Source: Aphrocallistes beatrix (taxonomy: Eukaryota; Porifera; Hexactinellida; Sceptrulophora; Aphrocallistidae). Taken from it: a stretch of 64,000 nucleotides of DNA. The stretch covers positions 3,615,148 through 3,679,147 of the forward strand of contig OY725499.1 of assembly GCA_963281255.1 (NCBI GenBank), read 5' to 3'. The position numbers and the translations under genes are program-made. Every line of letters begins with the position of its first letter. The stretch's first letter is position 1. The notes under the pieces were generated by a model, which saw only the letters and a list, made by a program, of their open reading frames with translations, ran no database searches and was not told where the DNA came from. Positions 1-64,000 of this stretch are shown in pieces.

Positions 1-204
1 TAAACCTTAGAATAGTATGCCTGTATACTTCACGATTATAAACTAATAAGTTGCTTAGACAAACTTTCCCAAATGGCAAGTTTCACAACGTTGAAAGGAT
101 TCGATTAGAACCAAGAAAACAGTATCATAATCTAGTGGCCTATTTATTAGAACTAAATCTGATTAAGCGATTCTAGCCTATCACTCTCTTCCCTCGTGTA
201 TCAG

Positions 205-512
205 GTCAGAAGAGCGACGCTAAGGGAAACCGGTACGAACTCGGAGACTTTGTCGTGAAGACAGGAGTGGCGACATACGGAGCCGGCCAGCACAAAACTC
301 TGCTGCTAGAGGTGACCTACTTGAAGAGTGACACTCCCCAGGAATGCACGGACAAAATAACCGAACTAGCGAAGCTGTTGCTTGACACTTCATTCCCTGA
401 AGTGGAAATTCCGCGCACGGTGAGGGAAGATAATAAATTCTCTCCCACGGATCTGATGCTACAGTACAAGCTTCTCTTCTCACACCTCAAGAAACCGCCA
501 GGCGCGAAATGA
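205..512 (+). CDS. MED20: Mediator subunit 20-like, 3' terminal exon (partial)
   Basis: This is the last coding exon of a gene whose earlier exons lie left of the window. A pyrimidine-rich tract ending in AG at 203-204 is a good acceptor, and the frame then runs open for about 102 codons to TGA at 510-512. The peptide has the order of a MED20 C-terminus: a strand motif YELGDFVVKTG, a second strand LLLEVTYLKS, a helical stretch and the final segment FSPTDLMLQYKLLFSHLKK. MED20 belongs to the head module of the nuclear Mediator complex, which links transcription factors to RNA polymerase II. There is no start codon because the exon is internal at its 5' side. The family call rests on recognising the motif order, not on a search. 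No lesion is visible. Confidence 0.62.
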
Positions 513-1796
513 CAACACAATGACAGGATTAAACACCTCTCTTTACCTTCAGTAGTTGAATTAGCATAACCATACGATTGTATTAACCTAGTTTGTTATG
601 TGAATCTAATTTTATCCCATGGTAACATAGTGGAATAGTCTACTCAAGGGTTTTCAGCCCGTGGGTTGCGGAATAGTATATTTTCTCACGAAACACACTA
701 TCAACTTGGAGCATGAATTCCATATGGTTCCAATTCACTTGATTGTGGTGTCACATCTAAATATTCTAATTGTTTCATTGTATTATAGACAAGCACGCTT
801 CGCTTGCTTGCGCTGCGCGGCTTGCGGACACGCAGTGTCCGCAGAGTCACCTTGCGGGCGCCTGGAGTTACTCAATCTAACATATGGGATTTTTTTCCTT
901 TATATAAATATTTTAAAAAAGGTCAACGAAAAATTTCTCATATGGATCCGAAAATATAATATTCGGATTCTACAGCACTAAAAACATGTCAACCGTTGGA
1001 AGCTAGTCTCTAAATCCTAGCGTTTTAATATATAATATATAACACAGCATGCATATGGAATGGATACTAGAAGTTATATTGAAGTATGAAATTGTCACCG
1101 ATAAATTATTATAACCTGGGAAAGTCACCAAAAGTCTGTACATAGCTAAGAATATGCATTTTTAATGTTCTAATTTCTAATAGATTTTCTTTGCTATGGC
1201 AGCAAAAAACATGCTCCGAAGTGTGCTTATTCAGATGATTATCTAAATTTTGTTGTTCCATTCCGTTAGCTATCCAATCGTATCGAATACTTAAGTTACT
1301 CATACCATTCCCATCAACTTATTTATATAAAACTGCGTTTTCTAGCATGCTGGTAATGAAGACTAAGACTAGAAATAAACTTGAGGTTGAAGCAGGTCTA
1401 GCTACTGCTTATCCGCAACACAACCCATAACTGAAATGCTCGTCAATCAGAAACAGCATCAAAATCGCATTAAACAAATTCAAAATATTAGGCTTAATTG
1501 AAAAATGTATTATGCATATTATAAATAGTGCTTATCAAGGTTTTGAGTAAATTACTATTCTCAGGAGTGTGTCGCGAAGATTTGAATATTAGGAAATTGG
1601 TCACAGACCTAAAAAGTTTGAAAACCCCTGGTCTACTCGAAAGGATAAATTATTTGTATTCTCCTAAATATCATGCACCAGTACTACATAAAACGAACAT
1701 GACGAATGAGACAAGTTTAATAATTGAGAGACAAGGATAAATACATGTATAATGTTGGCTCCATCAAGTTGTGATTATGTGAGTACGTACTACGTA
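513..1796. other. Intergenic stretch without a supported gene
   Basis: AT-rich, with only short chance frames. It holds one copy of a GC-rich palindromic repeat (790-870) and, at about 940-1015, a fragment of the AT-rich repeat family seen as tandem units at 28560-29280 and 45840-46170. Nothing else stands out. Confidence 0.5.
790..870 (-). repeat. GC-rich palindromic interspersed repeat, copy 1
   Basis: One of seven copies in the window of a compact GC-rich block in AT-rich DNA. It carries an imperfect palindrome around CGCTTCGCTTGCTTGCG, then a GGACAC...GTGTCC inverted repeat, and an outer edge reading GAGTTACTCAATC. Other copies are at 17384-17438, 22389-22440, 37962-38038, 46173-46256, 55235-55316 and 63499-63574, in both orientations. 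Confidence 0.7.
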
Positions 1797-1878
1797 TCAT
1801 TGAAAGGATCCCATAACCATCAAGATAATGGAAACAACTCCGATATTCAATTAATTATTTGGCAATTCAGGCTAAATT

Positions 1879-1994
1879 GCACACTTCGCTACAGATGTGT
1901 TGCAGTGTATTAGAGAACTTTACGTGTATGTATCATACAATACGTACAAACATAGTTCTCTAATACACTGCAACACATCTGTAGCGAAGTGTGC
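1879..1994. repeat. Perfect 41-bp palindrome at the gene 3' end
   Basis: Bases 1879-1919 and 1954-1994 are exact reverse complements around a 34-base loop. The right arm contains the last codons of the minus-strand gene, so its mRNA would end in a long hairpin. In arm B the corresponding hairpin (about 27646-27783) is imperfect. It could be a structured 3' RNA end or a fold-back maintained by arm-to-arm gene conversion. Confidence 0.85.
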
Positions 1995-2401
1995 AAGTCA
2001 TAAACGCGGTAAGCAGTGAAGAAGGCATCATGAGGATCTTTGTAGTTGGTAAGATTGATAGGAATATTGACTGCATTCCCGAGAACATCTTCACGTCGAG
2101 GAATCAGCTCATACACTTGGCAGAACTTCCTTCCTCTCTCATCTGTGAAGAGAAGTGTGTATCTAGCGAAGGAGTCAGCCCCCACACACACTATCTGATA
2201 GACAGATCCACGCTGTTGCATTGGTTCTGTTCCTCTGAACCAAACGCAGTTGGTTACCTTGTAGCCGCTAGGAATGTGTAATTCCGCAGCTGAGCCAATA
2301 GCAATATGTGCTGAAGATTTGTCTAACAATTCCATTCTTCGTATTGATATTATAATATTATTGACTATTATAGATGTATTATTTGATATTAAATGGTCCA
2401 T
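1910..2401 (-). CDS. Small divergent Ig-like protein, inverted copy A
   Basis: A 163-residue reading frame starts at ATG 2401. Residues 1-140 match the copy at 27239-27661 with about six substitutions. The core shows a beta-sandwich pattern like the other Ig-like proteins here: ELHIPSGYKV, then CVWFRG, then YQIVCVG and ARYTLLFTDERGR. No signal peptide or membrane helix is visible, so a cytosolic or nuclear protein is likely. The odd point is the end: where copy B stops (TAG), this copy has CAG and reads 23 residues into the arm of a perfect palindrome, stopping at 1910. The tail is therefore probably an accident of stop loss or arm conversion. The Ig-like assignment is inference from the pattern; the function is unknown. 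Confidence 0.6.
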   Translation of the reverse strand: MDHLISNNTSIIVNNIIISIRRMELLDKSSAHIAIGSAAELHIPSGYKVTNCVWFRGTEPMQQRGSVYQIVCVGADSFARYTLLFTDERGRKFCQVYELIPRREDVLGNAVNIPINLTNYKDPHDAFFTAYRVYDLHTSLQMCCSVLENYVCTYCMIHTRKVL

Positions 2402-2808
2402 TTGATTCCTATTTATACTATCTTTTGTCTTAATCCGAACTTATTATAAAAACGTCGATTTAAAACGCTTACACCTCAAGTGACAAGCATTATCCAACCA
2501 GCATGAGATCATAAACATTTTTTCTCAATTTAACTTAATTAATTAATGTATTCAATCTAATATGTATTTCTATGACCACATTCAGAGTGTTGTAAAGTTG
2601 GGGTCTGTGAAAACGTAGAACTCTGAATAAATTATATTTTTTGGTGCTCGGATCCAAGAGAGGAGAGTTCGGATTAGTGAGTAATGTACTTAAATCACAA
2701 AAGTAGTTTACTCTTGAGTTTTTTACATGTACCTACAGAAAAAAAACACTCGAATTTGTGCTTCATAATTTTGAATTGTAATGATCCAATTTTATGGTCA
2801 TTCATTAT

Positions 2809-4260
2809 TCAATGGGCTATTTGGTCATGCTTCAACTGCATTAGTTGTACGAGATAACCAAACGCCGTGTCGTAGTGATAGTTCCACATCTTAATTGGGA
2901 ACAAGGGATCCTGGTAGGTACCACCAGAGAGTTTGCGCCCGACATAGGTTTTCTCAAAGTATAGAACTAGACCAGTGGATTGGAGCATTGGAAGTTCCTG
3001 TACTACATCATCAAACACCTCGAGTACATCAAAGGGTGAAGCAAAGGCGAGTGCTGGCAATGGGAACGCTGAATCTGTCCTACGCCTGAGTTCGGAATCT
3101 GTCCTACGCCTGAGTTCAGAATCTGTCCTACGATTATTCCGAGTTCGGAATCTGTCCTACGCCTGAGTTTGGAATCTGTCCTACGATTATTCCGAGTTTT
3201 CCAGTGGGTTTTGTGGGTTTGTGTTTTCTTTTTGTGTGGGTTTGTGTGGGTTTTTGTGGGTATTCCCACTGATATCCTGTGGGAATGGGTTATGAAATTA
3301 TATTCCCACGGCAACCCTGACAGATTCCGAACTCGAAATAATCGTAGGACAGATTCCGAACTCAGGCGTAGGACAAATTCCGAACTCGAAATAATCGTAG
3401 GACAGATTCCGAACTCAGGTGTAGGACAGATTCCGAACTCGAAATAGTCGTAGGACAGATTCCGAACAGTTTGGTTGTAGGACAGATTCCGGAAATATCG
3501 TTGTACAGAATCAGGCGACTCCTGGCAACATGCGTAGGGCTAGTTCCTCATCTTGGTTGAAGCAGTTTGCAGTCCTTCAGTTTGTACTTTGCGCCAGATA
3601 TTATGTGTGAGGTGAAAGAAGCAGTACTTCACCTGTGTAGCAGGCCACACCTGCTGGAAACTGTTAATGGCAGCCTTCTCAAAGTCCATAAGCATCGAGA
3701 TGGCTGAGCATTAGGACAGAGTAACTGGATCTGTTGCCACATCCGTGTGTAGGTAGCTTGGGTTTTATTAGGTAGGAGGATGAACAGGCTAGGCAACAGA
3801 TGGCCATCCTTTAGGGGTTCCGTTCCTCCTCGGAGTGCATGCAACACATACACTTGGGCAAAGAGGTTAGGAGCTGTCTTAAAAGTACCATCAGCAAGCC
3901 AGCACTGGGATGCTTGCAACATATCCAGGTTACGCTGTGTACCAAAGATGAGAATTCTCTGCGGCTCCGGACCAGAGTCGTAGAGCAGGAATTGCTCTTC
4001 CTTCGCTGTCTGCTGGTACTCAGGAGGAAGGTTGAGCTCCTCAAGGGTAGTTGGTTGTATTGGAACAGCTAGCACTCGTTCCCTCTGACGCTATATCGTA
4101 CGCTTTAAACTGTCCAGCTTAGGCAGCTTAGCAGCCGTACCCTCAGATACCGTGAGGAGACTTTCCCCTACTACGCTGTGTGAACTATCCCGGGTTTCCT
4201 CTGCTTTCTTATTAATGCATATCTTAGCCTCACCACGACTAACCTCCTGTTAATCTGGTC
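2809..4260 (-). pseudogene. MULE-type transposase, duplication copy 1 (broken)
   Basis: A Mutator-like transposase is read leftward. The N-terminal part (about 4075-4260) continues through an in-frame TAG just after the motif LPKLDSLKRTI near 4090. The catalytic core at 3629-4075 contains WLADGTFKTAPNLFAQVYVL, where the aspartate is the first DDE residue, and LLPNKTQATYTRMWQQ. One base is missing after the residues PNAQPS (copy 2 has an extra G), so the second catalytic block MDFEKA lies in another frame. A palindromic element (about 3061-3512) then separates the C-terminal part at 2809-3060, which contains VLEVFDDVVQELP. Such enzymes cut and paste DNA transposons. At least two point lesions and one insertion make it inactive. 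Confidence 0.8.
3061..3512. mobile_element. Palindromic element with inverted tandem arrays inside the MULE gene
   Basis: The left half holds repeats of TTCGGAATCTGTCCTACG and the right half holds the same unit reversed (CGTAGGACAGATTCCGAA), around a T/G-rich centre. It separates two parts of the MULE transposase. Duplication copy 2 has an uninterrupted sequence at the matching point (about 7795-7812). The bases CTGGCAA flank both sides and may be the target duplication. Edges are approximate. Confidence 0.7.
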
Positions 4261-4606
4261 CATGGAGATGCTCATTGGTTCGTCTGACTATCTCCATTCC
4301 CTTCGTAAGAATCTGTCATGATTTTACAAACTATTCGAACCAACAAGCGTTTTGGACGAATTTTTAAATTTAATGCTATTATAAAATTAAACATATATAT
4401 GTAATTTATTTTATTATCTCCATAGTAATTAGCCAATCAAATTAGTAGCGAAATGTCGGTATCCGCAACCAACTAGTGTATGCCAGTTAAGACAATGGAC
4501 TTCAATCGGTATGTTAGGAATAGCCAAACTAATACAAATTGTCATCACATTTAAAAAGTGGTGAACAAAGTATTCACTTTCGTATTTATCAATTAAATTT
4601 CAAATA

Positions 4607-4752
4607 CAGTCGACTCCGCTTAATAGGGCCACTTTTGGCAGGAACGGAATAGTTCTCACGCATAGAAGCTAATACAAAATATTTTCGGTTAATAGGATTT
4701 TCCGCTTAATCGGACAAAGGTCCGATGTGACCCTATTAAGCGGAGTCGACTG
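4607..4752. mobile_element. pogo/Tigger-type MITE (CAGTCGACTCCG family)
   Basis: A 146-bp element has inverted ends reading CAGTCGACTCCGCTTAATAG and lies between TA dinucleotides. The same family is present at 45453-45640 and 46405-46593. Confidence 0.85.
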
Positions 4753-4812
4753 TAAAGCAAAAAATAAATTTTCTTCAGATAGAAATCTAAAAAATACGCT
4801 AGCTAGCTAGTA

Positions 4813-4935
4813 CAGTGGATGCCGGTTATAAGGACACCGTTGGGAACTGCATATATTCTCTTATAACCGGCATAAATTAATTGGGGTATATGTCACCGTT
4901 TTCTAGCAGAATGTTCTTATATCCGGCATGTACTG
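4813..4935. mobile_element. pogo/Tigger-type MITE (CAGTGGATGCCGG family), copy 1
   Basis: The inverted ends are CAGTGGATGCCGGTTATAAG and its near complement, with TA on both sides. The equivalent in duplication copy 2 is 9613-9739, so the insertion predates the duplication. Confidence 0.8.
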
Positions 4936-5468
4936 TATTTCAGAAGTTCCACAGCATCATCGAACTAAAAATAATATATTTCCTCTGAACTATTAATAGG
5001 CAAGTCACGTTTCACGTGATCTTAGCTTCTAGCTATTCAAATTTAATATGACAAATAATAGTTCAGAGTTCAGCACAGAATAACTGATAATTATTAAGCC
5101 AATGAAATACGATCTTGTGGAATGGCATGCGTAGTGATATGTGTACGTTTGATAATAAGACAAAGATCCAAACCTAAGCTGAGTAATCTGTATATCAGAA
5201 ATCAATCTACAGATGAATACCTATCGTAAACTGACCCAAACAATATTCAGGCTTAAAACAAATTTGAGTGTAAATTACGGTAATTTCCAGCCAACAATTA
5301 GCATGTCCTTAATATATTATGTCAGCATGATATAACCGAGTTAATTCAGCACAGGAATAGTACCGGAGTTCAAATGTAAAACTTATGAAGCAATATACGA
5401 TTATCATCGATGACAGACGAGAGTTACAGAGATGCATCAATTCAATTCTTCCAACCGAATTGTTATAA

Positions 5469-5687
5469 CAGTGTTTCCCACAGAAGTTTTCGAAAGCGCA
5501 GATTTAGCAACGTCGACGCTGCATGTATTCCTCGCTTAAACTCTCTACCTTACTCCATGATATGGAGCAACAGTTCAACGCTCTTTAACGCACTTTTGTC
5601 GCAGTTTGAAGTTTTTAATAAATATTGGTTTGGGGAAATATTAAGCGTGTCATTTAACACATTTAACGCGCTTTGCGGAAGACACTG
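5469..5687. mobile_element. hAT-like MITE (CAGTGTTTCCC ends)
   Basis: The left end is CAGTGTTTCCCACAGAAG and the right end is GCGGAAGACACTG. Related copies are at 6906-7598 (with nested insertions) and, truncated, near 10264 and 11490. The flanks (GTTATAAC against GTTACAAC) may be a diverged 8-bp target duplication. Confidence 0.65.
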
Positions 5688-5939
5688 GTTACAACTCATT
5701 AGGAACAAGGTCATAGCACCTGGTACGTATCCATTAGCTGTACTATCTTAGGTGTCTAAGGTGCATAGTGAGTCAGTGAAGACTCAATACTTGTTGGTAC
5801 TTCACAGCCACAAAAGAGTAGTGCGAGAATCTGATTCTTCACAGTAAAATGCCAATATTAACTAACCGTTGGATCTGATAAATACTTTAAAACACACCTT
5901 AGATAGATGTGTACATCTCACAGCATAAAGGGTTCTCAC

Positions 5940-6321
5940 ATCCAAAATTTGGTAGAAATCGGACTGTTAGATTTCGCAGGATTGCACATACGGAAATGGT
6001 ACAACGTATTTGCCATGAAGACATCTTGTTGCACTAAAACTTATTTTGCCATTCAAAATGGATTGCCACAGTACTACTAGTAATAATCCACATCAACCAA
6101 TTATAAATAAATCTAAATCGGACCATGAGCGAGAATGCGATGTTCAAAATAAAATAAATTCGTATGTTATAAAGTGACAGCTCACCTATCAAGCCTGAGA
6201 TGGAAATGAAAATATCTTTGGAGCTAGCGACCTGATCCAGGGTAATGAGGTCTGCACTCTTACTTCTGATCTTTTCCAATGGAGGTTTTTCCGTACCTCC
6301 TCCTGGTTGGTCAGCTGACAT
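5940..6321 (-). CDS. Two-exon gene of unknown function, 5' part, intact copy
   Basis: On the minus strand, ATG at 6321 opens a 45-codon exon (6186-6321) beginning MSADQPGGGTEK and ending ISISGLI, followed by a GTGAGC donor. After a 152-bp intron ending in TTTTAG, a second exon (5940-6033) continues in frame with QQDVFMANTLYHFRMCN and ends ...STKFW before a GTGAGA donor. A possible third exon just below 5860 (reading FSHYSFVAVKYQQ, then a stop) keeps the phase but is short. Frame continuity across two consensus junctions, plus the decay of exactly these sites in the duplicated copy (10360-10728), argues that this was a real gene. I do not recognise the family. The start resembles the beginning of a P-loop protein only loosely. 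Confidence 0.45.
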
Positions 6322-6389
6322 TACACAGCTAAGTAATATGCATACATAATCCACTACTTATTGAATGATGCGTCATTCTCAAAGTAACT

Positions 6390-6905
6390 AAGTTTTCGTT
6401 ATAGGCTCTGTAGGCATAGCCATAGCCCAGAGTTGCACGCGGGCCGAAATTTTGAACCGCGGCCCGCAAGAAGCCCGCATAAATATTTTTGGCCCGCTTT
6501 GTAAGTTACTAATTATAATCATAATAAGTAGACTACACTTAGGGAATCCTTTTATGGGAGTGAGTTTCTGCAAACACAAATAAGTGGAAACTAACAAAGT
6601 TCCATTTACGTAAGTATTCCTTAATTGGTACCTCGTGACAATTAAGAACATCGTCTCGGTTGTCATCGCGGGGAGTCCTGCCAAGATTTCCGGACCGCGG
6701 AGCACGCAAACTATTATATTCAGCCCGCGTGCAACTCTACTATAGGCTGGAGCACCTCCTGGATTCGAAGATGGGCCATAGAGGCGATACAAAGTTAGGG
6801 CTAAGCCCCATGGGCGTAACCAGGAAGTTCTGTAGGGGAACATAGCAACCAGCTGGGGGTCTGGGGGCGCTATAACCCCAGTGGGACGGAAGCTGACAAC
6901 ATTTG
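6390..6905. repeat. Dispersed GC-rich element, copy 1
   Basis: The sequence rich in GGCCCGC and the following stretch (GTGAGTTTCTGCAAACACAA; CGTCTCGGTTGTCATCGC) recur at about 10945-11480 in the duplication and at about 17145-17380. It has no credible frame. It is an interspersed repeat, probably a non-autonomous transposon, with ends I could not fix. Confidence 0.65.
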
Positions 6906-7598
6906 TAGTGTTTCCCACATGATTGGTCGAAAGCGCTCATTTAGTAACATCAACGATGCATTTCAGTACACCCTCGCTAATCCGAACAGCTCTGTACCAA
7001 TGAACTAAAAAAACGTTCGGATTAAAGAATTTGTTCCGATTAGTGGAATAACACTAATTCAATGGGGTTTTAACCAAGGGATTATCTAGGAGCGCAAGAC
7101 GCTCCTTTAGGCGTATGATTTTAAGCCGCAATGTGTTTAGGAGCGTAAAAATCCACAAAAATACCCAATTTACCCAATATTATAATGTTATTTAGCGATT
7201 TAGGCGTATGAAAATTTAGAAATTTCAGATTAGGAGCGTATTTCTGGAAGGCTGTATAATACCCTGGTTTTAACTATAATAAATTTGCATTGTTAGAATA
7301 TTTAGGATATTATTTAGTTACGATTGCTTTTTTAACGAGGATTCTCACTTATTGAAATATATAATATTATAAACGTCGATTCAAAGCATATTAGAGGCAA
7401 ATAAGATTATATGTTGGGTGTTCGGATTGTAAGAATGAAGCGTTCGGATTAGCGAGGGTGTACTGTATTCCTTTCTTAAACTCTTTACCTAGACTCCATG
7501 CTATGGAGTACCAGTTCAACGTGCTTTGAAGCAGTTTATATTATTTTGGTTCGGGAAATGTTAAGCGTGTTATTTAACGCTCTTTGCGGGAAACACTG
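6906..7598. mobile_element. Triple nest: hAT-like MITE with Tigger-like MITE with a second hAT-like MITE
   Basis: The outer element (6906 to GGGAAACACTG at 7598) is the same family as 5469-5687. Inside it, 6964-7465 is a pogo/Tigger-type MITE with ends CAGTACACCCTCGCTAATCC. Inside that, 7075-7266 is a 192-bp element with ends CAAGGGATTAT and ATAATACCCTG and an exact 8-bp duplication GTTTTAAC at 7067-7074 and 7267-7274. Duplication copy 2 lacks the innermost element and shows one GTTTTAAC there. Confidence 0.85.
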
Positions 7599-7785
7599 CC
7601 CATGGGTCATCGACCCTTTTGCGGATTAAGGGGAACCTGAGCCATTCTCAGGTGGGTACCTGGGAGATATTAAAACAATATTGCAAGCAAGCGTATTAAT
7701 AATAGAATTAGAATTCTAGTTTATATCCACCAATAATTTCAGAAATAATTTAAAACATTAGAAGAGAAATAATTTAAAACAAAAA
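7494..7785. other. Spacer between the two duplication copies
   Basis: It holds the right end of the outer hAT-like element (to 7598) and then unique AT-rich DNA with no reading frame of note. Confidence 0.5.
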
Positions 7786-8815
7786 GGCGAGTGCTGGTAA
7801 CAGGCGTATGCGTAGGGATAGTTCTTCATCTTGGTTGTAAGCTGCTTTTGCAGTCCTTCAGTTTGTACTTTGCGCCAGATATTCTGTGTGAGGTGAAAGA
7901 AGCAGCACTTCACCTGTGTAGCAGGCCACATCTGCTGGAAACTATTAATGGCAACCTTCTCAAAGTCCATAAGCATCCGAGATGGCTGAGCATTAGGACA
8001 GAGTAACTGGATCTGTTGTCACATCCGTGTGTAGGTAGTAGTAGCTTGGGTTTTATTAAGTAGGAGAATGAACAGGCTAGGTAACAGATGGCCATCCTTT
8101 AGGGCAGTGGTTCTCAACCGGGGGTGCGAGAAAGTATAACCACTTGATTAATATTTACTGAGTAATAACAAATTTGTTCCATTTTGCCTACTCAATGAAG
8201 TGCATCGTTACCCAAATCATATAATGTGTAAATCAATGCATTTCATTGAATAGGCGTAATGACGCTACCTTTATTAAAAAGGGGTGCGAGAGTTGATTTC
8301 GAAAGCTGAAGGGGTGCGGAAGTCTAAAAAGGTTAAGGAACACTGCTTTAGGGATTCCGGTCCTCCTCGGAGTGCATGCAGCACATCCACTTGGGCAAAG
8401 AGGTTAGGAGCTGTCTTAAAGGTACCATCAGCAAGCCAGCACTGAGATGCTTGCAACATATCCAGGTTACGCTGTGTACCAAAGATGAGAATTCTCTGCG
8501 ACTCCGGACCAGAGTCGTAGAGCAGGAATTGCTCTTCCTTCCCTGTCTGCTGTACTCAGGTGGAAGGTTGAGCTCCTCAAGGGTAGTTGGTTGTATTGGA
8601 ACAGCTAGCACTCGTTCCCTCTGACGCTATATCGTACGCTTTAAACTGTCCAGCTTAGGCAGCTTAGCAGCCGTACCCTCAGATACCGTGAGGAGACTTT
8701 CCCCTACTATGCTGTGTGAAATATCCCGGGTTTCCTCTGCTTTCCTTTTAATGCCTATCTTAGTCTCACCACGACTAACCTCCTGTTAATCTGGTCCACA
8801 GAGATGCTCACTGGT
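7786..8815 (-). pseudogene. MULE-type transposase, duplication copy 2 (broken)
   Basis: It is collinear with 2809-4260 but truncated at its C-terminal end at 7786. The block MLMDFEKVAINSFQQMWPAT with VKCCFFHLTQNIWRK (about 7850-7976) is in frame here, so this copy preserves the second catalytic region that is frameshifted in copy 1. The ADGTFKTAPNLF core is at about 8360-8460. The TAG after LKRTI is shared with copy 1, so the gene was dead before it was duplicated. A 241-bp hAT-like element (8105-8345) further splits the core, and a small deletion in the segment after PPEY shifts the frame. Inactive. Confidence 0.8.
8105..8345. mobile_element. hAT-like MITE inside the MULE pseudogene
   Basis: The ends are CAGTGGTTCTCAACC and GGTTAAGGAACACTG, with an exact 8-bp target duplication CTTTAGGG (8097-8104 and 8346-8353). 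The empty site is intact in duplication copy 1 at about 3807-3815. Confidence 0.93.
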
Positions 8816-8911
8816 TCGTCTGACTATGTCCATACCCTTCGTAAGAATCTGTCATGATTTTACAAACTTTTCGAACCAACAAGCGTTTTGGACGAATTTT
8901 AAAATTTAATG

Positions 8912-9293
8912 CATAGCCAACTCTAATAATGCCTCACAGTAAAATAACCAAGGATGCAGTAATAGCCGAATGAATTAATACACGATTAGCTTAAAATCGT
9001 TAATCATGCAGGATAGGCATCAAGAATGTATTACCAACATATATAAACATGGCATCAAAGTACATATATCCGTTGTCAAAATTTCGATTAGTCATCATAT
9101 CATTGCGCAACAGGTCATTTTAAGCAAGATTTTGGAAATTTTCTAAGCTGTTTTAAGCTGGTAATACATTCTTAATGCCTATTCTGCATGGTTAACGATT
9201 TTAGGCTAATCGTGTATTAATCCATTCGGCTACTACTTCATCCCTAGTCCATAATTTCCAGTCTACTGTGAGGCATTATTAGAGTAGGCTATG
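8912..9293. mobile_element. MITE with CATAGCC termini
   Basis: A 382-bp insertion has ends CATAGCCAACTCTAATAATG and its near complement (ATTATTAGAGTAGGCTATG) and a 7-bp duplication TTTAATG on both sides. It is absent from copy 1. Partial relatives appear near 13740-13860 and 31330-31440. Confidence 0.85.
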
Positions 9294-9612
9294 TTTAATG
9301 CTATTATTAAATTAAACATATATAATTTATTTTATCATCTCCATAATAATTAGTCAATCAAATTAGTAGCACAATGTGGCATCTGTAACCAACTAGTTAG
9401 TGTATGGCAGTTAAGACAATGGACTTCAATCGGTATGTTAGGAATAGCCAAACTAATACAAATCGTCCTCACATTTAAAAAGTGGTAAACAAAGCATTAA
9501 CTTTCGTATTTATCAATTAAATTTCAAATAATTACATTAGTAAAAGCTCGTTAGCAAAAAATAAATTTTCTTCAGATAGAAATCTAAAAAATAAGCTAGC
9601 TACCTACTAGTA

Positions 9613-9739
9613 CAGTGGATGCCGGTTATAAGGACACCGTTGGGAAGTGCCTATAATGTTCTTATAACCGGCATAAATAATATGTGGTATATGTCACCGT
9701 ATTCTAGTAGAACGTTCTTATATTCGGCATGTCCTACTG
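9613..9739. mobile_element. pogo/Tigger-type MITE (CAGTGGATGCCGG family), copy 2
   Basis: This is the equivalent of 4813-4935 in the tandem duplication, with the same ends and TA flanks. Confidence 0.8.
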
Positions 9740-10359
9740 TACTTCAGAAGTTCCAAAGCATCATCAAACTAAAAATATGATATTCCCTCTGAACTATTAA
9801 TAGGAAAATCACGTTTCACGTGATCTTCAGCTTCTTGCTATTCAAAATTAACATGATAAATAGTAGGAGAGTTTAGACAAAATAACTGATAGTTATTAAC
9901 CCCAATGGAATACGATCTCGTGGAATGCCATGCGCAGTGATATGTGTACGTTTGATAATAAGACAGAGATCCTAGAATTACTAAGCTGTGGTTTTGCTGA
10001 GCAATCTACAAATCAGAAATCAATCTACACAGATGGAAACCTAGTGTAAACTAACTGAAACTATATTTAGTCTTAAAAAACATTTGATGTTAAAATTACG
10101 GTACTTTCCAGCAACAATTGGCATGTCCTTAATATAGTATTGTGTAAGCATGATATAACCGAGTTGATTCAGCAAAACTTATGAAGCAAAACGATTATCA
10201 TCGATGACATACTAGAGTTACAGAGATGCATCGATTCAATTCTTCCAAACGAATTGTTATAACCAGTGTTTCCCATAGGATTTTTCGAAAACGCTCATTT
10301 AGCAACGTCGACGCTGCATTCCTCACATTTCTCATTTTCTCACATTCAAGTTCTCACAT

Positions 10360-10728
10360 TCAAAATTTTGTAGAAATCGGACTGTTAGATTTCGCAGGAT
10401 TGCACATACGGAAATGGTACAACGTATTTGCCATGAAGACATCTTGTTGCAATAAAACTCATTTTGGCACTCAAAATGGATTGCCACAGTACTACTAGTA
10501 ATAATCCACATCAACCAATTATAAATAAATCTAAATCGGACCATGAGCGAGAATGCGATGTTCAAAATAAAATAAATTCGTATGTTATAAAGTGACAGCT
10601 CACCTATCAAGCCTGAGATGGAAATGAAAATATCTTTGGAGCTAGCGACCTGATCCAGGGTAATGAGGTCTGCACTCTTACTTCTGATCTTTTCCAATGG
10701 AGGTTTTTCCGTACCTCCTCCTGGTTGG
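10360..10728 (-). pseudogene. Decayed duplicate of the two-exon gene at 5940-6321
   Basis: The exon 1 match runs 10604-10728, but about ten bases including the start ATG are deleted and an in-frame TAG lies just upstream. The exon 2 match (about 10363-10455) has lost its acceptor (TTTTAG became TTTTAT) and carries a TGA where copy 1 has the tryptophan codon TGG near the exon end. Three independent disabling changes in splice and coding sites mark this copy as dead and support copy 1 as the functional original. Confidence 0.6.
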
Positions 10729-10840
10729 TCACACAGCTAAGTAATATGCATACATAATCCACTACTTATTGAATGATGCGTCATTCTCACATTTTATTTA
10801 TTTCTAATTTCACAGAAGTATTCATGGTCATTTAAGGTAT

Positions 10841-10948
10841 TTAACCGTAGAATGCCCAGAGGGGACACAGTGTCCCCGATATCGCGGATGCCTCCCAGCC
10901 ATTTTCTATGGCGCGAAGCCATATAAATGCTGGGTATTCTACAGGTAA
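10841..10948. mobile_element. Possible piggyBac-like MITE
   Basis: The left end is TTAACCGTAGAATGCCCAG and the right end CTGGGTATTCTACAGGTAA, which form an inverted pair with TTAA-like outer bases. It is present only in duplication copy 2. The TTAA at the right is imperfect, so the class is tentative. Confidence 0.45.
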
Positions 10949-11547
10949 GTTATCGTTATAGGCTCTGTAGGCATAGCCATAGCCAAGAGTTGCACGCGGG
11001 CCGAAATTTGTAACCGCGGCCCGCAATTTTAAGTTAACCCGGCCCGCGACCCGCAAGAAGCCCGCATAAATATTTTTGGTCCGCTTTGTAAGTTACTAAC
11101 TATAAATATAATAAGTAGACTACACTTATCCTTTTATGGGAGTGAGTTTCTGAAAACACAAATAAGTGGAAACTAACAAAGTTCCATGTACGTAAGTATC
11201 CCTAAATTGGTACCTCGTGACAGTTAAAAACATCGTCTCGGTTGTCATCGCTGGGAGTCCTGCCAAGATTTCCGGCCCACAGACTCGCAAACTATTATAT
11301 TCGGCCCGCGTGCAACTCTGCCATAGGCTGGAGCACCTCCTGGATCCGAAGATGGGCCATAGAGGCGATACAAAGTTAGGGCTGAGCCCCATGGACGTAA
11401 CCAGGAAGTTTTGTAGAAGGACATAGCAACCAGCTGGGGGTCTGGGGGCGCTATAACCCCCAGTGGGACGGAAGCTGACAACATTTGTACAGTGTTTTCC
11501 ACAGGATTTGTCGAAAGCGCTCATTTAGCAATATCGATGCTGCATTT

Positions 11548-11791
11548 CAGTACACCCTCGCTAATCCGAACAGCTCTGTATCAATGAACCAAAAAAAAGT
11601 TCGGATTAGTGGAATAATCCAATGAGGTTTTAACTAAATGCATTGTTAGAATATTTAGGATATTATTTAGTTACGATTGCTTTTTTAACGAGGATTCTCA
11701 AACTTATTGAAAGATATGATTATAAATGTTGATTCAAAGCATAAAGGCGAATATGATTATATGTTGGGTGTTCGGATTAGAGGGTGTACTG
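11548..11791. mobile_element. pogo/Tigger-type MITE (CAGTACACCC family)
   Basis: It has ends CAGTACACCCTCGCTAATCC and a right end GGGTGTACTG followed by TA. It is the duplicate of 6964-7465 without the nested 192-bp element. Confidence 0.8.
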
Positions 11792-11917
11792 TATTCCTTG
11801 CTTAAACTCTTTACCGAAAATGTTTTGGTTTTAACAATTCGAACAAAATATCAACCCTAGATAGGATGGATTCAAAGTTCACAAAATCACGACAGTTTCG
11901 AGGTTTACACATACGCA

Positions 11918-12045
11918 TAGGCGCCGAAACCGGGGAGACTGCACCCCCCACCCTGGATTCGAAGGTGGGCCATAAACGCAATGCAAAACTTAGTGCTCAG
12001 CCTAGAAATCCAAAATTGTCCTTAGATTTCGGAAAGTTCGGCTCA
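11918..12045. repeat. Degenerate copy of the GGCGCCGAACC element
   Basis: It shows the same layout as 22848-22977 and 31924-32065: a CGCCGAA start, a C-rich stretch, GATTCGAAGGTGGGCCATA and an end near GAAAGTTCGGC. It is more diverged than those copies. Confidence 0.6.
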
Positions 12046-12325
12046 TTATGCAGGTAGGTGTGTTTCAAAAACAATTCTAGTAACGCCCAACTAGTTAGAA
12101 AACTTTAAAGCAATTTAATTTACATAAAAAGTATCAATTATACATCACAAACCTATTTATAAACAGCACAATCTTCAAAATCCAATCTTCAAAATACTAT
12201 AAAAGGTCATATAAAAATCATAAAAATAGTATCTTGGCAGTCTTATCTAAGTTCTATGCAAAAAAAAGAGCTTTGTTTTTCTATTTATGAAAATTATGTT
12301 AAGGAAATTCCTCAGTAGAAAGGTA
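12046..12325. other. AT-rich flank downstream of the two-Ig-domain gene
   Basis: It lies beyond the stop codon of the minus-strand gene. I see no frame or clear repeat; it probably includes that gene's 3' untranslated region. Confidence 0.4.
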
Positions 12326-13123
12326 CTAAATTAATCTGTAGATCTTTATCTCTGCTCCCGTATTGGAGGAACCAACAGCATTAAAGGCATAAACAGTGTA
12401 GTATCCATCATTTCCTAAATTTGCATCGTTAATGATGAGGGTGTTCCAAATACATCCCTCTAGCTTCATCCCATCTTTGTACCATTGATATTGAGTGGCA
12501 TTCTGGAAATGGGCAATGAGCGTAATTCTCGATCCTTGATAGTACGCTCCTCCTTCAGGGCCAGTCACTAGTGTGGGCAGCTGGGGTTGGGGTTGAGGTT
12601 GATAGTAAGTCTCTTGCTGAGGTTGGGGTTGAGGTTGATAGTAAGTCTCTTGCTGGGGTTGGGATTGAGGTTGATAGTAAGTCTCTTGCTGGGGTTGAGG
12701 TTGGGGTTGGGGTTGGGGTTGGGGTTGGAGGGGGAAAGTTCTCTGGAACTGCATCGGAGGCTGTTGATCAGCGGGAATCGTCTTTCTCAGGCTAGGTTGC
12801 TTCAGTTCAGCCCAGTTAGTCAACACGGTGTTGTTGGTTGCATCTTTAACTTCAAGTCGATAAAAACCAAAGTCCTGCTCAGTAATCGGCCCAATAGTAA
12901 GATTGCTCTTACACATGCGCGGAATCTGCGACCCTGTCTTATCGTACCATTGATACTTTAGACTATTCCCCTCTACCCTCGCAGAGAAGTTTATGTACGC
13001 TCCGAGTCTCCCTGTTGCGTCAATGGGCTCAGCTAGTATTTTTATCTCCTTCACATAATCCGAAACTATAGGTCCAAAGTATTCTTGTGAAGGCTTGGAG
13101 TCAATCCAGTCACTCCTGTCCAT
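12326..13123 (-). CDS. Leaderless protein with two Ig-like domains joined by a Pro/Gln repeat linker
   Basis: An intact 265-residue frame runs from ATG 13123 to the stop at 12326. Residues 28-107 form the first Ig-like domain, with YQWYDKTG in the C strand and the tail block DFGFYRLEVKD...TNWAEL. Residues 131-180 are a low-complexity linker of repeats (QPQPQPQQETYY, three units). Residues 186-263 form a second Ig-like domain with YQWYKDG and GNDGYYTVYAF. Neither domain has the usual strand B and strand F cysteines, and the N-terminus is acidic and polar with no signal peptide. Together these suggest an intracellular Ig protein, as in titin-type or MALT1-type domains. The WAEL block is shared with 18235-18775 and 44030-44386. 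Partner and role are unknown. Confidence 0.8.
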   Translation of the reverse strand: MDRSDWIDSKPSQEYFGPIVSDYVKEIKILAEPIDATGRLGAYINFSARVEGNSLKYQWYDKTGSQIPRMCKSNLTIGPITEQDFGFYRLEVKDATNNTVLTNWAELKQPSLRKTIPADQQPPMQFQRTFPLQPQPQPQPQPQPQQETYYQPQSQPQQETYYQPQPQPQQETYYQPQPQPQLPTLVTGPEGGAYYQGSRITLIAHFQNATQYQWYKDGMKLEGCIWNTLIINDANLGNDGYYTVYAFNAVGSSNTGAEIKIYRLI

Positions 13124-15385
13124 TCAAAAAGTGTAGAAATGTAATCTTGTCTTAATAATCTAAATATAAAAATAAAATTTATATGTCATTCAGATATACG
13201 TTATCATCATAAAATTGTGCAATATGCATATATATATATTTTCTCCGTTTGATGTTATATCTCGAAAACCATAATAGCTAGATATTAAATTTATTTTATA
13301 CGCAATGGTTGCTTTCCATTCGTTTGATTTTCGAGGTATGGGATAATTTTTCTAATATGAACCATAAAATATATTATGAACTAATAGAAAGTGATCTATT
13401 GCGTATCAAATCAAATCTGAATGTCTTGCTATTACGGTTTTCAAGATATAGTTATCCTCAAATGGCGAAAATACATTTTCAGCAGCGCAGGATTTCTCAA
13501 AAGCGTAATGCTTAAATAAATGGGTGACTTAAATTAGTCACAAAACCGCCAAATTTTTTCACATGCATATTGCATAATAATATGATGACAATTTTGACAA
13601 TGGATAATTAATTAATTAATTAATTAGGTTAACATTCGGTAAAATTGGTCGATTTTGGAAATTTCCAAAAAAGCCTTGTTTTGGGCAAAGAGCTTGTTAA
13701 ACTTTCTTATTCTCACCTTGATAACGGATTCAGGTACTCTGATATGCGGTTTATATATGCTGGTAATACATTTCTAAGGTCTATCATACGTACATAGGAA
13801 ACAATTTCATGTTGTGGAATCCCGTAACTCTACTATTTCATCCATGGTCCAAAATGATAAAGTATACCATCGCCTTAATGTCTATAAATACTCGTATTTC
13901 CCAAGGATAATCGGACTACATCGAAAATATCAATCCTATGTATTTAGTAATAATAAGTAAGTGGGCATTTACTGGCTGTATGGTTTTAAGGTGCGTATAT
14001 TACACTGGAGAATTCTGGTATTTTAGACGGGATAAGTTAATTGCTGCGTTTCAGACATTTTGTACGGAGAAGGATTGTGGACTGCATATGTATTACACGA
14101 ATAATGCCTGTGCCCACAACATTGAGTTATCCAGTAAATCATAGACATAAATAGGGCAATTTTAAGCGGCGCACATCCACCCAGAATAGTCCAGCCTATA
14201 ATACAACAAAATAGACGCACAATCCTGCTAAAAGCAAGCCATCGGCCTCTAATTTCCACAAGAAGCGCCATCGCGTTAGGATTAGTGAATATGCATACCT
14301 TAGCCCAACAGCTATGCTAATTTAAGACTTGATGATGCTATCATCTGCATATTTGATGCACAACGCCACAAACTGGAATAAGACTACAGGGAGCAGCTGT
14401 GGAATGCTGATAAAGTAGCAACTAACTGTTTTTAAATTCATTTTCTCATAGTATGCATACTTTTATGGTATTAAGTATATTAAATTTTTTATGTGGACTT
14501 TCTAACCATCATCTGCAACCTCAATATTTTAATCGAAATTCCTCTTCATCCATTTTTTACTTAATTAAATATAAGTTTGAGCATGATTCTACCAATTTAA
14601 TTAGCCATTTGAAAGACGATACAATTTTAGATATCTACATCCATTAATAATAATGGGACTTTGCCCTTATTAGCTAATCATAGAAAGTAGATTTAATATG
14701 TGGTTACTATATAGGCACCTAGAAAGTTATAATGACTCTTTAATACTTGTATAAAACAATTGTGAATCTGAGAGGCTCAAATCTCGATCTAAAGCTATTT
14801 ATTATAATTTTTAAAAAATTATATTAATTTATTCTTTGGTAATGCTTTTTATCACATGAAGCATCTGTTTTACCAAAATTAGGTTTAAACAAGGATGGTA
14901 ATAGGAGTGAAACTATTGACATTGAATCTGCGCTTAACACATGCATATTATCACAAAATTATATATCAATATTTAGTAGAATAGCCCTGGACTCCACTTT
15001 AGTCAAGTTTACGTTATGAGTCATATATCTGTACATTTTATTAATTTAGATACAAAAATGCGTCTGAATTCAGTTTGGGCTTGGACTACTCTTGTATTTA
15101 AACCCGAGTCGGACTAGGAATTTTGCTAACTCATTTCCGGTTAAGTCATGTTGGGCCCTAAAAGTGTGGGTTTATTCTATAAATAGAATTGACTCCAAGG
15201 CTAAATCAGGATTTATTAAACTTTGAAGGAGCACTTTGAAGGAAGTCTCGGCAGCACTTTGAAGGAAGTCCTCGGTACTACTAATTATATTACGTATCTG
15301 TAGAGTGACAGAACATTTCACGCATTAGATATACTATATCAAAAATCAAAAGATAAGTCTAGCATAATCCATTTCTTAAAAAAAA
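13124..15385. other. Gene-poor AT-rich stretch
   Basis: There is no supported gene. A block around 14095-14150 resembles 15395-15450 (shared core GCCCACAA.ATTGAGTT), so these are diverged copies of one interspersed element. An AATT run lies at 13609-13625. A relative of the 8912-9293 element is suggested near 13740-13860. Confidence 0.45.
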
Positions 15386-15631
15386 TTATAATAATATATT
15401 ACCTGAATAGGCCTTCGCCCACAATATTGAGTTGATCTGTGAATAGTATAATAAGGAAATACTACCCATAAAATCAGTGAGAGATAATATATATACTATT
15501 TTCTTATCTGGTAGATTGTGCAGTAAACCATGAATATTTAATGATACAGTGGTGCAAGCTGTCGGGTTGAAAAGTTCTACTACTTGTGTAGAGCAGTCGA
15601 GATTCATAGAGCAGGATCTATTGGAAATTAG

Positions 15632-16287
15632 GGGTTGACTGAATAAGGCCGAATTTTCAAACTGGAATAAGGCCGAATTGTCAATCCGGAATAAGGCCGA
15701 ATGATATTCATGACTGGAATAAGGCCGAATTGTCAATCCTGAATAAGGCCGAATGATATTCAAGACTGGAATAAGGCCGAATTGTCAATCGGGAATAAGG
15801 CCGAATTATAATCAAGACTGGAATAAGGCCGCATTTTCACAACTGTTTGAGTCGAGTGATATATGCGTAATACTGAAATAAATAAGTGACAAACAAGTTG
15901 TGTATACATTTTGCTTAAAAACACCTCACCAGGCGAATTTTCAAAATATTCCATGCCAAAACCCCTTAAAATCTCCCTGTTTCCCAACAAACCAAGTGAT
16001 GCTCCCAATCGACCCTCCATTCTGTAGTTCACAAATTAAAAACCATTCTTCCTCTAGATCCAAAATGAAAATTCGACCTTATTCCAGTTTTGAAAATTCG
16101 GCCTTATTCCAGTGTTGAATATTCGGCCTTATTCCAGTCATGAATTTAATTCGGCCTTATTCCGGATTGACAATTCGGCCTTATTCCAATTTTGCAGTTC
16201 GGCCTTATTCCAGTTTTGAAAATCATTCGGCCTTATTCCAATTTTTGCAATTCGGCCTTATTCCATTCGGCCTTATTCAGCTTTCCC
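15632..16287. mobile_element. Long palindromic MITE with GGAATAAGGCCGAA arrays
   Basis: A 656-bp element is flanked by an exact 8-bp duplication GAAATTAG (15624-15631 and 16288-16295). The ends read GGG......CTGAATAAGG. The left half holds seven or more units of GGAATAAGGCCGAA and the right half as many in reverse, around a unique centre of about 240 bp. The 8-bp duplication fits a hAT-type integration. Confidence 0.9.
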
Positions 16288-16586
16288 GAAATTAGCTGGT
16301 ATTCAGTATTACTTAACTAGTATAAACTTACGTACAGTAGGCAATTGTTAAGTACATAGTATATAGTTTAATCTAAGTGTAGTATCTTTATTGATTGTAA
16401 CTTCTTGTATTGTACTTACTACGTTAATTAAATTACACTGCTCTACTCTGTAACACTTGTATAATAATAGTGAGAAGTTCTATTACATATAAAGGATTAA
16501 AGCGAATTCATTTAATAATGAGCACTATAATAATAACATTTATACTCGCATCATATTTACTAGTATTATACAATTGTTTTATAATT

Positions 16587-16743
16587 GGCTCAAAATAGTC
16601 ATTGCAAAGCAGGTTTGTTAAATTTAGATTTGCACTTGTAGTCAAAATGGAAAATGTCGGTCTGTCGACCGACATTTTTTCATTTTGACTACAAGTGCAA
16701 ATCTAAATTTAACAAACCTGCTTTGCAATGACTATTTTGAGCC
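16587..16743. repeat. Near-perfect 157-bp hairpin
   Basis: The two arms of about 76 bases each are complementary with about one mismatch or indel, around a four-base loop (TGTC) flanked by GTCGGTC and GACCGAC. No flanking target duplication is obvious. It could be a small fold-back transposon or a small-RNA precursor. Confidence 0.9.
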
Positions 16744-17095
16744 GGGCGAGTTTGGATGATATTTTTCTTTGCAAAATTATGTTTTAGTTTAAAACATTCC
16801 ATTTGTATATGCTTAATGTATGAAGAGTTGTTACACAGCATTCATGGGTGTGGGTGCCAAAAATTTTTACAGTCATCAATGTAATACCTATGAGACATAC
16901 TGACTGTGTAGTATGTACATATGTATGGGCGAAACAACAGGTTCGGCGGGTATGTGAGAGCCGTGTCACTTTATGAACTCGATTAATGTATATATATGTG
17001 TACGTGTGTATATATATCTATATCTGTAACGAATTGATTGAAAAAACTGCCAGTCAGGCATGTGGGAGTCTTTTGTCTATGGCTCCACTAAGTTC

Positions 17096-17438
17096 TGACC
17101 TCAGACGAAAATGTCGACTCATCATGGAATTATGACGTCACTTTGTTAGTTACTAACTATAGAGAGACACTTAGGGAATCCTTGTATGGGAGTGAGTTTC
17201 TGCAAACACAAATAAGTGGAAAATAACAAAGTTCCATTTACGTAAGTATTCCTTAGGTGCCTCGTGACAGTTAAAAACATCGTCTCGGTTGTCATCGCGG
17301 GGAGTCCTGCCAAGATTTCCGGCCCGCGGAGCCCGCAAACTATTATATTCGGCCCGCACGGCCCGCGTGCAACTCTGCCTCCGGCGGACACAAAGTGTCC
17401 ACCAACCGCGCAGCGCAAGCAAGCGAAGCGCGCTTGTT
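17096..17438. repeat. Composite of dispersed repeats
   Basis: Bases 17096-17145 repeat the block at 37653-37700 (GACCTCAGACGAAAATGTCG...TGACGTCA). Bases 17145-17380 are a further copy of the dispersed element at 6390-6905. Bases 17384-17438 are copy 2 of the GC-rich palindromic repeat. Confidence 0.75.
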
Positions 17439-17483
17439 TTTCTTAAAATGCTTTGTTTTGTCACGAGCTATACTAACTTGATA

Positions 17484-17576
17484 CAGTACATCTAATCACT
17501 CGAAAACCGGGGCACTCCTTAAAATCGGGGCACCCAGCTCTGGTCCCGAGGTGCCCCGGTTTTCGGAAGTGGACTG
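17484..17576. mobile_element. Short TA-flanked MITE with CGAAAACCGGGGCAC stems
   Basis: The ends CAGTACATCTAATCACTCG and its partner with GGACTG lie between TA dinucleotides. Inner stems CGAAAACCGGGGCAC and GTGCCCCGGTTTTCG are exact complements. Confidence 0.75.
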
Positions 17577-18234
17577 TATATCAATATGTTAAAACTCATA
17601 AAATATTCATATTATTACTTTCAAAGCGCGAAAATCGGATCCTACATGATGAATACCTTACATTAGTCGTTGAGATCTTATTTATATTTTTAAACAAAGC
17701 TTTGCAGTGGTGGTGTTAAAATATGAATATATACTTATACAAAGGTGATGAGATTTTGCGAAAAAATGTTGACGGTGCACATCTACACCATAAAGCAGTG
17801 GCGGGCAACCTTAATCCTTGAGTGGGCCATAATTGGGGCCCACGAGGGGTCTTGCGGGCCCCAAATCTGTCAGTTCTTGTTACGGTCACATCACCATGGC
17901 CGTAGCAAGAACTGACATTAGAAACCTATATGGAAGCAATGTAACAACTAAATTATACTTATAAAAGCAAAAATAAGTAAAATAAATTGAATCATCATAT
18001 ACTGATTATAGAAAATATATTGATATTCAGCATCAATTTCATACCAAAATTAAACCACTAACGCGCGGGCCCCATAATATAGTGTTTTGAAAGAGTCGCG
18101 GGCCATCAAATTTAGTCTCGTGGGCCTCATACGGACGGACTGACGGACGAGATATTCTGTCCTTGCTTTATTTTGTAATTTAAAATATACGATAAAATAA
18201 TTCTAATGTGCTTACGATTATTTCTGAACCATAA

Positions 18235-18775
18235 GCTCAATTTGCCAGTGATGATAAAATCGTCGTTTTTAAAGTACACGTATCTGCATCTGGCCTCAAC
18301 CTCTCCTATCAGTGGTACCGACAAGATGGTCTGGCTATCCTCGGAGATTGTAAGCCTTTCTTGACCATTGGACCGCTGAGGAGAGGAGATTTCGGGTTCT
18401 ACCACGTGAGAATACAAGACTGCTTTGGGGCCCATGTCCTCTCGAGTTGGGTGGAATTGTCCAACTCTGCCTCGATCGCACACGCACCTCCCGTCTTCAA
18501 GATTAACCCCTTCCCCGCCCGTGGCAGACCTGGAGAGTATGCGTACTTGTTCGCACTGGCTACAGGCGTGAATGTGGAGTACCAGTGGTACGATGAGAAG
18601 GGGGTAGCCATTCCTGGCGCCACCGAGAAGAGTTTAACTTTTGAACCAATCCTGAGTCACCATGACTTCGGATGTGTAGCGAGGATGAGTTTGGTCGTTA
18701 GACCTTGCTGACTGGGTCGAGTTAGCAGACGGAGATACTGCTATGCAAATAATCTGTTAATTTTTTGTTAAAATT
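18235..18775 (+). pseudogene. Two-domain Ig-like gene remnant
   Basis: A frame from about 18235 to 18711 encodes two Ig-like domains without a start codon. The first has YQWYRQDG and FLTIGPLRRGDFGFYHVRI followed by SSWVELSN. The second has YQWYDEKGVAIPGATEKS and HHDFG. The expected close of domain 2 (LADWVELADGD) is present at 18706-18760, but in another frame after a one-base change, and the frame is closed upstream by TAA at 18232. It is therefore 5' truncated and frameshifted. Like the 12326-13123 protein, it lacks the canonical strand F cysteine. It is a relic of the local Ig-like family unless an upstream exon and a sequencing error are involved. Confidence 0.7.
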
Positions 18776-19456
18776 GAGAAACGAATACGTTTCAATTTAG
18801 AATATACATATCTGAATAATTATTTAGTTTAATTTTTCTAATGTGTATAAAGATAAATGAAATTTGATCACTTTTCTGAATATTAATTTCAAATAATCAA
18901 ATAGAAATGTTATAAGTTATAACTGATGAGAACTTATGTTTGTTTACTTTAGTCGTTTAGGAACAGAAAGCGCTATCAGGCTCGGTCTTATATAACTGTG
19001 ATGATTTACCTTCTTCATATCCACGGTACAATTCGACATTTTAGTGCCATTGACAGAGCCATGATAAAAGCGGGACGCAGCGTTGAATTTCACGGGACAT
19101 GGCGAGATACGATAGAAAAGTAGTATTATACATAGAATAATAAAAGCGAGACATAATGGGGATATTTCATGTAAAAGTGGAACACTTAATTAGCTCAATG
19201 GAAGATTGAAAAAAGCGGGATGTCCCGCCAAAAATGGGACAATTGGCAAGTATGCATTGACGTGGTAGAATGCCTATGGCATAAATCTCATTATAGAGAT
19301 TTATGGCATAGACAATGAGAGTTTTTTCTAATAATCACAGGTTATTGTCGGTTTGATTTGTAACTTCAGTTTGGATCAATGATAAAAATTGGAAACTCAC
19401 CTTCCACTTTACAATTGATCAGGGAGTCATCACAATTATCATCCCATTGTCTATAT

Positions 19457-19613
19457 CAGCGCTGTCCAACAGGCGGCCCGCGGCCTTGCTTTGTGCGGCC
19501 CGCGTTGCGTCCAAAATGCCTCTATCCATACCCATCCCGAGTGCACGCCCCTGTATTGCGGCCCGCCACTAAATGGTATGAAGCAGTTGCGTAAATATAG
19601 TTGGACAGCCCTG
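19457..19613. mobile_element. hAT-like MITE (CAG..CTGTCCAAC ends)
   Basis: A 157-bp element has an exact 8-bp duplication GTCTATAT (19449-19456 and 19614-19621). The ends are CAGCGCTGTCCAAC and GTTGGACAGCCCTG. Confidence 0.93.
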
Positions 19614-19631
19614 GTCTATATGACTCATGTA

Positions 19632-20400
19632 CAGGGTGGCTTTTAAGTTCTGTCCCAAGCTTTATTAGGTATAAAATTTCTTAAACTCAAACAATCTTAG
19701 TTATTATGGTCTTTAGAGATTGTAATTCGAATATTCTCAATGATTTTATAAGATTTTTCGAGTTAAGAACTGGAACTGTGTTTTGTATGGTGAGTTTTGT
19801 GAAAAAAAATGTGTCCTGGAACGCAGCGAAAATCGAGAATCAGGGACCACTGCTTTTCAAATTATTTTTCTAGAGTCTTCAAATTTCAGAACAAATTAGC
19901 TCTCACATTTTCCTCGAATAATCTAAATTTGTAGAAATATAGAAAGTTTAGATCAGTATGTATTGAGAACCTTTTTGGATCAGATTTTTTGGTGATGTGA
20001 AAAAAAGTGCCATTTAGGGTGATTTTGCAAAATGTACCTAATTTGAAGTCGTGAAATAATAACTTTATCTCGTTTCTGATAATGAATTCAATGGATTTGT
20101 GAAATATTTCAATGGTGAATGGAAGGTATCTGGTGCTAAATCGTCATGGAAAATCGATTATCGAGACATTTTTTACAGAAGCAGTGGCCCTGATTCTCGA
20201 TTTTCGCTGCGTTCCAGGACACATTTTTTTCACAAAACTCACCATACAAAACACAGTTCCAGTTCTTAACTCGAAAAATCTTATAAAATCATTGAGAATA
20301 TTCGAATTACAATCTCTAAAGACCATAATAACTAAGATTGTTTGAGTTTAAGAAATTTTATACCTAATAAAGCTTGGGACAGAACTTACAAGCCACCCTG
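19632..20400. mobile_element. Foldback mariner-like element with about 220-bp inverted repeats
   Basis: A 769-bp element between TA dinucleotides starts CAGGGTGGCTTTTAAGTTC and ends with the complement. The inverted repeats run about 220 bp each and include AAGCTTTATTAGGTATAAAA and CGCTGCGTTCCAGGACACA. It has no transposase frame. Short CAGGGTG ends with TA duplication fit the Tc1/mariner superfamily. Confidence 0.88.
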
Positions 20401-21738
20401 TAGTCACGTGTAAACTACTTTCTACTTTTCAAGTTGACTAACTTTAGAAAAATTCTAACATTATTAAGCAGTAACATCGGGACTACTTACTATGTAGTCA
20501 AATCCAATGCAAAAATGTGAAGTTGAGGTTGCTGTAGAATCCTGAGGAAAACAAGTCACCAGAATAGGTACATTGTGCAGTCTTGGTTGGCATGCATACG
20601 TATATAAAGCAGTTCATTCGTAATAATCACACTAATGGGAATGCTTATTGCAAATCTTTCTAATTAGAAAATCAAACACAAGAAACTTAGATGAAAGAAT
20701 TATAATTTAACTGCTCAGAATTTTGGAACCTGCATTTGGCGTCTATGTGAAGATTATATTCGCTCCTCGTTATCTCATCATACATCTTGGCATACACCCT
20801 TGAGTGAAGTTTACAAGATCTGATCATCTCATCAAATTATATTTCAATGGCAGTGTATTGCTAATGGTAGAAAATACAGCATTCAAACACATGGCAACAT
20901 CATCGTTTACTTAGAATTGCTTATGGAGTCACACTCTAACTTTCTACTGTCTAGGACATTGCATATGGGTCATGATGTAAAACCAACTTTCTACTATTAA
21001 ATTGATTGGCCAAGAGTGGGAGAGTACATTTTATCAACGGAATTGTGCGTAGTATTGAAAGTGCATTCTCTTCAAAATGACAAGTAAATTGGTAGAATCA
21101 AGTTCAACCAAACTTCTGATTAAATTAAAGAATGATTAAGAGAAATTCCAAAGATAAAACCTACCGAAGCAGCAAATGATGGATAAATGTGATTGGTTGA
21201 ATTTAAAGCATAGTGACAATAAAGAAATATTATCATATGGAACCAGCAGGTGTTTCAGAGAGGGAGAGGTTTTGAGGACGCTATCTGGTCTTCTTGATAC
21301 CTCTGAAGAACTCTCCAGCATTTTAATGGCGATTTAGTGGAGATTGAAGTATATTTACATTTCTTTCAATGAGTAGACATATAACTATTTAAGATGAGAA
21401 AATATTCAAGATTTTGAATACTACTGCCTTGATAGAGTAGGTACATCATTGTAAAGTGATGCGCAACTGAATTGAACCAATATTATTATGATAATCAGAC
21501 TTAATATTGCAAACCACGAGTCCAGCGATGAATTACATCTCAAAATTATAACTAATAACCATTTAAAAAATTACATTTTCCCACCATACTTTATTTGACT
21601 AATATATTTAATGACGTTCTGACTTATCTCTGATGATTAATCATAATTTTCATTGCCAAGGCAATGATTGATATTATTAAATATAGGAAATGCTGGATTG
21701 GTCCATTAAGATCAAAATACCAATTCTAAGTAATGTTC
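20401..21738. other. Gene-poor stretch
   Basis: I see no supported gene. The block 21225-21340 is a diverged copy of 23085-23205 (shared core GCTATCTGGTCTTCTTGA.ACCTC), which could be an old repeat or an old exon duplication; neither copy has a sustained frame. The short motif ACTTTCTACT recurs here. Confidence 0.4.
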
Positions 21739-21746
21739 AGTTAGAG

Positions 21747-21947
21747 CAACGGTTCCCAAACTGGGGTGTATGAACCCCCTAGGGGTGCACGGGTCCTTAG
21801 TCGGGGGTGCACGGGACAAGGATTCGTCCTTATTGCAATGACAAGTCGGATCAATAGAGTTTTTCAGACTTAGGTGGGTCCTGGGGTGCACAAAATAATT
21901 TTTAGGTGTCAGGGGGTGCACGAGGTAAAAGAGGTTGGGAACCACTG
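21747..21947. mobile_element. hAT-like MITE
   Basis: The ends are CAACGGTTCCCAAACTGGGG and GAGGTTGGGAACCACTG, with an exact 8-bp duplication AGTTAGAG (21739-21746 and 21948-21955). Confidence 0.93.
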
Positions 21948-22388
21948 AGTTAGAGCAAACTTTATCCATAATACATTTTCAAATTGTAGAACAATTCCAT
22001 CAGAGATGCATACTTGACATAATTATAATATCCGTCGTAATATGTAATTTGTGCTTCGTAGAGCTAGTCTAATACAGGGTTTCTAAGTCGAAACAAATTG
22101 CAACACATCACTTTCTACTTCAAAACTGATCAGAATCATTACAGCATTGTGCTGTCTATAATGTGTCATCGTTATAAAACCTCTTTCTACTTCTTAAATT
22201 GATTTAGTAAAATGATAAACTAAATTATGATTAAGGAATTATCTAACATTGTAGATTTCAGATAAGTAAATTGAGTAAACCAAATCAGCATTCAATTAAG
22301 GTGATAAACGCTATATTCTTCAAAGGAACCTAGCATAGTAGTAGAATGTGAATTGTGTCGAAGGACATTTTTTAAGTTCATAATGTTA

Positions 22389-22440
22389 CAAGCGCGCTTC
22401 GCTTGCTTGCGCTGCGCGGCCGGCGGACACTTTGCGTCGG
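22389..22440 (-). repeat. GC-rich palindromic interspersed repeat, copy 3
   Basis: It contains GCGCGCTTCGCTTGCTTGCG and GGCGGACAC. It adjoins a GC-rich stretch to about 22618 that looks like a further small element with unclear ends. Confidence 0.65.
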
Positions 22441-22847
22441 CTAGAGGGGGGGCGTCCGAGGCATTTCCCCGAGTTTGATTCTGCGGACCCGGGGATTTCA
22501 TTCGACCACCTAAGCCAAATCATAGCAAGGGATTTCGCCCCGCCCCGGGCTTGGAAATCCTGTGACCGCCACTGCCAGTGCACCACCACAGTTAATTCTT
22601 GGCTGCGCCACTAATGGTAGTGCATAGATCCAACTTGGCAGGATTCAAACGCTGGTCCTGACACAAACTCAAAATGTATATATAAATGGAATTAGGAAAT
22701 AAATTACTATCAAAAGTGATTGATTTATTGTAAAAAGTAAGTATTTACGATATTGAATAAGTAAACTAAGCTAGAATTGAGTAAAATTATTTCTGCAGTA
22801 ACAATGAAACGACCATCATTATTTGACATTTACAAGGCCGTAGTCAT

Positions 22848-22977
22848 AAGCGCCGAACCCGGGGGGGCTCGAGCCCCCCCTGGATTCGAAGATGCCCCAT
22901 AGACACAATACAAAATTTAGGGCTGAGCCCCCCCTGGAACCCCGAAATTGTCCTTAGATTTCGAAAAGTTCGGCGCT
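22848..22977. repeat. GGCGCCGAACC element, copy
   Basis: It begins CGCCGAACCCGGGGGGGC and ends GAAAAGTTCGGCG, with two internal GAGCCCCCCCTGGA-like blocks. It is the same family as 31924-32065. Confidence 0.75.
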
Positions 22978-24750
22978 TTGCCCCTATTATCCGGTGTGAT
23001 TTACAATTACTTTCCTTCGTGCGGGATAAAATATCTGTCCGTATTATCCATGTTCATATTGAAGTTCCACTGTATAATGAAGTAGTATTATATGAAACCA
23101 GTGTTTAGGAAAGGGTTTTAAGGTTTGGGGTTGAAGCTATCTGGTCTTCTTGACACCTCAGGAAGGACTCTCCGTTAAGGAACGATTTGATGGAGATTGA
23201 ATAAACTAAAACATCATTCAATTAAACTGAACACTAGATATTAAAAATAGAGATACATAGATATGCTACGGCTCTTCAAACTTAAAGTAGTATAGTAGTA
23301 GTATGATTTGTGTTCGAATAATACTCAGATACTCCAATATGTGTAGGAATTTTTCCGAAGGTTCATAATGCTGAAGGTCCATGAATGTATTTGCATTTTG
23401 TACTTCCATTTGGCTGATAATGACCTGCCTTATATAATAAACCAATAAACTACAACACGGCCTACTCTAATTTTGCTTTTATTTCTACTGATCACAACCT
23501 CAAATGGTCATTTTGCATTGATTTGACTACTCAATTTAGTGTGCGTACGTATGTTGTACTCGCAATGATGTTAACTGCTTCGTAATGTTGGAATTCTAGA
23601 AGTCGAGTGGATTAATTTATTCAAATAATATGGTGCAAGTATTAGATCAGATAAAAAGATCCTTGAATGTCAAGTCAGACTTAGAGACTAATATTTCGCA
23701 TTTTTAGAAAATATCCTGGGCCAACTTGGTTGTATAAATAGCATTATCTTAATTAAGGTCAAGTTTCCCCAAAACAAACAGAATTGGAATAAATTATGAT
23801 AAACAGAAATACAGCTAACAATAGACGCCATCAATAACATTAAGACGGAACATGAAAAGTTAATTAATATTGCAGAATAATATTGAAATTCAAAGTAATT
23901 AAATCTCAAGATTTAAAAATAGAAGATTGAATAATCACTACGGAATTGGATCATAACAATTCAAACTTACGAAAGCACAAATAGTATTAATTAAGTAGTC
24001 ATTCTCAAAAGAAATCGCTAAAGTAAGGTTTGGCCTGTAGTCCGAATGAAAAATAAGATGTAATCTCGAAGATAAATATATAAATATATAAGAATAGTCT
24101 CAATAATAATCATATATAAAAGAAACTTTAGCCCCCAATACAACATTATTATATAATTAACTATACAATTTGATATGAGAACTCTACCTTCATAAGCTAT
24201 CACTGATGTACAGATAATACTACAGCTCTGGTCGCACATCCTAAATTGATTCTCACCCACGTCTCACTAACGTCGCTCACGTCGGATCGCAGGGTTGAAA
24301 GCAACAAAGTTCCAGACGGTGTTCAGAGATGGAAGTGACTCTATCTTATCTGGTACGTTTAAAATGTATAAAGTGTGAAACGAAAATTGAAAATTTAGTT
24401 GACTATACTCTGTAAGTGGTCTACTTCTAAAATATCTATATTTATAGGTTTTCCCTCATAACGAATACTTAGAGAAAACTATAACTGTGAGATAGCTGAA
24501 TTGAACATAGAATCGTATAGAACGTTTGTGAGGAGAACAAGCTACATACGATTTTCGATCCGACATCTCGCAACACAGTTGTGTCACTTACTTTTTTCTT
24601 TTTAATTAAAATAATTCAACTTATTTCACAAACTCGACGCCATCGGATAGGATAGATGACTCAGGACAAAGTTACCGCAGGAATTTCTTCGATCCTATCT
24701 AGATCTTTTTTACAATTTAAAAGGTGATGAATTCAATTATTAAGTACAAC
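22978..24750. other. Gene-poor AT-rich stretch
   Basis: There is no supported gene; all frames are short. Apart from the diverged repeat at 23085-23205 nothing is recognised. Confidence 0.4.
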
Positions 24751-25267
24751 CAAGGGATTATCTAGGAGCGCGAGACGCTCCTTTAGGCGTATGATTTTAA
24801 GTCTCGAAGTGTTTAGGAGCGTGAAAATCCAGAATAATACCCAATTTACCCTCTATTATGACGTAATTTATCGATTTAGCCGTATGAAAATTTAGGGGTT
24901 TGAGATTAGGGGCGTATCTCTGGAGGGCTGTATAATACCCTGGGTACAACTAAGGCAATAGGATCGCGATCATTGACCACAATCTTATTTCGACGATCGA
25001 ACGAGGATCAACGATTTTTTTCAGCCCGATCATTTTCGAAAATTTGTTTCTTTCCTCACCATCATTAACTTCTATTTTCTATGCTGTTAACAATTTGGGT
25101 TTTCTTCGAACACTAAAAGACTTGCGTATCCTGATAGCTAAGCTTGATTAGTATTTAGAATTTTAGTTCCGATAAAATTATGTGTCAAGTGACAAAAAGA
25201 TCGGGATCGCCGATCATAATATCAGCTGAGATCGCGATCTTCTTTTTCACGATCGACTAACGCCCTA
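24751..25267. mobile_element. Two hAT-like MITEs inserted side by side at one target
   Basis: Element one (24751-24942, 192 bp) has ends CAAGGGATTAT and ATAATACCCTG and is the same family as 7075-7266. Element two (24951-25267) has ends TAAGGC and GCCCTA with GATCGCGATC blocks just inside. The target GTACAAC is found three times, at 24744-24750, 24944-24950 and 25269-25275: before, between and after the two elements. Confidence 0.82.
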
Positions 25268-25696
25268 AGTACAACCAGAGTGAGATAATGGATTTGAAAT
25301 TTATTCTGGCATTAACAGTTTTCATTTTTTTCATTTTGGAAAATTTAATCCATCTCATCTTTATGTTTTTAGCGGAAATATTTTACTGAGAAATATAAGT
25401 AGACGGATATATCAAAAGTTAGCCACTAACAAAGCACACTCAGCAACAAAAGATATCTCTGAGTTCTCTCATACTTATTTGACAGATATGAGCCTGGCTG
25501 GTAGATCCCAATAATATATCTATGGACTCTCATTTTATCGCCTTTGGAGTTATGTCTCAGGTTTCTCAAATTGTACTTACTCATTACCTATCTAAACTGA
25601 GCATAATATATACGTATTGTTCATAAAAGTGGTAAGACCATTGCTACTATGTTAATCAGAAGTGGTTAATCTCATCCACCTTATCGCCCATAGAAC

Positions 25697-25980
25697 CAGT
25701 AGCGGCTCCACGAGGGGGAGGGATATGCCCTCCAAATAAAGTTATAAAGTTTTTTTCTACTTTTTGTCTTGATTTTTATGCATCAGTGAATGAATAATAC
25801 ATGAATTAGATCATAAGTATTGCTCCATAGATGGTTCGAATAGCTGTTGATCTATATTTTATCGTCTAGGATTTCAAAATTTAATGGGGGGCAAGCCTCT
25901 GACCACCCCCACAATCTCAAATCCTAGGACAGCCGAATTTAAGTTGGTAGCCTAAATTAAAATCTCTGGAGCCGCCACTG
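25697..25980. mobile_element. hAT-like MITE (CAGTAGCGGCTCCA ends)
   Basis: The ends are CAGTAGCGGCTCCACGA and TGGAGCCGCCACTG, with an exact 8-bp duplication CATAGAAC (25689-25696 and 25981-25988). Confidence 0.94.
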
Positions 25981-26249
25981 CATAGAACTAAGACAGTTTT
26001 TTAAAAGTGTTAAGGCCATGGCCTAACAACCGCACCGCTTCCTACAGCCATGAGACACACCAACTACATTGGATCTCAAAAGTGACACTAAAATCATTAG
26101 ATTGCGACACAAGGAAGAATCCACCACTTTCGGGCGCCGGGAGCGTCCGGACCACTAGAATATTTTGTGTGACATTTGCGTCTTCTACTATACCAGCTTA
26201 GTTGGTGCGTCTATCTCATAATTAAGATAATGAAATAAAAGCAAGCAAA

Positions 26250-26440
26250 AGAAACTCAACTCTTTTGAGGCTATTTTGAGAACAGCTGGGAGACATGTAC
26301 AATTAGCAGTCTGGTATTCCTTCACGCGGTAAAATCCCGAATCTTCTCTCCTCAGTAGCGAGATAGTCAAGAATGGCTTACAGCTCAGATAGCCAGGACA
26401 TCTAGTCGGTACGTCTAAGCAAGGATTAGTAACTCTAGTT
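26250..26440 (-). pseudogene. Ig-like domain fragment
   Basis: Read leftward, a short frame contains CKPFLTISLLRREDSGFYRV, which aligns with CKPFLTIGPLRRGDFGFYHV of the remnant at 18235-18775. There is no start, no YQWY strand and no closing WAEL or WVEL block, so only the middle of one domain survives. It is a relic of the same family, in the opposite orientation to 18235. Confidence 0.5.
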
Positions 26441-26927
26441 ATGAGTAAATAATTAGAAATTAAAACTGAGATATTATAAGTTTTACATTATTAATTCTGA
26501 GCATTATAGATATAGAACTTATCTAGAAGTGAGTATCAACTCTAATCAGTGAAAATTGCTTCTGCTCGCAAGTGAGATTTAGCCGTTGCTAACAGGGAAG
26601 AGAGAGCAGGGCTTATCTAGGCGTTTCTATGTGTCTACAGGCGCGTAACTTCAAAACAAGGTGAACCTATCCACGCTTTTGTCAAAACTTGTATATGTCA
26701 CTATATTAAGTACATAGGCTAGGCGCGCGAAAATGATGAAAAAGATGTTTCAGGTGAATCTAAAATAGTTGGATGAACCCTGGAGGAGAGGCTATCGGCT
26801 GGTCTCGATAAACTTGTCCACTAGTCCTGGGAAGAGCTGTAGACTTCTGTCAGAATTTACTGAATTTCTTCCTAAAAACTAAAAAAAAAACACATGCCCT
26901 GTCAGGGCAGCTGGCTGTGCCAGTTTA

Positions 26928-27846
26928 CCAAAAGCTCGAGAGTAAACTACTTTTGTGATTTAAGTACAGTACTCACTAATCTCTTGGACCCGAACACCAA
27001 AAATATAATTTATTCAGAGTTCTACGTTTTCACAGATCCCAACTTTACAACACTCTGAATGTGGTCATAGAAATACATATTAGATTGAATACATCAATTA
27101 ATTAAGTTAAATTGAGAAAAAATGTTTATGATCTCATGCTGGTTGGATAATGCTTGTCACTTGAGGTGTAAGCGTTTTAAATCGACGTTTTTATAATAAG
27201 TTCGGATTAAGACAAAAGATAGTATAAATAGGAATCAAATGGACCATTTAATATCAAATAATACATCTATAATAGTCAATAATATTATAATATCAATACG
27301 AAGAATGGAATTGTTAGACAAATCTTCAGCACATATTGCTATTGGCTCAGCTGTGGAATTACACATTCCTAGCGGCTACAAGGTAACCAACTGCGTTTGG
27401 TTCAGAGGAACAGAACCAATGCAACAGCGTAGACCTGTCTATCAGATAGTGTGTGTGGGGGTTGACTCCTTCGCTAGATACACACTTCTCTTCACAGATG
27501 AGAGAGGTAGGAAGTTCTGCCAAGTGTATGAACTGATTCCTCGACGTGAAGATGTTCTCGGGAATGCAGTCAATGTTCCTATCGCTCTTACCAACTACAA
27601 AGATCCTCATGATGCCTTCTTCACTGCTTACCGCGTTTATGACTTGCACACTTCGCTATAGATGTTGCAGTGTACTAGCGAACTATGTGTGTCGCGTACT
27701 CCAGATCTTGGGTGTACGTATTGTGTACACACGTAACATAAAGTTCATTAATACACTGAAACATTTATAGCGAAGTGTGTGCAAATAATTAATTGAATTT
27801 TTAAATGGTTTCATTATCTTGATAGTTATGGGATCATTTCAATGAT
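26928..27846. repeat. Inverted-duplication arm B
   Basis: Reverse complement of 1797-2722. It contains the second copy of the small Ig-like gene, its upstream DNA and an imperfect version of the 3' hairpin. Confidence 0.9.
27239..27661 (+). CDS. Small divergent Ig-like protein, inverted copy B
   Basis: An intact 140-residue frame begins MDHLISNNTSI and ends ...YDLHTSL with TAG. It matches copy A (1910-2401) at about 134 of 140 positions; the differences include GSAVEL against GSAAEL and VPIALT against IPINLT. The beta-strand pattern CVWFRG ... YQIVCVG ... ARYTLLFTDERGR suggests a single Ig-like or similar beta-sandwich domain. No signal peptide or membrane helix is present. The upstream DNA shared with copy A for about 310 bp presumably includes its promoter, but no TATA box was assigned. 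The stop here is likely ancestral. Function unknown. Confidence 0.65.
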   Translation: MDHLISNNTSIIVNNIIISIRRMELLDKSSAHIAIGSAVELHIPSGYKVTNCVWFRGTEPMQQRRPVYQIVCVGVDSFARYTLLFTDERGRKFCQVYELIPRREDVLGNAVNVPIALTNYKDPHDAFFTAYRVYDLHTSL

Positions 27847-27949
27847 AGGGGCTCACTTTGTTCTAACTTGATAGTTCAACGTTATACCAGTAAATCTTGT
27901 TTCTCAATTATAAATTAATTAAACTTGTGTCTCGTCGTGTTAATTATGA

Positions 27950-28388
27950 GTACCGGTGCATGATATGGATATCGATTATAAGAACCATTTATTTGGGAAC
28001 GGATTCTTTTCTATTCATTATTATTTAAACAGAACCGGTTATAAGAACATCTAATATCGGTTATAAGAACATTATATCAATAATTTCTAGAACTATTAGT
28101 AGCCAAGTTCTCATTTTTCATTCATACACAACCAATTTTGTAATTTCTGACTCCTGCATCTTCTACCTCGCTAACTTTTTCGAGCTTACTACTATTTATT
28201 AGGTTAGGGACCAATCTTCTTATAGCCGATAAAAAGAACAAAATATGTTCTTATAACCGACATATCTGACCTCTTATGTCGGTTATAAGAACATGTTCTT
28301 ATAAACGAAATACTGTTATAAGAACATATCGGTTATAAAAACATTTTTTCAACTCCCAACGATGTTCTTATAACCGGTTTCCACTGTA
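27950..28388. mobile_element. MITE with expanded CGGTTATAAGAACAT units
   Basis: The right end reads ATAACCGGTTTCCACTG and is followed by TA. The interior holds many copies of GGTTATAAGAACAT in both orientations. The ends relate it to the CAGTGGATGCCGG family (4813-4935). The left boundary is approximate. Confidence 0.6.
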
Positions 28389-28408
28389 CTACAATATATA
28401 CTATATCA

Positions 28409-29290
28409 GGGCCGGCGCCACCAGTCCGGCTGGTCCGGTTTTAACCGGACCACTTTTAGACAAGTTTAATACAATTACTATGTAAAATAGTCCAGTTCGT
28501 GTGGTTTAACCGGACCACTTTTCAATAGTTGTATCTTTTAACCGGACCACTCTAAAATCCATGGCATCGGCTATGTATATATAAAGGGGGTGTAGAATAA
28601 GTTTAGAAAATGAAGTAGGAGTAAGTTCGAAAGGTTTCCAAGTAAGAATAAGTTTGAAATCCTTGAGGTGAGAATTCATAATTCCGAAAATATCCCTAAA
28701 ATACGATATTGAAATCCACACCCCTAAAACCATATGCAAACAGTTGAGAGCTAGTCTCAAGCGTATTTTTGAGATTTGTTTACTTTATGTATCGATTGTA
28801 AACAAAATTAAACAAATAATTTATCAATTTATTCGAAAATATAATTTTCGAAATCTACATCCCTAAAACCCCTGGTCAACTGTTGAAAGCTAGTTTCTAG
28901 TCTAATTTTTTAAATTGTTTATTATTGTAGCAAAAACAAACGAAATGTTCACCGTATACATTCGAAAATATTATATTCGTAATCTACACCCCTAAAACCC
29001 TACACTACGAACTGCCGAAAGCTGGTCTCGAGCCTATTTTTTGGAATTCGTTCACTTTATGTACCTTTTGTAGACAAAAACAAACAAAATATTATCATAG
29101 CGATTCTAAAATACGATACTCACAATCAATACCCCTAAAACCCCATGTCAACCGTTGGAAGCTAGTCTCTAGCCTACTTTTCCAGAATTCGTCAAATGCT
29201 GCAAAAATATGTATATAAAGGTGTGAAAATATACACATAACCTTTTTATTGCTATACACTATAATACATTGAGACATCTATTGAAGTTAT
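28409..29290. repeat. AT-rich tandem repeat block, about 120-bp units
   Basis: From about 28560, four to five units share GGGGTGTAGA, a run giving AATAATTTATC, TAAACAAAAT and AAAGCTAGTCTCTAGCCTA, ending near ATATAAAGGTGTGAAAATAT. Single or double units recur at about 940-1015, 36990-37140, 45840-46170, 54910-55240 and 60540-60900. Bases 28409-28560 contain GTCCGGTTTTAACCGGACCA inverted motifs of another element. Confidence 0.75.
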
Positions 29291-29729
29291 TGCTTTGAAG
29301 TATTAATGACAATGACAGTCTATTGTAGTGTCTTACAATGATTTCTATTGTGAAAGTGAAGCCATTAGCCATATATTGTATGTTGTATAGAAAAGGTGTG
29401 GAAAATTGTTTTCCATTTTTTTGCAGAGGTGTGAAAATTTCGCTTAGATCTACGAAGTTAATCGTAGACTCATCATTTGATACCTACATGCCCATTTTCG
29501 TATCTCTACGACTTTTCTTCAATCAATTCGGACAAACAAACAAACAGAGTAGCAAGATATTTAAAAACATCATATGTAGTATTTATGCCTTTAATTAAAA
29601 AGAATAAAGCTTACATGAAATGCATTTTTATTGGAATGGGTGGAATGCTACCAAAAACTGAACATGTACGCAAATTTGTTTACTCTAATGGTAAATTACA
29701 ATCACACCTTATTAGAATGGGTGATTAAT

Positions 29730-29821
29730 GGGCATGCCTAATTTCCGGGACCGTCCCGGAAAATCTAGATACCTAATTTCCTGGACGGGACGGGATCCCG
29801 TCCCGGAAATTAGGCATGCCC
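29730..29821. mobile_element. 92-bp palindromic MITE
   Basis: The ends GGGCATGCCTAATTTCCGGG and their complement are flanked by a direct repeat GTGATTAAT (29721-29729 and 29822-29830). The centre repeats CGGGAC motifs. Confidence 0.88.
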
Positions 29822-29925
29822 GTGATTAATATCCTGGGTAATCCAAAGAATGACAATAAATGATTAATAGTGAATTTAGCATTTATTACGTTGAATTATT
29901 TGAAGAAATACCAAGAATAATGAAT

Positions 29926-30702
29926 TCATCGCTTCTGTACCATGATAACGAAAATGAGCATACCAATACAGACAATAGCGACCAAATGAAATAGCGTGCT
30001 AGTCCCCACACACAGAGAAGTAACCCTGAAGAACTCGTACACGTACTTTACTCCTACTTCGTACATCCTGTCCACACATCCAGATCCATGCACGTGAATT
30101 AGATCTTCTGTATTACAGTCCGTACTGTTGCCAAGGAGCAAACAGCAACTTTTAGGTGTTGGTAAATTTCTCTTTGCATAGTCGGCTGTCCCATTTACCC
30201 CACAACATCTTAGCAACTGGTGAAGCACGTCAGTTTTCGCTGTGCTCTGATTTGAATGGAAGTACATCGCTTCGAACTTGACAGTATATCTCTCAACATA
30301 GGCTTCATATGTTAACTTCTCAGTGAGTGTATATCCGTATGATCCTCCTATCAGTTGTAATGCGATTATGACCAATAGCAAATGAACTGTTAAGCATAGG
30401 ATGAAAAGACTCATTACTTTAATTCGTTTTTTATACGCAAAAATCGCCAGGCATCCTCCAATCAAATTCAACACGCAGACAGTTAATAGTATCACTCCGC
30501 TAATTACAGTGGTGAGGTACAGCTTGCGGAAATGATGTGCGTGAATAGGAGATGAGAGTTGGAATCGACTGAGAAAATTTCTGGTCGCCTCTTCGAATAC
30601 TGTCATATAACCTCCGACCCCAATCAGAGAAAATCCAATTAGAAATCCCAATACGCTCCCAACGGAGCAGATAATGATCAGTACATAGCGTAGAGTGTTC
30701 AT
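29926..30702 (-). CDS. Tetraspanin
   Basis: An intact 258-residue frame starts at ATG 30702. Four hydrophobic segments lie at about residues 7-31, 63-88, 96-119 and 228-254. The large extracellular loop (about 120-226) carries the tetraspanin signature CCG at 166-168, a second CC at 186-187, and C196 and C209, giving the six to seven cysteines expected of the family. N-glycosylation sites NQS, NGT and NST lie in this loop. Tetraspanins organise membrane microdomains and partner with integrins and other receptors. The gene is intronless here, which is less common for the family. No close neighbour is co-oriented, and the subfamily cannot be told from sequence alone. Confidence 0.9.
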   Translation of the reverse strand: MNTLRYVLIIICSVGSVLGFLIGFSLIGVGGYMTVFEEATRNFLSRFQLSSPIHAHHFRKLYLTTVISGVILLTVCVLNLIGGCLAIFAYKKRIKVMSLFILCLTVHLLLVIIALQLIGGSYGYTLTEKLTYEAYVERYTVKFEAMYFHSNQSTAKTDVLHQLLRCCGVNGTADYAKRNLPTPKSCCLLLGNSTDCNTEDLIHVHGSGCVDRMYEVGVKYVYEFFRVTSLCVGTSTLFHLVAIVCIGMLIFVIMVQKR

Positions 30703-31510
30703 TGCAGTCAGTAGCTACACGCATTTGCACATTTTCTATTTATAATAGAAAATGACCGTGACTGAGTCTGGTGAGGGATCGGTGGTAGATGGATACAATG
30801 GTAGAGTGCATGGGACCTTGCATGCCCACAGACTTTCATTGTTAGAGTAGTTTTAGTTGTGTTTATGGGGTTTCGGGTAATTAACTATCTTTAAAAATTG
30901 CTTGCATAAATTATATCAAAATTCGTAATAATCATTATTTACAATTCAGATTATTAAATAATTGCACAATACTGACAAAATTAATATAATAAGAAAAAAT
31001 AACGGTCTCCAGTAAAAGAATTGACACGTGAAATATGAATACGTAAACATCAGCAACAATTACATCAGGAACAAAAACAATGTTAATGAAGCTAAGTCCA
31101 AATGTCAGGAGAAGATGGGAGATATCAGGATTTACAGTTACTGTAGTTTAGTAGATATTTAATTGATCCTCTGGTAGCAGAAGCATAGTAGTTTTGTGCA
31201 TCATTTATTCATTCATTTTGTAATTAATTGCACTATGATTAAAATAAGATGTTCAGTAGTTTCTCTAAGGGATAAATGATATCATACATGTTTATAAGGT
31301 GATAAACCGGAAAGAAAGGGAAACACAACTTAAAATATAATATTGATTATATTGTAATATGCAAAAAGTCCACTTACTACTTCATCCCTGGTACTTTAAC
31401 TGTATGACCTTATATAGAGCAGGCTATGATGTAGCTAATTTTCTACCAAAATTATTGACAAATCTCTTTTGATTAGGTCAGAAGTTTAGAGGAGAGTTTT
31501 AAAACTTATT
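30703..31510. other. Upstream flank of the tetraspanin gene, no gene seen
   Basis: AT-rich with only short frames. It presumably contains the tetraspanin promoter, but no core motif is assigned. Confidence 0.4.
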
Positions 31511-31511
31511 A

Positions 31512-31830
31512 CAGTACAACCTCGCTAATCCGAACACTTCATTCTTAAAATCCGAACACCCAAAATATAATATTATTCGCCTCTATGCTTTGAATAAAAG
31601 TCATTGAGAAACCTCGATATATAAGCAATCATAGCGACACGATATTCTTAATATTCTAACAATACAAATTTATTATAATTAATGCCCTGTTTTTACAAAA
31701 AGTGTCCCCCTTACAAAATCTGTCCGGGGGACAGATTTTGTAAAATATCCATGGTACATTACAAAAACTGTCCCCCCTACAAAATCTGTCCCCTAAATAT
31801 AAGTACTATGATTTATCATCCTATGTGAAG
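31512..31830. repeat. Partial Tigger-like MITE and a short palindrome
   Basis: The left end CAGTACAACCTCGCTAATCC at about 31514 matches the 6964-7465 family but no right end is found, so it is truncated. At about 31711-31745, ACAAAATCTGTCC and GGACAGATTTTGT form an inverted pair, with further ACAAAATCTGTCCCC units after it. Confidence 0.55.
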
Positions 31831-31923
31831 CTTCACTGTTTATTAAATCACCGAAATGACAGTGCATATTATCCATCCAATGCGGTAGTAAGAAACGCAT
31901 GAAAATATGTACGTGTATGCATA

Positions 31924-32065
31924 GGCACCGAACCCGGGGGGGCTGGGGGGGCTCGAGCCCCCCCTAGATTCGAAGATGGCCCATAGACGCTATACAAAAT
32001 TTAGGGCTGAGCCCCCCCTGGAACCCCAAAATTGTCCTTAGATTTCGAAAAGTTCGGCGCCCCTG
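31924..32065. mobile_element. 142-bp GGCGCCGAACC element with a 12-bp target duplication
   Basis: It starts GGCACCGAACCCGGGG and ends AGTTCGGCGCCCCTG. The 12 bases CGTGTATGCATA are found exactly at 31912-31923 and 32066-32077. Other copies are at 22848-22977 and 11918-12045, and an end piece near 63915-63930. Confidence 0.85.
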
Positions 32066-32169
32066 CGTGTATGCATACTTTGTACATGGTTATGATTTGA
32101 AAATAGTACTTATTTAGCTGTTTACACAATCTGTTTTCAAAATTTGTTACGATTTGCTAAAATCTAATC

Positions 32170-32889
32170 ATGGATCTTATTGAATATGAGTCTATTTTAA
32201 CATATCTTACATCAGACCAGTATCCTCCCGGTTCCACTAAAGATCAAAAGAGACATCTCCACAGAAAAGCTTCGAAATCTAGCGAGATCGAAGGAAAACT
32301 AGTGAAGCAATGTTGAAATCAAAATTTGATTGTCATTAAAACGGCTGAGGTAGAGGAAATACTGAAAGAAATACACGATAATTCGGGCCACCAAAACGCT
32401 CGCTATACCTATAACATTGGGAAGGATCGCTACAATTGGCCTAGCATGGTAAAAGATATCGATGTCTATGTGAAAGCTTGCGAACGCTGCATACGAAATC
32501 AACCATCCCTGAAAAGTCCTACTTCTCCTCTCCAACCTCTTCCTGTCATCACAAAAGTGTGGTTCAGAGTTGGTATGGATTTGACTGGTCCACTAATCGA
32601 ATCAAACGGATTCAAATATATTTTGTCGGTGATCGACCATTTTACGAGATGGATAGAAACCAGACCTCTTCGTTCAAAAGAAGCACCAGAGGTGGCTCGA
32701 GGTCTATTTTCTATCTATTGTAGACAAGGAGCACCAGTTCAGATCATTAGCGACAACGGAACTGAGTTTACGAATAAATTGCACAAATCATTACACGAAT
32801 CTTATAATTGTAAATTAATACTCTCAACCCTATACCATCCTGAAACGAACGGGCTGGATTCGTCACATAAATCTCTAAAGCATAAATAG
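32170..32889 (+). pseudogene. Retroelement-type integrase (broken)
   Basis: From ATG 32170 a frame of about 48 codons is interrupted by TGA at 32314-32316 and then continues for 187 codons to 32889. It has the zinc-binding region (H near IHDNSGHQNARYTYN and the pair CERC) followed by an integrase core: MDLTGPLI with the first aspartate, ISDNGTEF with the second, and YHPETNGLDSSHKSL where the third catalytic residue, a glutamate in active enzymes, is replaced by serine. Such integrases come from Ty3/Gypsy-like or related elements and insert DNA copies. With a nonsense codon, the missing glutamate and an abrupt end, it is inactive. No LTR was found, so it may instead be a host-derived integrase-like gene that died. 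Confidence 0.8.
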
Positions 32890-32941
32890 AAAATCCCAGG
32901 GGCAACCGTGTAATTCAATAAAAAATGTAATACATATGATA

Positions 32942-33104
32942 CAGGGTTGGAGCCAGGGATTCCATGACAGGAGGAGGGGGGGTAAATTAGAGTGTTTTTT
33001 CTAAATTTCTTCCAATTCTTTCCCCGAAAGGGAGGGCTGGGCCCGAATGGCGTTCCCCGACGGGTGGGATGTAGCCCCCTGCCCCCCCTTGACGTCACCC
33101 CCGG
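32942..33104. mobile_element. Probable hAT-like MITE
   Basis: It starts CAGGGTTGGAGCCAGGG and ends GTCACCCCCGG, with TATGATA on both sides (32935-32941 and 33105-33111). The ends are only roughly complementary. Confidence 0.5.
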
Positions 33105-34636
33105 TATGATACTGTTTTGGAGATAGTTTCTCTATACGTATCAAATTTAGGATGTCGCCCAAAGGCCAACTGGAGCAGACATCGCGTATGTGTCTGCGGG
33201 GCGTGCAGCGTTAGCGAGTTTGTATAGATTACATTAGTATTAATGTTCTATTTCAATTTAGTATTTTAGAATGGAGACAAACGTTTGTAAGCAAATTTAA
33301 ACATTCGCGATTTGGAGCAAAAATTATTCAAATAAATGAAATTAACGCGAATGAGCACCCCCCGTAAGAAATTCATTTTCTAAAACTAACTAAGAGAGAA
33401 ACAAGGCTGTAAAATCTGATTTAGCTCTTATCTCCAATGCCGACCAATCGGAAAAGTTGTAACTTGACAGATTAGCCAAAAGCTTCAAATTAAGATAATA
33501 GAAATTAACATAAGAAATTAACATAAGAAATTAACGCAATCTGGACGAAGTAACATTATAAAGTATTGCTAAATTTCTATAATAATGTACTTTTAAACAA
33601 TTAAATACATTTCTTCAGATTACTGTAAACATTAAATCAAACTTGTATTCTGTGTATAGTACATTGTCGTAATACGTATACTTGTATGTTTTGAAACAAA
33701 GTCCAATTTGTTAGAACTTTGAGGGGTGGATTGATTGTTCAATCACAGCTCACATAAACTTGTAGTTTTACTATCACGTAAACTTTCTACTACTACATTC
33801 TAATTTAATTATCCTTCAAAATGATTAGTGAGTCAATGGAAGTTAATTATTGAATGTATCACAAGAAGACAAAGCAACCACTTTCAAACTTTCTACTCTC
33901 TAAATACATTTCTAATAAATTAGCCTTATGACAAAAACGCTTTTACTACAAACTAATTTCAACCAATATAATTGCTCCAATCTTGCAAATGGTTGAACAA
34001 CTTTCTACCTTACAGACGTTGTGGCTGGTTAGATCTAGTTACGTGAGCAAGATTAGATAATGCATATGCAACCATCTGACTTAATTATGAAATATAATTT
34101 CTCTAATAACCTTGGTAGAATCTGCCTCAAGATGGCAGACATCCTTTCTGGTCATCACAGAGATTAATGCAGTAGAAAATATATCCTTACTTGCTCAAGG
34201 CGCGCTTAAATTTACACAAATATTGATATGTTCGAGCGAAAATTTGCCTCAACTCTCATATCTTATTATTAATACATAGGCTAGGCACATAAAATAATCA
34301 GAGATGTATTTAGGTGTATAGCCTAGGGAAGCTGGACGAAGCAGCATAATATTACCTACCTCATAAGGTAGGTAAGGTACAGGTATAATCTATGGTCCCA
34401 GGAATGCATTGTATTCTATGTTAAAAATACTCGATGCTGATTAGCTTAATCTAAGTCAGTTTTTGAGTAAAATGTTGGAATATCGTTTCAAAACCTAAAA
34501 ATTGTCACTTACCACATAAAGTACCTCCTGTACACCCGAATGATATTTCTAAACCTTGCCAGTTGTTCCAGGTGTCAGACAAACAAACAAACAAACACAC
34601 CACAGACACAAATATAACAATTGAGGTTTGATTATA
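33105..34636. other. Gene-poor stretch
   Basis: There is no supported gene. Repeats of the motif AACTTTCTAC occur at about 33786, 33885 and 34007. A block around 34260-34310 resembles 26690-26750 (shared ACATAGGCTAGGC). A (TTTG)n run lies near 34565-34595. Confidence 0.4.
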
Positions 34637-35191
34637 CAGTAGAACCCCGCGTATCGGGGCGGTAGGATGAGAATTTGTTTTTTTTTTCACTAAAAGTGAA
34701 CCCCGCGTATTGGGACGCCATTCGCTTATCGGGGCACTCCGCCAGAGATTTTTTTCCCTCAAGTAACATACCTTTTGTGCTTGAAAACTTAGTATTTCTC
34801 TATAATGGCCGCTAAGCGTCACCCACTCCCGATAGAGACACGTGCTGAGGTCATTGAACTAAGCAAGGCAGGTTGTCGAGGGTAGAGCGTATATGGAGGG
34901 GAGGCAAACCACCGTGGACGATTTTTTCAAGAAAACGAATTAGTAGATGTTATAACGTTATGACTCTCCTAGTGTACGTAGAATTATGTAAAATGTGAAG
35001 TGATAATGTGTAGTATTGTGCATAATTATCAGTCTATGTGTCTGGTTGTGTTGTGTAGGTTGTAACTTGATTATTTTCACAAAAGTACAAGTATATTATA
35101 ATTTTCCCAGAATCCCGCTTATCGGGGCACTCCCTCGTATCGGGGCGCATTGTGCTTGGACGGAGGTGCCCCGATACGCGGGGTTCTGCTG
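34637..35191. mobile_element. Internally deleted pogo/Tigger-like transposon
   Basis: A 555-bp element has ends CAGTAGAACCCCGCGTATCG and the complement, flanked by TA. Inside, ATG 34805 opens 26 codons beginning MAAKRHPLPIETRAEVIEL, like the N-terminal helix-turn-helix start of pogo/Tigger transposases. A second short frame at 34896-34943 ends QTTVDDFFKKTN and a stop, like the C-terminus of such transposases. The middle is gone, leaving a non-autonomous derivative. This copy links the CAGT-type MITEs of this window to a transposase family. Confidence 0.8.
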
Positions 35192-36489
35192 TATAGAATC
35201 TTTATATAAACAGGTTGTTTACAAATATTTGAATTCAAAAGTACTTAAAATAGATGTTTATCACCAAATTTGTCATTATTATAGACATATTAAGACTCCA
35301 TTTCAATATTATACAGCAGGTATTAAACCCACGCACGGTTTCATCATCTACTATACTATCACGTAGTATGATCTATTAGTGTATTATATACGCTTTCAAA
35401 TTTGGATACGAATCAAATAAACAACACTCCTGAAGGGATATACTTGTAGGTTAAGGTTTAAAAATTGTTTACCTACTTAATTATCCAAAATAGCCTATGG
35501 ACCTATTTTAAGGAGCATACAAACAGGATTCAAAAGTATAAATAGTGAGAGTTACATAATTTTTCACTGAAGTTCTGTAAACAGTGAATCAATAAGTATA
35601 GCTCTACGTTGACAACAAGGAATGTTCTTAAATCAAAGGTAAATATACCTATCTTATACTGATTTTGTATATATTCAATCATTTTTTAAATGGATTTGCA
35701 TATCATTTCAAAAGAAGTGAGAGTTTCTAATAGTTATGCTTGATTAACGAGACGAAGGTAAGCATTGGGAATGCGAGATACGTAGTATATATTATTTTTA
35801 GCTTCCTAATTTCAAAATAATTATAAAATAATATTGTATTGCTTCGAATAAGCGCCCGGGCGCTTATTTATTTCGTGCACCCTTTAGACCCGGCGCTTAT
35901 AATTTTTTTAACACATTGACTGACACTTTTATTTTTGCCACAACTGAGAATGTTAGTTCTATTAAAAAAGGAAAATGTAATGTTTCAATTATACTTTGTA
36001 GCATTTATACTTTGTAGCATCTAATTTATGAAGACATTGTAGTGTAGTGATGAAATGCCACCATCCGTGATGAATTGACTGTGATGAATGGTTCGTGATG
36101 AATTGACGGTGATGAATTGTTTGCGATGAATTGTCGTGCTTCCATATGTTTGTGTTGTTTTGTATTTTATCCACAAATTTTGCTGAGAGGTGCTAGATTA
36201 CTATGGTTAATTAATTTACAATCCATGCACTGAAACTATGTCATTGTTACAATAAATTTATTTTTGATCTTGTCTTCAACTGAGAACAATTTGAACTCTT
36301 TTAGGCATGAGTAAGCCAAGATGTTTGATTGAGTATTGAATCTAGTCAGGAATTACAAATAGAAAAATAATCTCACAATTGAGGATCGAGATGACTGTTA
36401 TTCAGTAAATATTTTGCATCATTGCTTGAGAAATATTTGTTTATGAGAATTGTATAATTTCCGTTTTCCTCGGATCACATTTTTAAATA
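35192..36489. other. Gene-poor stretch with small repeats
   Basis: At 35846-35905 lies a partial copy of the AATAAGCGCCCGGGCGCTTA element seen at 46702-47032. At about 36066-36140 a short minisatellite of GTGATGAATTG units occurs. No gene. Confidence 0.5.
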
Positions 36490-36676
36490 CAGTAGAACTC
36501 GGTTAGTACGTACCCCTCTGGGAAGCGGGAAAAAGTACGTACTATCCATAAGTACGACTAACCGAGTTGATATTACATAGAAATCTATATAATAAATGAA
36601 TTTTCGTTCAGAGAAATGAGTACGTACTAAGCCGAAGTACGTTGTATCCCGAGTACGTACTAACCGAGTTCTACTG
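36490..36676. mobile_element. pogo/Tigger-type MITE (CAGTAGAACTCGG family)
   Basis: A 187-bp element has ends CAGTAGAACTCGGTTAGTAC and complement, with TA on both sides. A relative is at about 58460-58645. Confidence 0.88.
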
Positions 36677-39081
36677 TATATTATAGTCACTCATTTCAGA
36701 ATTTGGCCACTATATATAGCATAGTCGGCAAACTAAAAACGTGAACTTGAAACGTAGACAAGTTCAGTGACTATTTGCACTGCCAAGTTTATCATCATAA
36801 AAAATCCAGCTTAGCCCTTGAGCATGAATTACATATATATATTGTAGGAATACAAGCGCGCGTAGTTCAATAATATTGCTAGTTCAAAATCAAATTTTGG
36901 AACCAAATATTTGCGAAATACTTTCTTATTTGATGCATTTACTTTATGTAGCTATTATGCAAAAACAAAAGCAAATTTATCAAATAGTTTCAAAATACGA
37001 TACTCGTAATCTACATCTTCAAAAACCCAGGTTAACCGTTGAAAGCTAGTCTCGAGTATATTTTTAAAGATTCGTCGAAAATATGAAAATATGTATATAA
37101 AGGTGATAAAAAATACGCATAACCTTTTTTATTGCTATACACAATGAAGATATTTACAATATCAGTTATTGCTTTGAAGTATTAATAATATTACCTGAAA
37201 AATACCGGGGGACTTTTCTATTTATAGTATGGACCCGACATTTATACGGCTTCCCCTCCCAAAATGGTTTAAAACGGAAGTGATGCAACACATTCCTGGT
37301 AGACCCTGGTTAACAACAAAGACAGTCTATTGTGGTATCGTACAATGATTCTCTTTTGAGATTGAAGCTATATATAATGAATAGAAAGGTGTGAAAATTT
37401 TGTTTCCATTTTAGTATCTTAACCGAACATTCCAAGTACATCTTTACTATTAAAACTCGATTAATGTAAATATATATATATCATAGGCGGCGCGTGAGGT
37501 TTCCATATGGGGAGGCTATTTAATAATAATAATAATAATTTGAATAATATTGCCTAGATTCCAATTTCAAACTCACCATGATTAATCTAAATTATATCAC
37601 AGTAAAGTGGGATGATTTTATTCCTGAAAGTTAGAGAATACTCTTGTTCTGACCTCAGACGAAAATGTCGACTCATCGTGGAATTATGACGTCATTGTCA
37701 CCTTTTTTAGAATTAGAAATTTGTTTTTAGACTATAGGTGATAGAGGCTGAAATTTTAATTAAATGTGTATATTAATATACCTCACAGATGATACAACTA
37801 TTATCAAAAATGATGACTCATCACTCTGCTATGACGTCGTCATTACGCGTCAAAAATTTTTAAAGTTGACACATTTCCTGATTTTTCGTGCTATATCGAT
37901 TATAGCAGTAGGACAGACGGATTTAGAGATGTTATCTCCCTTATAATTAATTAATGTAACCCCAGGAGCCCTAAGGGCGCCTCCGGCGGACACAAAGTGT
38001 CTGCCAGCCACGCAGTGCAAGCAAGCGAATCGCGCTTGTATTAATTAAAGCTGAGTATGTACAATGAAATCTGATGACACATTGGATGCATGGCCTTTGT
38101 CCGTTGGAGAGAGATGTCCGCTTCTCGGAAAATGCTTAACTATGCATAGGTTTATGGTAAATTCATTCCGTTCCCGGAGGTTTCTCCGTTGTAGAAGGGT
38201 TGTCCGCTTTTCTGCATATATTAAATACGTTCATCCGCATGCGGATGAACGTTTTTAATAGCTCCTTTTCTGAGTGCCCATTTTGGGAAACCGGATTCTA
38301 CTGGATTTACAAAGCCTATAACCAATTACCTTCTACCCATAGTTTGCTATAAAAAGGATAGAGTTCGCCTATAGCGACCAATATTCAAGTTCCAAGTGCA
38401 GATTTTGTATAAATTATGTTCCCTTATGGCAACTTAGCGTATTAGCAACCTTTTCATGATAAAACTTGAGTTGTTAATAATTATGCGAATTCCACTGTAG
38501 CAGCATATTAATATATTAGCTTGTATGAGCAGACAGAACTTATGAGTGCACCCTGTGAACTTCACTTTTGTGAGACTGTTTCCCACTAAAACATTAATCA
38601 ATAATCCCAAAAGACAAATCAATTATTTATTGAACATGATCTAGTTGTAGTCAAACATAAATCCACAAAATCATATCATATTCTAATCAATTCAAAATGA
38701 AATTATAATTCAACTACGTATCTAAATATATGCACTTACAAGGATATCATACTTGTATATATCCTTTCAGGATTAGTTTCATAACTTTTCTCCAGAGTAG
38801 TTAATTAAATTAGGATGATTATTTAAAGCCCTGGGGTATTTTCGATTTATAGGATATACCCCACACTTAGGGTTTCCCCGCCAAAATGACTTAACCGGAA
38901 ATTAGCAAAATTTCTAGTGCGAATCGGGTTTTAATTACCAATTCTAATTACATAATTATTTTAAATTTATTGGATCTTAATGGTGGTAAGAATTAACAAT
39001 TCAAACATTTGTCATTATAACTTAATATAAACCATTTACATCAACTGGATTCAGAAGTTATTAGAAAGAGGGAATTCCTGG
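36677..39081. other. Gene-poor stretch with several dispersed repeats
   Basis: It contains AT-rich repeat units (about 36990-37140), a related pair of blocks at 37190-37320 and 38830-38935 (shared layout of TTTATAG.ATGGACCC or ATATACCCC followed by CCAAAATG), a copy of the 17096 block at 37653-37700 and the GC-rich palindromic repeat at 37962-38038. No supported gene. Confidence 0.5.
37962..38038 (+). repeat. GC-rich palindromic interspersed repeat, copy 4
   Basis: It contains GGGCGCCTCCGGCGGACAC, AAAGTGTC and GCAAGCAAGCGAATCGCGC. Confidence 0.7.
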
Positions 39082-39501
39082 CTATTCATCAATCTGAGCT
39101 GAGTACGGATGAGGGAGCTGTAGAGACTGGGGTTGCAAGAGAGATGGATTGAAAGGTTGGATCTGTCGCGGGAGTGAATCTCTGTTCTGTCTCGCTGGCT
39201 GATACGGTGCGATCCGAAGTGGATGTAGTCTCTCTGGATGTGGTCTCTCAAGACCAAACACTTCGTGATTGAGCATTCCGTTTACGTCATAGTAGAATGC
39301 TTCGTACTTTCCGAAATGGGTTTCCAGAATGAGAGGGAGATCTAGGATTGGACTTCGTCGGGATTCTACCCAATTCCCGTTCAAGTACCAGTCACACCTG
39401 TTAGTGGAGATGGAGCCCTGGGCTTTAAACACGATTGACTCTTCGGGTGATTTGAACGATATAGGATGGTTCCTGTATACTGTGTAAAGTATGGTAGACA
39501 T
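39082..39501 (-). CDS. Small leaderless protein with one Ig-like domain and a Pro/Gln-rich tail
   Basis: An intact 139-residue frame runs from ATG 39501 to TAG 39082. Residues about 5-90 fit a divergent Ig-like domain: SIVFKAQGSI, CDWYLNGNW in the C-strand position and FGKYEAFYYDVNG near strand F. Residues about 95-139 are rich in proline, glutamine, leucine and histidine (LLQPQSLQLPHP), recalling the linker of the 12326-13123 protein. There is no signal peptide or membrane segment. The next gene to the right, the NLR remnant at 40115, is divergently oriented, but about 600 bp apart. I infer membership of the local Ig-like family. The function is unknown. Confidence 0.62.
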   Translation of the reverse strand: MSTILYTVYRNHPISFKSPEESIVFKAQGSISTNRCDWYLNGNWVESRRSPILDLPLILETHFGKYEAFYYDVNGMLNHEVFGLERPHPERLHPLRIAPYQPARQNRDSLPRQIQPFNPSLLQPQSLQLPHPYSAQIDE

Positions 39502-40114
39502 TTTTCAAGTGTGTGAATTTATATTTAGAATTCTTTAACCGTGAAATTTTATTTCTACACGTATTTATACTAGTAAGTCTGAATGTGAATGTTTAGTGAG
39601 TACTTATGCTTACTGTAATCTACTATAACAAGATGCTACTATATCAACAAAATGATAGATAAATATACCCAGAAACTATCAATATAAACATTTTGGCCTA
39701 AATTTAATATTTGAACTTTTATTTGTCCGTTGCTATGGTTTAGTAGTTTTCAAGAGATTTTTCTGGAATTGTTTTTCATTGGCATCTGTAGAGTATATTT
39801 TGTGTAGAGAAATTGAGCTTTCAAGAAATGAGCTTTCAAGGTGGTGGTGGTGAGTAGGGCCACGGAGAGGGGCCGCTGGTGCATAGGGGTCTATAAACAG
39901 GTATTTCGTCACAATGAGCAATGGAACACTTTATTGAGTACATCTCTAAATTACCAAAATTTTCTGTTTTTACTAATTTTATTTGAGTTTGTGCCATGAT
40001 TTGATACGATACTAGAAGAGATGTACCTAAATAATAATTGAATATTTTACTCAACCCAACTTTTCGTGTTCAAGTTTGTTCTACTTTTTAGATGTCTGCC
40101 CTTTCTCATCTTAA
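39502..40114. other. Spacer between the Ig-like gene and the NLR remnant
   Basis: No supported gene. It probably holds the promoter of the Ig-like gene and, near 40124, an acceptor AG before the NLR death-fold exon. Confidence 0.4.
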
Positions 40115-41788
40115 AAAATCTCAGATGCACTGAGCAGACACGACATCCATCAACTACACGATTCTCTATCAGTGCCAGATGGTCTCTGTGACCGAGACAG
40201 TGAAGGAGCAATTTTTCTTACATCCCTGAAAAAATGGAACGAGTTCGATATTTTCCACCAATCACTGTTAGCCATCCGACCAGATTTAGTAGGCGTAGCG
40301 CTTAACATTAGTGGTTGTGTGTTAATGTGCCTGGAATGCATTCCGATCAACTATTAACAGTGAAAGGTCTTGTCCAACTTCTACAATGGGGAATATCAAT
40401 TGGAAAAAACGGAGAGACCTGTACTTCAAGAAACAATTCGATGATGACGAAATACTGAAGCGATTCACTCGTCTCCTCGACAGATACGATGAGATGAAGC
40501 AACTGTCACTAATCTCAGTGAACGCATCTCTGTTTGCTGTCCTCCTGAAAAGTGAAGACGGTGCTCGCATCCACACCCTGACAAAGCTGTACTATGAACT
40601 AACTCGGTACCTGATACGACGACAACTGACACGAATGCTACTGGAAGAATTGTCGAAAGTGAGCGAACTCTCCGAATTGGATAGCAACGTTTTAGAGTGT
40701 CTCCACTCAATCGGGTTTATCGCGTACCAGGGCGTGGCCTTTAGGGAGATGATCTCTGACAAAAAGATACCGTTGCGAGTTGGTAGGGTGTTAAAGTCGA
40801 GTGGGTGTCTGGGTCTAGTTCAGGAATATGTGAAAGTGGGCAAAATGGGTATTATCACAAAAGTATGGTCATTTACTCATTCGACAATTCAAGAGTTCAT
40901 TGGTGCCATCTGGCTGAAGAGCTGCAGTTGGCGAGATCAGTGTCTGTCTGTTCGGTTTATCGTGCATACGAACGACGTTTTCTCAGTGTTCCGTATGGTA
41001 GTGAGATTTTTGTGTGGATTGTTATCCGACGAATCAATGAATGTGTTTTTCCTCCTCTACAAACATGTGACACCTCGCACTGTTCCCGTCAACCATCTTC
41101 CTGAGTGTGTTCAACTCAAATATGAGGACCATGATTTATTCCAATACACAGACTGGAAGGAATTTACTGAGAAGTTCCTTCAGCTGAGTGCAATGTTGTC
41201 TGAATCTGATTGCGATTCTATTCCTAATTTCTTCCAAGTGTGTAGACGTTTCCTTCCTGACTCAGTCTACTTCTACATTGAGAGTGCAGTGGCTCCTAAC
41301 GAGTGGATCTGTTTTCTCGAATCACTGCCACTTCTTGAACACATCCACCTCATCCATGTGGATTCTCGCTACGTCACTCCTGAACTGTCTCGATGAATTT
41401 CTCAGCTGCTTGCAGTCCTGTACAAACTTAGTAAAGTTGGAGCTAGAGTTTTCTCTCATACGTGTTGGTGACGTTACTCTCTGGTATTCGGCAGTTCACA
41501 GTCTCACCTCTCTGATATATTTGTATTTCTCACATATCTCTATTCATGATTCAGGAATGTTGAGTCTATGCAGAGGTCTCCTCTCCCATCCTACCATTAG
41601 ACAGTTAGACGTATCCGAATGTAAACTGAGTTCCTATTCTTGTAAACCTCTCACCCCCAAACCTAATTCCTACCCTCACACAACTGAAGTTCCTATGCGT
41701 GACTGAACTCTCCGAACCAGAAACTGAACCAGTCGAACTGCTCAAGCTAACAGCTGATCAGTATGCTATAGAGCATGAACTATGTTAA
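40115..41788 (+). pseudogene. NLR-type receptor, decayed (death-fold, NACHT remainder, LRR)
   Basis: Three parts of a NOD-like receptor lie in order. At about 40125-40357 a death-fold domain contains SLKKWNEFDIFHQSLLAIRP, then runs to a stop. From about 40326 to 41396 a second frame gives the distal NACHT and winged-helix region: LISVNASLFAVLL, LTKLYYELTRYLIRRQL and the typical FTHSTIQEFIGAIWL. From about 41390 leucine-rich repeats continue in a third frame (NLVKLELEFSLIRVGDV; RQLDVSECKLSS), and after another shift near 41660 a short tail to TAA 41786. The P-loop and Walker B half of NACHT is absent, with no room for it between the two frames. NLRs sense intracellular danger and oligomerise through NACHT; this copy could not. 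It is a pseudogene with a deletion and at least two frameshifts. Confidence 0.78.
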
Positions 41789-41945
41789 GTACTTAGGGCA
41801 TTCAAAAAGTTCTAATCCCATATCTGTATCACAAATGATAATGAAAATAGGATATTTTCGATATGTCCATTGTATTCCTTAGGGGATCAGCTTCCAAATT
41901 GTATATTGGTTTATCCAGGGAAATTTCAAGAGGGGTTGGTAAGTA

Positions 41946-42652
41946 CAGTCGACTCTCGTTAACACGTACACCAAGGGACCGTGGAGATTTGTACTCCTTA
42001 TCCGGAGTACGTATTAACCGAAGTACGTACGTACATAGCCACATTTGTCCAAAATACTTAATATACATAGTGATAACTACGTGAGAGTATGAAATTGTAC
42101 TTGTTAAATAGAGAACTCATTATCCGTGTTCGTATTATCCGTGTTCGTATTAACCGTGTTCGTATTATCCGTGTTCGTATTAACCGTGTTCGTATTATCC
42201 GTGTTCGTATTAACCGTGTTCGTATTATCCGTGTTCGTATTATCCGTGTTCGTATTAACCGTGTTCGTATTATCCGTGTTCGTATTAACCGTGTTCTTAT
42301 TATCCGTGTTCGTATTATCCGTGTTCGTATTATCTGTGTTCGTATTAACCGTGTTCGTATTATCTGTGTTCGTATTAACCGTGTTCGTATTATCCGTGTT
42401 CGTATTATCTGTGTTCGTATTAACCGTGTTCGTATTATCCGTGTTCGTATTAACCGATGTATTTAGTATTGAAAACGCACTGAAGGGGACCCACAAATCG
42501 TACTTATTATCCGATATTTCGTCTTATCCGTGTTCGTGTTAACCGGAGTTCGTTTGTATATATTTTGCCATAGATTAGGTTGGGGAATCAAAACTTGTAC
42601 TTCTTATCCGATTGTACTCCTTATCCGTGTTCGTATTAACGAGAGTCGACTG
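41946..42652. mobile_element. pogo/Tigger-type MITE with an expanded 15-bp array
   Basis: A 707-bp element has ends CAGTCGACTCTCGTTAACAC and complement, flanked by TA. Bases 42121-42455 are a tandem array of about 22 units of 15 bp (GTGTTCGTATTATCC and the TAACC variant). The array is a local expansion of the element's own subterminal motif, not a gene. Confidence 0.9.
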
Positions 42653-43160
42653 TATGTAATACTCGTAGTATCAAGTTTGTTCGTTTCTTACAAGAGGCGT
42701 AAAACAATGAATTTTTCTTAATTGTCTGTAAATCACTTCTACCAATAGACAAGTTTACACCACATTACGTTCCACTATCTTTAATCGTTTAGGAGTTTAT
42801 GAAATCATCAAATTTTAAGTTTCTTATATTTTTTGCTCTTGTTTTTTATCAATTGTAAATAAAGTCGAAACGGTTTTTTCTTACTATTTCTTTCAAGGTT
42901 CAAACTGTAAGAAAAAACCGATGGAAATTAATATAGATTTGGAATATTTTACACCAGAAATATTCTGAAAAAGTTAGTGCCCAATAATTTTAAGTCATCT
43001 CCCAAATTTTTCAAAAAATAGTGTGAGGACACATATATTCCTGTTGTCAAGATCGATGCCATATGTATTCTGATTAAACATCGTTATTCAACGCTTCAAA
43101 ATATAATTATTTCGGATAGTTATACTACAGTGCACTGCTGAATAACCAAATCTGATTTTA
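42653..43160. other. AT-rich stretch without a gene
   Basis: A small inverted pair, AAACGGTTTTTTCTTAC and GTAAGAAAAAACCGAT, lies at about 42868-42922 and may be a relic of a further MITE (compare 58265-58453). Confidence 0.45.
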
Positions 43161-43162
43161 TA

Positions 43163-43687
43163 TAGTACTGTTGCGTAGATCCGTGAGATTCTTATACACA
43201 TAACCATGGATGGCTTTGTAGCGTAGAATTCTGAGATTATCCGTAGAATCGTGAGATTTGTTTCACTTACTCAAACGACCTTGTGGTTCAACCGGTTTCA
43301 TCATAACTTGATAACTATCGCCACTAAATAGTGTCACGCGACACATGTTGATAGTACTCGACACAATTTAATGGCACACGACACAATTTACTTGGTAAAA
43401 CCCCATATGGACCATGGATGAATTTTATTTTGCATTTATGGTCCATATGGGGATTTATCATAGTAAATTGTGTCGCGTGCCATCAAATTGTATCACGTGC
43501 CACAATTTGGTGGTGGTAGTTATCAAGTTACAATAAAACCAATTGAACCATAAGGCGATTTGAGGAAGCGAAACAAAATCTCACGATTCTACGGATAATC
43601 TCAGAATTCTACGCTACAAAACCATCCATGGTTATGTGTATAAGAATCTCATGGATCTACGATCTCACGGATCTACGCAACAATACT
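43163..43687. mobile_element. Large foldback element
   Basis: The ends GTTGCGTAGATCCGTGAGAT and their complement are followed by long inverted arms including CATAACCATGGATGG and CGTAGAATTCTGAGATTATC. The centre is a second palindrome, CCATATGGACCATGGA. No transposase. A clean target duplication could not be fixed (AGTACT against AATACT). Confidence 0.78.
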
Positions 43688-43811
43688 TAAGAAATGGGTG
43701 GCATCCAGAATATAAACAGTTCTACACTTTTAATAAAATAATGATTGTAGGATTTCATTTAAGCTCCTCAAATCAAATCCATAAATTCGAAAATTGGGGG
43801 GGGGGGGTCAC
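43688..43811. other. Short spacer with a G-tract
   Basis: A run of 11 G at about 43797-43807 may be a weak point for sequencing or replication. Confidence 0.5.
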
Positions 43812-44386
43812 CTAACATCCTGCACCACTGTTAAGTGAGCGACATTCTAATCTTCGTGAATATGCTGAATATGCCTTCTGGTTGTATACATCCGGAAGAA
43901 ATTTCTTGCAATGATCTGGACCGGGACCGTTGGTCCTTTTCCGTTTCAGGCTGGACCGCGGTTTGGTCAGGAACATTTCAACTCCTCCTTGCTTGCTGTC
44001 ATTCCCCTGGGTCTGAGGTGTCAGTTGTTCTAGTTGATGTTGAGGCAGATATTCTGTGTGTATCTTTCTCTTCTCTTGCACGGGAGAGGCTGTGCTTTCT
44101 TAAGTGCTGCCCATCTTGTAAACACAGCTTGACCAGTCAGTTCATCTCTAATTTCTAGTCGATATAAAGCGAAATCTTCTTCTTTGATCGGTCCAATTAT
44201 GATACTTCTCTTACACTGACGTGGTATCCTACCGTACTTATTATACCATTGATACTTTGGCTTGTTCGCTTTTACTTTTGTTGAAAATTTGATGTATGAG
44301 CCTATTTTCCCAATTCTGTCATTCGGTTCTGCTATAATTATATCAGGAGCTGTCGACTGTATAATAATATCATCCGTATGTACCAT
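43812..44386 (-). CDS. Ig-like protein, 118 residues, with a second frame beyond
   Basis: ATG at 44386 opens 118 codons to the stop at 44030. Residues about 15-95 form one Ig-like domain close to domain 1 of the 12326-13123 protein: IGSYIKFSTKVKANKPKYQW, then IIIGPIKEEDFALYRLEIRD and FTRWAALKKAQP. No cysteines at the canonical strand B and F sites, and no signal peptide. An overlapping frame (stop at 43812) continues with LPQHQLEQLTPQTQGN and a basic stretch, resembling the Gln/Pro linker of the relative. So either a frameshift has cut a longer protein or the short form is normal. The first 14 codons and the upstream DNA are duplicated at 53866-53906. Confidence 0.65.
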
Positions 44387-45155
44387 AGTAGATAATTACT
44401 GAATTTATGATTACATTCTGATAAAGAGTTGCTTTATATATAGTACATAATTACATCTAGTCGAATCAGTGTGTGGTTACAGTTTCCTTGCTACAACATG
44501 TAGCATAGTTGGCCTGCATCATTGTAAGGCATGTCCGAGTGTATATTTAGACAATGGATGTCGTTGTTAAATTTTCCAATGCTGTATCCAGATTCAATTA
44601 TGTTCAATTCATTCAGTAGAAAGTTGGCCGTAGACATTACTTTCAATAGCTGGGAGATTGGATCATTAATTAATAGTAGAAAGTTGTGCTTGCACGTGTA
44701 TGGAAGTGGTGGGTGATGCTGACTCTCAGCAGAAATAGCCATAGTAAACTTCACGAGTAGAAAATGAGAGCTGATTTTCTACCAACAATTAGCTAACAGA
44801 GAAGCATGCAATCCATCAGTTTTGAAACGTTTCCATCCATGTTGGCTCTAAGGTATGCAAGAAAATTTGAGGTTCCAAAATTTGAAGTCCTATTGAGGGT
44901 GCTGCTTGTAAGTTGTACACGATATTAAACAATAATATGTTTTAAGGGTTATTAAGGAGATAATTGTGTTCCTTTCTCTTCTCGTCATTTGTGTAAGCAT
45001 TCTGTTTATATACTACTTCATCATCGTACTCGCAAGGTTGCAAGGTAGTCTGTATTCCTGGTAACAATTCTCTCTGGATTGTCCTGGTCAGTTCGATCTC
45101 AATGTTCTTGTGTCATTGTTATCTTCTTTTCAATCCACTCACTTTATATTTGAGG

Positions 45156-45450
45156 TATTGAAAAGTCGAGTGCGCATGCGCATATCATCGTTTGTGTTGG
45201 TTATGGTATATTTACTCAACTGACTAGCCTTGCGGAAAATAATCAACGGCCACTTTTAGCCAGTCCTTTGAATTCATCGTCACGTACACGTGGCTGCTGT
45301 TACTGACATCTTGATTCTTTTCCGCAAGGCTAGTCAGTTGAGTAAATATACCATAACAAACACAAACGATGATTTGCGCATACGAACTCGACCCTTTTGA
45401 ATGCGCATGCGGACTCGACCCTGTGCGCATGTGCACTCGACTTTTCAATA
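45156..45450. mobile_element. Long inverted-repeat MITE (TATTGAAAAGTCGAGTGCGC)
   Basis: The inverted arms begin TATTGAAAAGTCGAGTGCGC and share TTTACTCAACTGACTAGCC and CCGCAAGG stretches around an off-centre core. It is absent from copy 2 of the segmental duplication (about 54710). Confidence 0.82.
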
Positions 45451-45452
45451 TA

Positions 45453-45640
45453 CAGTCGACTCCGCTTAATAGGGTCACATCGGTCAGAGGACATTTTGCC
45501 CCAATTAAGCGGAGGACCCTATTAACCGAAAATATTTTGTATTAGCTTCTATGTGTGAGAGCTATTCCGGTCCTGCCAAAAGTGGCCCGATTAAGCGGCT
45601 GACCCGATTAAACAGTGGCCCTATTAAGCGGAGTCGACTG
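45453..45640. mobile_element. pogo/Tigger-type MITE (CAGTCGACTCCG family)
   Basis: A 188-bp element with TA flanks, inserted at the right edge of the preceding element. Confidence 0.88.
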
Positions 45641-46172
45641 TATGTATATTTCTATCAGTTAGGTAGATATCGATGATCTTAATGTTGTAGCTTCATTTTG
45701 CTGGTAGGTCCTCACCATCAGAGATAGTTGTGCCAAGAAGTTGAATACTATTCTTAACTTTGTTATTGACCTTAATGATATGTGGGGAGAGAAGACAAAC
45801 TTCAGTATACATACAACCCTTCATGGTACTACTCATTTACGAATTTCACACCTTTATATACATATTTTAACATCATTTGATGAATTTTAAAAAAATCGCT
45901 AGAGACTAGCTTTCAATGGTTCACTGGGTTTTTTTAGGGGTGTAGATTTCAAATATTATATTTTCAGATAAATGTGATGAATTATTTGTTTACAAAAGAT
46001 GCATAAAGTAAACAAATTCTAAAAATAGGCTAGAGACTATCTTGCAACGGTTGACATGAGGTTTTAAGGGTGTAGAATATGAAAATCGTATTTTTGAATC
46101 TATGTGATAAATTATTTGTTTACTTTTGTTTACAATATTTATATAAAGTAAACAAATTTCCGAAATAGGCTA

Positions 46173-46256
46173 GATTGAGTAACTCCAACCCTCACGGGAC
46201 TCTGCAGACACAAAGTGTCCACAACCGCGCAGTCCAAGCAAGCGAAGCGCGCTTGT
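46173..46256 (+). repeat. GC-rich palindromic interspersed repeat, copy 5
   Basis: It starts GATTGAGTAACTCCAACC and ends AAGCGAAGCGCGCTTG. It is duplicated at 55235-55316 as part of the segmental duplication. Confidence 0.75.
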
Positions 46257-46404
46257 TATTATGATTATTGAAGGAACAACTGATTTATCGTAGAATTCTC
46301 ATCCATAGCTTTAATTATAGAAAAGTTTGCATGTAATGATAATTTGATGTTTCTAGAATTTCAATTATTATAGACTCAACATTCCATTCAATAAATTGAT
46401 AATA

Positions 46405-46593
46405 CAGTCGACTCCGCTTAATAGGGTCACATCGGTCAGAGAACATTTTGCCCCGATTAAGCGGAGAACTCTATTAACCGAAAATATTTTTGTATTAACC
46501 GCTATGTGTGAGAGCTATTCTGGTCCTGCCAAAAGTGGCCCGATTAAGCGGCTGACCCATTTAAACAGTGACCCTATTAAGCGGAGTCGACTG
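46405..46593. mobile_element. pogo/Tigger-type MITE (CAGTCGACTCCG family)
   Basis: A 189-bp element is about 90 percent like 45453-45640. Copy 2 of the duplication shows the empty site at about 55460. Confidence 0.9.
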
Positions 46594-46701
46594 TGATATA
46601 CTATTTATAATTCCTACTCATTGTTAGTTAAGATAAATATACACTTTACACTACTATCAAATGTCTCTCAACATATGAAGCCATTGTGTACAGATTGTAT
46701 A

Positions 46702-47032
46702 CCGTATTGCTTCGAATAAGCGCCCGGGCGCTTATTTATTTCGTGCACCCTTTAGACCCGGCGCTTATTCAAACCGGCGCTTATTCAAGCCCCGGCGCTT
46801 ATTTATTTCACTCACCCTTTAGACCGGCGCTTATTCAGGGAAATATAGTATACATTTATGGTTTGATATGATGTTCAGAGAACTAGAATGCCCCGGCGCT
46901 TATTCGAGCCCCGGCGCTTATTCAAGCCCCGGCGCTTATTCGAGCCCCGGCGCTTATTCAAGCCCCGGCGCTTATTTATTTCGCTCACCCTTTAGACCCG
47001 GCGCTTATTCAGGGAAATACGGTAGTCACAAT
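46702..47032. mobile_element. TA-flanked MITE with GGCGCTTATTC arrays
   Basis: The ends CCGTATTGCTTCGAATAAGC and CTGAATAAGCGC partners are flanked by TA. The interior has about nine units of CCCCGGCGCTTATTCAAG. The empty site TATA is intact in copy 2 at about 55569. A partial copy is at 35846-35905. Confidence 0.9.
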
Positions 47033-47109
47033 TCAAGAAAACTATTACCTGAAAACCAAGGATAAATAAGCTATTAAACTGAACTACTTAATTCAATCAG
47101 GTTGAGATA

Positions 47110-48070
47110 ATGGAAATCCTTTTGCAAGAGTTTGAGAAGGCAAAACTGCTGTCAAGTTGTGTGCAGTGTGAAGACTTTGTCTCTGCTACAAAGCTCCTTG
47201 CTTGTAGTCATGTTCTGTGTGAAGATTGTTACAGTCAGATGGGTTCAAGATGTCCTCATTGCGCGGGGAGCCTGTACATGTCAGAATTTGGAGTTATGAT
47301 TTTGTCAGGATATCTAGTCCTGCACATGTCAGAATCGGTTTTCTAGAGTTCTGCACATGTCAGAATCGGTTTTCTAGAGTTCTGCACTTGTCAGAATGAG
47401 TTTTTTAGAGTTCTGCACTTGTTAGAATGTAATTTCTATAGTTCTAGTAAATGCTACTCAACCACCTCGTCACGAAATTAAAATGCCACTTTCAGACTCA
47501 AATGGACACTATTCCGAACATAAAATGCCCCTTTTCACACCTGTATTTTACATATTACTCTCGAAACTGCTCACTTTCGCTCTTCCATTCATTCTAAAAA
47601 GAAATAAAATGCCACTCAACCACCCTCCCACAAAACTAGAGTAGAACTTGACTCCCATTCTAGATAAAACTGATTCTGACATGTGCAGAACTCTATAATA
47701 GCCGATTCTGACATGTGCAGAACTCTAGAAAACCGATTCTGACATGTGCAGAACTCTAGAAAACCGATTCTGACATGTGCAGAACTCTAGAAAACCGATT
47801 CTGACATGTGCAGAACTAATTATTCTGACAAAATCATAACTAGAAATTCTGACATGTGCAGCTCCCCCCATTGCGCACATTACGTGAATGAAAACGAAGG
47901 AGTGGAAGAAAACTACTTCCTCGATCTCTTTCTCAAGTATGAACAGATAATATCTAAGCTTAAAGCTCAGTATGTTTGCACCAAATGCAAACATCTTCCC
48001 TCCAGCACATACTGTCAGCACTGTGATCTCCTTCTATGCTCTGTCGACTTCCAAATGGAACACAGCCAAA
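47110..48070 (+). pseudogene. Truncated TRIM-NHL gene copy, split by a MITE in the RING finger
   Basis: The start matches the intact gene at 55656 almost exactly: MEILLQEFEKAKLLSS, RING cysteines to GSRCPHC. After the codons for PHC a 605-bp MITE (47264-47868) intervenes. The frame then resumes at AHYVNENEG and continues into the first B-box up to the residues EHSQ, where similarity ends at about 48070. The downstream sequence (SLRHYSRN...) is the antisense of a cytochrome b561 relic, so coiled coil and NHL domains are missing. It cannot make the full E3 ligase. Confidence 0.9.
47264..47868. mobile_element. MITE inserted in the RING exon, 7-bp target duplication
   Basis: A 605-bp element lies between CATTGCG copies (47257-47263 and 47869-47875). 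Inverted ends of about 50 bp begin GGGGAGC..GTACATGTCAG. Subterminal tandem units of TCTGCACATGTCAGAATCGG occur at both sides in opposite orientation. The intact TRIM gene shows the empty site. Confidence 0.95.
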
Positions 48071-48083
48071 AGAGTTTGCGACA

Positions 48084-48670
48084 CTACTCAAGGAATTCGA
48101 AAATACATAATCGTATTTGGACACGTATTGGAACCATGCAGCAAGATAGGATGGAAACAACAAATATTTCAAGAACAAGCATACACCCACTAAAGCGATG
48201 CATATTCTTGAAAGTTTTCTTCGTAAGCAAGAAGTAGCTGAATTTCTTTTTCGGAATTAAGAGCATCAATCCAGCTAAGAACTGTAGAATTGAGTGTGCA
48301 TAACTCATAATACCAATAGTCCCATGCCAAGAAGTCAATGAGATTTAAGGTCATAATACTTCACCGACCGAATAGAGCGAAGTCCCCAAGTTGCAAATCT
48401 GATTCCAATCAAGTTTAGCCCATAGGACAAAATCCATATTCTCCTTGATAAACGATTGGACAGGTGAGAAAGCCAAATAGACTCACTGTGACATATAATG
48501 AAACCTATAGACATTGCAAATGGATGTTCAAGGAAGAGAAGAGTTGCGGTTGGAAACGGAGAATCGTATAAATTGTAAGGGAAATGATAGTAGAATGTTT
48601 GTATCGCGAATAGAATGTTGAGACATTGTAGAAATATGTTGAAGAGTAGAGATTTAGTGAATATCAACAT
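48084..48670 (-). pseudogene. Cytochrome b561 domain protein (broken)
   Basis: Read leftward, the frame from 48670 gives hydrophobic segments with LFLEHPFAMSIGFIICHSES, LSRRIWILSYGLNLIG and KYYDLKSH, then a stop. One base later in register the next frame continues TSWHGTIGIMSYAHSILQFL and HRFSGCMLVLEIFVVS. These are the conserved blocks of the b561 transmembrane ferric reductases, which use paired histidines (HPFAM, the two inside SH and WHG, and HRFSG) to hold two hemes. The single-base shift at about 48337 and the abrupt end at the TRIM breakpoint indicate a relic. A CYB561D-type member is likely. Confidence 0.75.
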
Positions 48671-48838
48671 CTTGGAAGAAGCTAATGAAAATTATGAATT
48701 AAATGTTACTATTTTTATTTTAATGTCGCTTATTTAGAATTCCTGCCAGTCACTCATAGCTTTTTCCAACAGATTTATAGAGATTGTTGGAAGGTTAATT
48801 AATAAGCTTTTAAAATCGCAGAATTGACAAAACAAATA

Positions 48839-49283
48839 CAGTGGAACCTGTATATAACGGCCACCCAAAGGACTGGACAAAAATGGCCGTTATACACAGG
48901 TGGCCGTTATATACAGGTGATTGTCTTAATCCCCAAAAGGTATCAACGTAGTGAAATGAATATCAAGTTTTTAGAAATCCATTACTTGAAGTAATATAAT
49001 GAAACCTGTTTATCGTTCGTAATAGGTCCTGTCATAAACACATAAAAAGGTTAAAAAGGTGGTGGTCATTATAGACAGGTAGTGAGCATTTAGACAGATG
49101 ATGGCCGTTATACACAGTTTTTGGGTCAGTAAGGGACTGCAAATGGGTGGCCGCTGGCCGCGTTGAGCAGGTGACCGCAATACACAGGTTAAATATTATG
49201 GAATTTCGGACGGGACTGTTCAATGGTGACCGCTATAGACAGGTGGCCGTTATACAGAGTGGCCGTTATAGCAGGTTCGACTG
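48839..49283. mobile_element. pogo/Tigger-type MITE (CAGTGGAACCTG family)
   Basis: A 445-bp element between TA sites has ends CAGTGGAACCTGTATATAAC and complement, and repeated GGTGGCCGTTATA units inside. Confidence 0.88.
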
Positions 49284-49525
49284 TATATTCCATTTTATCT
49301 AATTCATTGTACAATAATTATACTTATATATTGAAATGCGATTCCTACCATACCAGTTCATCAGTGAAACCCAGAAGTTCACATTTAGCCACTTTGAATT
49401 AGAAAATGTATGCAATAAACTAATAAATGAATAATACACGTACGTAAGCAAAACACCAACTATCCTATTACAAATATAGAAAATGTTTTGATAAATAAAT
49501 GCTAGGTAGATAATACTAGAATAAT

Positions 49526-50790
49526 TCAATTATTTTTGAGAATATGAATAATAATCTCAAATTCCAAACAGTCTTTTTGAATATAATCAGTCAAATCCGT
49601 AGAAAGAGGAATCGAGGCAATTTGTTTATCACAAGAAGTAGTTAGATCATTGTATTCATTTTTCAGAATAACTTTCACAGGACTTTTGATTATCAGAGAA
49701 TCATTGATATCTTTATGGGAAATCACTCTTGTAATGAATATCGCTTTGAAAGGCCATTCTAATGATATGTTAGAGGTTAACATAGGACGGAAATTAAGGT
49801 GACATTTTATCATCGGTAGAACACACCAATTTAAACAGATAGCCAGCAACTGAATAGTAAAATGATAAATCTCCTATGATGTTAGGTTTAAACTTCGTAT
49901 AAAATTCGTTCATAATCCACTTCACTTTATCTTCATGTCGGATAGGGAATAGTTCAAATAGTGAATCAATTTCTTTGCTTTTAATCTCAATTTCCGCTTT
50001 AAGTTCTAAATTTGAAGTTTCTAACTTTTCTTCCAAAGCAGTGAGTTTCAGTTCTGTGTATGCACGCCAATTCTCCTCTAAATGCTGCTTCAACTCTCGT
50101 CGTTTTAGCCCCACCACTTCACACCTGTACTTCTCATACGGACACACAACTGACTCTTCAGAACACTCACTCTCTCGATGAAACAAAATACTCTCGCGAC
50201 GCACACGTGTCCCACATCCCAATTCACACAACACTTCTACCTTCCCACACACCTTCACATGCTCTACCATCTCACACACCTTATGCTGTATGCACTCCCG
50301 AACAGTGCAACACGCCTCTTCACGTTTGAAGCATTCCTCCCGCACGTGCCTTCCCATCTCATCACGTGTTGTCACAACGCCACACAACAGCTGACACGAC
50401 TCATACAAGTGACCACATGTAGCCAGGTGATTTTCCACAATCTCCAGCCTACCCAACCACTCACAGCCTCACTTGGATAAGGGACAGGCACACTTCAATT
50501 ATAGAATTGTGTCGTTTATGAATTCATGTGGGTTAGTATTTTCATCCTCTCGCTTACAACAGACACATTTGTTTTCCAGTATTTGAAATTGATGCATCCT
50601 TCATTATTCCATTACATTTCGTACATTTGAAGATAGCTCCTTCTCTCTCAGAAAGGTTTTCGGTTAGAATATCACTTCTGTATCCTCCCAATGAACCTCC
50701 CTCTAGCTTAACTCGACATAACCCAGTCCCTGTCTCAGGTTCTAACGGTACACTTGTTCATGTTGCCATTCATTCAGAAATTACAAGTAC
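49526..50790 (-). pseudogene. TRAF-like RING/zinc-finger/MATH protein (broken)
   Basis: From the right, a frame gives GGSLGGYRSDILTENLSERE and a RING-like FKCTKCNGIMKDA. After a frameshift it continues CCKREDENTNPHEF, then shows a stop (TAA) before CACPLSK and a TGA where an arginine codon is expected before GCEWLGRLEIVENH. The 220-residue frame from 50456 then gives TRAF-type zinc fingers (CGHLYESCQLLCGV, CSEESVVCPYEKYRCEV), a coiled coil (LTALEEKLETSNLELKAEIE) and the start of a MATH domain (VAGYLFKLVCSTDD). A last frameshift near 49800 precedes the MATH end (LEWPFKAIF). TRAFs are adaptors and E3 ligases of TNF and Toll-type signalling. Four lesions make this copy non-functional. Confidence 0.82.
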
Positions 50791-51048
50791 AAATGATACT
50801 CTCTTGTGGATATATCAATGTGTGAAAAATGGCGTATCTACAATTGAGATAGAAATATGATACAGTAGACCATCTAATTTTTTTGCAGACTATACTTCGT
50901 ACAGTGAATTCAAATTCTGAAATGAGTGCCTCTCTAGATTATTTATTTCCTTCATAACGGATTTTTCGGGATTACCACAAATGTGAGATTTAGGCACAAG
51001 GTGTAGCACTTCGCGACACATTGAGACACCTTTTAGAATAATTTTAAG

Positions 51049-51795
51049 ACGTCGGAGTTCGTGGTCGAGTGGTTAGCGCACTGTGTCGGTATTAAAGCGG
51101 CGCAGGTTCGAACCCCAATCAAGTCAACAAATTTCCAATGTTGCAAAATACCAAACATAAATAGAATTTTAGAACATTTTTAAGACGTCGGACTTCGTGG
51201 TTAGCGCACTGTACCGTTAATAAAGCGGCGCAGGTTCCAACCCCAATCAAGTCAATACATTTCCAATGTTGCAAAATACCAAATACAAATATAATTTTAG
51301 AACATTTTTAAGACGTCGGACTTCGTGGTCGAGTGGTTAACACACTGTGCCGTTAATAAAGCGGCGCAGGTTCGAACCCCAATCAAGTCAACAAATTTCC
51401 AATGTTGCAAAATACCAAACATAAATACAATTTTAGAACATTTTTAAGAAGTTGGACTTCGTGGTCGAGTGGTTAGCGTACTGTGTCGGTAATAAAGCGC
51501 CGCAGGTTCGAACCCCGATCAAGTCAACAAATTTTCAGTATTCCAAAGTAACAAACATAAATATAATTTTAGAACATTTTTAAGACGTTGGACTTCATGG
51601 TCGAGTGGGTAGCGCACTGAGTCGATAACAAAGTGGCGCAGGTTCGGATCTCGATCAAGTCAACAAATTTCAATGTTGCAAAATACCAAATATAAATAGA
51701 ATTTTAGAACAATTTTAAGAAGTTGGACTTCGTGGTCGAGTGGTTAGCGCACTGTGTCGGTAATAAAGCGCCGCAGGTTCGAACCCCAATCAAGT
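51049..51795 (+). repeat. Tandem array of six tRNA-like SINE units
   Basis: Six units of about 135 bp start at about 51049, 51184, 51312, 51448, 51583 and 51718. Each has a box A (TGGTCGAGTGG) and box B (GGTTCGAACCC) at tRNA spacing, an acceptor-like pair GACTT...AAGTC and an 8-bp stem CTGTGCCG/CGGCGCAG in place of the anticodon arm. The remainder is an AT-rich tail ending TTTTAGAACATTTTTAAGA. No normal anticodon loop is formed, so these are tRNA-derived relics, not tRNA genes. The last unit is cut at CAAGTTTGG by the satellite. Confidence 0.82.
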
Positions 51796-53835
51796 TTGGC
51801 TGGCTGCCTAAACTGGTCAAATCGGTTTGGCTGGATAGCTAAACTGGTCAAACCGGTTAGACTGGCTGGCTAAACTGGTCAAACCGGTTTGGCTGGATAG
51901 CAAAACTGGTCAAACCGGCTTGGCTGGCTGGCTAAACTGGCTAAACTGGTCAAACCGGTTTGACTGGATAGCTAAACTGGTCAAACCGGTTTGACTGGAT
52001 AGCTAAACTGGTCAAACCAGTTTGGCTGGATAGCTAAACTGGTCAAACGGGCTTGGCTGGCTGGCTAAACTGGTCAAACCGGTTTGGCTGGATAGCTAAA
52101 CTGGTCAAACCGGTTTGGTTGGTTGGCTAAACTGGTCAAACGGGCTTGGCTGGCTGGCTAAACTGGTCAAACCGGTTTGGCTGGATAGCTAAACTGGTCA
52201 AACCGGTTTGGTTGGTTGGCTAAACTGGTCAAACCGGTTTGGCTGGCTGGCTAAACTGGTCAAATCGGTTTGGCTGGCTGGCTAAACTGGTCAAACCGGT
52301 TTGGCTGGCTGGCTAAACTGGTGGTCAAACCGGTTTGACTGGATAGCTAAACTGGTCAAACCGGTTTGGCTGGATAGCTAAACTGGTCAAACCGGCTTGG
52401 CAGGCTGGCTAAACTGGTCAAACCGGTTTGACTGGATAGCTGAACTGGTCAAACCGGTTTGGCTGGATAGCTAAACTGGTCAAACCGGCTTGGCAGGCTG
52501 GCTAAACTGGTCAAACCGGTTTGACTGGATAGCTAAACTGGTCAAACCGGTTTGGCTGGATAGCTAAACTGGTCAAACCGGTTAGACTGGCTGGCTAAAC
52601 TGGTCAAACCGGTTTGACTGGATAGCAAACTGGTCAAACCGGCTTGGCTGGCTGGCTAAACTGGTCAAACCGGTTTGGCTGGATAGCTAAACTGGTCAAA
52701 CCGGTTTGGCTGGATAGCTAAACTGGTCAAACCGGTTTGGTTGGTTGGCTAAACTGGTCAAACCGGTTTGGCTGGCTGGCTAAACTGGTGGTCAAACCGG
52801 TTTGTCTGGATAGCAAAACTGGTCAAACCGGTTTGTCTGGATAGCAAAACTGGTCAAACCGGCTTGGCTGGCTGGCTAAACTGGTCAAACCGGTTTGACT
52901 GGATAGCTAAACTGGTCAAACCGGTTTGGCTGGCTGGTTAAACTGGTCAAACCGGTTTGGCTGGCTGGCTAAACTGGTCAAATCGGTTTGGCTGGCTGGC
53001 TGGCTAAACCGGTCAAACCGGTTTGGCTGGATACCAAAACTGGTCAAATCGGTTTGGCTGGCTGGCTAAACTGGTCAAACCGGTTAGACTGGCTGGCTAA
53101 ACTGGTCAAACCGGTTTGACTGGATAGCAAACTGGTCAAACCGGCTTGGCTGGCTGGCTAAACTGGTCAAACCGGTTTGGCTGGATAGCTAAACTGGTCA
53201 AACCAGTTTGGCTGGATAGCTAAACTGGTCAAACGGGCTTGGCTGGCTGGCTAAACTGGTCAAACCGGTTTGGCTGGATAGCTAAACTGGTCAAACCGGT
53301 TTGGTTGGTTGGCTAAACTGGTCAAACCGGTTTGGCTGGCTGGCTAAACTGGTGGTCAAACCGGTTTGTCTGGATAGCAAAACTGGTCAAACCGGTTTGT
53401 CTGGATAGCAAAACTGGTCAAACCGGCTTGGCTGGCTGGCTAAACTGGTCAAACCGGTTTGGCTGGCTGGCTAAACTGGTCAAACCGGTTTGTCTGGATA
53501 GCAAAACTGGTCAAACCGGCTTGGCTGGCTGGCTAAACTGGTCAAACCGGTTTGACTGGATAGCTAAACTGGTCAAACCGGTTTGGCTGGCTGGCTAAAC
53601 TGGTCAAACCGGTTTGGCTGGCTGGCTAAACTGGTCAAATCGGTTTGGCTGGCTGGCTAAACCGGTTTGGCTGGCTGGCTAAACTGGTGGTCAAACCGGT
53701 TTGACTGGATAGCAAAACTGGTCAAACCGGCTTGGCTGGCTGGCTAAACTGGTCAAACCGGTTTGAGCTAAACTGGTCAAACCGGTTTGGCTGGCTGGAT
53801 AAACTGGTCAAACTTGTTTTGCTGGTTGGCTAAAA
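51796..53835. repeat. Satellite array, about 31-bp unit
   Basis: About 65 units of GGCTAAACTGGTCAAACCGG plus TTTGGCTGGCT, alternating with a variant ending GGATA. The unit contains the palindrome AAACCGGTTT. Blocks recur in the same order (for example around GGTTAGACTGGC at 51857, 52581 and 53083), showing higher-order structure. Any open frames are by-products of the repeat. Confidence 0.95.
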
Positions 53836-53865
53836 AAAAATCCTTGAGTTTTAATATACAAGATA

Positions 53866-56012
53866 TCAGGAGCTGTAGACTGTATTATATCATCCGTATG
53901 TACCATAGTAGATAATTACTGAATTTATGATGACATTCTGATAAAGAGTTGCTTTATTTATAGTAATTACATCTAGTCGAATCAGTGTGTGGTTACAGTT
54001 TCCTTGCTACAACAAGTAGCATAGTTGGCCTGCATCATTGTAAGGCATGTCCGAGTGTATATTTAGACAATGGATGTCGTTGTTAAATCCATTGACTGTT
54101 TTCCAATGCTGTATCCAGATTCAATTACTATGTCCAATTCATTCAGTAGAAAGCTGTCTGTAGACATTACTTTGAATAGTTGGAAGATTAGATCATTATA
54201 ATCAATGGAAGTTGTGCTTGCATTTGTATGGAAGTGGTGAGTGATGCTGACTCTCCGCAGAAATAGCTATAGTGAACTTCACGAGTAGAAAATGAGAACT
54301 GATTTTCTACCAACAATTATCTTACAGAGAAGCATGCAATCCATCAATTTTGAAACGTTTTCATCCATGTTGGCTCTAAGATATGCAAGAAAATTTGAGG
54401 TTCCAAAATTTGAAGTCCTATTGAGGGTGCTGTTTGTAAGTTGTACACGATATTAAACAATAATATGTTTTAAGGGTTAAGGAGATAATTGTGTTCCTTT
54501 CTCTTCTCGTCATTTGTGTAAGCATTCTGTTTATATACTACTTCATCATCGTACTCGCAAGGTTTCAAGGTAGTCTGTACACCAGAGTATTCCTAATAGC
54601 ATATTCACTCTGGATTGTCCTGGTCAGTTCGATCTCAATGTGCATCTGTCTTTGAATGCTGTCATGTTCTTGTGTCATTGTTATCTTCTTTTCAATCCAC
54701 TCACCTTATATTTCTATCAGTTAGGTAGATATCGATTATCTTAATGTTGTAGCTTCATTTCTGCTGGTAAGTCCTCCCATCAGAGATAGTTGTGCCAAGA
54801 AGTTGAATACTATTCTTAACTTTGTTATTGACCTTAATGATATGTGGGGAGAGAAGACAAACTTCAGTATACATACAACCCTTCATGGTACTACTCATTT
54901 ACGAATTTCACACCTTTATACACATATTTTAACATCATTTGATGAATTTAAAAAAAATCGCTAGAGACTAGCTTTCAATGGTTCACTGGGTTTTTTTAGG
55001 GGTGTAGATTTCAAATATTATATTTTCAGATAAATGTGATGAATTATTTGTTTACAAAAGATGCATAAAGTAAACAAATTCTAAAAATAGGCTAGAGACT
55101 ATCTTGCAACGGTTGACATGGGGTTTTAGGGGTGTAGAATCTGAAAATCGTATTTTTGAATCTATGTGATAAATTATTTGTTTACTTTTGTTTACAATAT
55201 TTATATAAAGTAAACAAATTTCCGAAATAGGCTAGATTGAGTAACTCCAACGCTCACGGGACTCTGCGGACACAGTGTCCACAACCGCGCAGTCCAAGCA
55301 AGCGAAGCGCGCTTGTTATTATGATTATTGAAGGAACAACTGATTTATCGTAGAATTCTCATCCATAGCTTTAATTATAGAAAAGTTTGCATGTAATGAT
55401 AATTTGATGTTTCTAGAATTTCAATTATTATAGACTCAACATTCCATTCAATAAACTGATAATAATATACTATTTATAATTCCTACTCATTGTTAGTTAA
55501 GATAAATATACACTTTACACTACTATCAAATTTCTTCCAACATATGAAGCCATTGTGTACAGATTGTATAGTCACAATTCACGAGAACAATCACCTGAAA
55601 ACCAAGGATAAATAAGCTATTAAACTGAACTATTTAATTCAATCAGGTTGAGAAAATGGAAATCCTTTTGCAAGAGTTTGAGAAGGCAAAACTGCTGTCA
55701 AGTTGTGTGCAGTGTGAAGACTTTGTCTCTGCTACAAAGCTCCTTGCTTGCAGTCATGTTATGTGTGAAGATTGTTACAGTCAGATGGGTTCAAGATGTC
55801 CTCATTGCGCACATTACGTGAATGAAAACGAAGGAGTGGAAGAAAACTACTTCCTCGATCTCTTTCTCAAGTATGAACAGATAATATCTCAGCTTAAAGC
55901 TCAGCATGTTTGCACCAAATGCAAACATCTTCCCTCCAGCACATACTGTCAGCACTGTGATCTCCTTCTATGCTCTGTCGACTTCCAAATGGAACACAGC
56001 CAAAATTGTGGC
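53866..56012. repeat. Segmental duplication, copy 2
   Basis: Partner of 44340-48070 without its five insertions, so it represents the older arrangement. It starts within codon 14 or so of the Ig-like gene (start codon at 53904-53906, minus strand), immediately after the satellite, and leads into the intact TRIM-NHL gene. Confidence 0.92.
53907..55655. promoter_or_regulatory. Shared upstream region of the Ig-like and TRIM-NHL genes
   Basis: About 1.75 kb without genes lies between the minus-strand Ig-like start and the plus-strand TRIM start. It includes the AT-rich repeat units (54910-55240) and the GC-rich palindromic repeat (55235-55316). The TRIM translation start context is GTTGAGAAAATGG. 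No specific promoter motif is assigned. Confidence 0.4.
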
Positions 56013-57443
56013 ATCAACCAACACGAGTATTTATGCACGAAACATATGAGAAATCACAATGGCCATTCCGTTAGTGAGAATGATGAGATAAAGAACGTAT
56101 TTGTAAAGTCGAGTGTTCTACAAACAAATGAAAAGATAGCTTCAATTAACCATGGATTGTCTGTGTACGATATGCTACAGAATATATGGCAAGGAAGGCA
56201 TGATAACATAGAACGAAATTTCGAGGATATCAACACATTAGAAAATAACTGTGTTAGCCAGGTTAACCAGTACTATGAGGAAATGATACAGAAAGCGAGG
56301 GAGATGAAGGAAACTCAGATGAATGATGTGAAGAAGTATTATGAAGGCGAGAGAGACAAACTTCGAAATAAATTAAAACAGACGGAACAATTTGTACAGA
56401 AACTCGAACAAACCAAGTCTCTAATCAGGATATATGCGGAATTCTCAGACACGTATGAACTTGTCGATAAAAGCGCTGCAATACTCAGGAGACTTGAGAG
56501 AATATTCAAAGAATTCGCCGAGAAGAAATGGAGCTACCCAGACATTGTACAGATCCAGTTCCATGGATGCAACATTAACAAAGTGACAGATATGTTTGGT
56601 AGTTTAAAACGCTACCGAAATTTCCAAGCAAAATTCTACCCTAAATTTTCGTTTGGGAGTTACGGTAAGAGTACGGGACATTTCCAGACAATTCAAGGAC
56701 TCGCAATCCACAGAGACAAGACGCTCTTTATATCTGATAGCGGGAGTAAATGTGTACACGCATTCTCAACGACTGGAAAATTCAGATTTAGCTTAAGTGA
56801 GGGTCACTTCATTGATCCTGGGCACATCTCAGTGAATGGAGATCTCGTGTACGTTAGTGATGTAGGAAGGTGTGATGTGCAGATATTCAATTGTGAAGAT
56901 GGGTCTTATGTAGGGAAACTGGGCCGAAAGGGAAATAAGGAAGAAGAACTCGCATCTCCAAGCGGAGTTGCTGTTTCAAACTGTAGCAGAAATATCTACG
57001 TAGTTGACAGACCCAAGCAATGCATCAAGGTTTATTCACCCAATTATGTATACATCAAAGCAATGTGTAAAGGACACCTAATGGAACCCTGTGACATCGC
57101 AATCGGGACCAACGATGACATATACGTTGTAGACTGCTCCTGCAAGTGTGTTCATGTCTTTAACCAGGATGGGGATTTGCTACGGGAATTCGGATACCGT
57201 GGAGAAGACAAGGAGTTGGTCAATCCCTGCTATCTAGCATTAGACGGCGGAGACCACGTGATGTTAAGTGATAGGATGGGTCATAAGATATGTGTATATA
57301 CTGTCCGTGGGGATCTAGTGAATAGATTCGGTGGGTTTGGAAGTAGCCCAGGAAAAGTGAGGTTTCCCAATGGAGTAGCTGTTGATTCAGAAGGAAATAT
57401 ATTTGTCTGTGACACATCGAATCACAGAGTTCAAAAGTTCTAG
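55656..57443 (+). CDS. TRIM-NHL protein (RING, B-boxes, coiled coil, six NHL repeats)
   Basis: An intact single-exon frame of 595 residues. RING C3HC4: C17, C20, C32, H34, C37, C40, C48, C51. B-box region: C86, C89, C98, C101, C106, D109, H115 and then a second set around YLCTKHMRNHNGH. Charged coiled coil at about 180-275. Residues about 320-595 form six NHL blades, each with the x-I-x-V-x-D pattern (LFISDSGSKCVHAF, VYVSDVGRCDVQIF, IYVVDRPKQCIKVY, IYVVDCSCKCVHVF, VMLSDRMGHKICVY, IFVCDTSNHRVQKF). Such proteins are cytoplasmic E3 ubiquitin ligases that use the propeller to bind RNA or proteins. There is no filamin domain, so it is not a TRIM2/3/71 orthologue by architecture. A truncated duplicate is at 47110. 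Confidence 0.95.
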   Translation: MEILLQEFEKAKLLSSCVQCEDFVSATKLLACSHVMCEDCYSQMGSRCPHCAHYVNENEGVEENYFLDLFLKYEQIISQLKAQHVCTKCKHLPSSTYCQHCDLLLCSVDFQMEHSQNCGINQHEYLCTKHMRNHNGHSVSENDEIKNVFVKSSVLQTNEKIASINHGLSVYDMLQNIWQGRHDNIERNFEDINTLENNCVSQVNQYYEEMIQKAREMKETQMNDVKKYYEGERDKLRNKLKQTEQFVQKLEQTKSLIRIYAEFSDTYELVDKSAAILRRLERIFKEFAEKKWSYPDIVQIQFHGCNINKVTDMFGSLKRYRNFQAKFYPKFSFGSYGKSTGHFQTIQGLAIHRDKTLFISDSGSKCVHAFSTTGKFRFSLSEGHFIDPGHISVNGDLVYVSDVGRCDVQIFNCEDGSYVGKLGRKGNKEEELASPSGVAVSNCSRNIYVVDRPKQCIKVYSPNYVYIKAMCKGHLMEPCDIAIGTNDDIYVVDCSCKCVHVFNQDGDLLREFGYRGEDKELVNPCYLALDGGDHVMLSDRMGHKICVYTVRGDLVNRFGGFGSSPGKVRFPNGVAVDSEGNIFVCDTSNHRVQKF

Positions 57444-57575
57444 CTAAACCATCATTTATGTTACATTAAATCCAATCATATTAAGCAGACACTGAATAAT
57501 TAAAACACGACCTTTCTATTGAATAAATTAAGCATTAATTACCCGACAGAGAAATCAGGAAAAGAGATTTTCAGA

Positions 57576-57833
57576 ATGAGTGAGTCGATCGAGTTCGTTC
57601 TACCCAAGCACGGCTTCCTCTACAGTGAGGAGACTCCCAGTATGGTGCTGTGCAAACCCAAGCTGTTGCCGATGAAGTCCATCTCTCTTCAGAAGCTGGA
57701 ACAGATGCAGAAGGAAGCGGAGAAGAAGGCTAAGTTCCAGACAGAGCTGATGGCCAGCCACATCCTCGAGTCTGAAAACGAACTCCCGGACTGGCCAGGG
57801 AAAGAAGAGAACGAAACTTCACAAGATATTTAG
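57576..57833 (+). CDS. BBIP1: BBSome-interacting protein 1
   Basis: An 85-residue protein starts at ATG 57576, chosen over upstream near-cognate starts because the family is short and begins just before this block. It has EFVLPKHGFLYSEE and the family signature MVLCKPKLLPMKSISLQKLE, then a charged helix. BBIP1 is a small subunit of the BBSome, the coat complex that carries membrane proteins into and out of cilia. It is a single exon here, 130 bp beyond the TRIM-NHL gene on the same strand and convergent with the ZFYVE26-like gene. An upstream exon cannot be excluded. Presence of BBIP1 indicates an organism with motile or sensory cilia. Confidence 0.87.
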   Translation: MSESIEFVLPKHGFLYSEETPSMVLCKPKLLPMKSISLQKLEQMQKEAEKKAKFQTELMASHILESENELPDWPGKEENETSQDI

Positions 57834-57991
57834 TTCATTATTGTTTATTAATTAACACCACGCTATTATGTAATCAACAAAATAAACAATTGCATTAAAT
57901 TATCAATACAAACTTTGAGCAGAAATATTATTTACAACATCGAAATAAACTATTGTTTGTGTAGCCAAATGTAAACAGTCAAAGATAGCAG

Positions 57992-59566
57992 TTATTTCTT
58001 AGAATCGTGTTGTTGGAGATAGCGTTCGCAGATTTCCCGTATCGCGTTATCTCCCTTATCAGCAGCCAGCTGTCGGATCCTCTTCACCTCTCCAACCATG
58101 TTAGACTTCACTGCTGCTAAGTAGGCATTGCGCAATCGCCCCAATTGGATATTTACTTCGACCTACAATGTGAATTGTTGATAAACATCGTCCATTCTAC
58201 AATATAGTACTACGTATATACTACGTAGTTAAATACGTTCTTGTATGTAGGAAATTAGGATATACAGTCGAAATCGTTTTTTTGTCCATTTGATTACATT
58301 TCTAGGCGACAAAAGAAAACGAAAGACAAAAAATCCGATGGAATTGCTATTGAAATTACTATGAATAAAACCATTTAGGCAAAGATTTATGACAAAAAAC
58401 AGATGAGACAAAACAACTCATGTCAATAAAACCTGAGCAGCTGATCTCGACTGTAATAGTTCAGGAACCCGGTTAGTACGTACTCGGGATAAGACGTACT
58501 CGGCTTAGTACGTACTCATTTCTCTGAATAAAAATTCATTTAATAGATAGATTGGTATGTAATATCAACTCGGCGTATGTGCTTACGGATAGATGTACTT
58601 TTTTCCGCTTCCCGGAGGTGTACGTCTTATCCGAGTTCTACACTGTATGTCATTAATGTCAGCTATGATAGCTTCAATGTAGAGGATATTATGGACAGTT
58701 CCTACGTATTATTGATTCGTTATTTCTAAGATGAACTAACCTTGCTTTTATCGCAACTCAGTAGGCCAAGAATCATTTCTGAGTCCTAAATAAGATAACA
58801 ATCAATTAATAAGTACGTTATGATATAAATATTTTTCAAATTTCAAAATCAATTTTTTTTAATACAAATAGATCTTAAAACTAAAAAAATGATAATTATA
58901 ATTAAGGTGAAACTAGGGTTTTTCAGGGGAGCCAGAAACCGAACTCCGTTTGTAGAGAAGTACAAACAAATGGCAGTGAGCAGACATGTTGAGTTGTAGC
59001 TTCCTGCTTTAATCAAACTTTTGTTGTACTAATTAATAAATAATATCGTTCATAAACGTAGTTTGCAACGGCGATAGGAGATTAGGATCCCGTTTTATTT
59101 AGCTAACGATTTCTTAGAATAAATAGTACACAGTTCTCCTAGTTATTCAGGTAGATTTATAATACATCTCAAAACAGACCCTAACAATAAAATCGGGTCC
59201 CAAATTCATCCCTAAAAGAGATATATTGTTTACTCTGAATAGAATTATATTTTTCCCTGCATAGAAGTTCTAAAATCAGAATCTTATTAATATTTATGAA
59301 GCTATAGAAAAGCAAGACATTAGTGGAAAACAGGAAAAACGTTTAGACTCCAGTCAATGCATTAGGAAATAAGTACAGCTACTCACCATATTGGCGCCTG
59401 GAACCTCCTTAACGGCGTTGATGATGACTTGGTCTCTCTCCACTTCAGTGATCTTGTAACGCTGTCCGTACCAGGCCATGACCTGCTTCAAATCCTCTGA
59501 CCTCTTCGCTACCAGCAAACTGACAGCCGCTTCTGAGAATACCTCACAAAGCTCCAAATGGAATAC
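57992..59566 (-). CDS. ZFYVE26: ZFYVE26 (spastizin)-like, three 3' exons
   Basis: Minus-strand exons at 59387-59566 (60 codons), 58741-58785 (15 codons) and 57992-58162 (57 codons with stop) all join in phase 0 with AG/GT borders (GTGAGT and GTTAGT donors). The spliced end reads FSEAAVSLLVAKRSEDLKQV ... LGRLRNAYLAAVKSNMVGEV ... IREICERYLQQ and ends HDSKK. The block GRLRNAYLAAVK followed by an amphipathic helix and ICERYL fits the C-terminus of spastizin, a large alpha-solenoid protein of endosomes and lysosome re-formation. Upstream exons would lie right of 59570, but I could not identify them. Each intron is about 600 bp; the second is filled with two MITEs. Confidence 0.66.
58265..58453. 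mobile_element. pogo/Tigger-type MITE in an intron (CAGTCGAAATCG family)
   Basis: The ends are CAGTCGAAATCGTTTT and AGCTGATCTCGACTG, with TA on both sides. Confidence 0.72.
58460..58645. mobile_element. pogo/Tigger-type MITE in an intron (CAGTAGAACTCGG family)
   Basis: It is related to 36490-36676: ACCCGGTTAGTACGTACTCG at the left and ATCCGAGTTCTACACTG at the right, TA after. The left end is degraded. Confidence 0.68.
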
Positions 59567-59569
59567 CTA

Positions 59570-61518
59570 ACAAAAGCGAGTAATCAGAGCGATTCGCAGT
59601 GAGACCCAAAGCAGTGATCGACAAATTCGGGGGTTTAAGCTACAAATATATCAAGATTGGTTTATTTGTATAGCGTATATAAACTTAGTGGTTCTTAGTC
59701 ACCAGAAATAACTGAAGGAAGTTGAGATAGAAATAAATTCATACTTTGGAGATGGTTACTTAAAGCAGGGAAATGTGTTAGGTGTTTAGGTTTATCATGT
59801 CACCACACCCCTCCTTTAAAAGCGATAAATAAACGTAGAATAAATTGAACCCTTTTACCTCTTTAGTAAAGTGCGTAGAAAATGGTTTAATTAAGATACC
59901 CAAATATCTACGAAAGCACTGCTTTTGATTATATTTGACTACATTGTTCATACATATGATTATTATGTTAATGTTAATTGGCCTGGTAGAATATTACTAT
60001 GAACATTTTGAAAGCAATGATTAGTACATGTACAAAGGTTATCTTTGAGATGTAAATTGATTATTATCTGTTAGGAGGCAGTCCTTGTAACAATAGACGA
60101 ATGGAATGAATGGGTCTGGGATATCTTTAAAAATGATTGGTTACAACATTTGGTGATTGCTACCCTGATCGATGAGAAACTCTGAGGAATCAAACGGGTT
60201 CAATTCAGTGATAGAGTTGCACAGTTGGAACGCAGTTGATGACTTAAATGGACTCCAGCTGGATTCAGCCTATCAGGGGATATTTCTCGAAAGGCGCCAT
60301 TTGTACCTGAGTAAATTGTTGATTAAATATAGTATGCATTCCAGAATTAGCTAAGATAGGATGCCAATCTGATCAGGATTGGTACCTTTCGCAGAATATT
60401 CCAGTTCTGTGTTATATTCTAGAACGATATTTAAAGTCTTAGAGCGCTTTGTGACTTCAGCCGTCCTTTGGGCGACTCTTTCCTATCAAATCATTTCGCA
60501 AGAATAAAAATTACCATTCCGAATAAAATATTCTCAATATTCAGAATCTATCATCCATGATACAAACCATTAAAAGCTAGTCACACTTTCTAATTTTTTG
60601 CTCTATGGATCCATTATAAACAAACAAAATATTCATTGTAGTGCTTCGAAAATACATTCAAAATCTGCACCACTAAAAACCCTTGGTAAACCGTTGAAAG
60701 CTAGTCTCTAGCATATTCAGTTACTTTATCTAATATTGTAAACATAAAAATTAGTTACGCATCAAGAGGTTCCAAAAATATTATATCGGAACACACTTCC
60801 CTAAAAACCTCGGGTCAATCGTTGATGAAAGCTAGCCTCTAGCATGTTTTTAAAAAATCGGAAAAGGTGTTAAAATATACACATCTTTTTAATTGGTACA
60901 TACTATGAGAGGATTACAGATGTATTTAATAAGTTGTTACTTGAATAATTAAATTAAACTTTATTAAAGAAGTTCCAAAAGCAGTTCGATCCTTTAATAC
61001 CATGAGTCTGTTTAGAACGTATATCTATCAAAAAACGAAACAGAAATCGTAGACAACTGATAATTTACTTAATTAAACCATATCAGAGTTTGTCTCAGCT
61101 GGTCACATAAGCATTATTGTAGAATTCCAAAATACTGCACCTTTTGCATTTTCAATTTGGCATTGGTGGGCTAATTAGTAATATTCCAATATTTGATCTC
61201 TTGGGAACAACTGATCGCCAGTTAAGTTTTAACCATATATATATTTAGTTATCGTACTAATGAACCCCAATGGGTAGAAAGAAACATCATTAAAATAATT
61301 TAAATAATTATTGTGATCGTGAGAAAGTATAAATTGTATTTCAGTGTCAATCAAGAATAAACATTTAATTTCAATAAAAAAAGTAAATCTCAAATTTCTA
61401 CAATGAGTTGTAACTGGAGTAATCTTCAAAATGAAATTAGCACTATCATTCCCCAATATGACTGCAATACGAGTAGGAGGGGAAGGTGGGAGGAAGAAAA
61501 GAGTAATACGATATTTTC
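59570..61518. other. Stretch without a supported exon
   Basis: It should contain earlier exons of the ZFYVE26-like gene if that gene is complete, but no frame with good borders was recognised. AT-rich repeat units lie at about 60540-60900 (GTTGAAAGCTAGTCTCTAGC). Confidence 0.4.
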
Positions 61519-62211
61519 ATGGAACATCATTCAAATACTTTTGAGGATAGTTTCATGTATGAATTCCAGGACAGAGGAGTAGCTAGCTTAGACGGATATA
61601 GAGATAACACAATAATTCAAAATGAAATGAAAGGGAAGAATCAGAGACAACCGGATATCAGAAAATTTATCGTCAGCATTAAGAACAAAAAAGAATCCAT
61701 TAGTACTCTAAAGAAATACTCAAAGATTATAGAACTTAAAAAGGAAACGAATGAATTGTCCATTCACTTCGGAATGGAAAGTCAGATTCTTGGAAATAGG
61801 AATGCAACCTTTAAAAACAAATTGATTAGAGCATTCGAGTTTCAGGGAGATAATCCTGTTCAAAGAGAAAGAAATCTTTTCAACAAAAGAAAATGGAAAA
61901 GAAACCACGATCAGAAAAACAGAATAGCAAGAATGCAAGCAAACAGACTCCATCTTGAATTTCAGAATAATCAAATTCAAGCTCCAATTCCACAAGTCCC
62001 AACCTACGCTGATGATACATATGCACATAACAGAGATATATATCAAGGGGATGAGTATCTATATCAAGAGGATGAATATCTATATCAAGAGGATGAGTAT
62101 CTATTTCAACCATACACAGAATCATGTGTACTGTACCAAACACAGCCACAATTACAGTTCAGCGAGTACAATCTAAACGGAAGTTGTAATCAATTCAATG
62201 GCTCCATCTAA
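61519..62211 (+). CDS. Unrecognised protein with a basic middle and a DEYLYQE repeat
   Basis: An intact 230-residue frame starts at ATG 61519. Residues about 40-150 are rich in lysine, arginine and asparagine (KKESISTLKKYSKIIELKKE; NKRKWKRNHDQKN) and probably helical. Around residues 170-198 a 7-residue unit occurs three times (YQGDEYL, YQEDEYL, YQEDEYL), followed by a Gln/Tyr/Asn-rich tail. There is no signal peptide, membrane segment or cysteine pattern. The length and the bias toward coding-like charge patterns argue for a real gene. The Gln-rich, tyrosine-containing tail recalls the linkers of the Ig-like proteins, but no Ig domain is present. I do not recognise the family. Confidence 0.5.
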   Translation: MEHHSNTFEDSFMYEFQDRGVASLDGYRDNTIIQNEMKGKNQRQPDIRKFIVSIKNKKESISTLKKYSKIIELKKETNELSIHFGMESQILGNRNATFKNKLIRAFEFQGDNPVQRERNLFNKRKWKRNHDQKNRIARMQANRLHLEFQNNQIQAPIPQVPTYADDTYAHNRDIYQGDEYLYQEDEYLYQEDEYLFQPYTESCVLYQTQPQLQFSEYNLNGSCNQFNGSI

Positions 62212-62374
62212 TATTCATGCATCAAGTTCAGTAATAGGGATCCAACAAAAAGATAGTAATGTTGATAAGTAGTTGTAACTTTATGTATCATTCTAAGTGT
62301 ACCAAGAAATACCTTAATTAGAGCAACAAATATAAAGCAAATTACAGAACATTTTTTAAGAGGTTGGACCATGG

Positions 62375-62571
62375 CAGGGGTTTATCTAGGTGCTCGGCCG
62401 GCACTTTTAAGTGCCAGGCTGGTATCGTCCGAGGAGTCGAGGTGCTTGCAGTGTGATTCGATTTTGGTGCTATCCCCCCTGGAATTACAAGATAAACCCC
62501 TGTTTGGGTGCCATATAACTTGTATCACCTTCAAAAAAGTGCCGGACTGGAAAGTCCTAGATAAACCCATG
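62375..62571. mobile_element. hAT-like MITE (CAGGGGTTTATCTAGG ends)
   Basis: A 197-bp element has ends CAGGGGTTTATCTAGG and CCTAGATAAACCCATG, with an exact 8-bp duplication GACCATGG (62367-62374 and 62572-62579). Confidence 0.93.
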
Positions 62572-62870
62572 GACCATGGTCACTAAATTAATTGACAAAA
62601 ATCGCTAACTAATCCGACAAATTTTCGTTTCTCAACGAGTGTGGAATATACAGCTCTATTGTACCATGGAAGTGTACATAAATCTATAGAGCAAGTCAGT
62701 ATGTAGTTACGTTTGTGCTATACAAGTATTAGCTAAATTTAAACCCTGTAATCGATATAGTACAGTATAGTCTCATACTTGAACTCTCTTGAAAATTATA
62801 AAGTTTTAAATTATATATAAGTGTATAAGGAGGAAATTATTGCAAGAAGGAAAATCATCTACTCGATCAA
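62572..62870. other. Upstream flank of the membrane-protein gene
   Basis: AT-rich, no frame. It presumably holds the promoter; the translation start context is GATCAAATGG. Confidence 0.4.
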
Positions 62871-63460
62871 ATGGATTCAAATAAAATAGCTAATACGCAG
62901 AAGAAAAAGTCTGATAACTTATACCGAGTCATCCTTTCAGTATCGTTGCCATTCTTACTCTGGCTAATGGCCATCAGATGGCTAGCTGGTTTTGGGGAAG
63001 ATCCTTACGCGTATGCTCTGGAAGGATCACACACAGAGCACATCTTAATAGACAAGCAAAGTCTCATCCAATTCAACGAAACGGTGGACTGCCCTTATAA
63101 TCTCTTTTCTGGTCACTTCAATATCCATTTCAATTTAGATTCGAAAACTAATGTTAGCATCCAGTTTTTTTTCTTTGAGGAGATTCATGATGAGACCTAC
63201 ATCACACTGATATCATCCTGCTATGCGATTAGGAGGGAGTCATGCATACTTGCAGTACCAACTCGTATCCAAACTAAATACTTGGTAGCTCAAACAGAAA
63301 AAATTAAGGATGCAACGGACGCCTCGAAAGGGAAATTCAATTGGAAGTGTGAAATTAAGTACAACACCTTCCTCCTCGGAATTCCTACTCTGTTGGCGGT
63401 GTTTATGATTCTAATAACATTGTTTGTATTTTCTTATGGACTGAATGAGCTTTTTGGATA

Positions 63461-63461
<1 letters not shown>
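62871..63461 (+). CDS. Unrecognised two-pass membrane protein
   Basis: An intact 196-residue frame. A short basic N-terminus (NTQKKKSDNLYR) precedes a membrane helix at about residues 19-39. Residues 40-164 form a loop with four cysteines (C74, C117, C125, C160) and possible N-glycosylation sites NET and NVS. A second helix lies at about 166-188, then a short tail ending NELFG. By the positive-inside rule both ends are cytosolic and the cysteine-bearing loop is outside. It is too short for a tetraspanin and lacks CCG. The family is not recognised. It is directly followed by an ATA microsatellite. Confidence 0.68.
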
Positions 63462-63500
<39 letters not shown>

Positions 63501-63574
63501 GGTGCTTGCAAGGAACTCGGTTTCACTGGGCGCCGGTATTGACCAGCAAGTTGCCAAGCAAGCGAAGCCTCACT
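63460..63574 (+). repeat. ATA microsatellite and GC-rich palindromic repeat, copy 7
   Basis: About 12 ATA units (63462-63498) are followed by a diverged copy of the GC-rich repeat containing GGGCGCCGG and GCCAAGCAAGCGAAGC. Confidence 0.65.
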
Positions 63575-63709
63575 TGTCAGATTTAAAGATGAGTCATCAT
63601 TTCTTGCTTGGAATTATATTATGATATTCCTATTCTAAAATCCAATTATTCATTTCTCAAATAGAGGCCGCAACGGGCTTAAATATGTATTTGGCTGAAG
63701 ACTGATTAG

Positions 63710-63860
63710 TACATTGTTCGTGAAATACAGGATATTTTGGTGATGAATGTCCTTCGAAAGCTACCATAAATAAATGGATCAAACGATTCGATAATGGCGA
63801 CGAGGACTTCCAAGTTGACCCTCGCCCGACTCCTTCGTTCGTAACATCTAGCGGGTTCAA
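63710..63860 (+). pseudogene. mariner-type transposase, helix-turn-helix fragment
   Basis: A frame reading FGDECPSKATINKWIKRFDN and DFQVDPRPTPS matches the N-terminal DNA-binding region of mariner transposases, which read as pattern (Y/F)G-D/E-x-PS-x-x-T-x-x-KW. An in-frame TGA lies upstream of it near 63719, and no catalytic D,D34D region follows within the window. It is a short, dead fragment. Confidence 0.65.
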
Positions 63861-64000
63861 ATCATTTGGCGAGGACAGACGCCCAATGCCCCCAAATGGT
63901 CTATAGATTCTAAAGTTCGGCGCTCCTGTATAGACATGTGCTAATTCATATAAATAGACACGCGAGATGTCGGCTAAAGTTCATATATATCAATATATTA

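Follow-up and report, generated by a model that had tools for sequence, protein, structure and literature searches.

Does a cluster of small immunoglobulin (Ig)-like genes in the hexactinellid sponge Aphrocallistes beatrix encode a working protein family, and could its members act inside the cell? Ig domains are chiefly regarded as extracellular recognition modules. The window, a 64,000-nt stretch of contig OY725499.1 whose positions are used below, had been credited by a first-pass annotation with seven loci encoding Ig-like proteins or their relics. We find that one of these is an intact gene (12326) and three are relics or truncated copies (18235, 26250, and 44030), while the remaining three (1910, 27239, and 39082) are weakly linked to the others.

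The intact gene occupies a single exon on the reverse strand (12326..13123) and encodes 265 aa. From its start, the protein consists of a short N-terminus, a first Ig domain (Ig1, residues 26–109, 12797..13048, 126.1 bits to the family Ig1 profile) with YQWY, DFGFYRL, and W-x-E-L blocks, a Pro/Gln linker with YY repeats (residues 110–182), a second Ig domain (Ig2, residues 183–262, 12338..12577, 119.8 bits to the family Ig2 profile), and a stop. The linker had been noted previously and is plainly readable in the sequence; its coordinates, 12578..12796, follow from the residue numbers. A motif scan placed a TATA-like box 60 nt 5′ of the ATG (13177..13183), with others at −111 to −115 and −177. 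The protein exceeded the Pfam cut-offs for both I-set (E 5e-8, 33.3 bits, cut-off 23.7) and Ig_3 (32.5 bits, cut-off 30), and Pfam found no death domain or caspase-like domain in it.

The family belongs to the Ig fold by its sequence signature, and a low-confidence structure model agrees. In Ig1, the Q, W, D, G, Y, and W of the QW, D-x-G-x-Y, and W-x-E-L blocks were invariant in 14/14 and 20/20 rows, with W59 of strand C and D84, G86, and Y88 of strand F present in all 20 two-domain members. Ig2 likewise retained W214 and G240 in 20/20, residue 242 was Tyr (16 members) or Phe (4 members), and the Asp of D-x-G-x-Y was mostly replaced by Asn (16/20). Both domains of all 20 members lacked the canonical strand B and F cysteines, as had been claimed; the exception, a strand-F Cys in the second domain of two proteins (L032 and L037), falls outside these 20. 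Cytosolic Ig domains frequently lack a disulfide bond. The proposal that the readable domains share these blocks holds for Ig1 of the main family, where they are readable only at 12326, 18235, and 44030, with a piece retained at 26250, but the 1910, 27239, and 39082 loci do not display them.

To place the other loci, we ran paralogue-built profiles (HMMER) on the six frames of the window, with the reversed window as a control. Four of the seven loci were matched, at 12329-13123(−), 18235-18708(+), 44033-44395(−), and as a relic within 26191-26487(−), whereas the reversed window gave zero matches at E up to 5. The match on the forward strand (18235..18708, 79.6 and 39.8 bits to Ig1) is a relic of a double-Ig1 subfamily whose intact relatives, L032 and L037, lie elsewhere on contig C13; L037 scored 32.6 bits against Ig_3 (cut-off 30). 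On the reverse strand, 26320..26385 is a short Ig1 relic of ~22 residues (profile positions 45–66, 16.8 bits, E 4e-4), and 44030..44386 is a truncated copy that matches the Ig1 profile, has lost Ig2, and carries TATA-like boxes at 44440 and 44442.

The 1910, 27239, and 39082 loci had no HMMER match to the family profiles and are probably Ig-like, judging from profile–profile comparison. The first is a single-domain reverse-strand gene with a weak link to Ig1. Its limits of 1910–2401 probably need revision: Met 2401 is only 16 nt downstream of the TATA-like box at 2417, whereas Met 2335 is 82 nt downstream of it and is the likely start (1910..2335). Its second copy lies on the forward strand (27305..27661, TATA-like box at 27223), and the two proteins, each 119 aa when counted from the supported Met, are 95% alike. 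Aligned with a relative on contig C1 (L089), they reached an hhalign probability of 36.6 against the Ig1 profile and 0.9 against Ig2; 100 column shuffles gave a maximum of 34.8 and a 95th percentile of 1.6 for the Ig1 score. The remaining locus (39082..39501, reverse strand, TATA-like box at 39569) encodes a single-domain protein with a Pro-rich tail that scored 20.5 against the Ig2 profile (maximum of 150 shuffles, 1.9) and 0.3 against Ig1, and five further copies exist at 86–91% identity. Pfam found no match for the 1910 protein, whose structure model was weak (pLDDT 46.7), and no Ig family in the 39082 protein.

Beyond the window, profiles run over the genome detected at least 40 family loci on six contigs, 24 of them packed into 0.76 Mb around it. 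The duplicating cluster described earlier is supported, and the family exceeds it in both size and spread. Among the at least 40 loci, 28 had Ig1 and Ig2 matches, 6 had two Ig1-type matches, and 6 had a single match; Ig1 matches were stop-free in 45/45 cases and Ig2 matches in 27/29. Members share one order, with an N-terminus of about 7 to 40 residues, Ig1, a variable linker, and Ig2, and they are small stand-alone proteins of about 190–290 residues whose frames end after Ig2, as anticipated. Neighboring genes encode TRAF-like, RING/NHL-like, and weakly NLR-like domains. The NLR-like stretch at 39700–41396 (stops read as X) had no Pfam match. The genome also has genes for a tetraspanin and for a CARD-caspase, along with a MALT1-like one, a set that points to an animal source. 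A bacterial or viral origin was considered and set aside: pattern searches of limited reach gave 20 matches in viral contigs and, with a single protein as query, 58 in prokaryote contigs, and none was confirmed as a family relative.

The copies could be mostly dead and serve no role, given the relics at 18235 and 26250 and the truncated copies at 44030 (L025), L012, and L026. Comparing the 1910 and 27239 copies also gives 7 nonsynonymous against 2 synonymous changes (pN/pS ~1), and stops are present in some of their relatives. In the main family, however, purifying selection, indels that preserve the frame, and retained promoters make this explanation very improbable. Of 276 pairs, the 37 with dS < 0.9 (not independent of one another) had a whole-frame dN/dS of 0.19–0.60, and the ratio was below 1 in each of the 37 for the whole frame, Ig1, and Ig2 alike. 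Coding indels were in frame in 10/10 cases, compared with 6/43 in flanks. A TATAWAW motif occurred at −170 to −40 of the ATG in 28/29 family genes, as against a shuffle mean of 5.1 (maximum 10), 4 and 5 of 29 control windows, and 8/24 control genes. By sequence, then, this is a multigene family of Ig-domain proteins in which each gene is one exon with its own TATA-like promoter. Other promoter motifs were counted in 24 genes and 48 control windows: NF-κB-like 1 vs. 1 (relaxed, 1 vs. 3), ISRE-like 1 vs. 0, HSE-like 1 vs. 0, AP-1-like 0 vs. 2, CCAAT 6 vs. 17, and CRE-like 5 vs. 2.

These promoters also bear on where the proteins reside. Most animal Ig proteins work extracellularly, and the family might likewise be secreted or membrane-bound, with a leader or anchor in unseen exons or by unconventional export. 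Yet the TATA-like box, 40–170 nt before the ATG in 28/29 genes, leaves little space for a leader exon plus intron, so upstream exons that add signal peptides are unlikely. Frame conservation, moreover, begins at the TATA-proximal ATG and finishes at the stop, and the canonical disulfide is missing. These observations argue against upstream leader exons, and we consider an extracellular location improbable, though the proteins might yet leave the cell by an unconventional path. Hydropathy, used here in place of a dedicated predictor, revealed no leader or membrane segment in 29 family proteins (top 19-residue value 1.5, compared with 2.8 for a tetraspanin control), in line with the first-pass annotation. 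The family proteins appear to stay inside the cell.

What might they do there? Among solved proteins, the closest counterpart of the family Ig1 by profile search is Ig1 of MALT1, a type 1 paracaspase, and a fold search with the low-confidence model points the same way. The best PDB match of the Ig1 profile was the tandem Ig1-Ig2 pair of MALT1 (3k0w, E 1e-13), whose Ig1 aligned to that of the family through the strand-G W-x-x-L. The Ig2 profile also matched 3k0w (E 1.8e-13), yet many other Ig chains ranked higher. Foldseek placed MALT1 second overall and first among animal proteins. The genome has its own paracaspase (L087), with a death-fold region, an Ig domain, and a caspase-like domain, and all four PDB matches of that death-fold region were MALT1 (E 0.0017–0.0044). 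The MALT1 C-terminal Ig (PF18703) had no match in the genome or in control genomes, hence this does not indicate an absence.

Titin chains were among the best Ig2-profile matches, and titin and twitchin were among the best matches of the model, so the proteins could instead have a structural or scaffold role in the cytoskeleton, on the pattern of small Ig proteins of the titin or palladin type. Titin is a long Ig chain, whereas these proteins are short and stand alone, despite their likeness to titin- and twitchin-type intracellular I-set domains. Truncated copies and clustered duplication would also fit a scaffold poorly, and MALT1 is the first match of Ig1; we give a cytoskeletal role little credence.

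We instead favor, at a probability of roughly 40%, the reading that the family consists of free-standing cytosolic Ig pairs acting like the MALT1 Ig1-2 docking module. In human MALT1, Ig1 and Ig2 suffice on their own to bind BCL10 (KD 29 nM), using an inter-domain groove (PMC11996864). By analogy, the sponge Ig pair would bind a cytosolic CARD- or death-fold signaling partner, and the proteins would serve as adaptors or, because they lack any effector domain, as competing decoys. Unlike MALT1, the family has neither a death domain nor a protease, and a third Ig is likewise missing; it also lacks the B/F cysteines (20/20) and is a single-exon multigene set with a long variable linker separating the Ig domains.

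That linker also figures in mosaic exchange between paralogues. A near-identical linker tract occurs across paralogues while the flanking Ig1 domains have mostly diverged; the linker and adjoining Ig2 sequence have been converted among paralogues, joining a common middle to mostly diverged Ig1 in a mosaic. Such exchange would be a plausible route to varied binding. Together with the size and duplication of the family and the TRAF-, RING/NHL-, and weakly NLR-like neighbors, it could point to cytosolic pattern-recognition proteins akin to intracellular antibodies, with variable Ig surfaces directly contacting microbial or viral molecules and conserved parts signaling to a partner. The Ig2 end is variable (entropy 2.6–3.4 bits at 8/10 of residues 249–258), and in some pairs dN/dS was ≥ 1 over the N-terminus or the linker. 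Against this stands the purifying signal over the whole frame and both Ig domains in each of the 37 pairs, and we regard direct recognition as rather unlikely.

Known systems share parts of this arrangement. The RIG-I-like receptor family is intracellular. In lophotrochozoans, such receptors have Ig domains fused to a helicase sensor (PMC8998645); they share with our family the use of Ig in an intracellular setting, but the sponge Ig stands alone. Sponge Ig-TIR receptors combine extracellular Ig with intracellular TIR (PMC6208332, PMC12909245) and likewise place Ig in immune proteins of early-branching animals, whereas our tests detected neither a leader or anchor nor a TIR in this family. An Ig and CARD gene of Dysidea avara, raised 1 h after exposure to microbial molecules (PMC6208332), resembles it by description as a sponge Ig with a death-fold signaling link, though our family lacks the CARD. 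Among the matches listed in open-licence literature on intracellular or leaderless Ig families, paracaspase evolution, and MALT1 Ig domains, a comparable family was not found, although one may yet be in print.

A broader and more speculative proposal, unlikely on present evidence, is that in an early-branching animal a MALT1-type Ig pair became a free-standing multigene family, intronless and TATA-driven, whose members exchange halves at the linker through gene conversion, giving a diversified intracellular Ig set that may tune or sense in CARD/paracaspase immune signaling. A big cytosolic Ig-pair family under purifying selection, with a promoter type of its own and exchange among paralogues, would represent an unusual use of the Ig fold in innate immunity, and it would bear on the roles of the MALT1 Ig part separate from its protease.

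The minus-strand frame at 12326-13123 (265 residues, two Ig domains) belongs to a family of predicted single-exon genes, whose proteins consist of an N-terminus, a first Ig domain (Ig1), a variable linker and a second Ig domain (Ig2). Protein searches of the whole genome (100.5 Mb, 28 contigs), one per domain, returned 45 Ig1 and 29 Ig2 matches. By merging these on contig, strand and distance, we obtained at least 40 loci, a lower bound because the search scores only the best candidates: 25 on C13, which carries the window at C13:3615148-3679147, 6 on C9, 5 on C1, 2 on C3 and 1 each on C18 and C4. Twenty-eight loci pair Ig1 with Ig2, six hold two Ig1-type matches and six a single match; the weakest of these single matches (C1:515279 and C4:5640863) may be other Ig genes rather than family members. 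All but one of the 25 C13 loci fall within 3.57-4.33 Mb. In a midpoint-rooted tree of 24 two-domain proteins, with several long branches flagged, the six C9 genes split from the other 18 (support 98/96). A non-canonical Cys often occupies a similar place in both Ig domains of the 12326 protein and its paralogues (C71 in 14/20, C224 in 17/20).

We fetched 31 loci (L009-L038 and L052) and examined promoters and hydropathy in 29 of them; the other two, L017 and L038, were excluded because their frames lack a Met ahead of Ig1. The promoter result thus applies to genes that have a start codon. In 28/29 of these, a TATAWAW motif was present at -170 to -40 of the first in-frame Met. Dinucleotide shuffles averaged 5.1 and peaked at 10 of 29, and the rate was 4/29 and 5/29 in windows farther upstream and 8/24 in control genes. 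The control set combined 17 caspase-like genes with 7 window genes, and for some of the 24 the first Met may lie in an inner exon. CRE-like hexamers occurred in 5/24 family promoters vs. 2/48 control windows. Across eight paralogue pairs, 10/10 coding indels were multiples of three, against 6/43 in the 150-nt flanks. Among 24 two-domain genes, all with a stop codon a few residues past Ig2, 37 of 276 pairs had dS < 0.9; in these, dN/dS was 0.19-0.60 for the whole frame, ≤0.48 for Ig1 and <1 for Ig2, and reached ≥1 for the N-terminus and linker in some pairs. Truncated copies also occur (L012, L025 and L026). Taken together, TATA position, in-frame indels, dN/dS and the stop after Ig2 indicate that the main family, apart from some relics, is made up of single-exon genes that have TATA-type promoters, encode proteins and evolve under purifying selection.

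The first-pass annotation had proposed that the intact frames among its loci lack a signal peptide or membrane anchor, and hydropathy supports the same for all 29 family proteins. Mean hydropathy peaked at 1.5 over 19 residues and at 2.24 over 9 residues within the first 40, vs. 2.8 and 3.0 in the window's tetraspanin (29926-30702, minus strand). Because the promoter adjoins the ATG, a leader exon could hardly be accommodated. The same annotation had counted seven Ig-like loci, of which four held up: 12326, intact; 44030 (L025), a truncated Ig1-only copy; and two relics, one of a double-Ig1 subfamily (18235) and one of ~22 residues of Ig1 (26250). The other three match Ig profiles only weakly. 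Loci 1910 and 27239 are two copies of a single-domain protein with distant open-frame relatives on C1 (129 aa, 35% identity) and C4 (127 aa, 33% identity), and the 39082 family occupies six genomic places at 86-100% identity, one carrying a stop. A TATA-like box precedes the start codon in both families, at -82 and -68, respectively.

Comparing five paralogues (L010, L012, L013, L014 and L016) in 90-column windows revealed a mosaic: the linker tract is near-identical, whereas the Ig1 domains have mostly diverged and the flanks differ. Upstream flanks were mostly 26-57% alike (L014-L016 higher) and Ig1 pairs 69-99% (L010-L012 closest), while the linker was 93-100% alike in all copies having one (core, 98-100%). 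Likeness fell to 59-92% near the stop in the four copies with Ig2, and 3' flanks were dissimilar except for L014-L016. Synonymous divergence followed suit in all six pairs of L010, L013, L014 and L016 (Ig1, 0.57-1.41; linker, 0.00-0.06; Ig2, 0.06-0.19). Gene conversion or unequal exchange would be the simplest reading of this pattern.

Cytosolic Ig domains are themselves already known, for example from titin. Other precedents are the paracaspase MALT1, as described in PMC11996864, and Ig-type RIG-I-like receptors, as described in PMC8998645. No stand-alone leaderless Ig-pair family appeared among the matches listed in open-licence literature on intracellular or leaderless Ig families. According to PMC11996864, human MALT1 Ig1-2 alone binds BCL10 (KD 29 nM), this binding needs residues at the Ig1-Ig2 junction, and MALT1 recruits TRAF6. 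A free Ig pair could likewise dock, as adaptor or decoy, to MALT1-like paracaspase, CARD or TRAF-type partners. Candidate partners in the genome are a MALT1-like paracaspase (L087) and a CARD-caspase (L059). Those in the window are a TRAF-type zinc finger gene (49794-50456, minus strand), an NHL protein with a RING-like start (55656-57443, plus strand) and a weakly NLR-like frame (40386-41396, plus strand; NLRC4_HD2, E 0.0015, under the cut-off) that may be the terminal part of a gene of NLR type. Counting against docking, an NF-kB-like site occurred in only 1 of the 24 promoters examined (vs. 1/48 control windows), Ig2 is generic, and PMC5978004 describes the part of BCL10 that MALT1 Ig binds as confined to vertebrates; still, the same source reports that sea-anemone Bcl10 activates human MALT1. 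The window also holds BBIP10 (57519-57833, plus strand), a retroelement integrase fragment (H2C2 + rve; 32326-32889, plus strand) and a repetitive stretch open in frames on both strands (42089-42542).

Caspase-domain matches in the genome numbered 58, some being parts of one gene. Such genes cluster at C17:338779-388861 and occur elsewhere too; some open frames span ~950 to 1973 aa, and one (L059) carries the CARD. The paracaspase L087 (C14:748748-752377) reads as a single ORF at least 893 residues long. Close to the start of this frame, a segment of 104 residues matched only MALT1 death-domain chains in the PDB (4/4, E 0.0017-0.0044), and this region scored under the cut-off for the Pfam Death model. 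Downstream lie an Ig domain and a C14 domain, the latter with MALT1 as best PDB matches; the first Ig of L087 scores 20.8 bits against the family's Ig1 profile. The combination of death fold, Ig and caspase-like domains indicates that L087 is built like a type 1 paracaspase. Sponges, placozoans and ctenophores are stated in PMC5978004 to have only type 2 paracaspases; L087 would be an exception to that statement if its host is a sponge.
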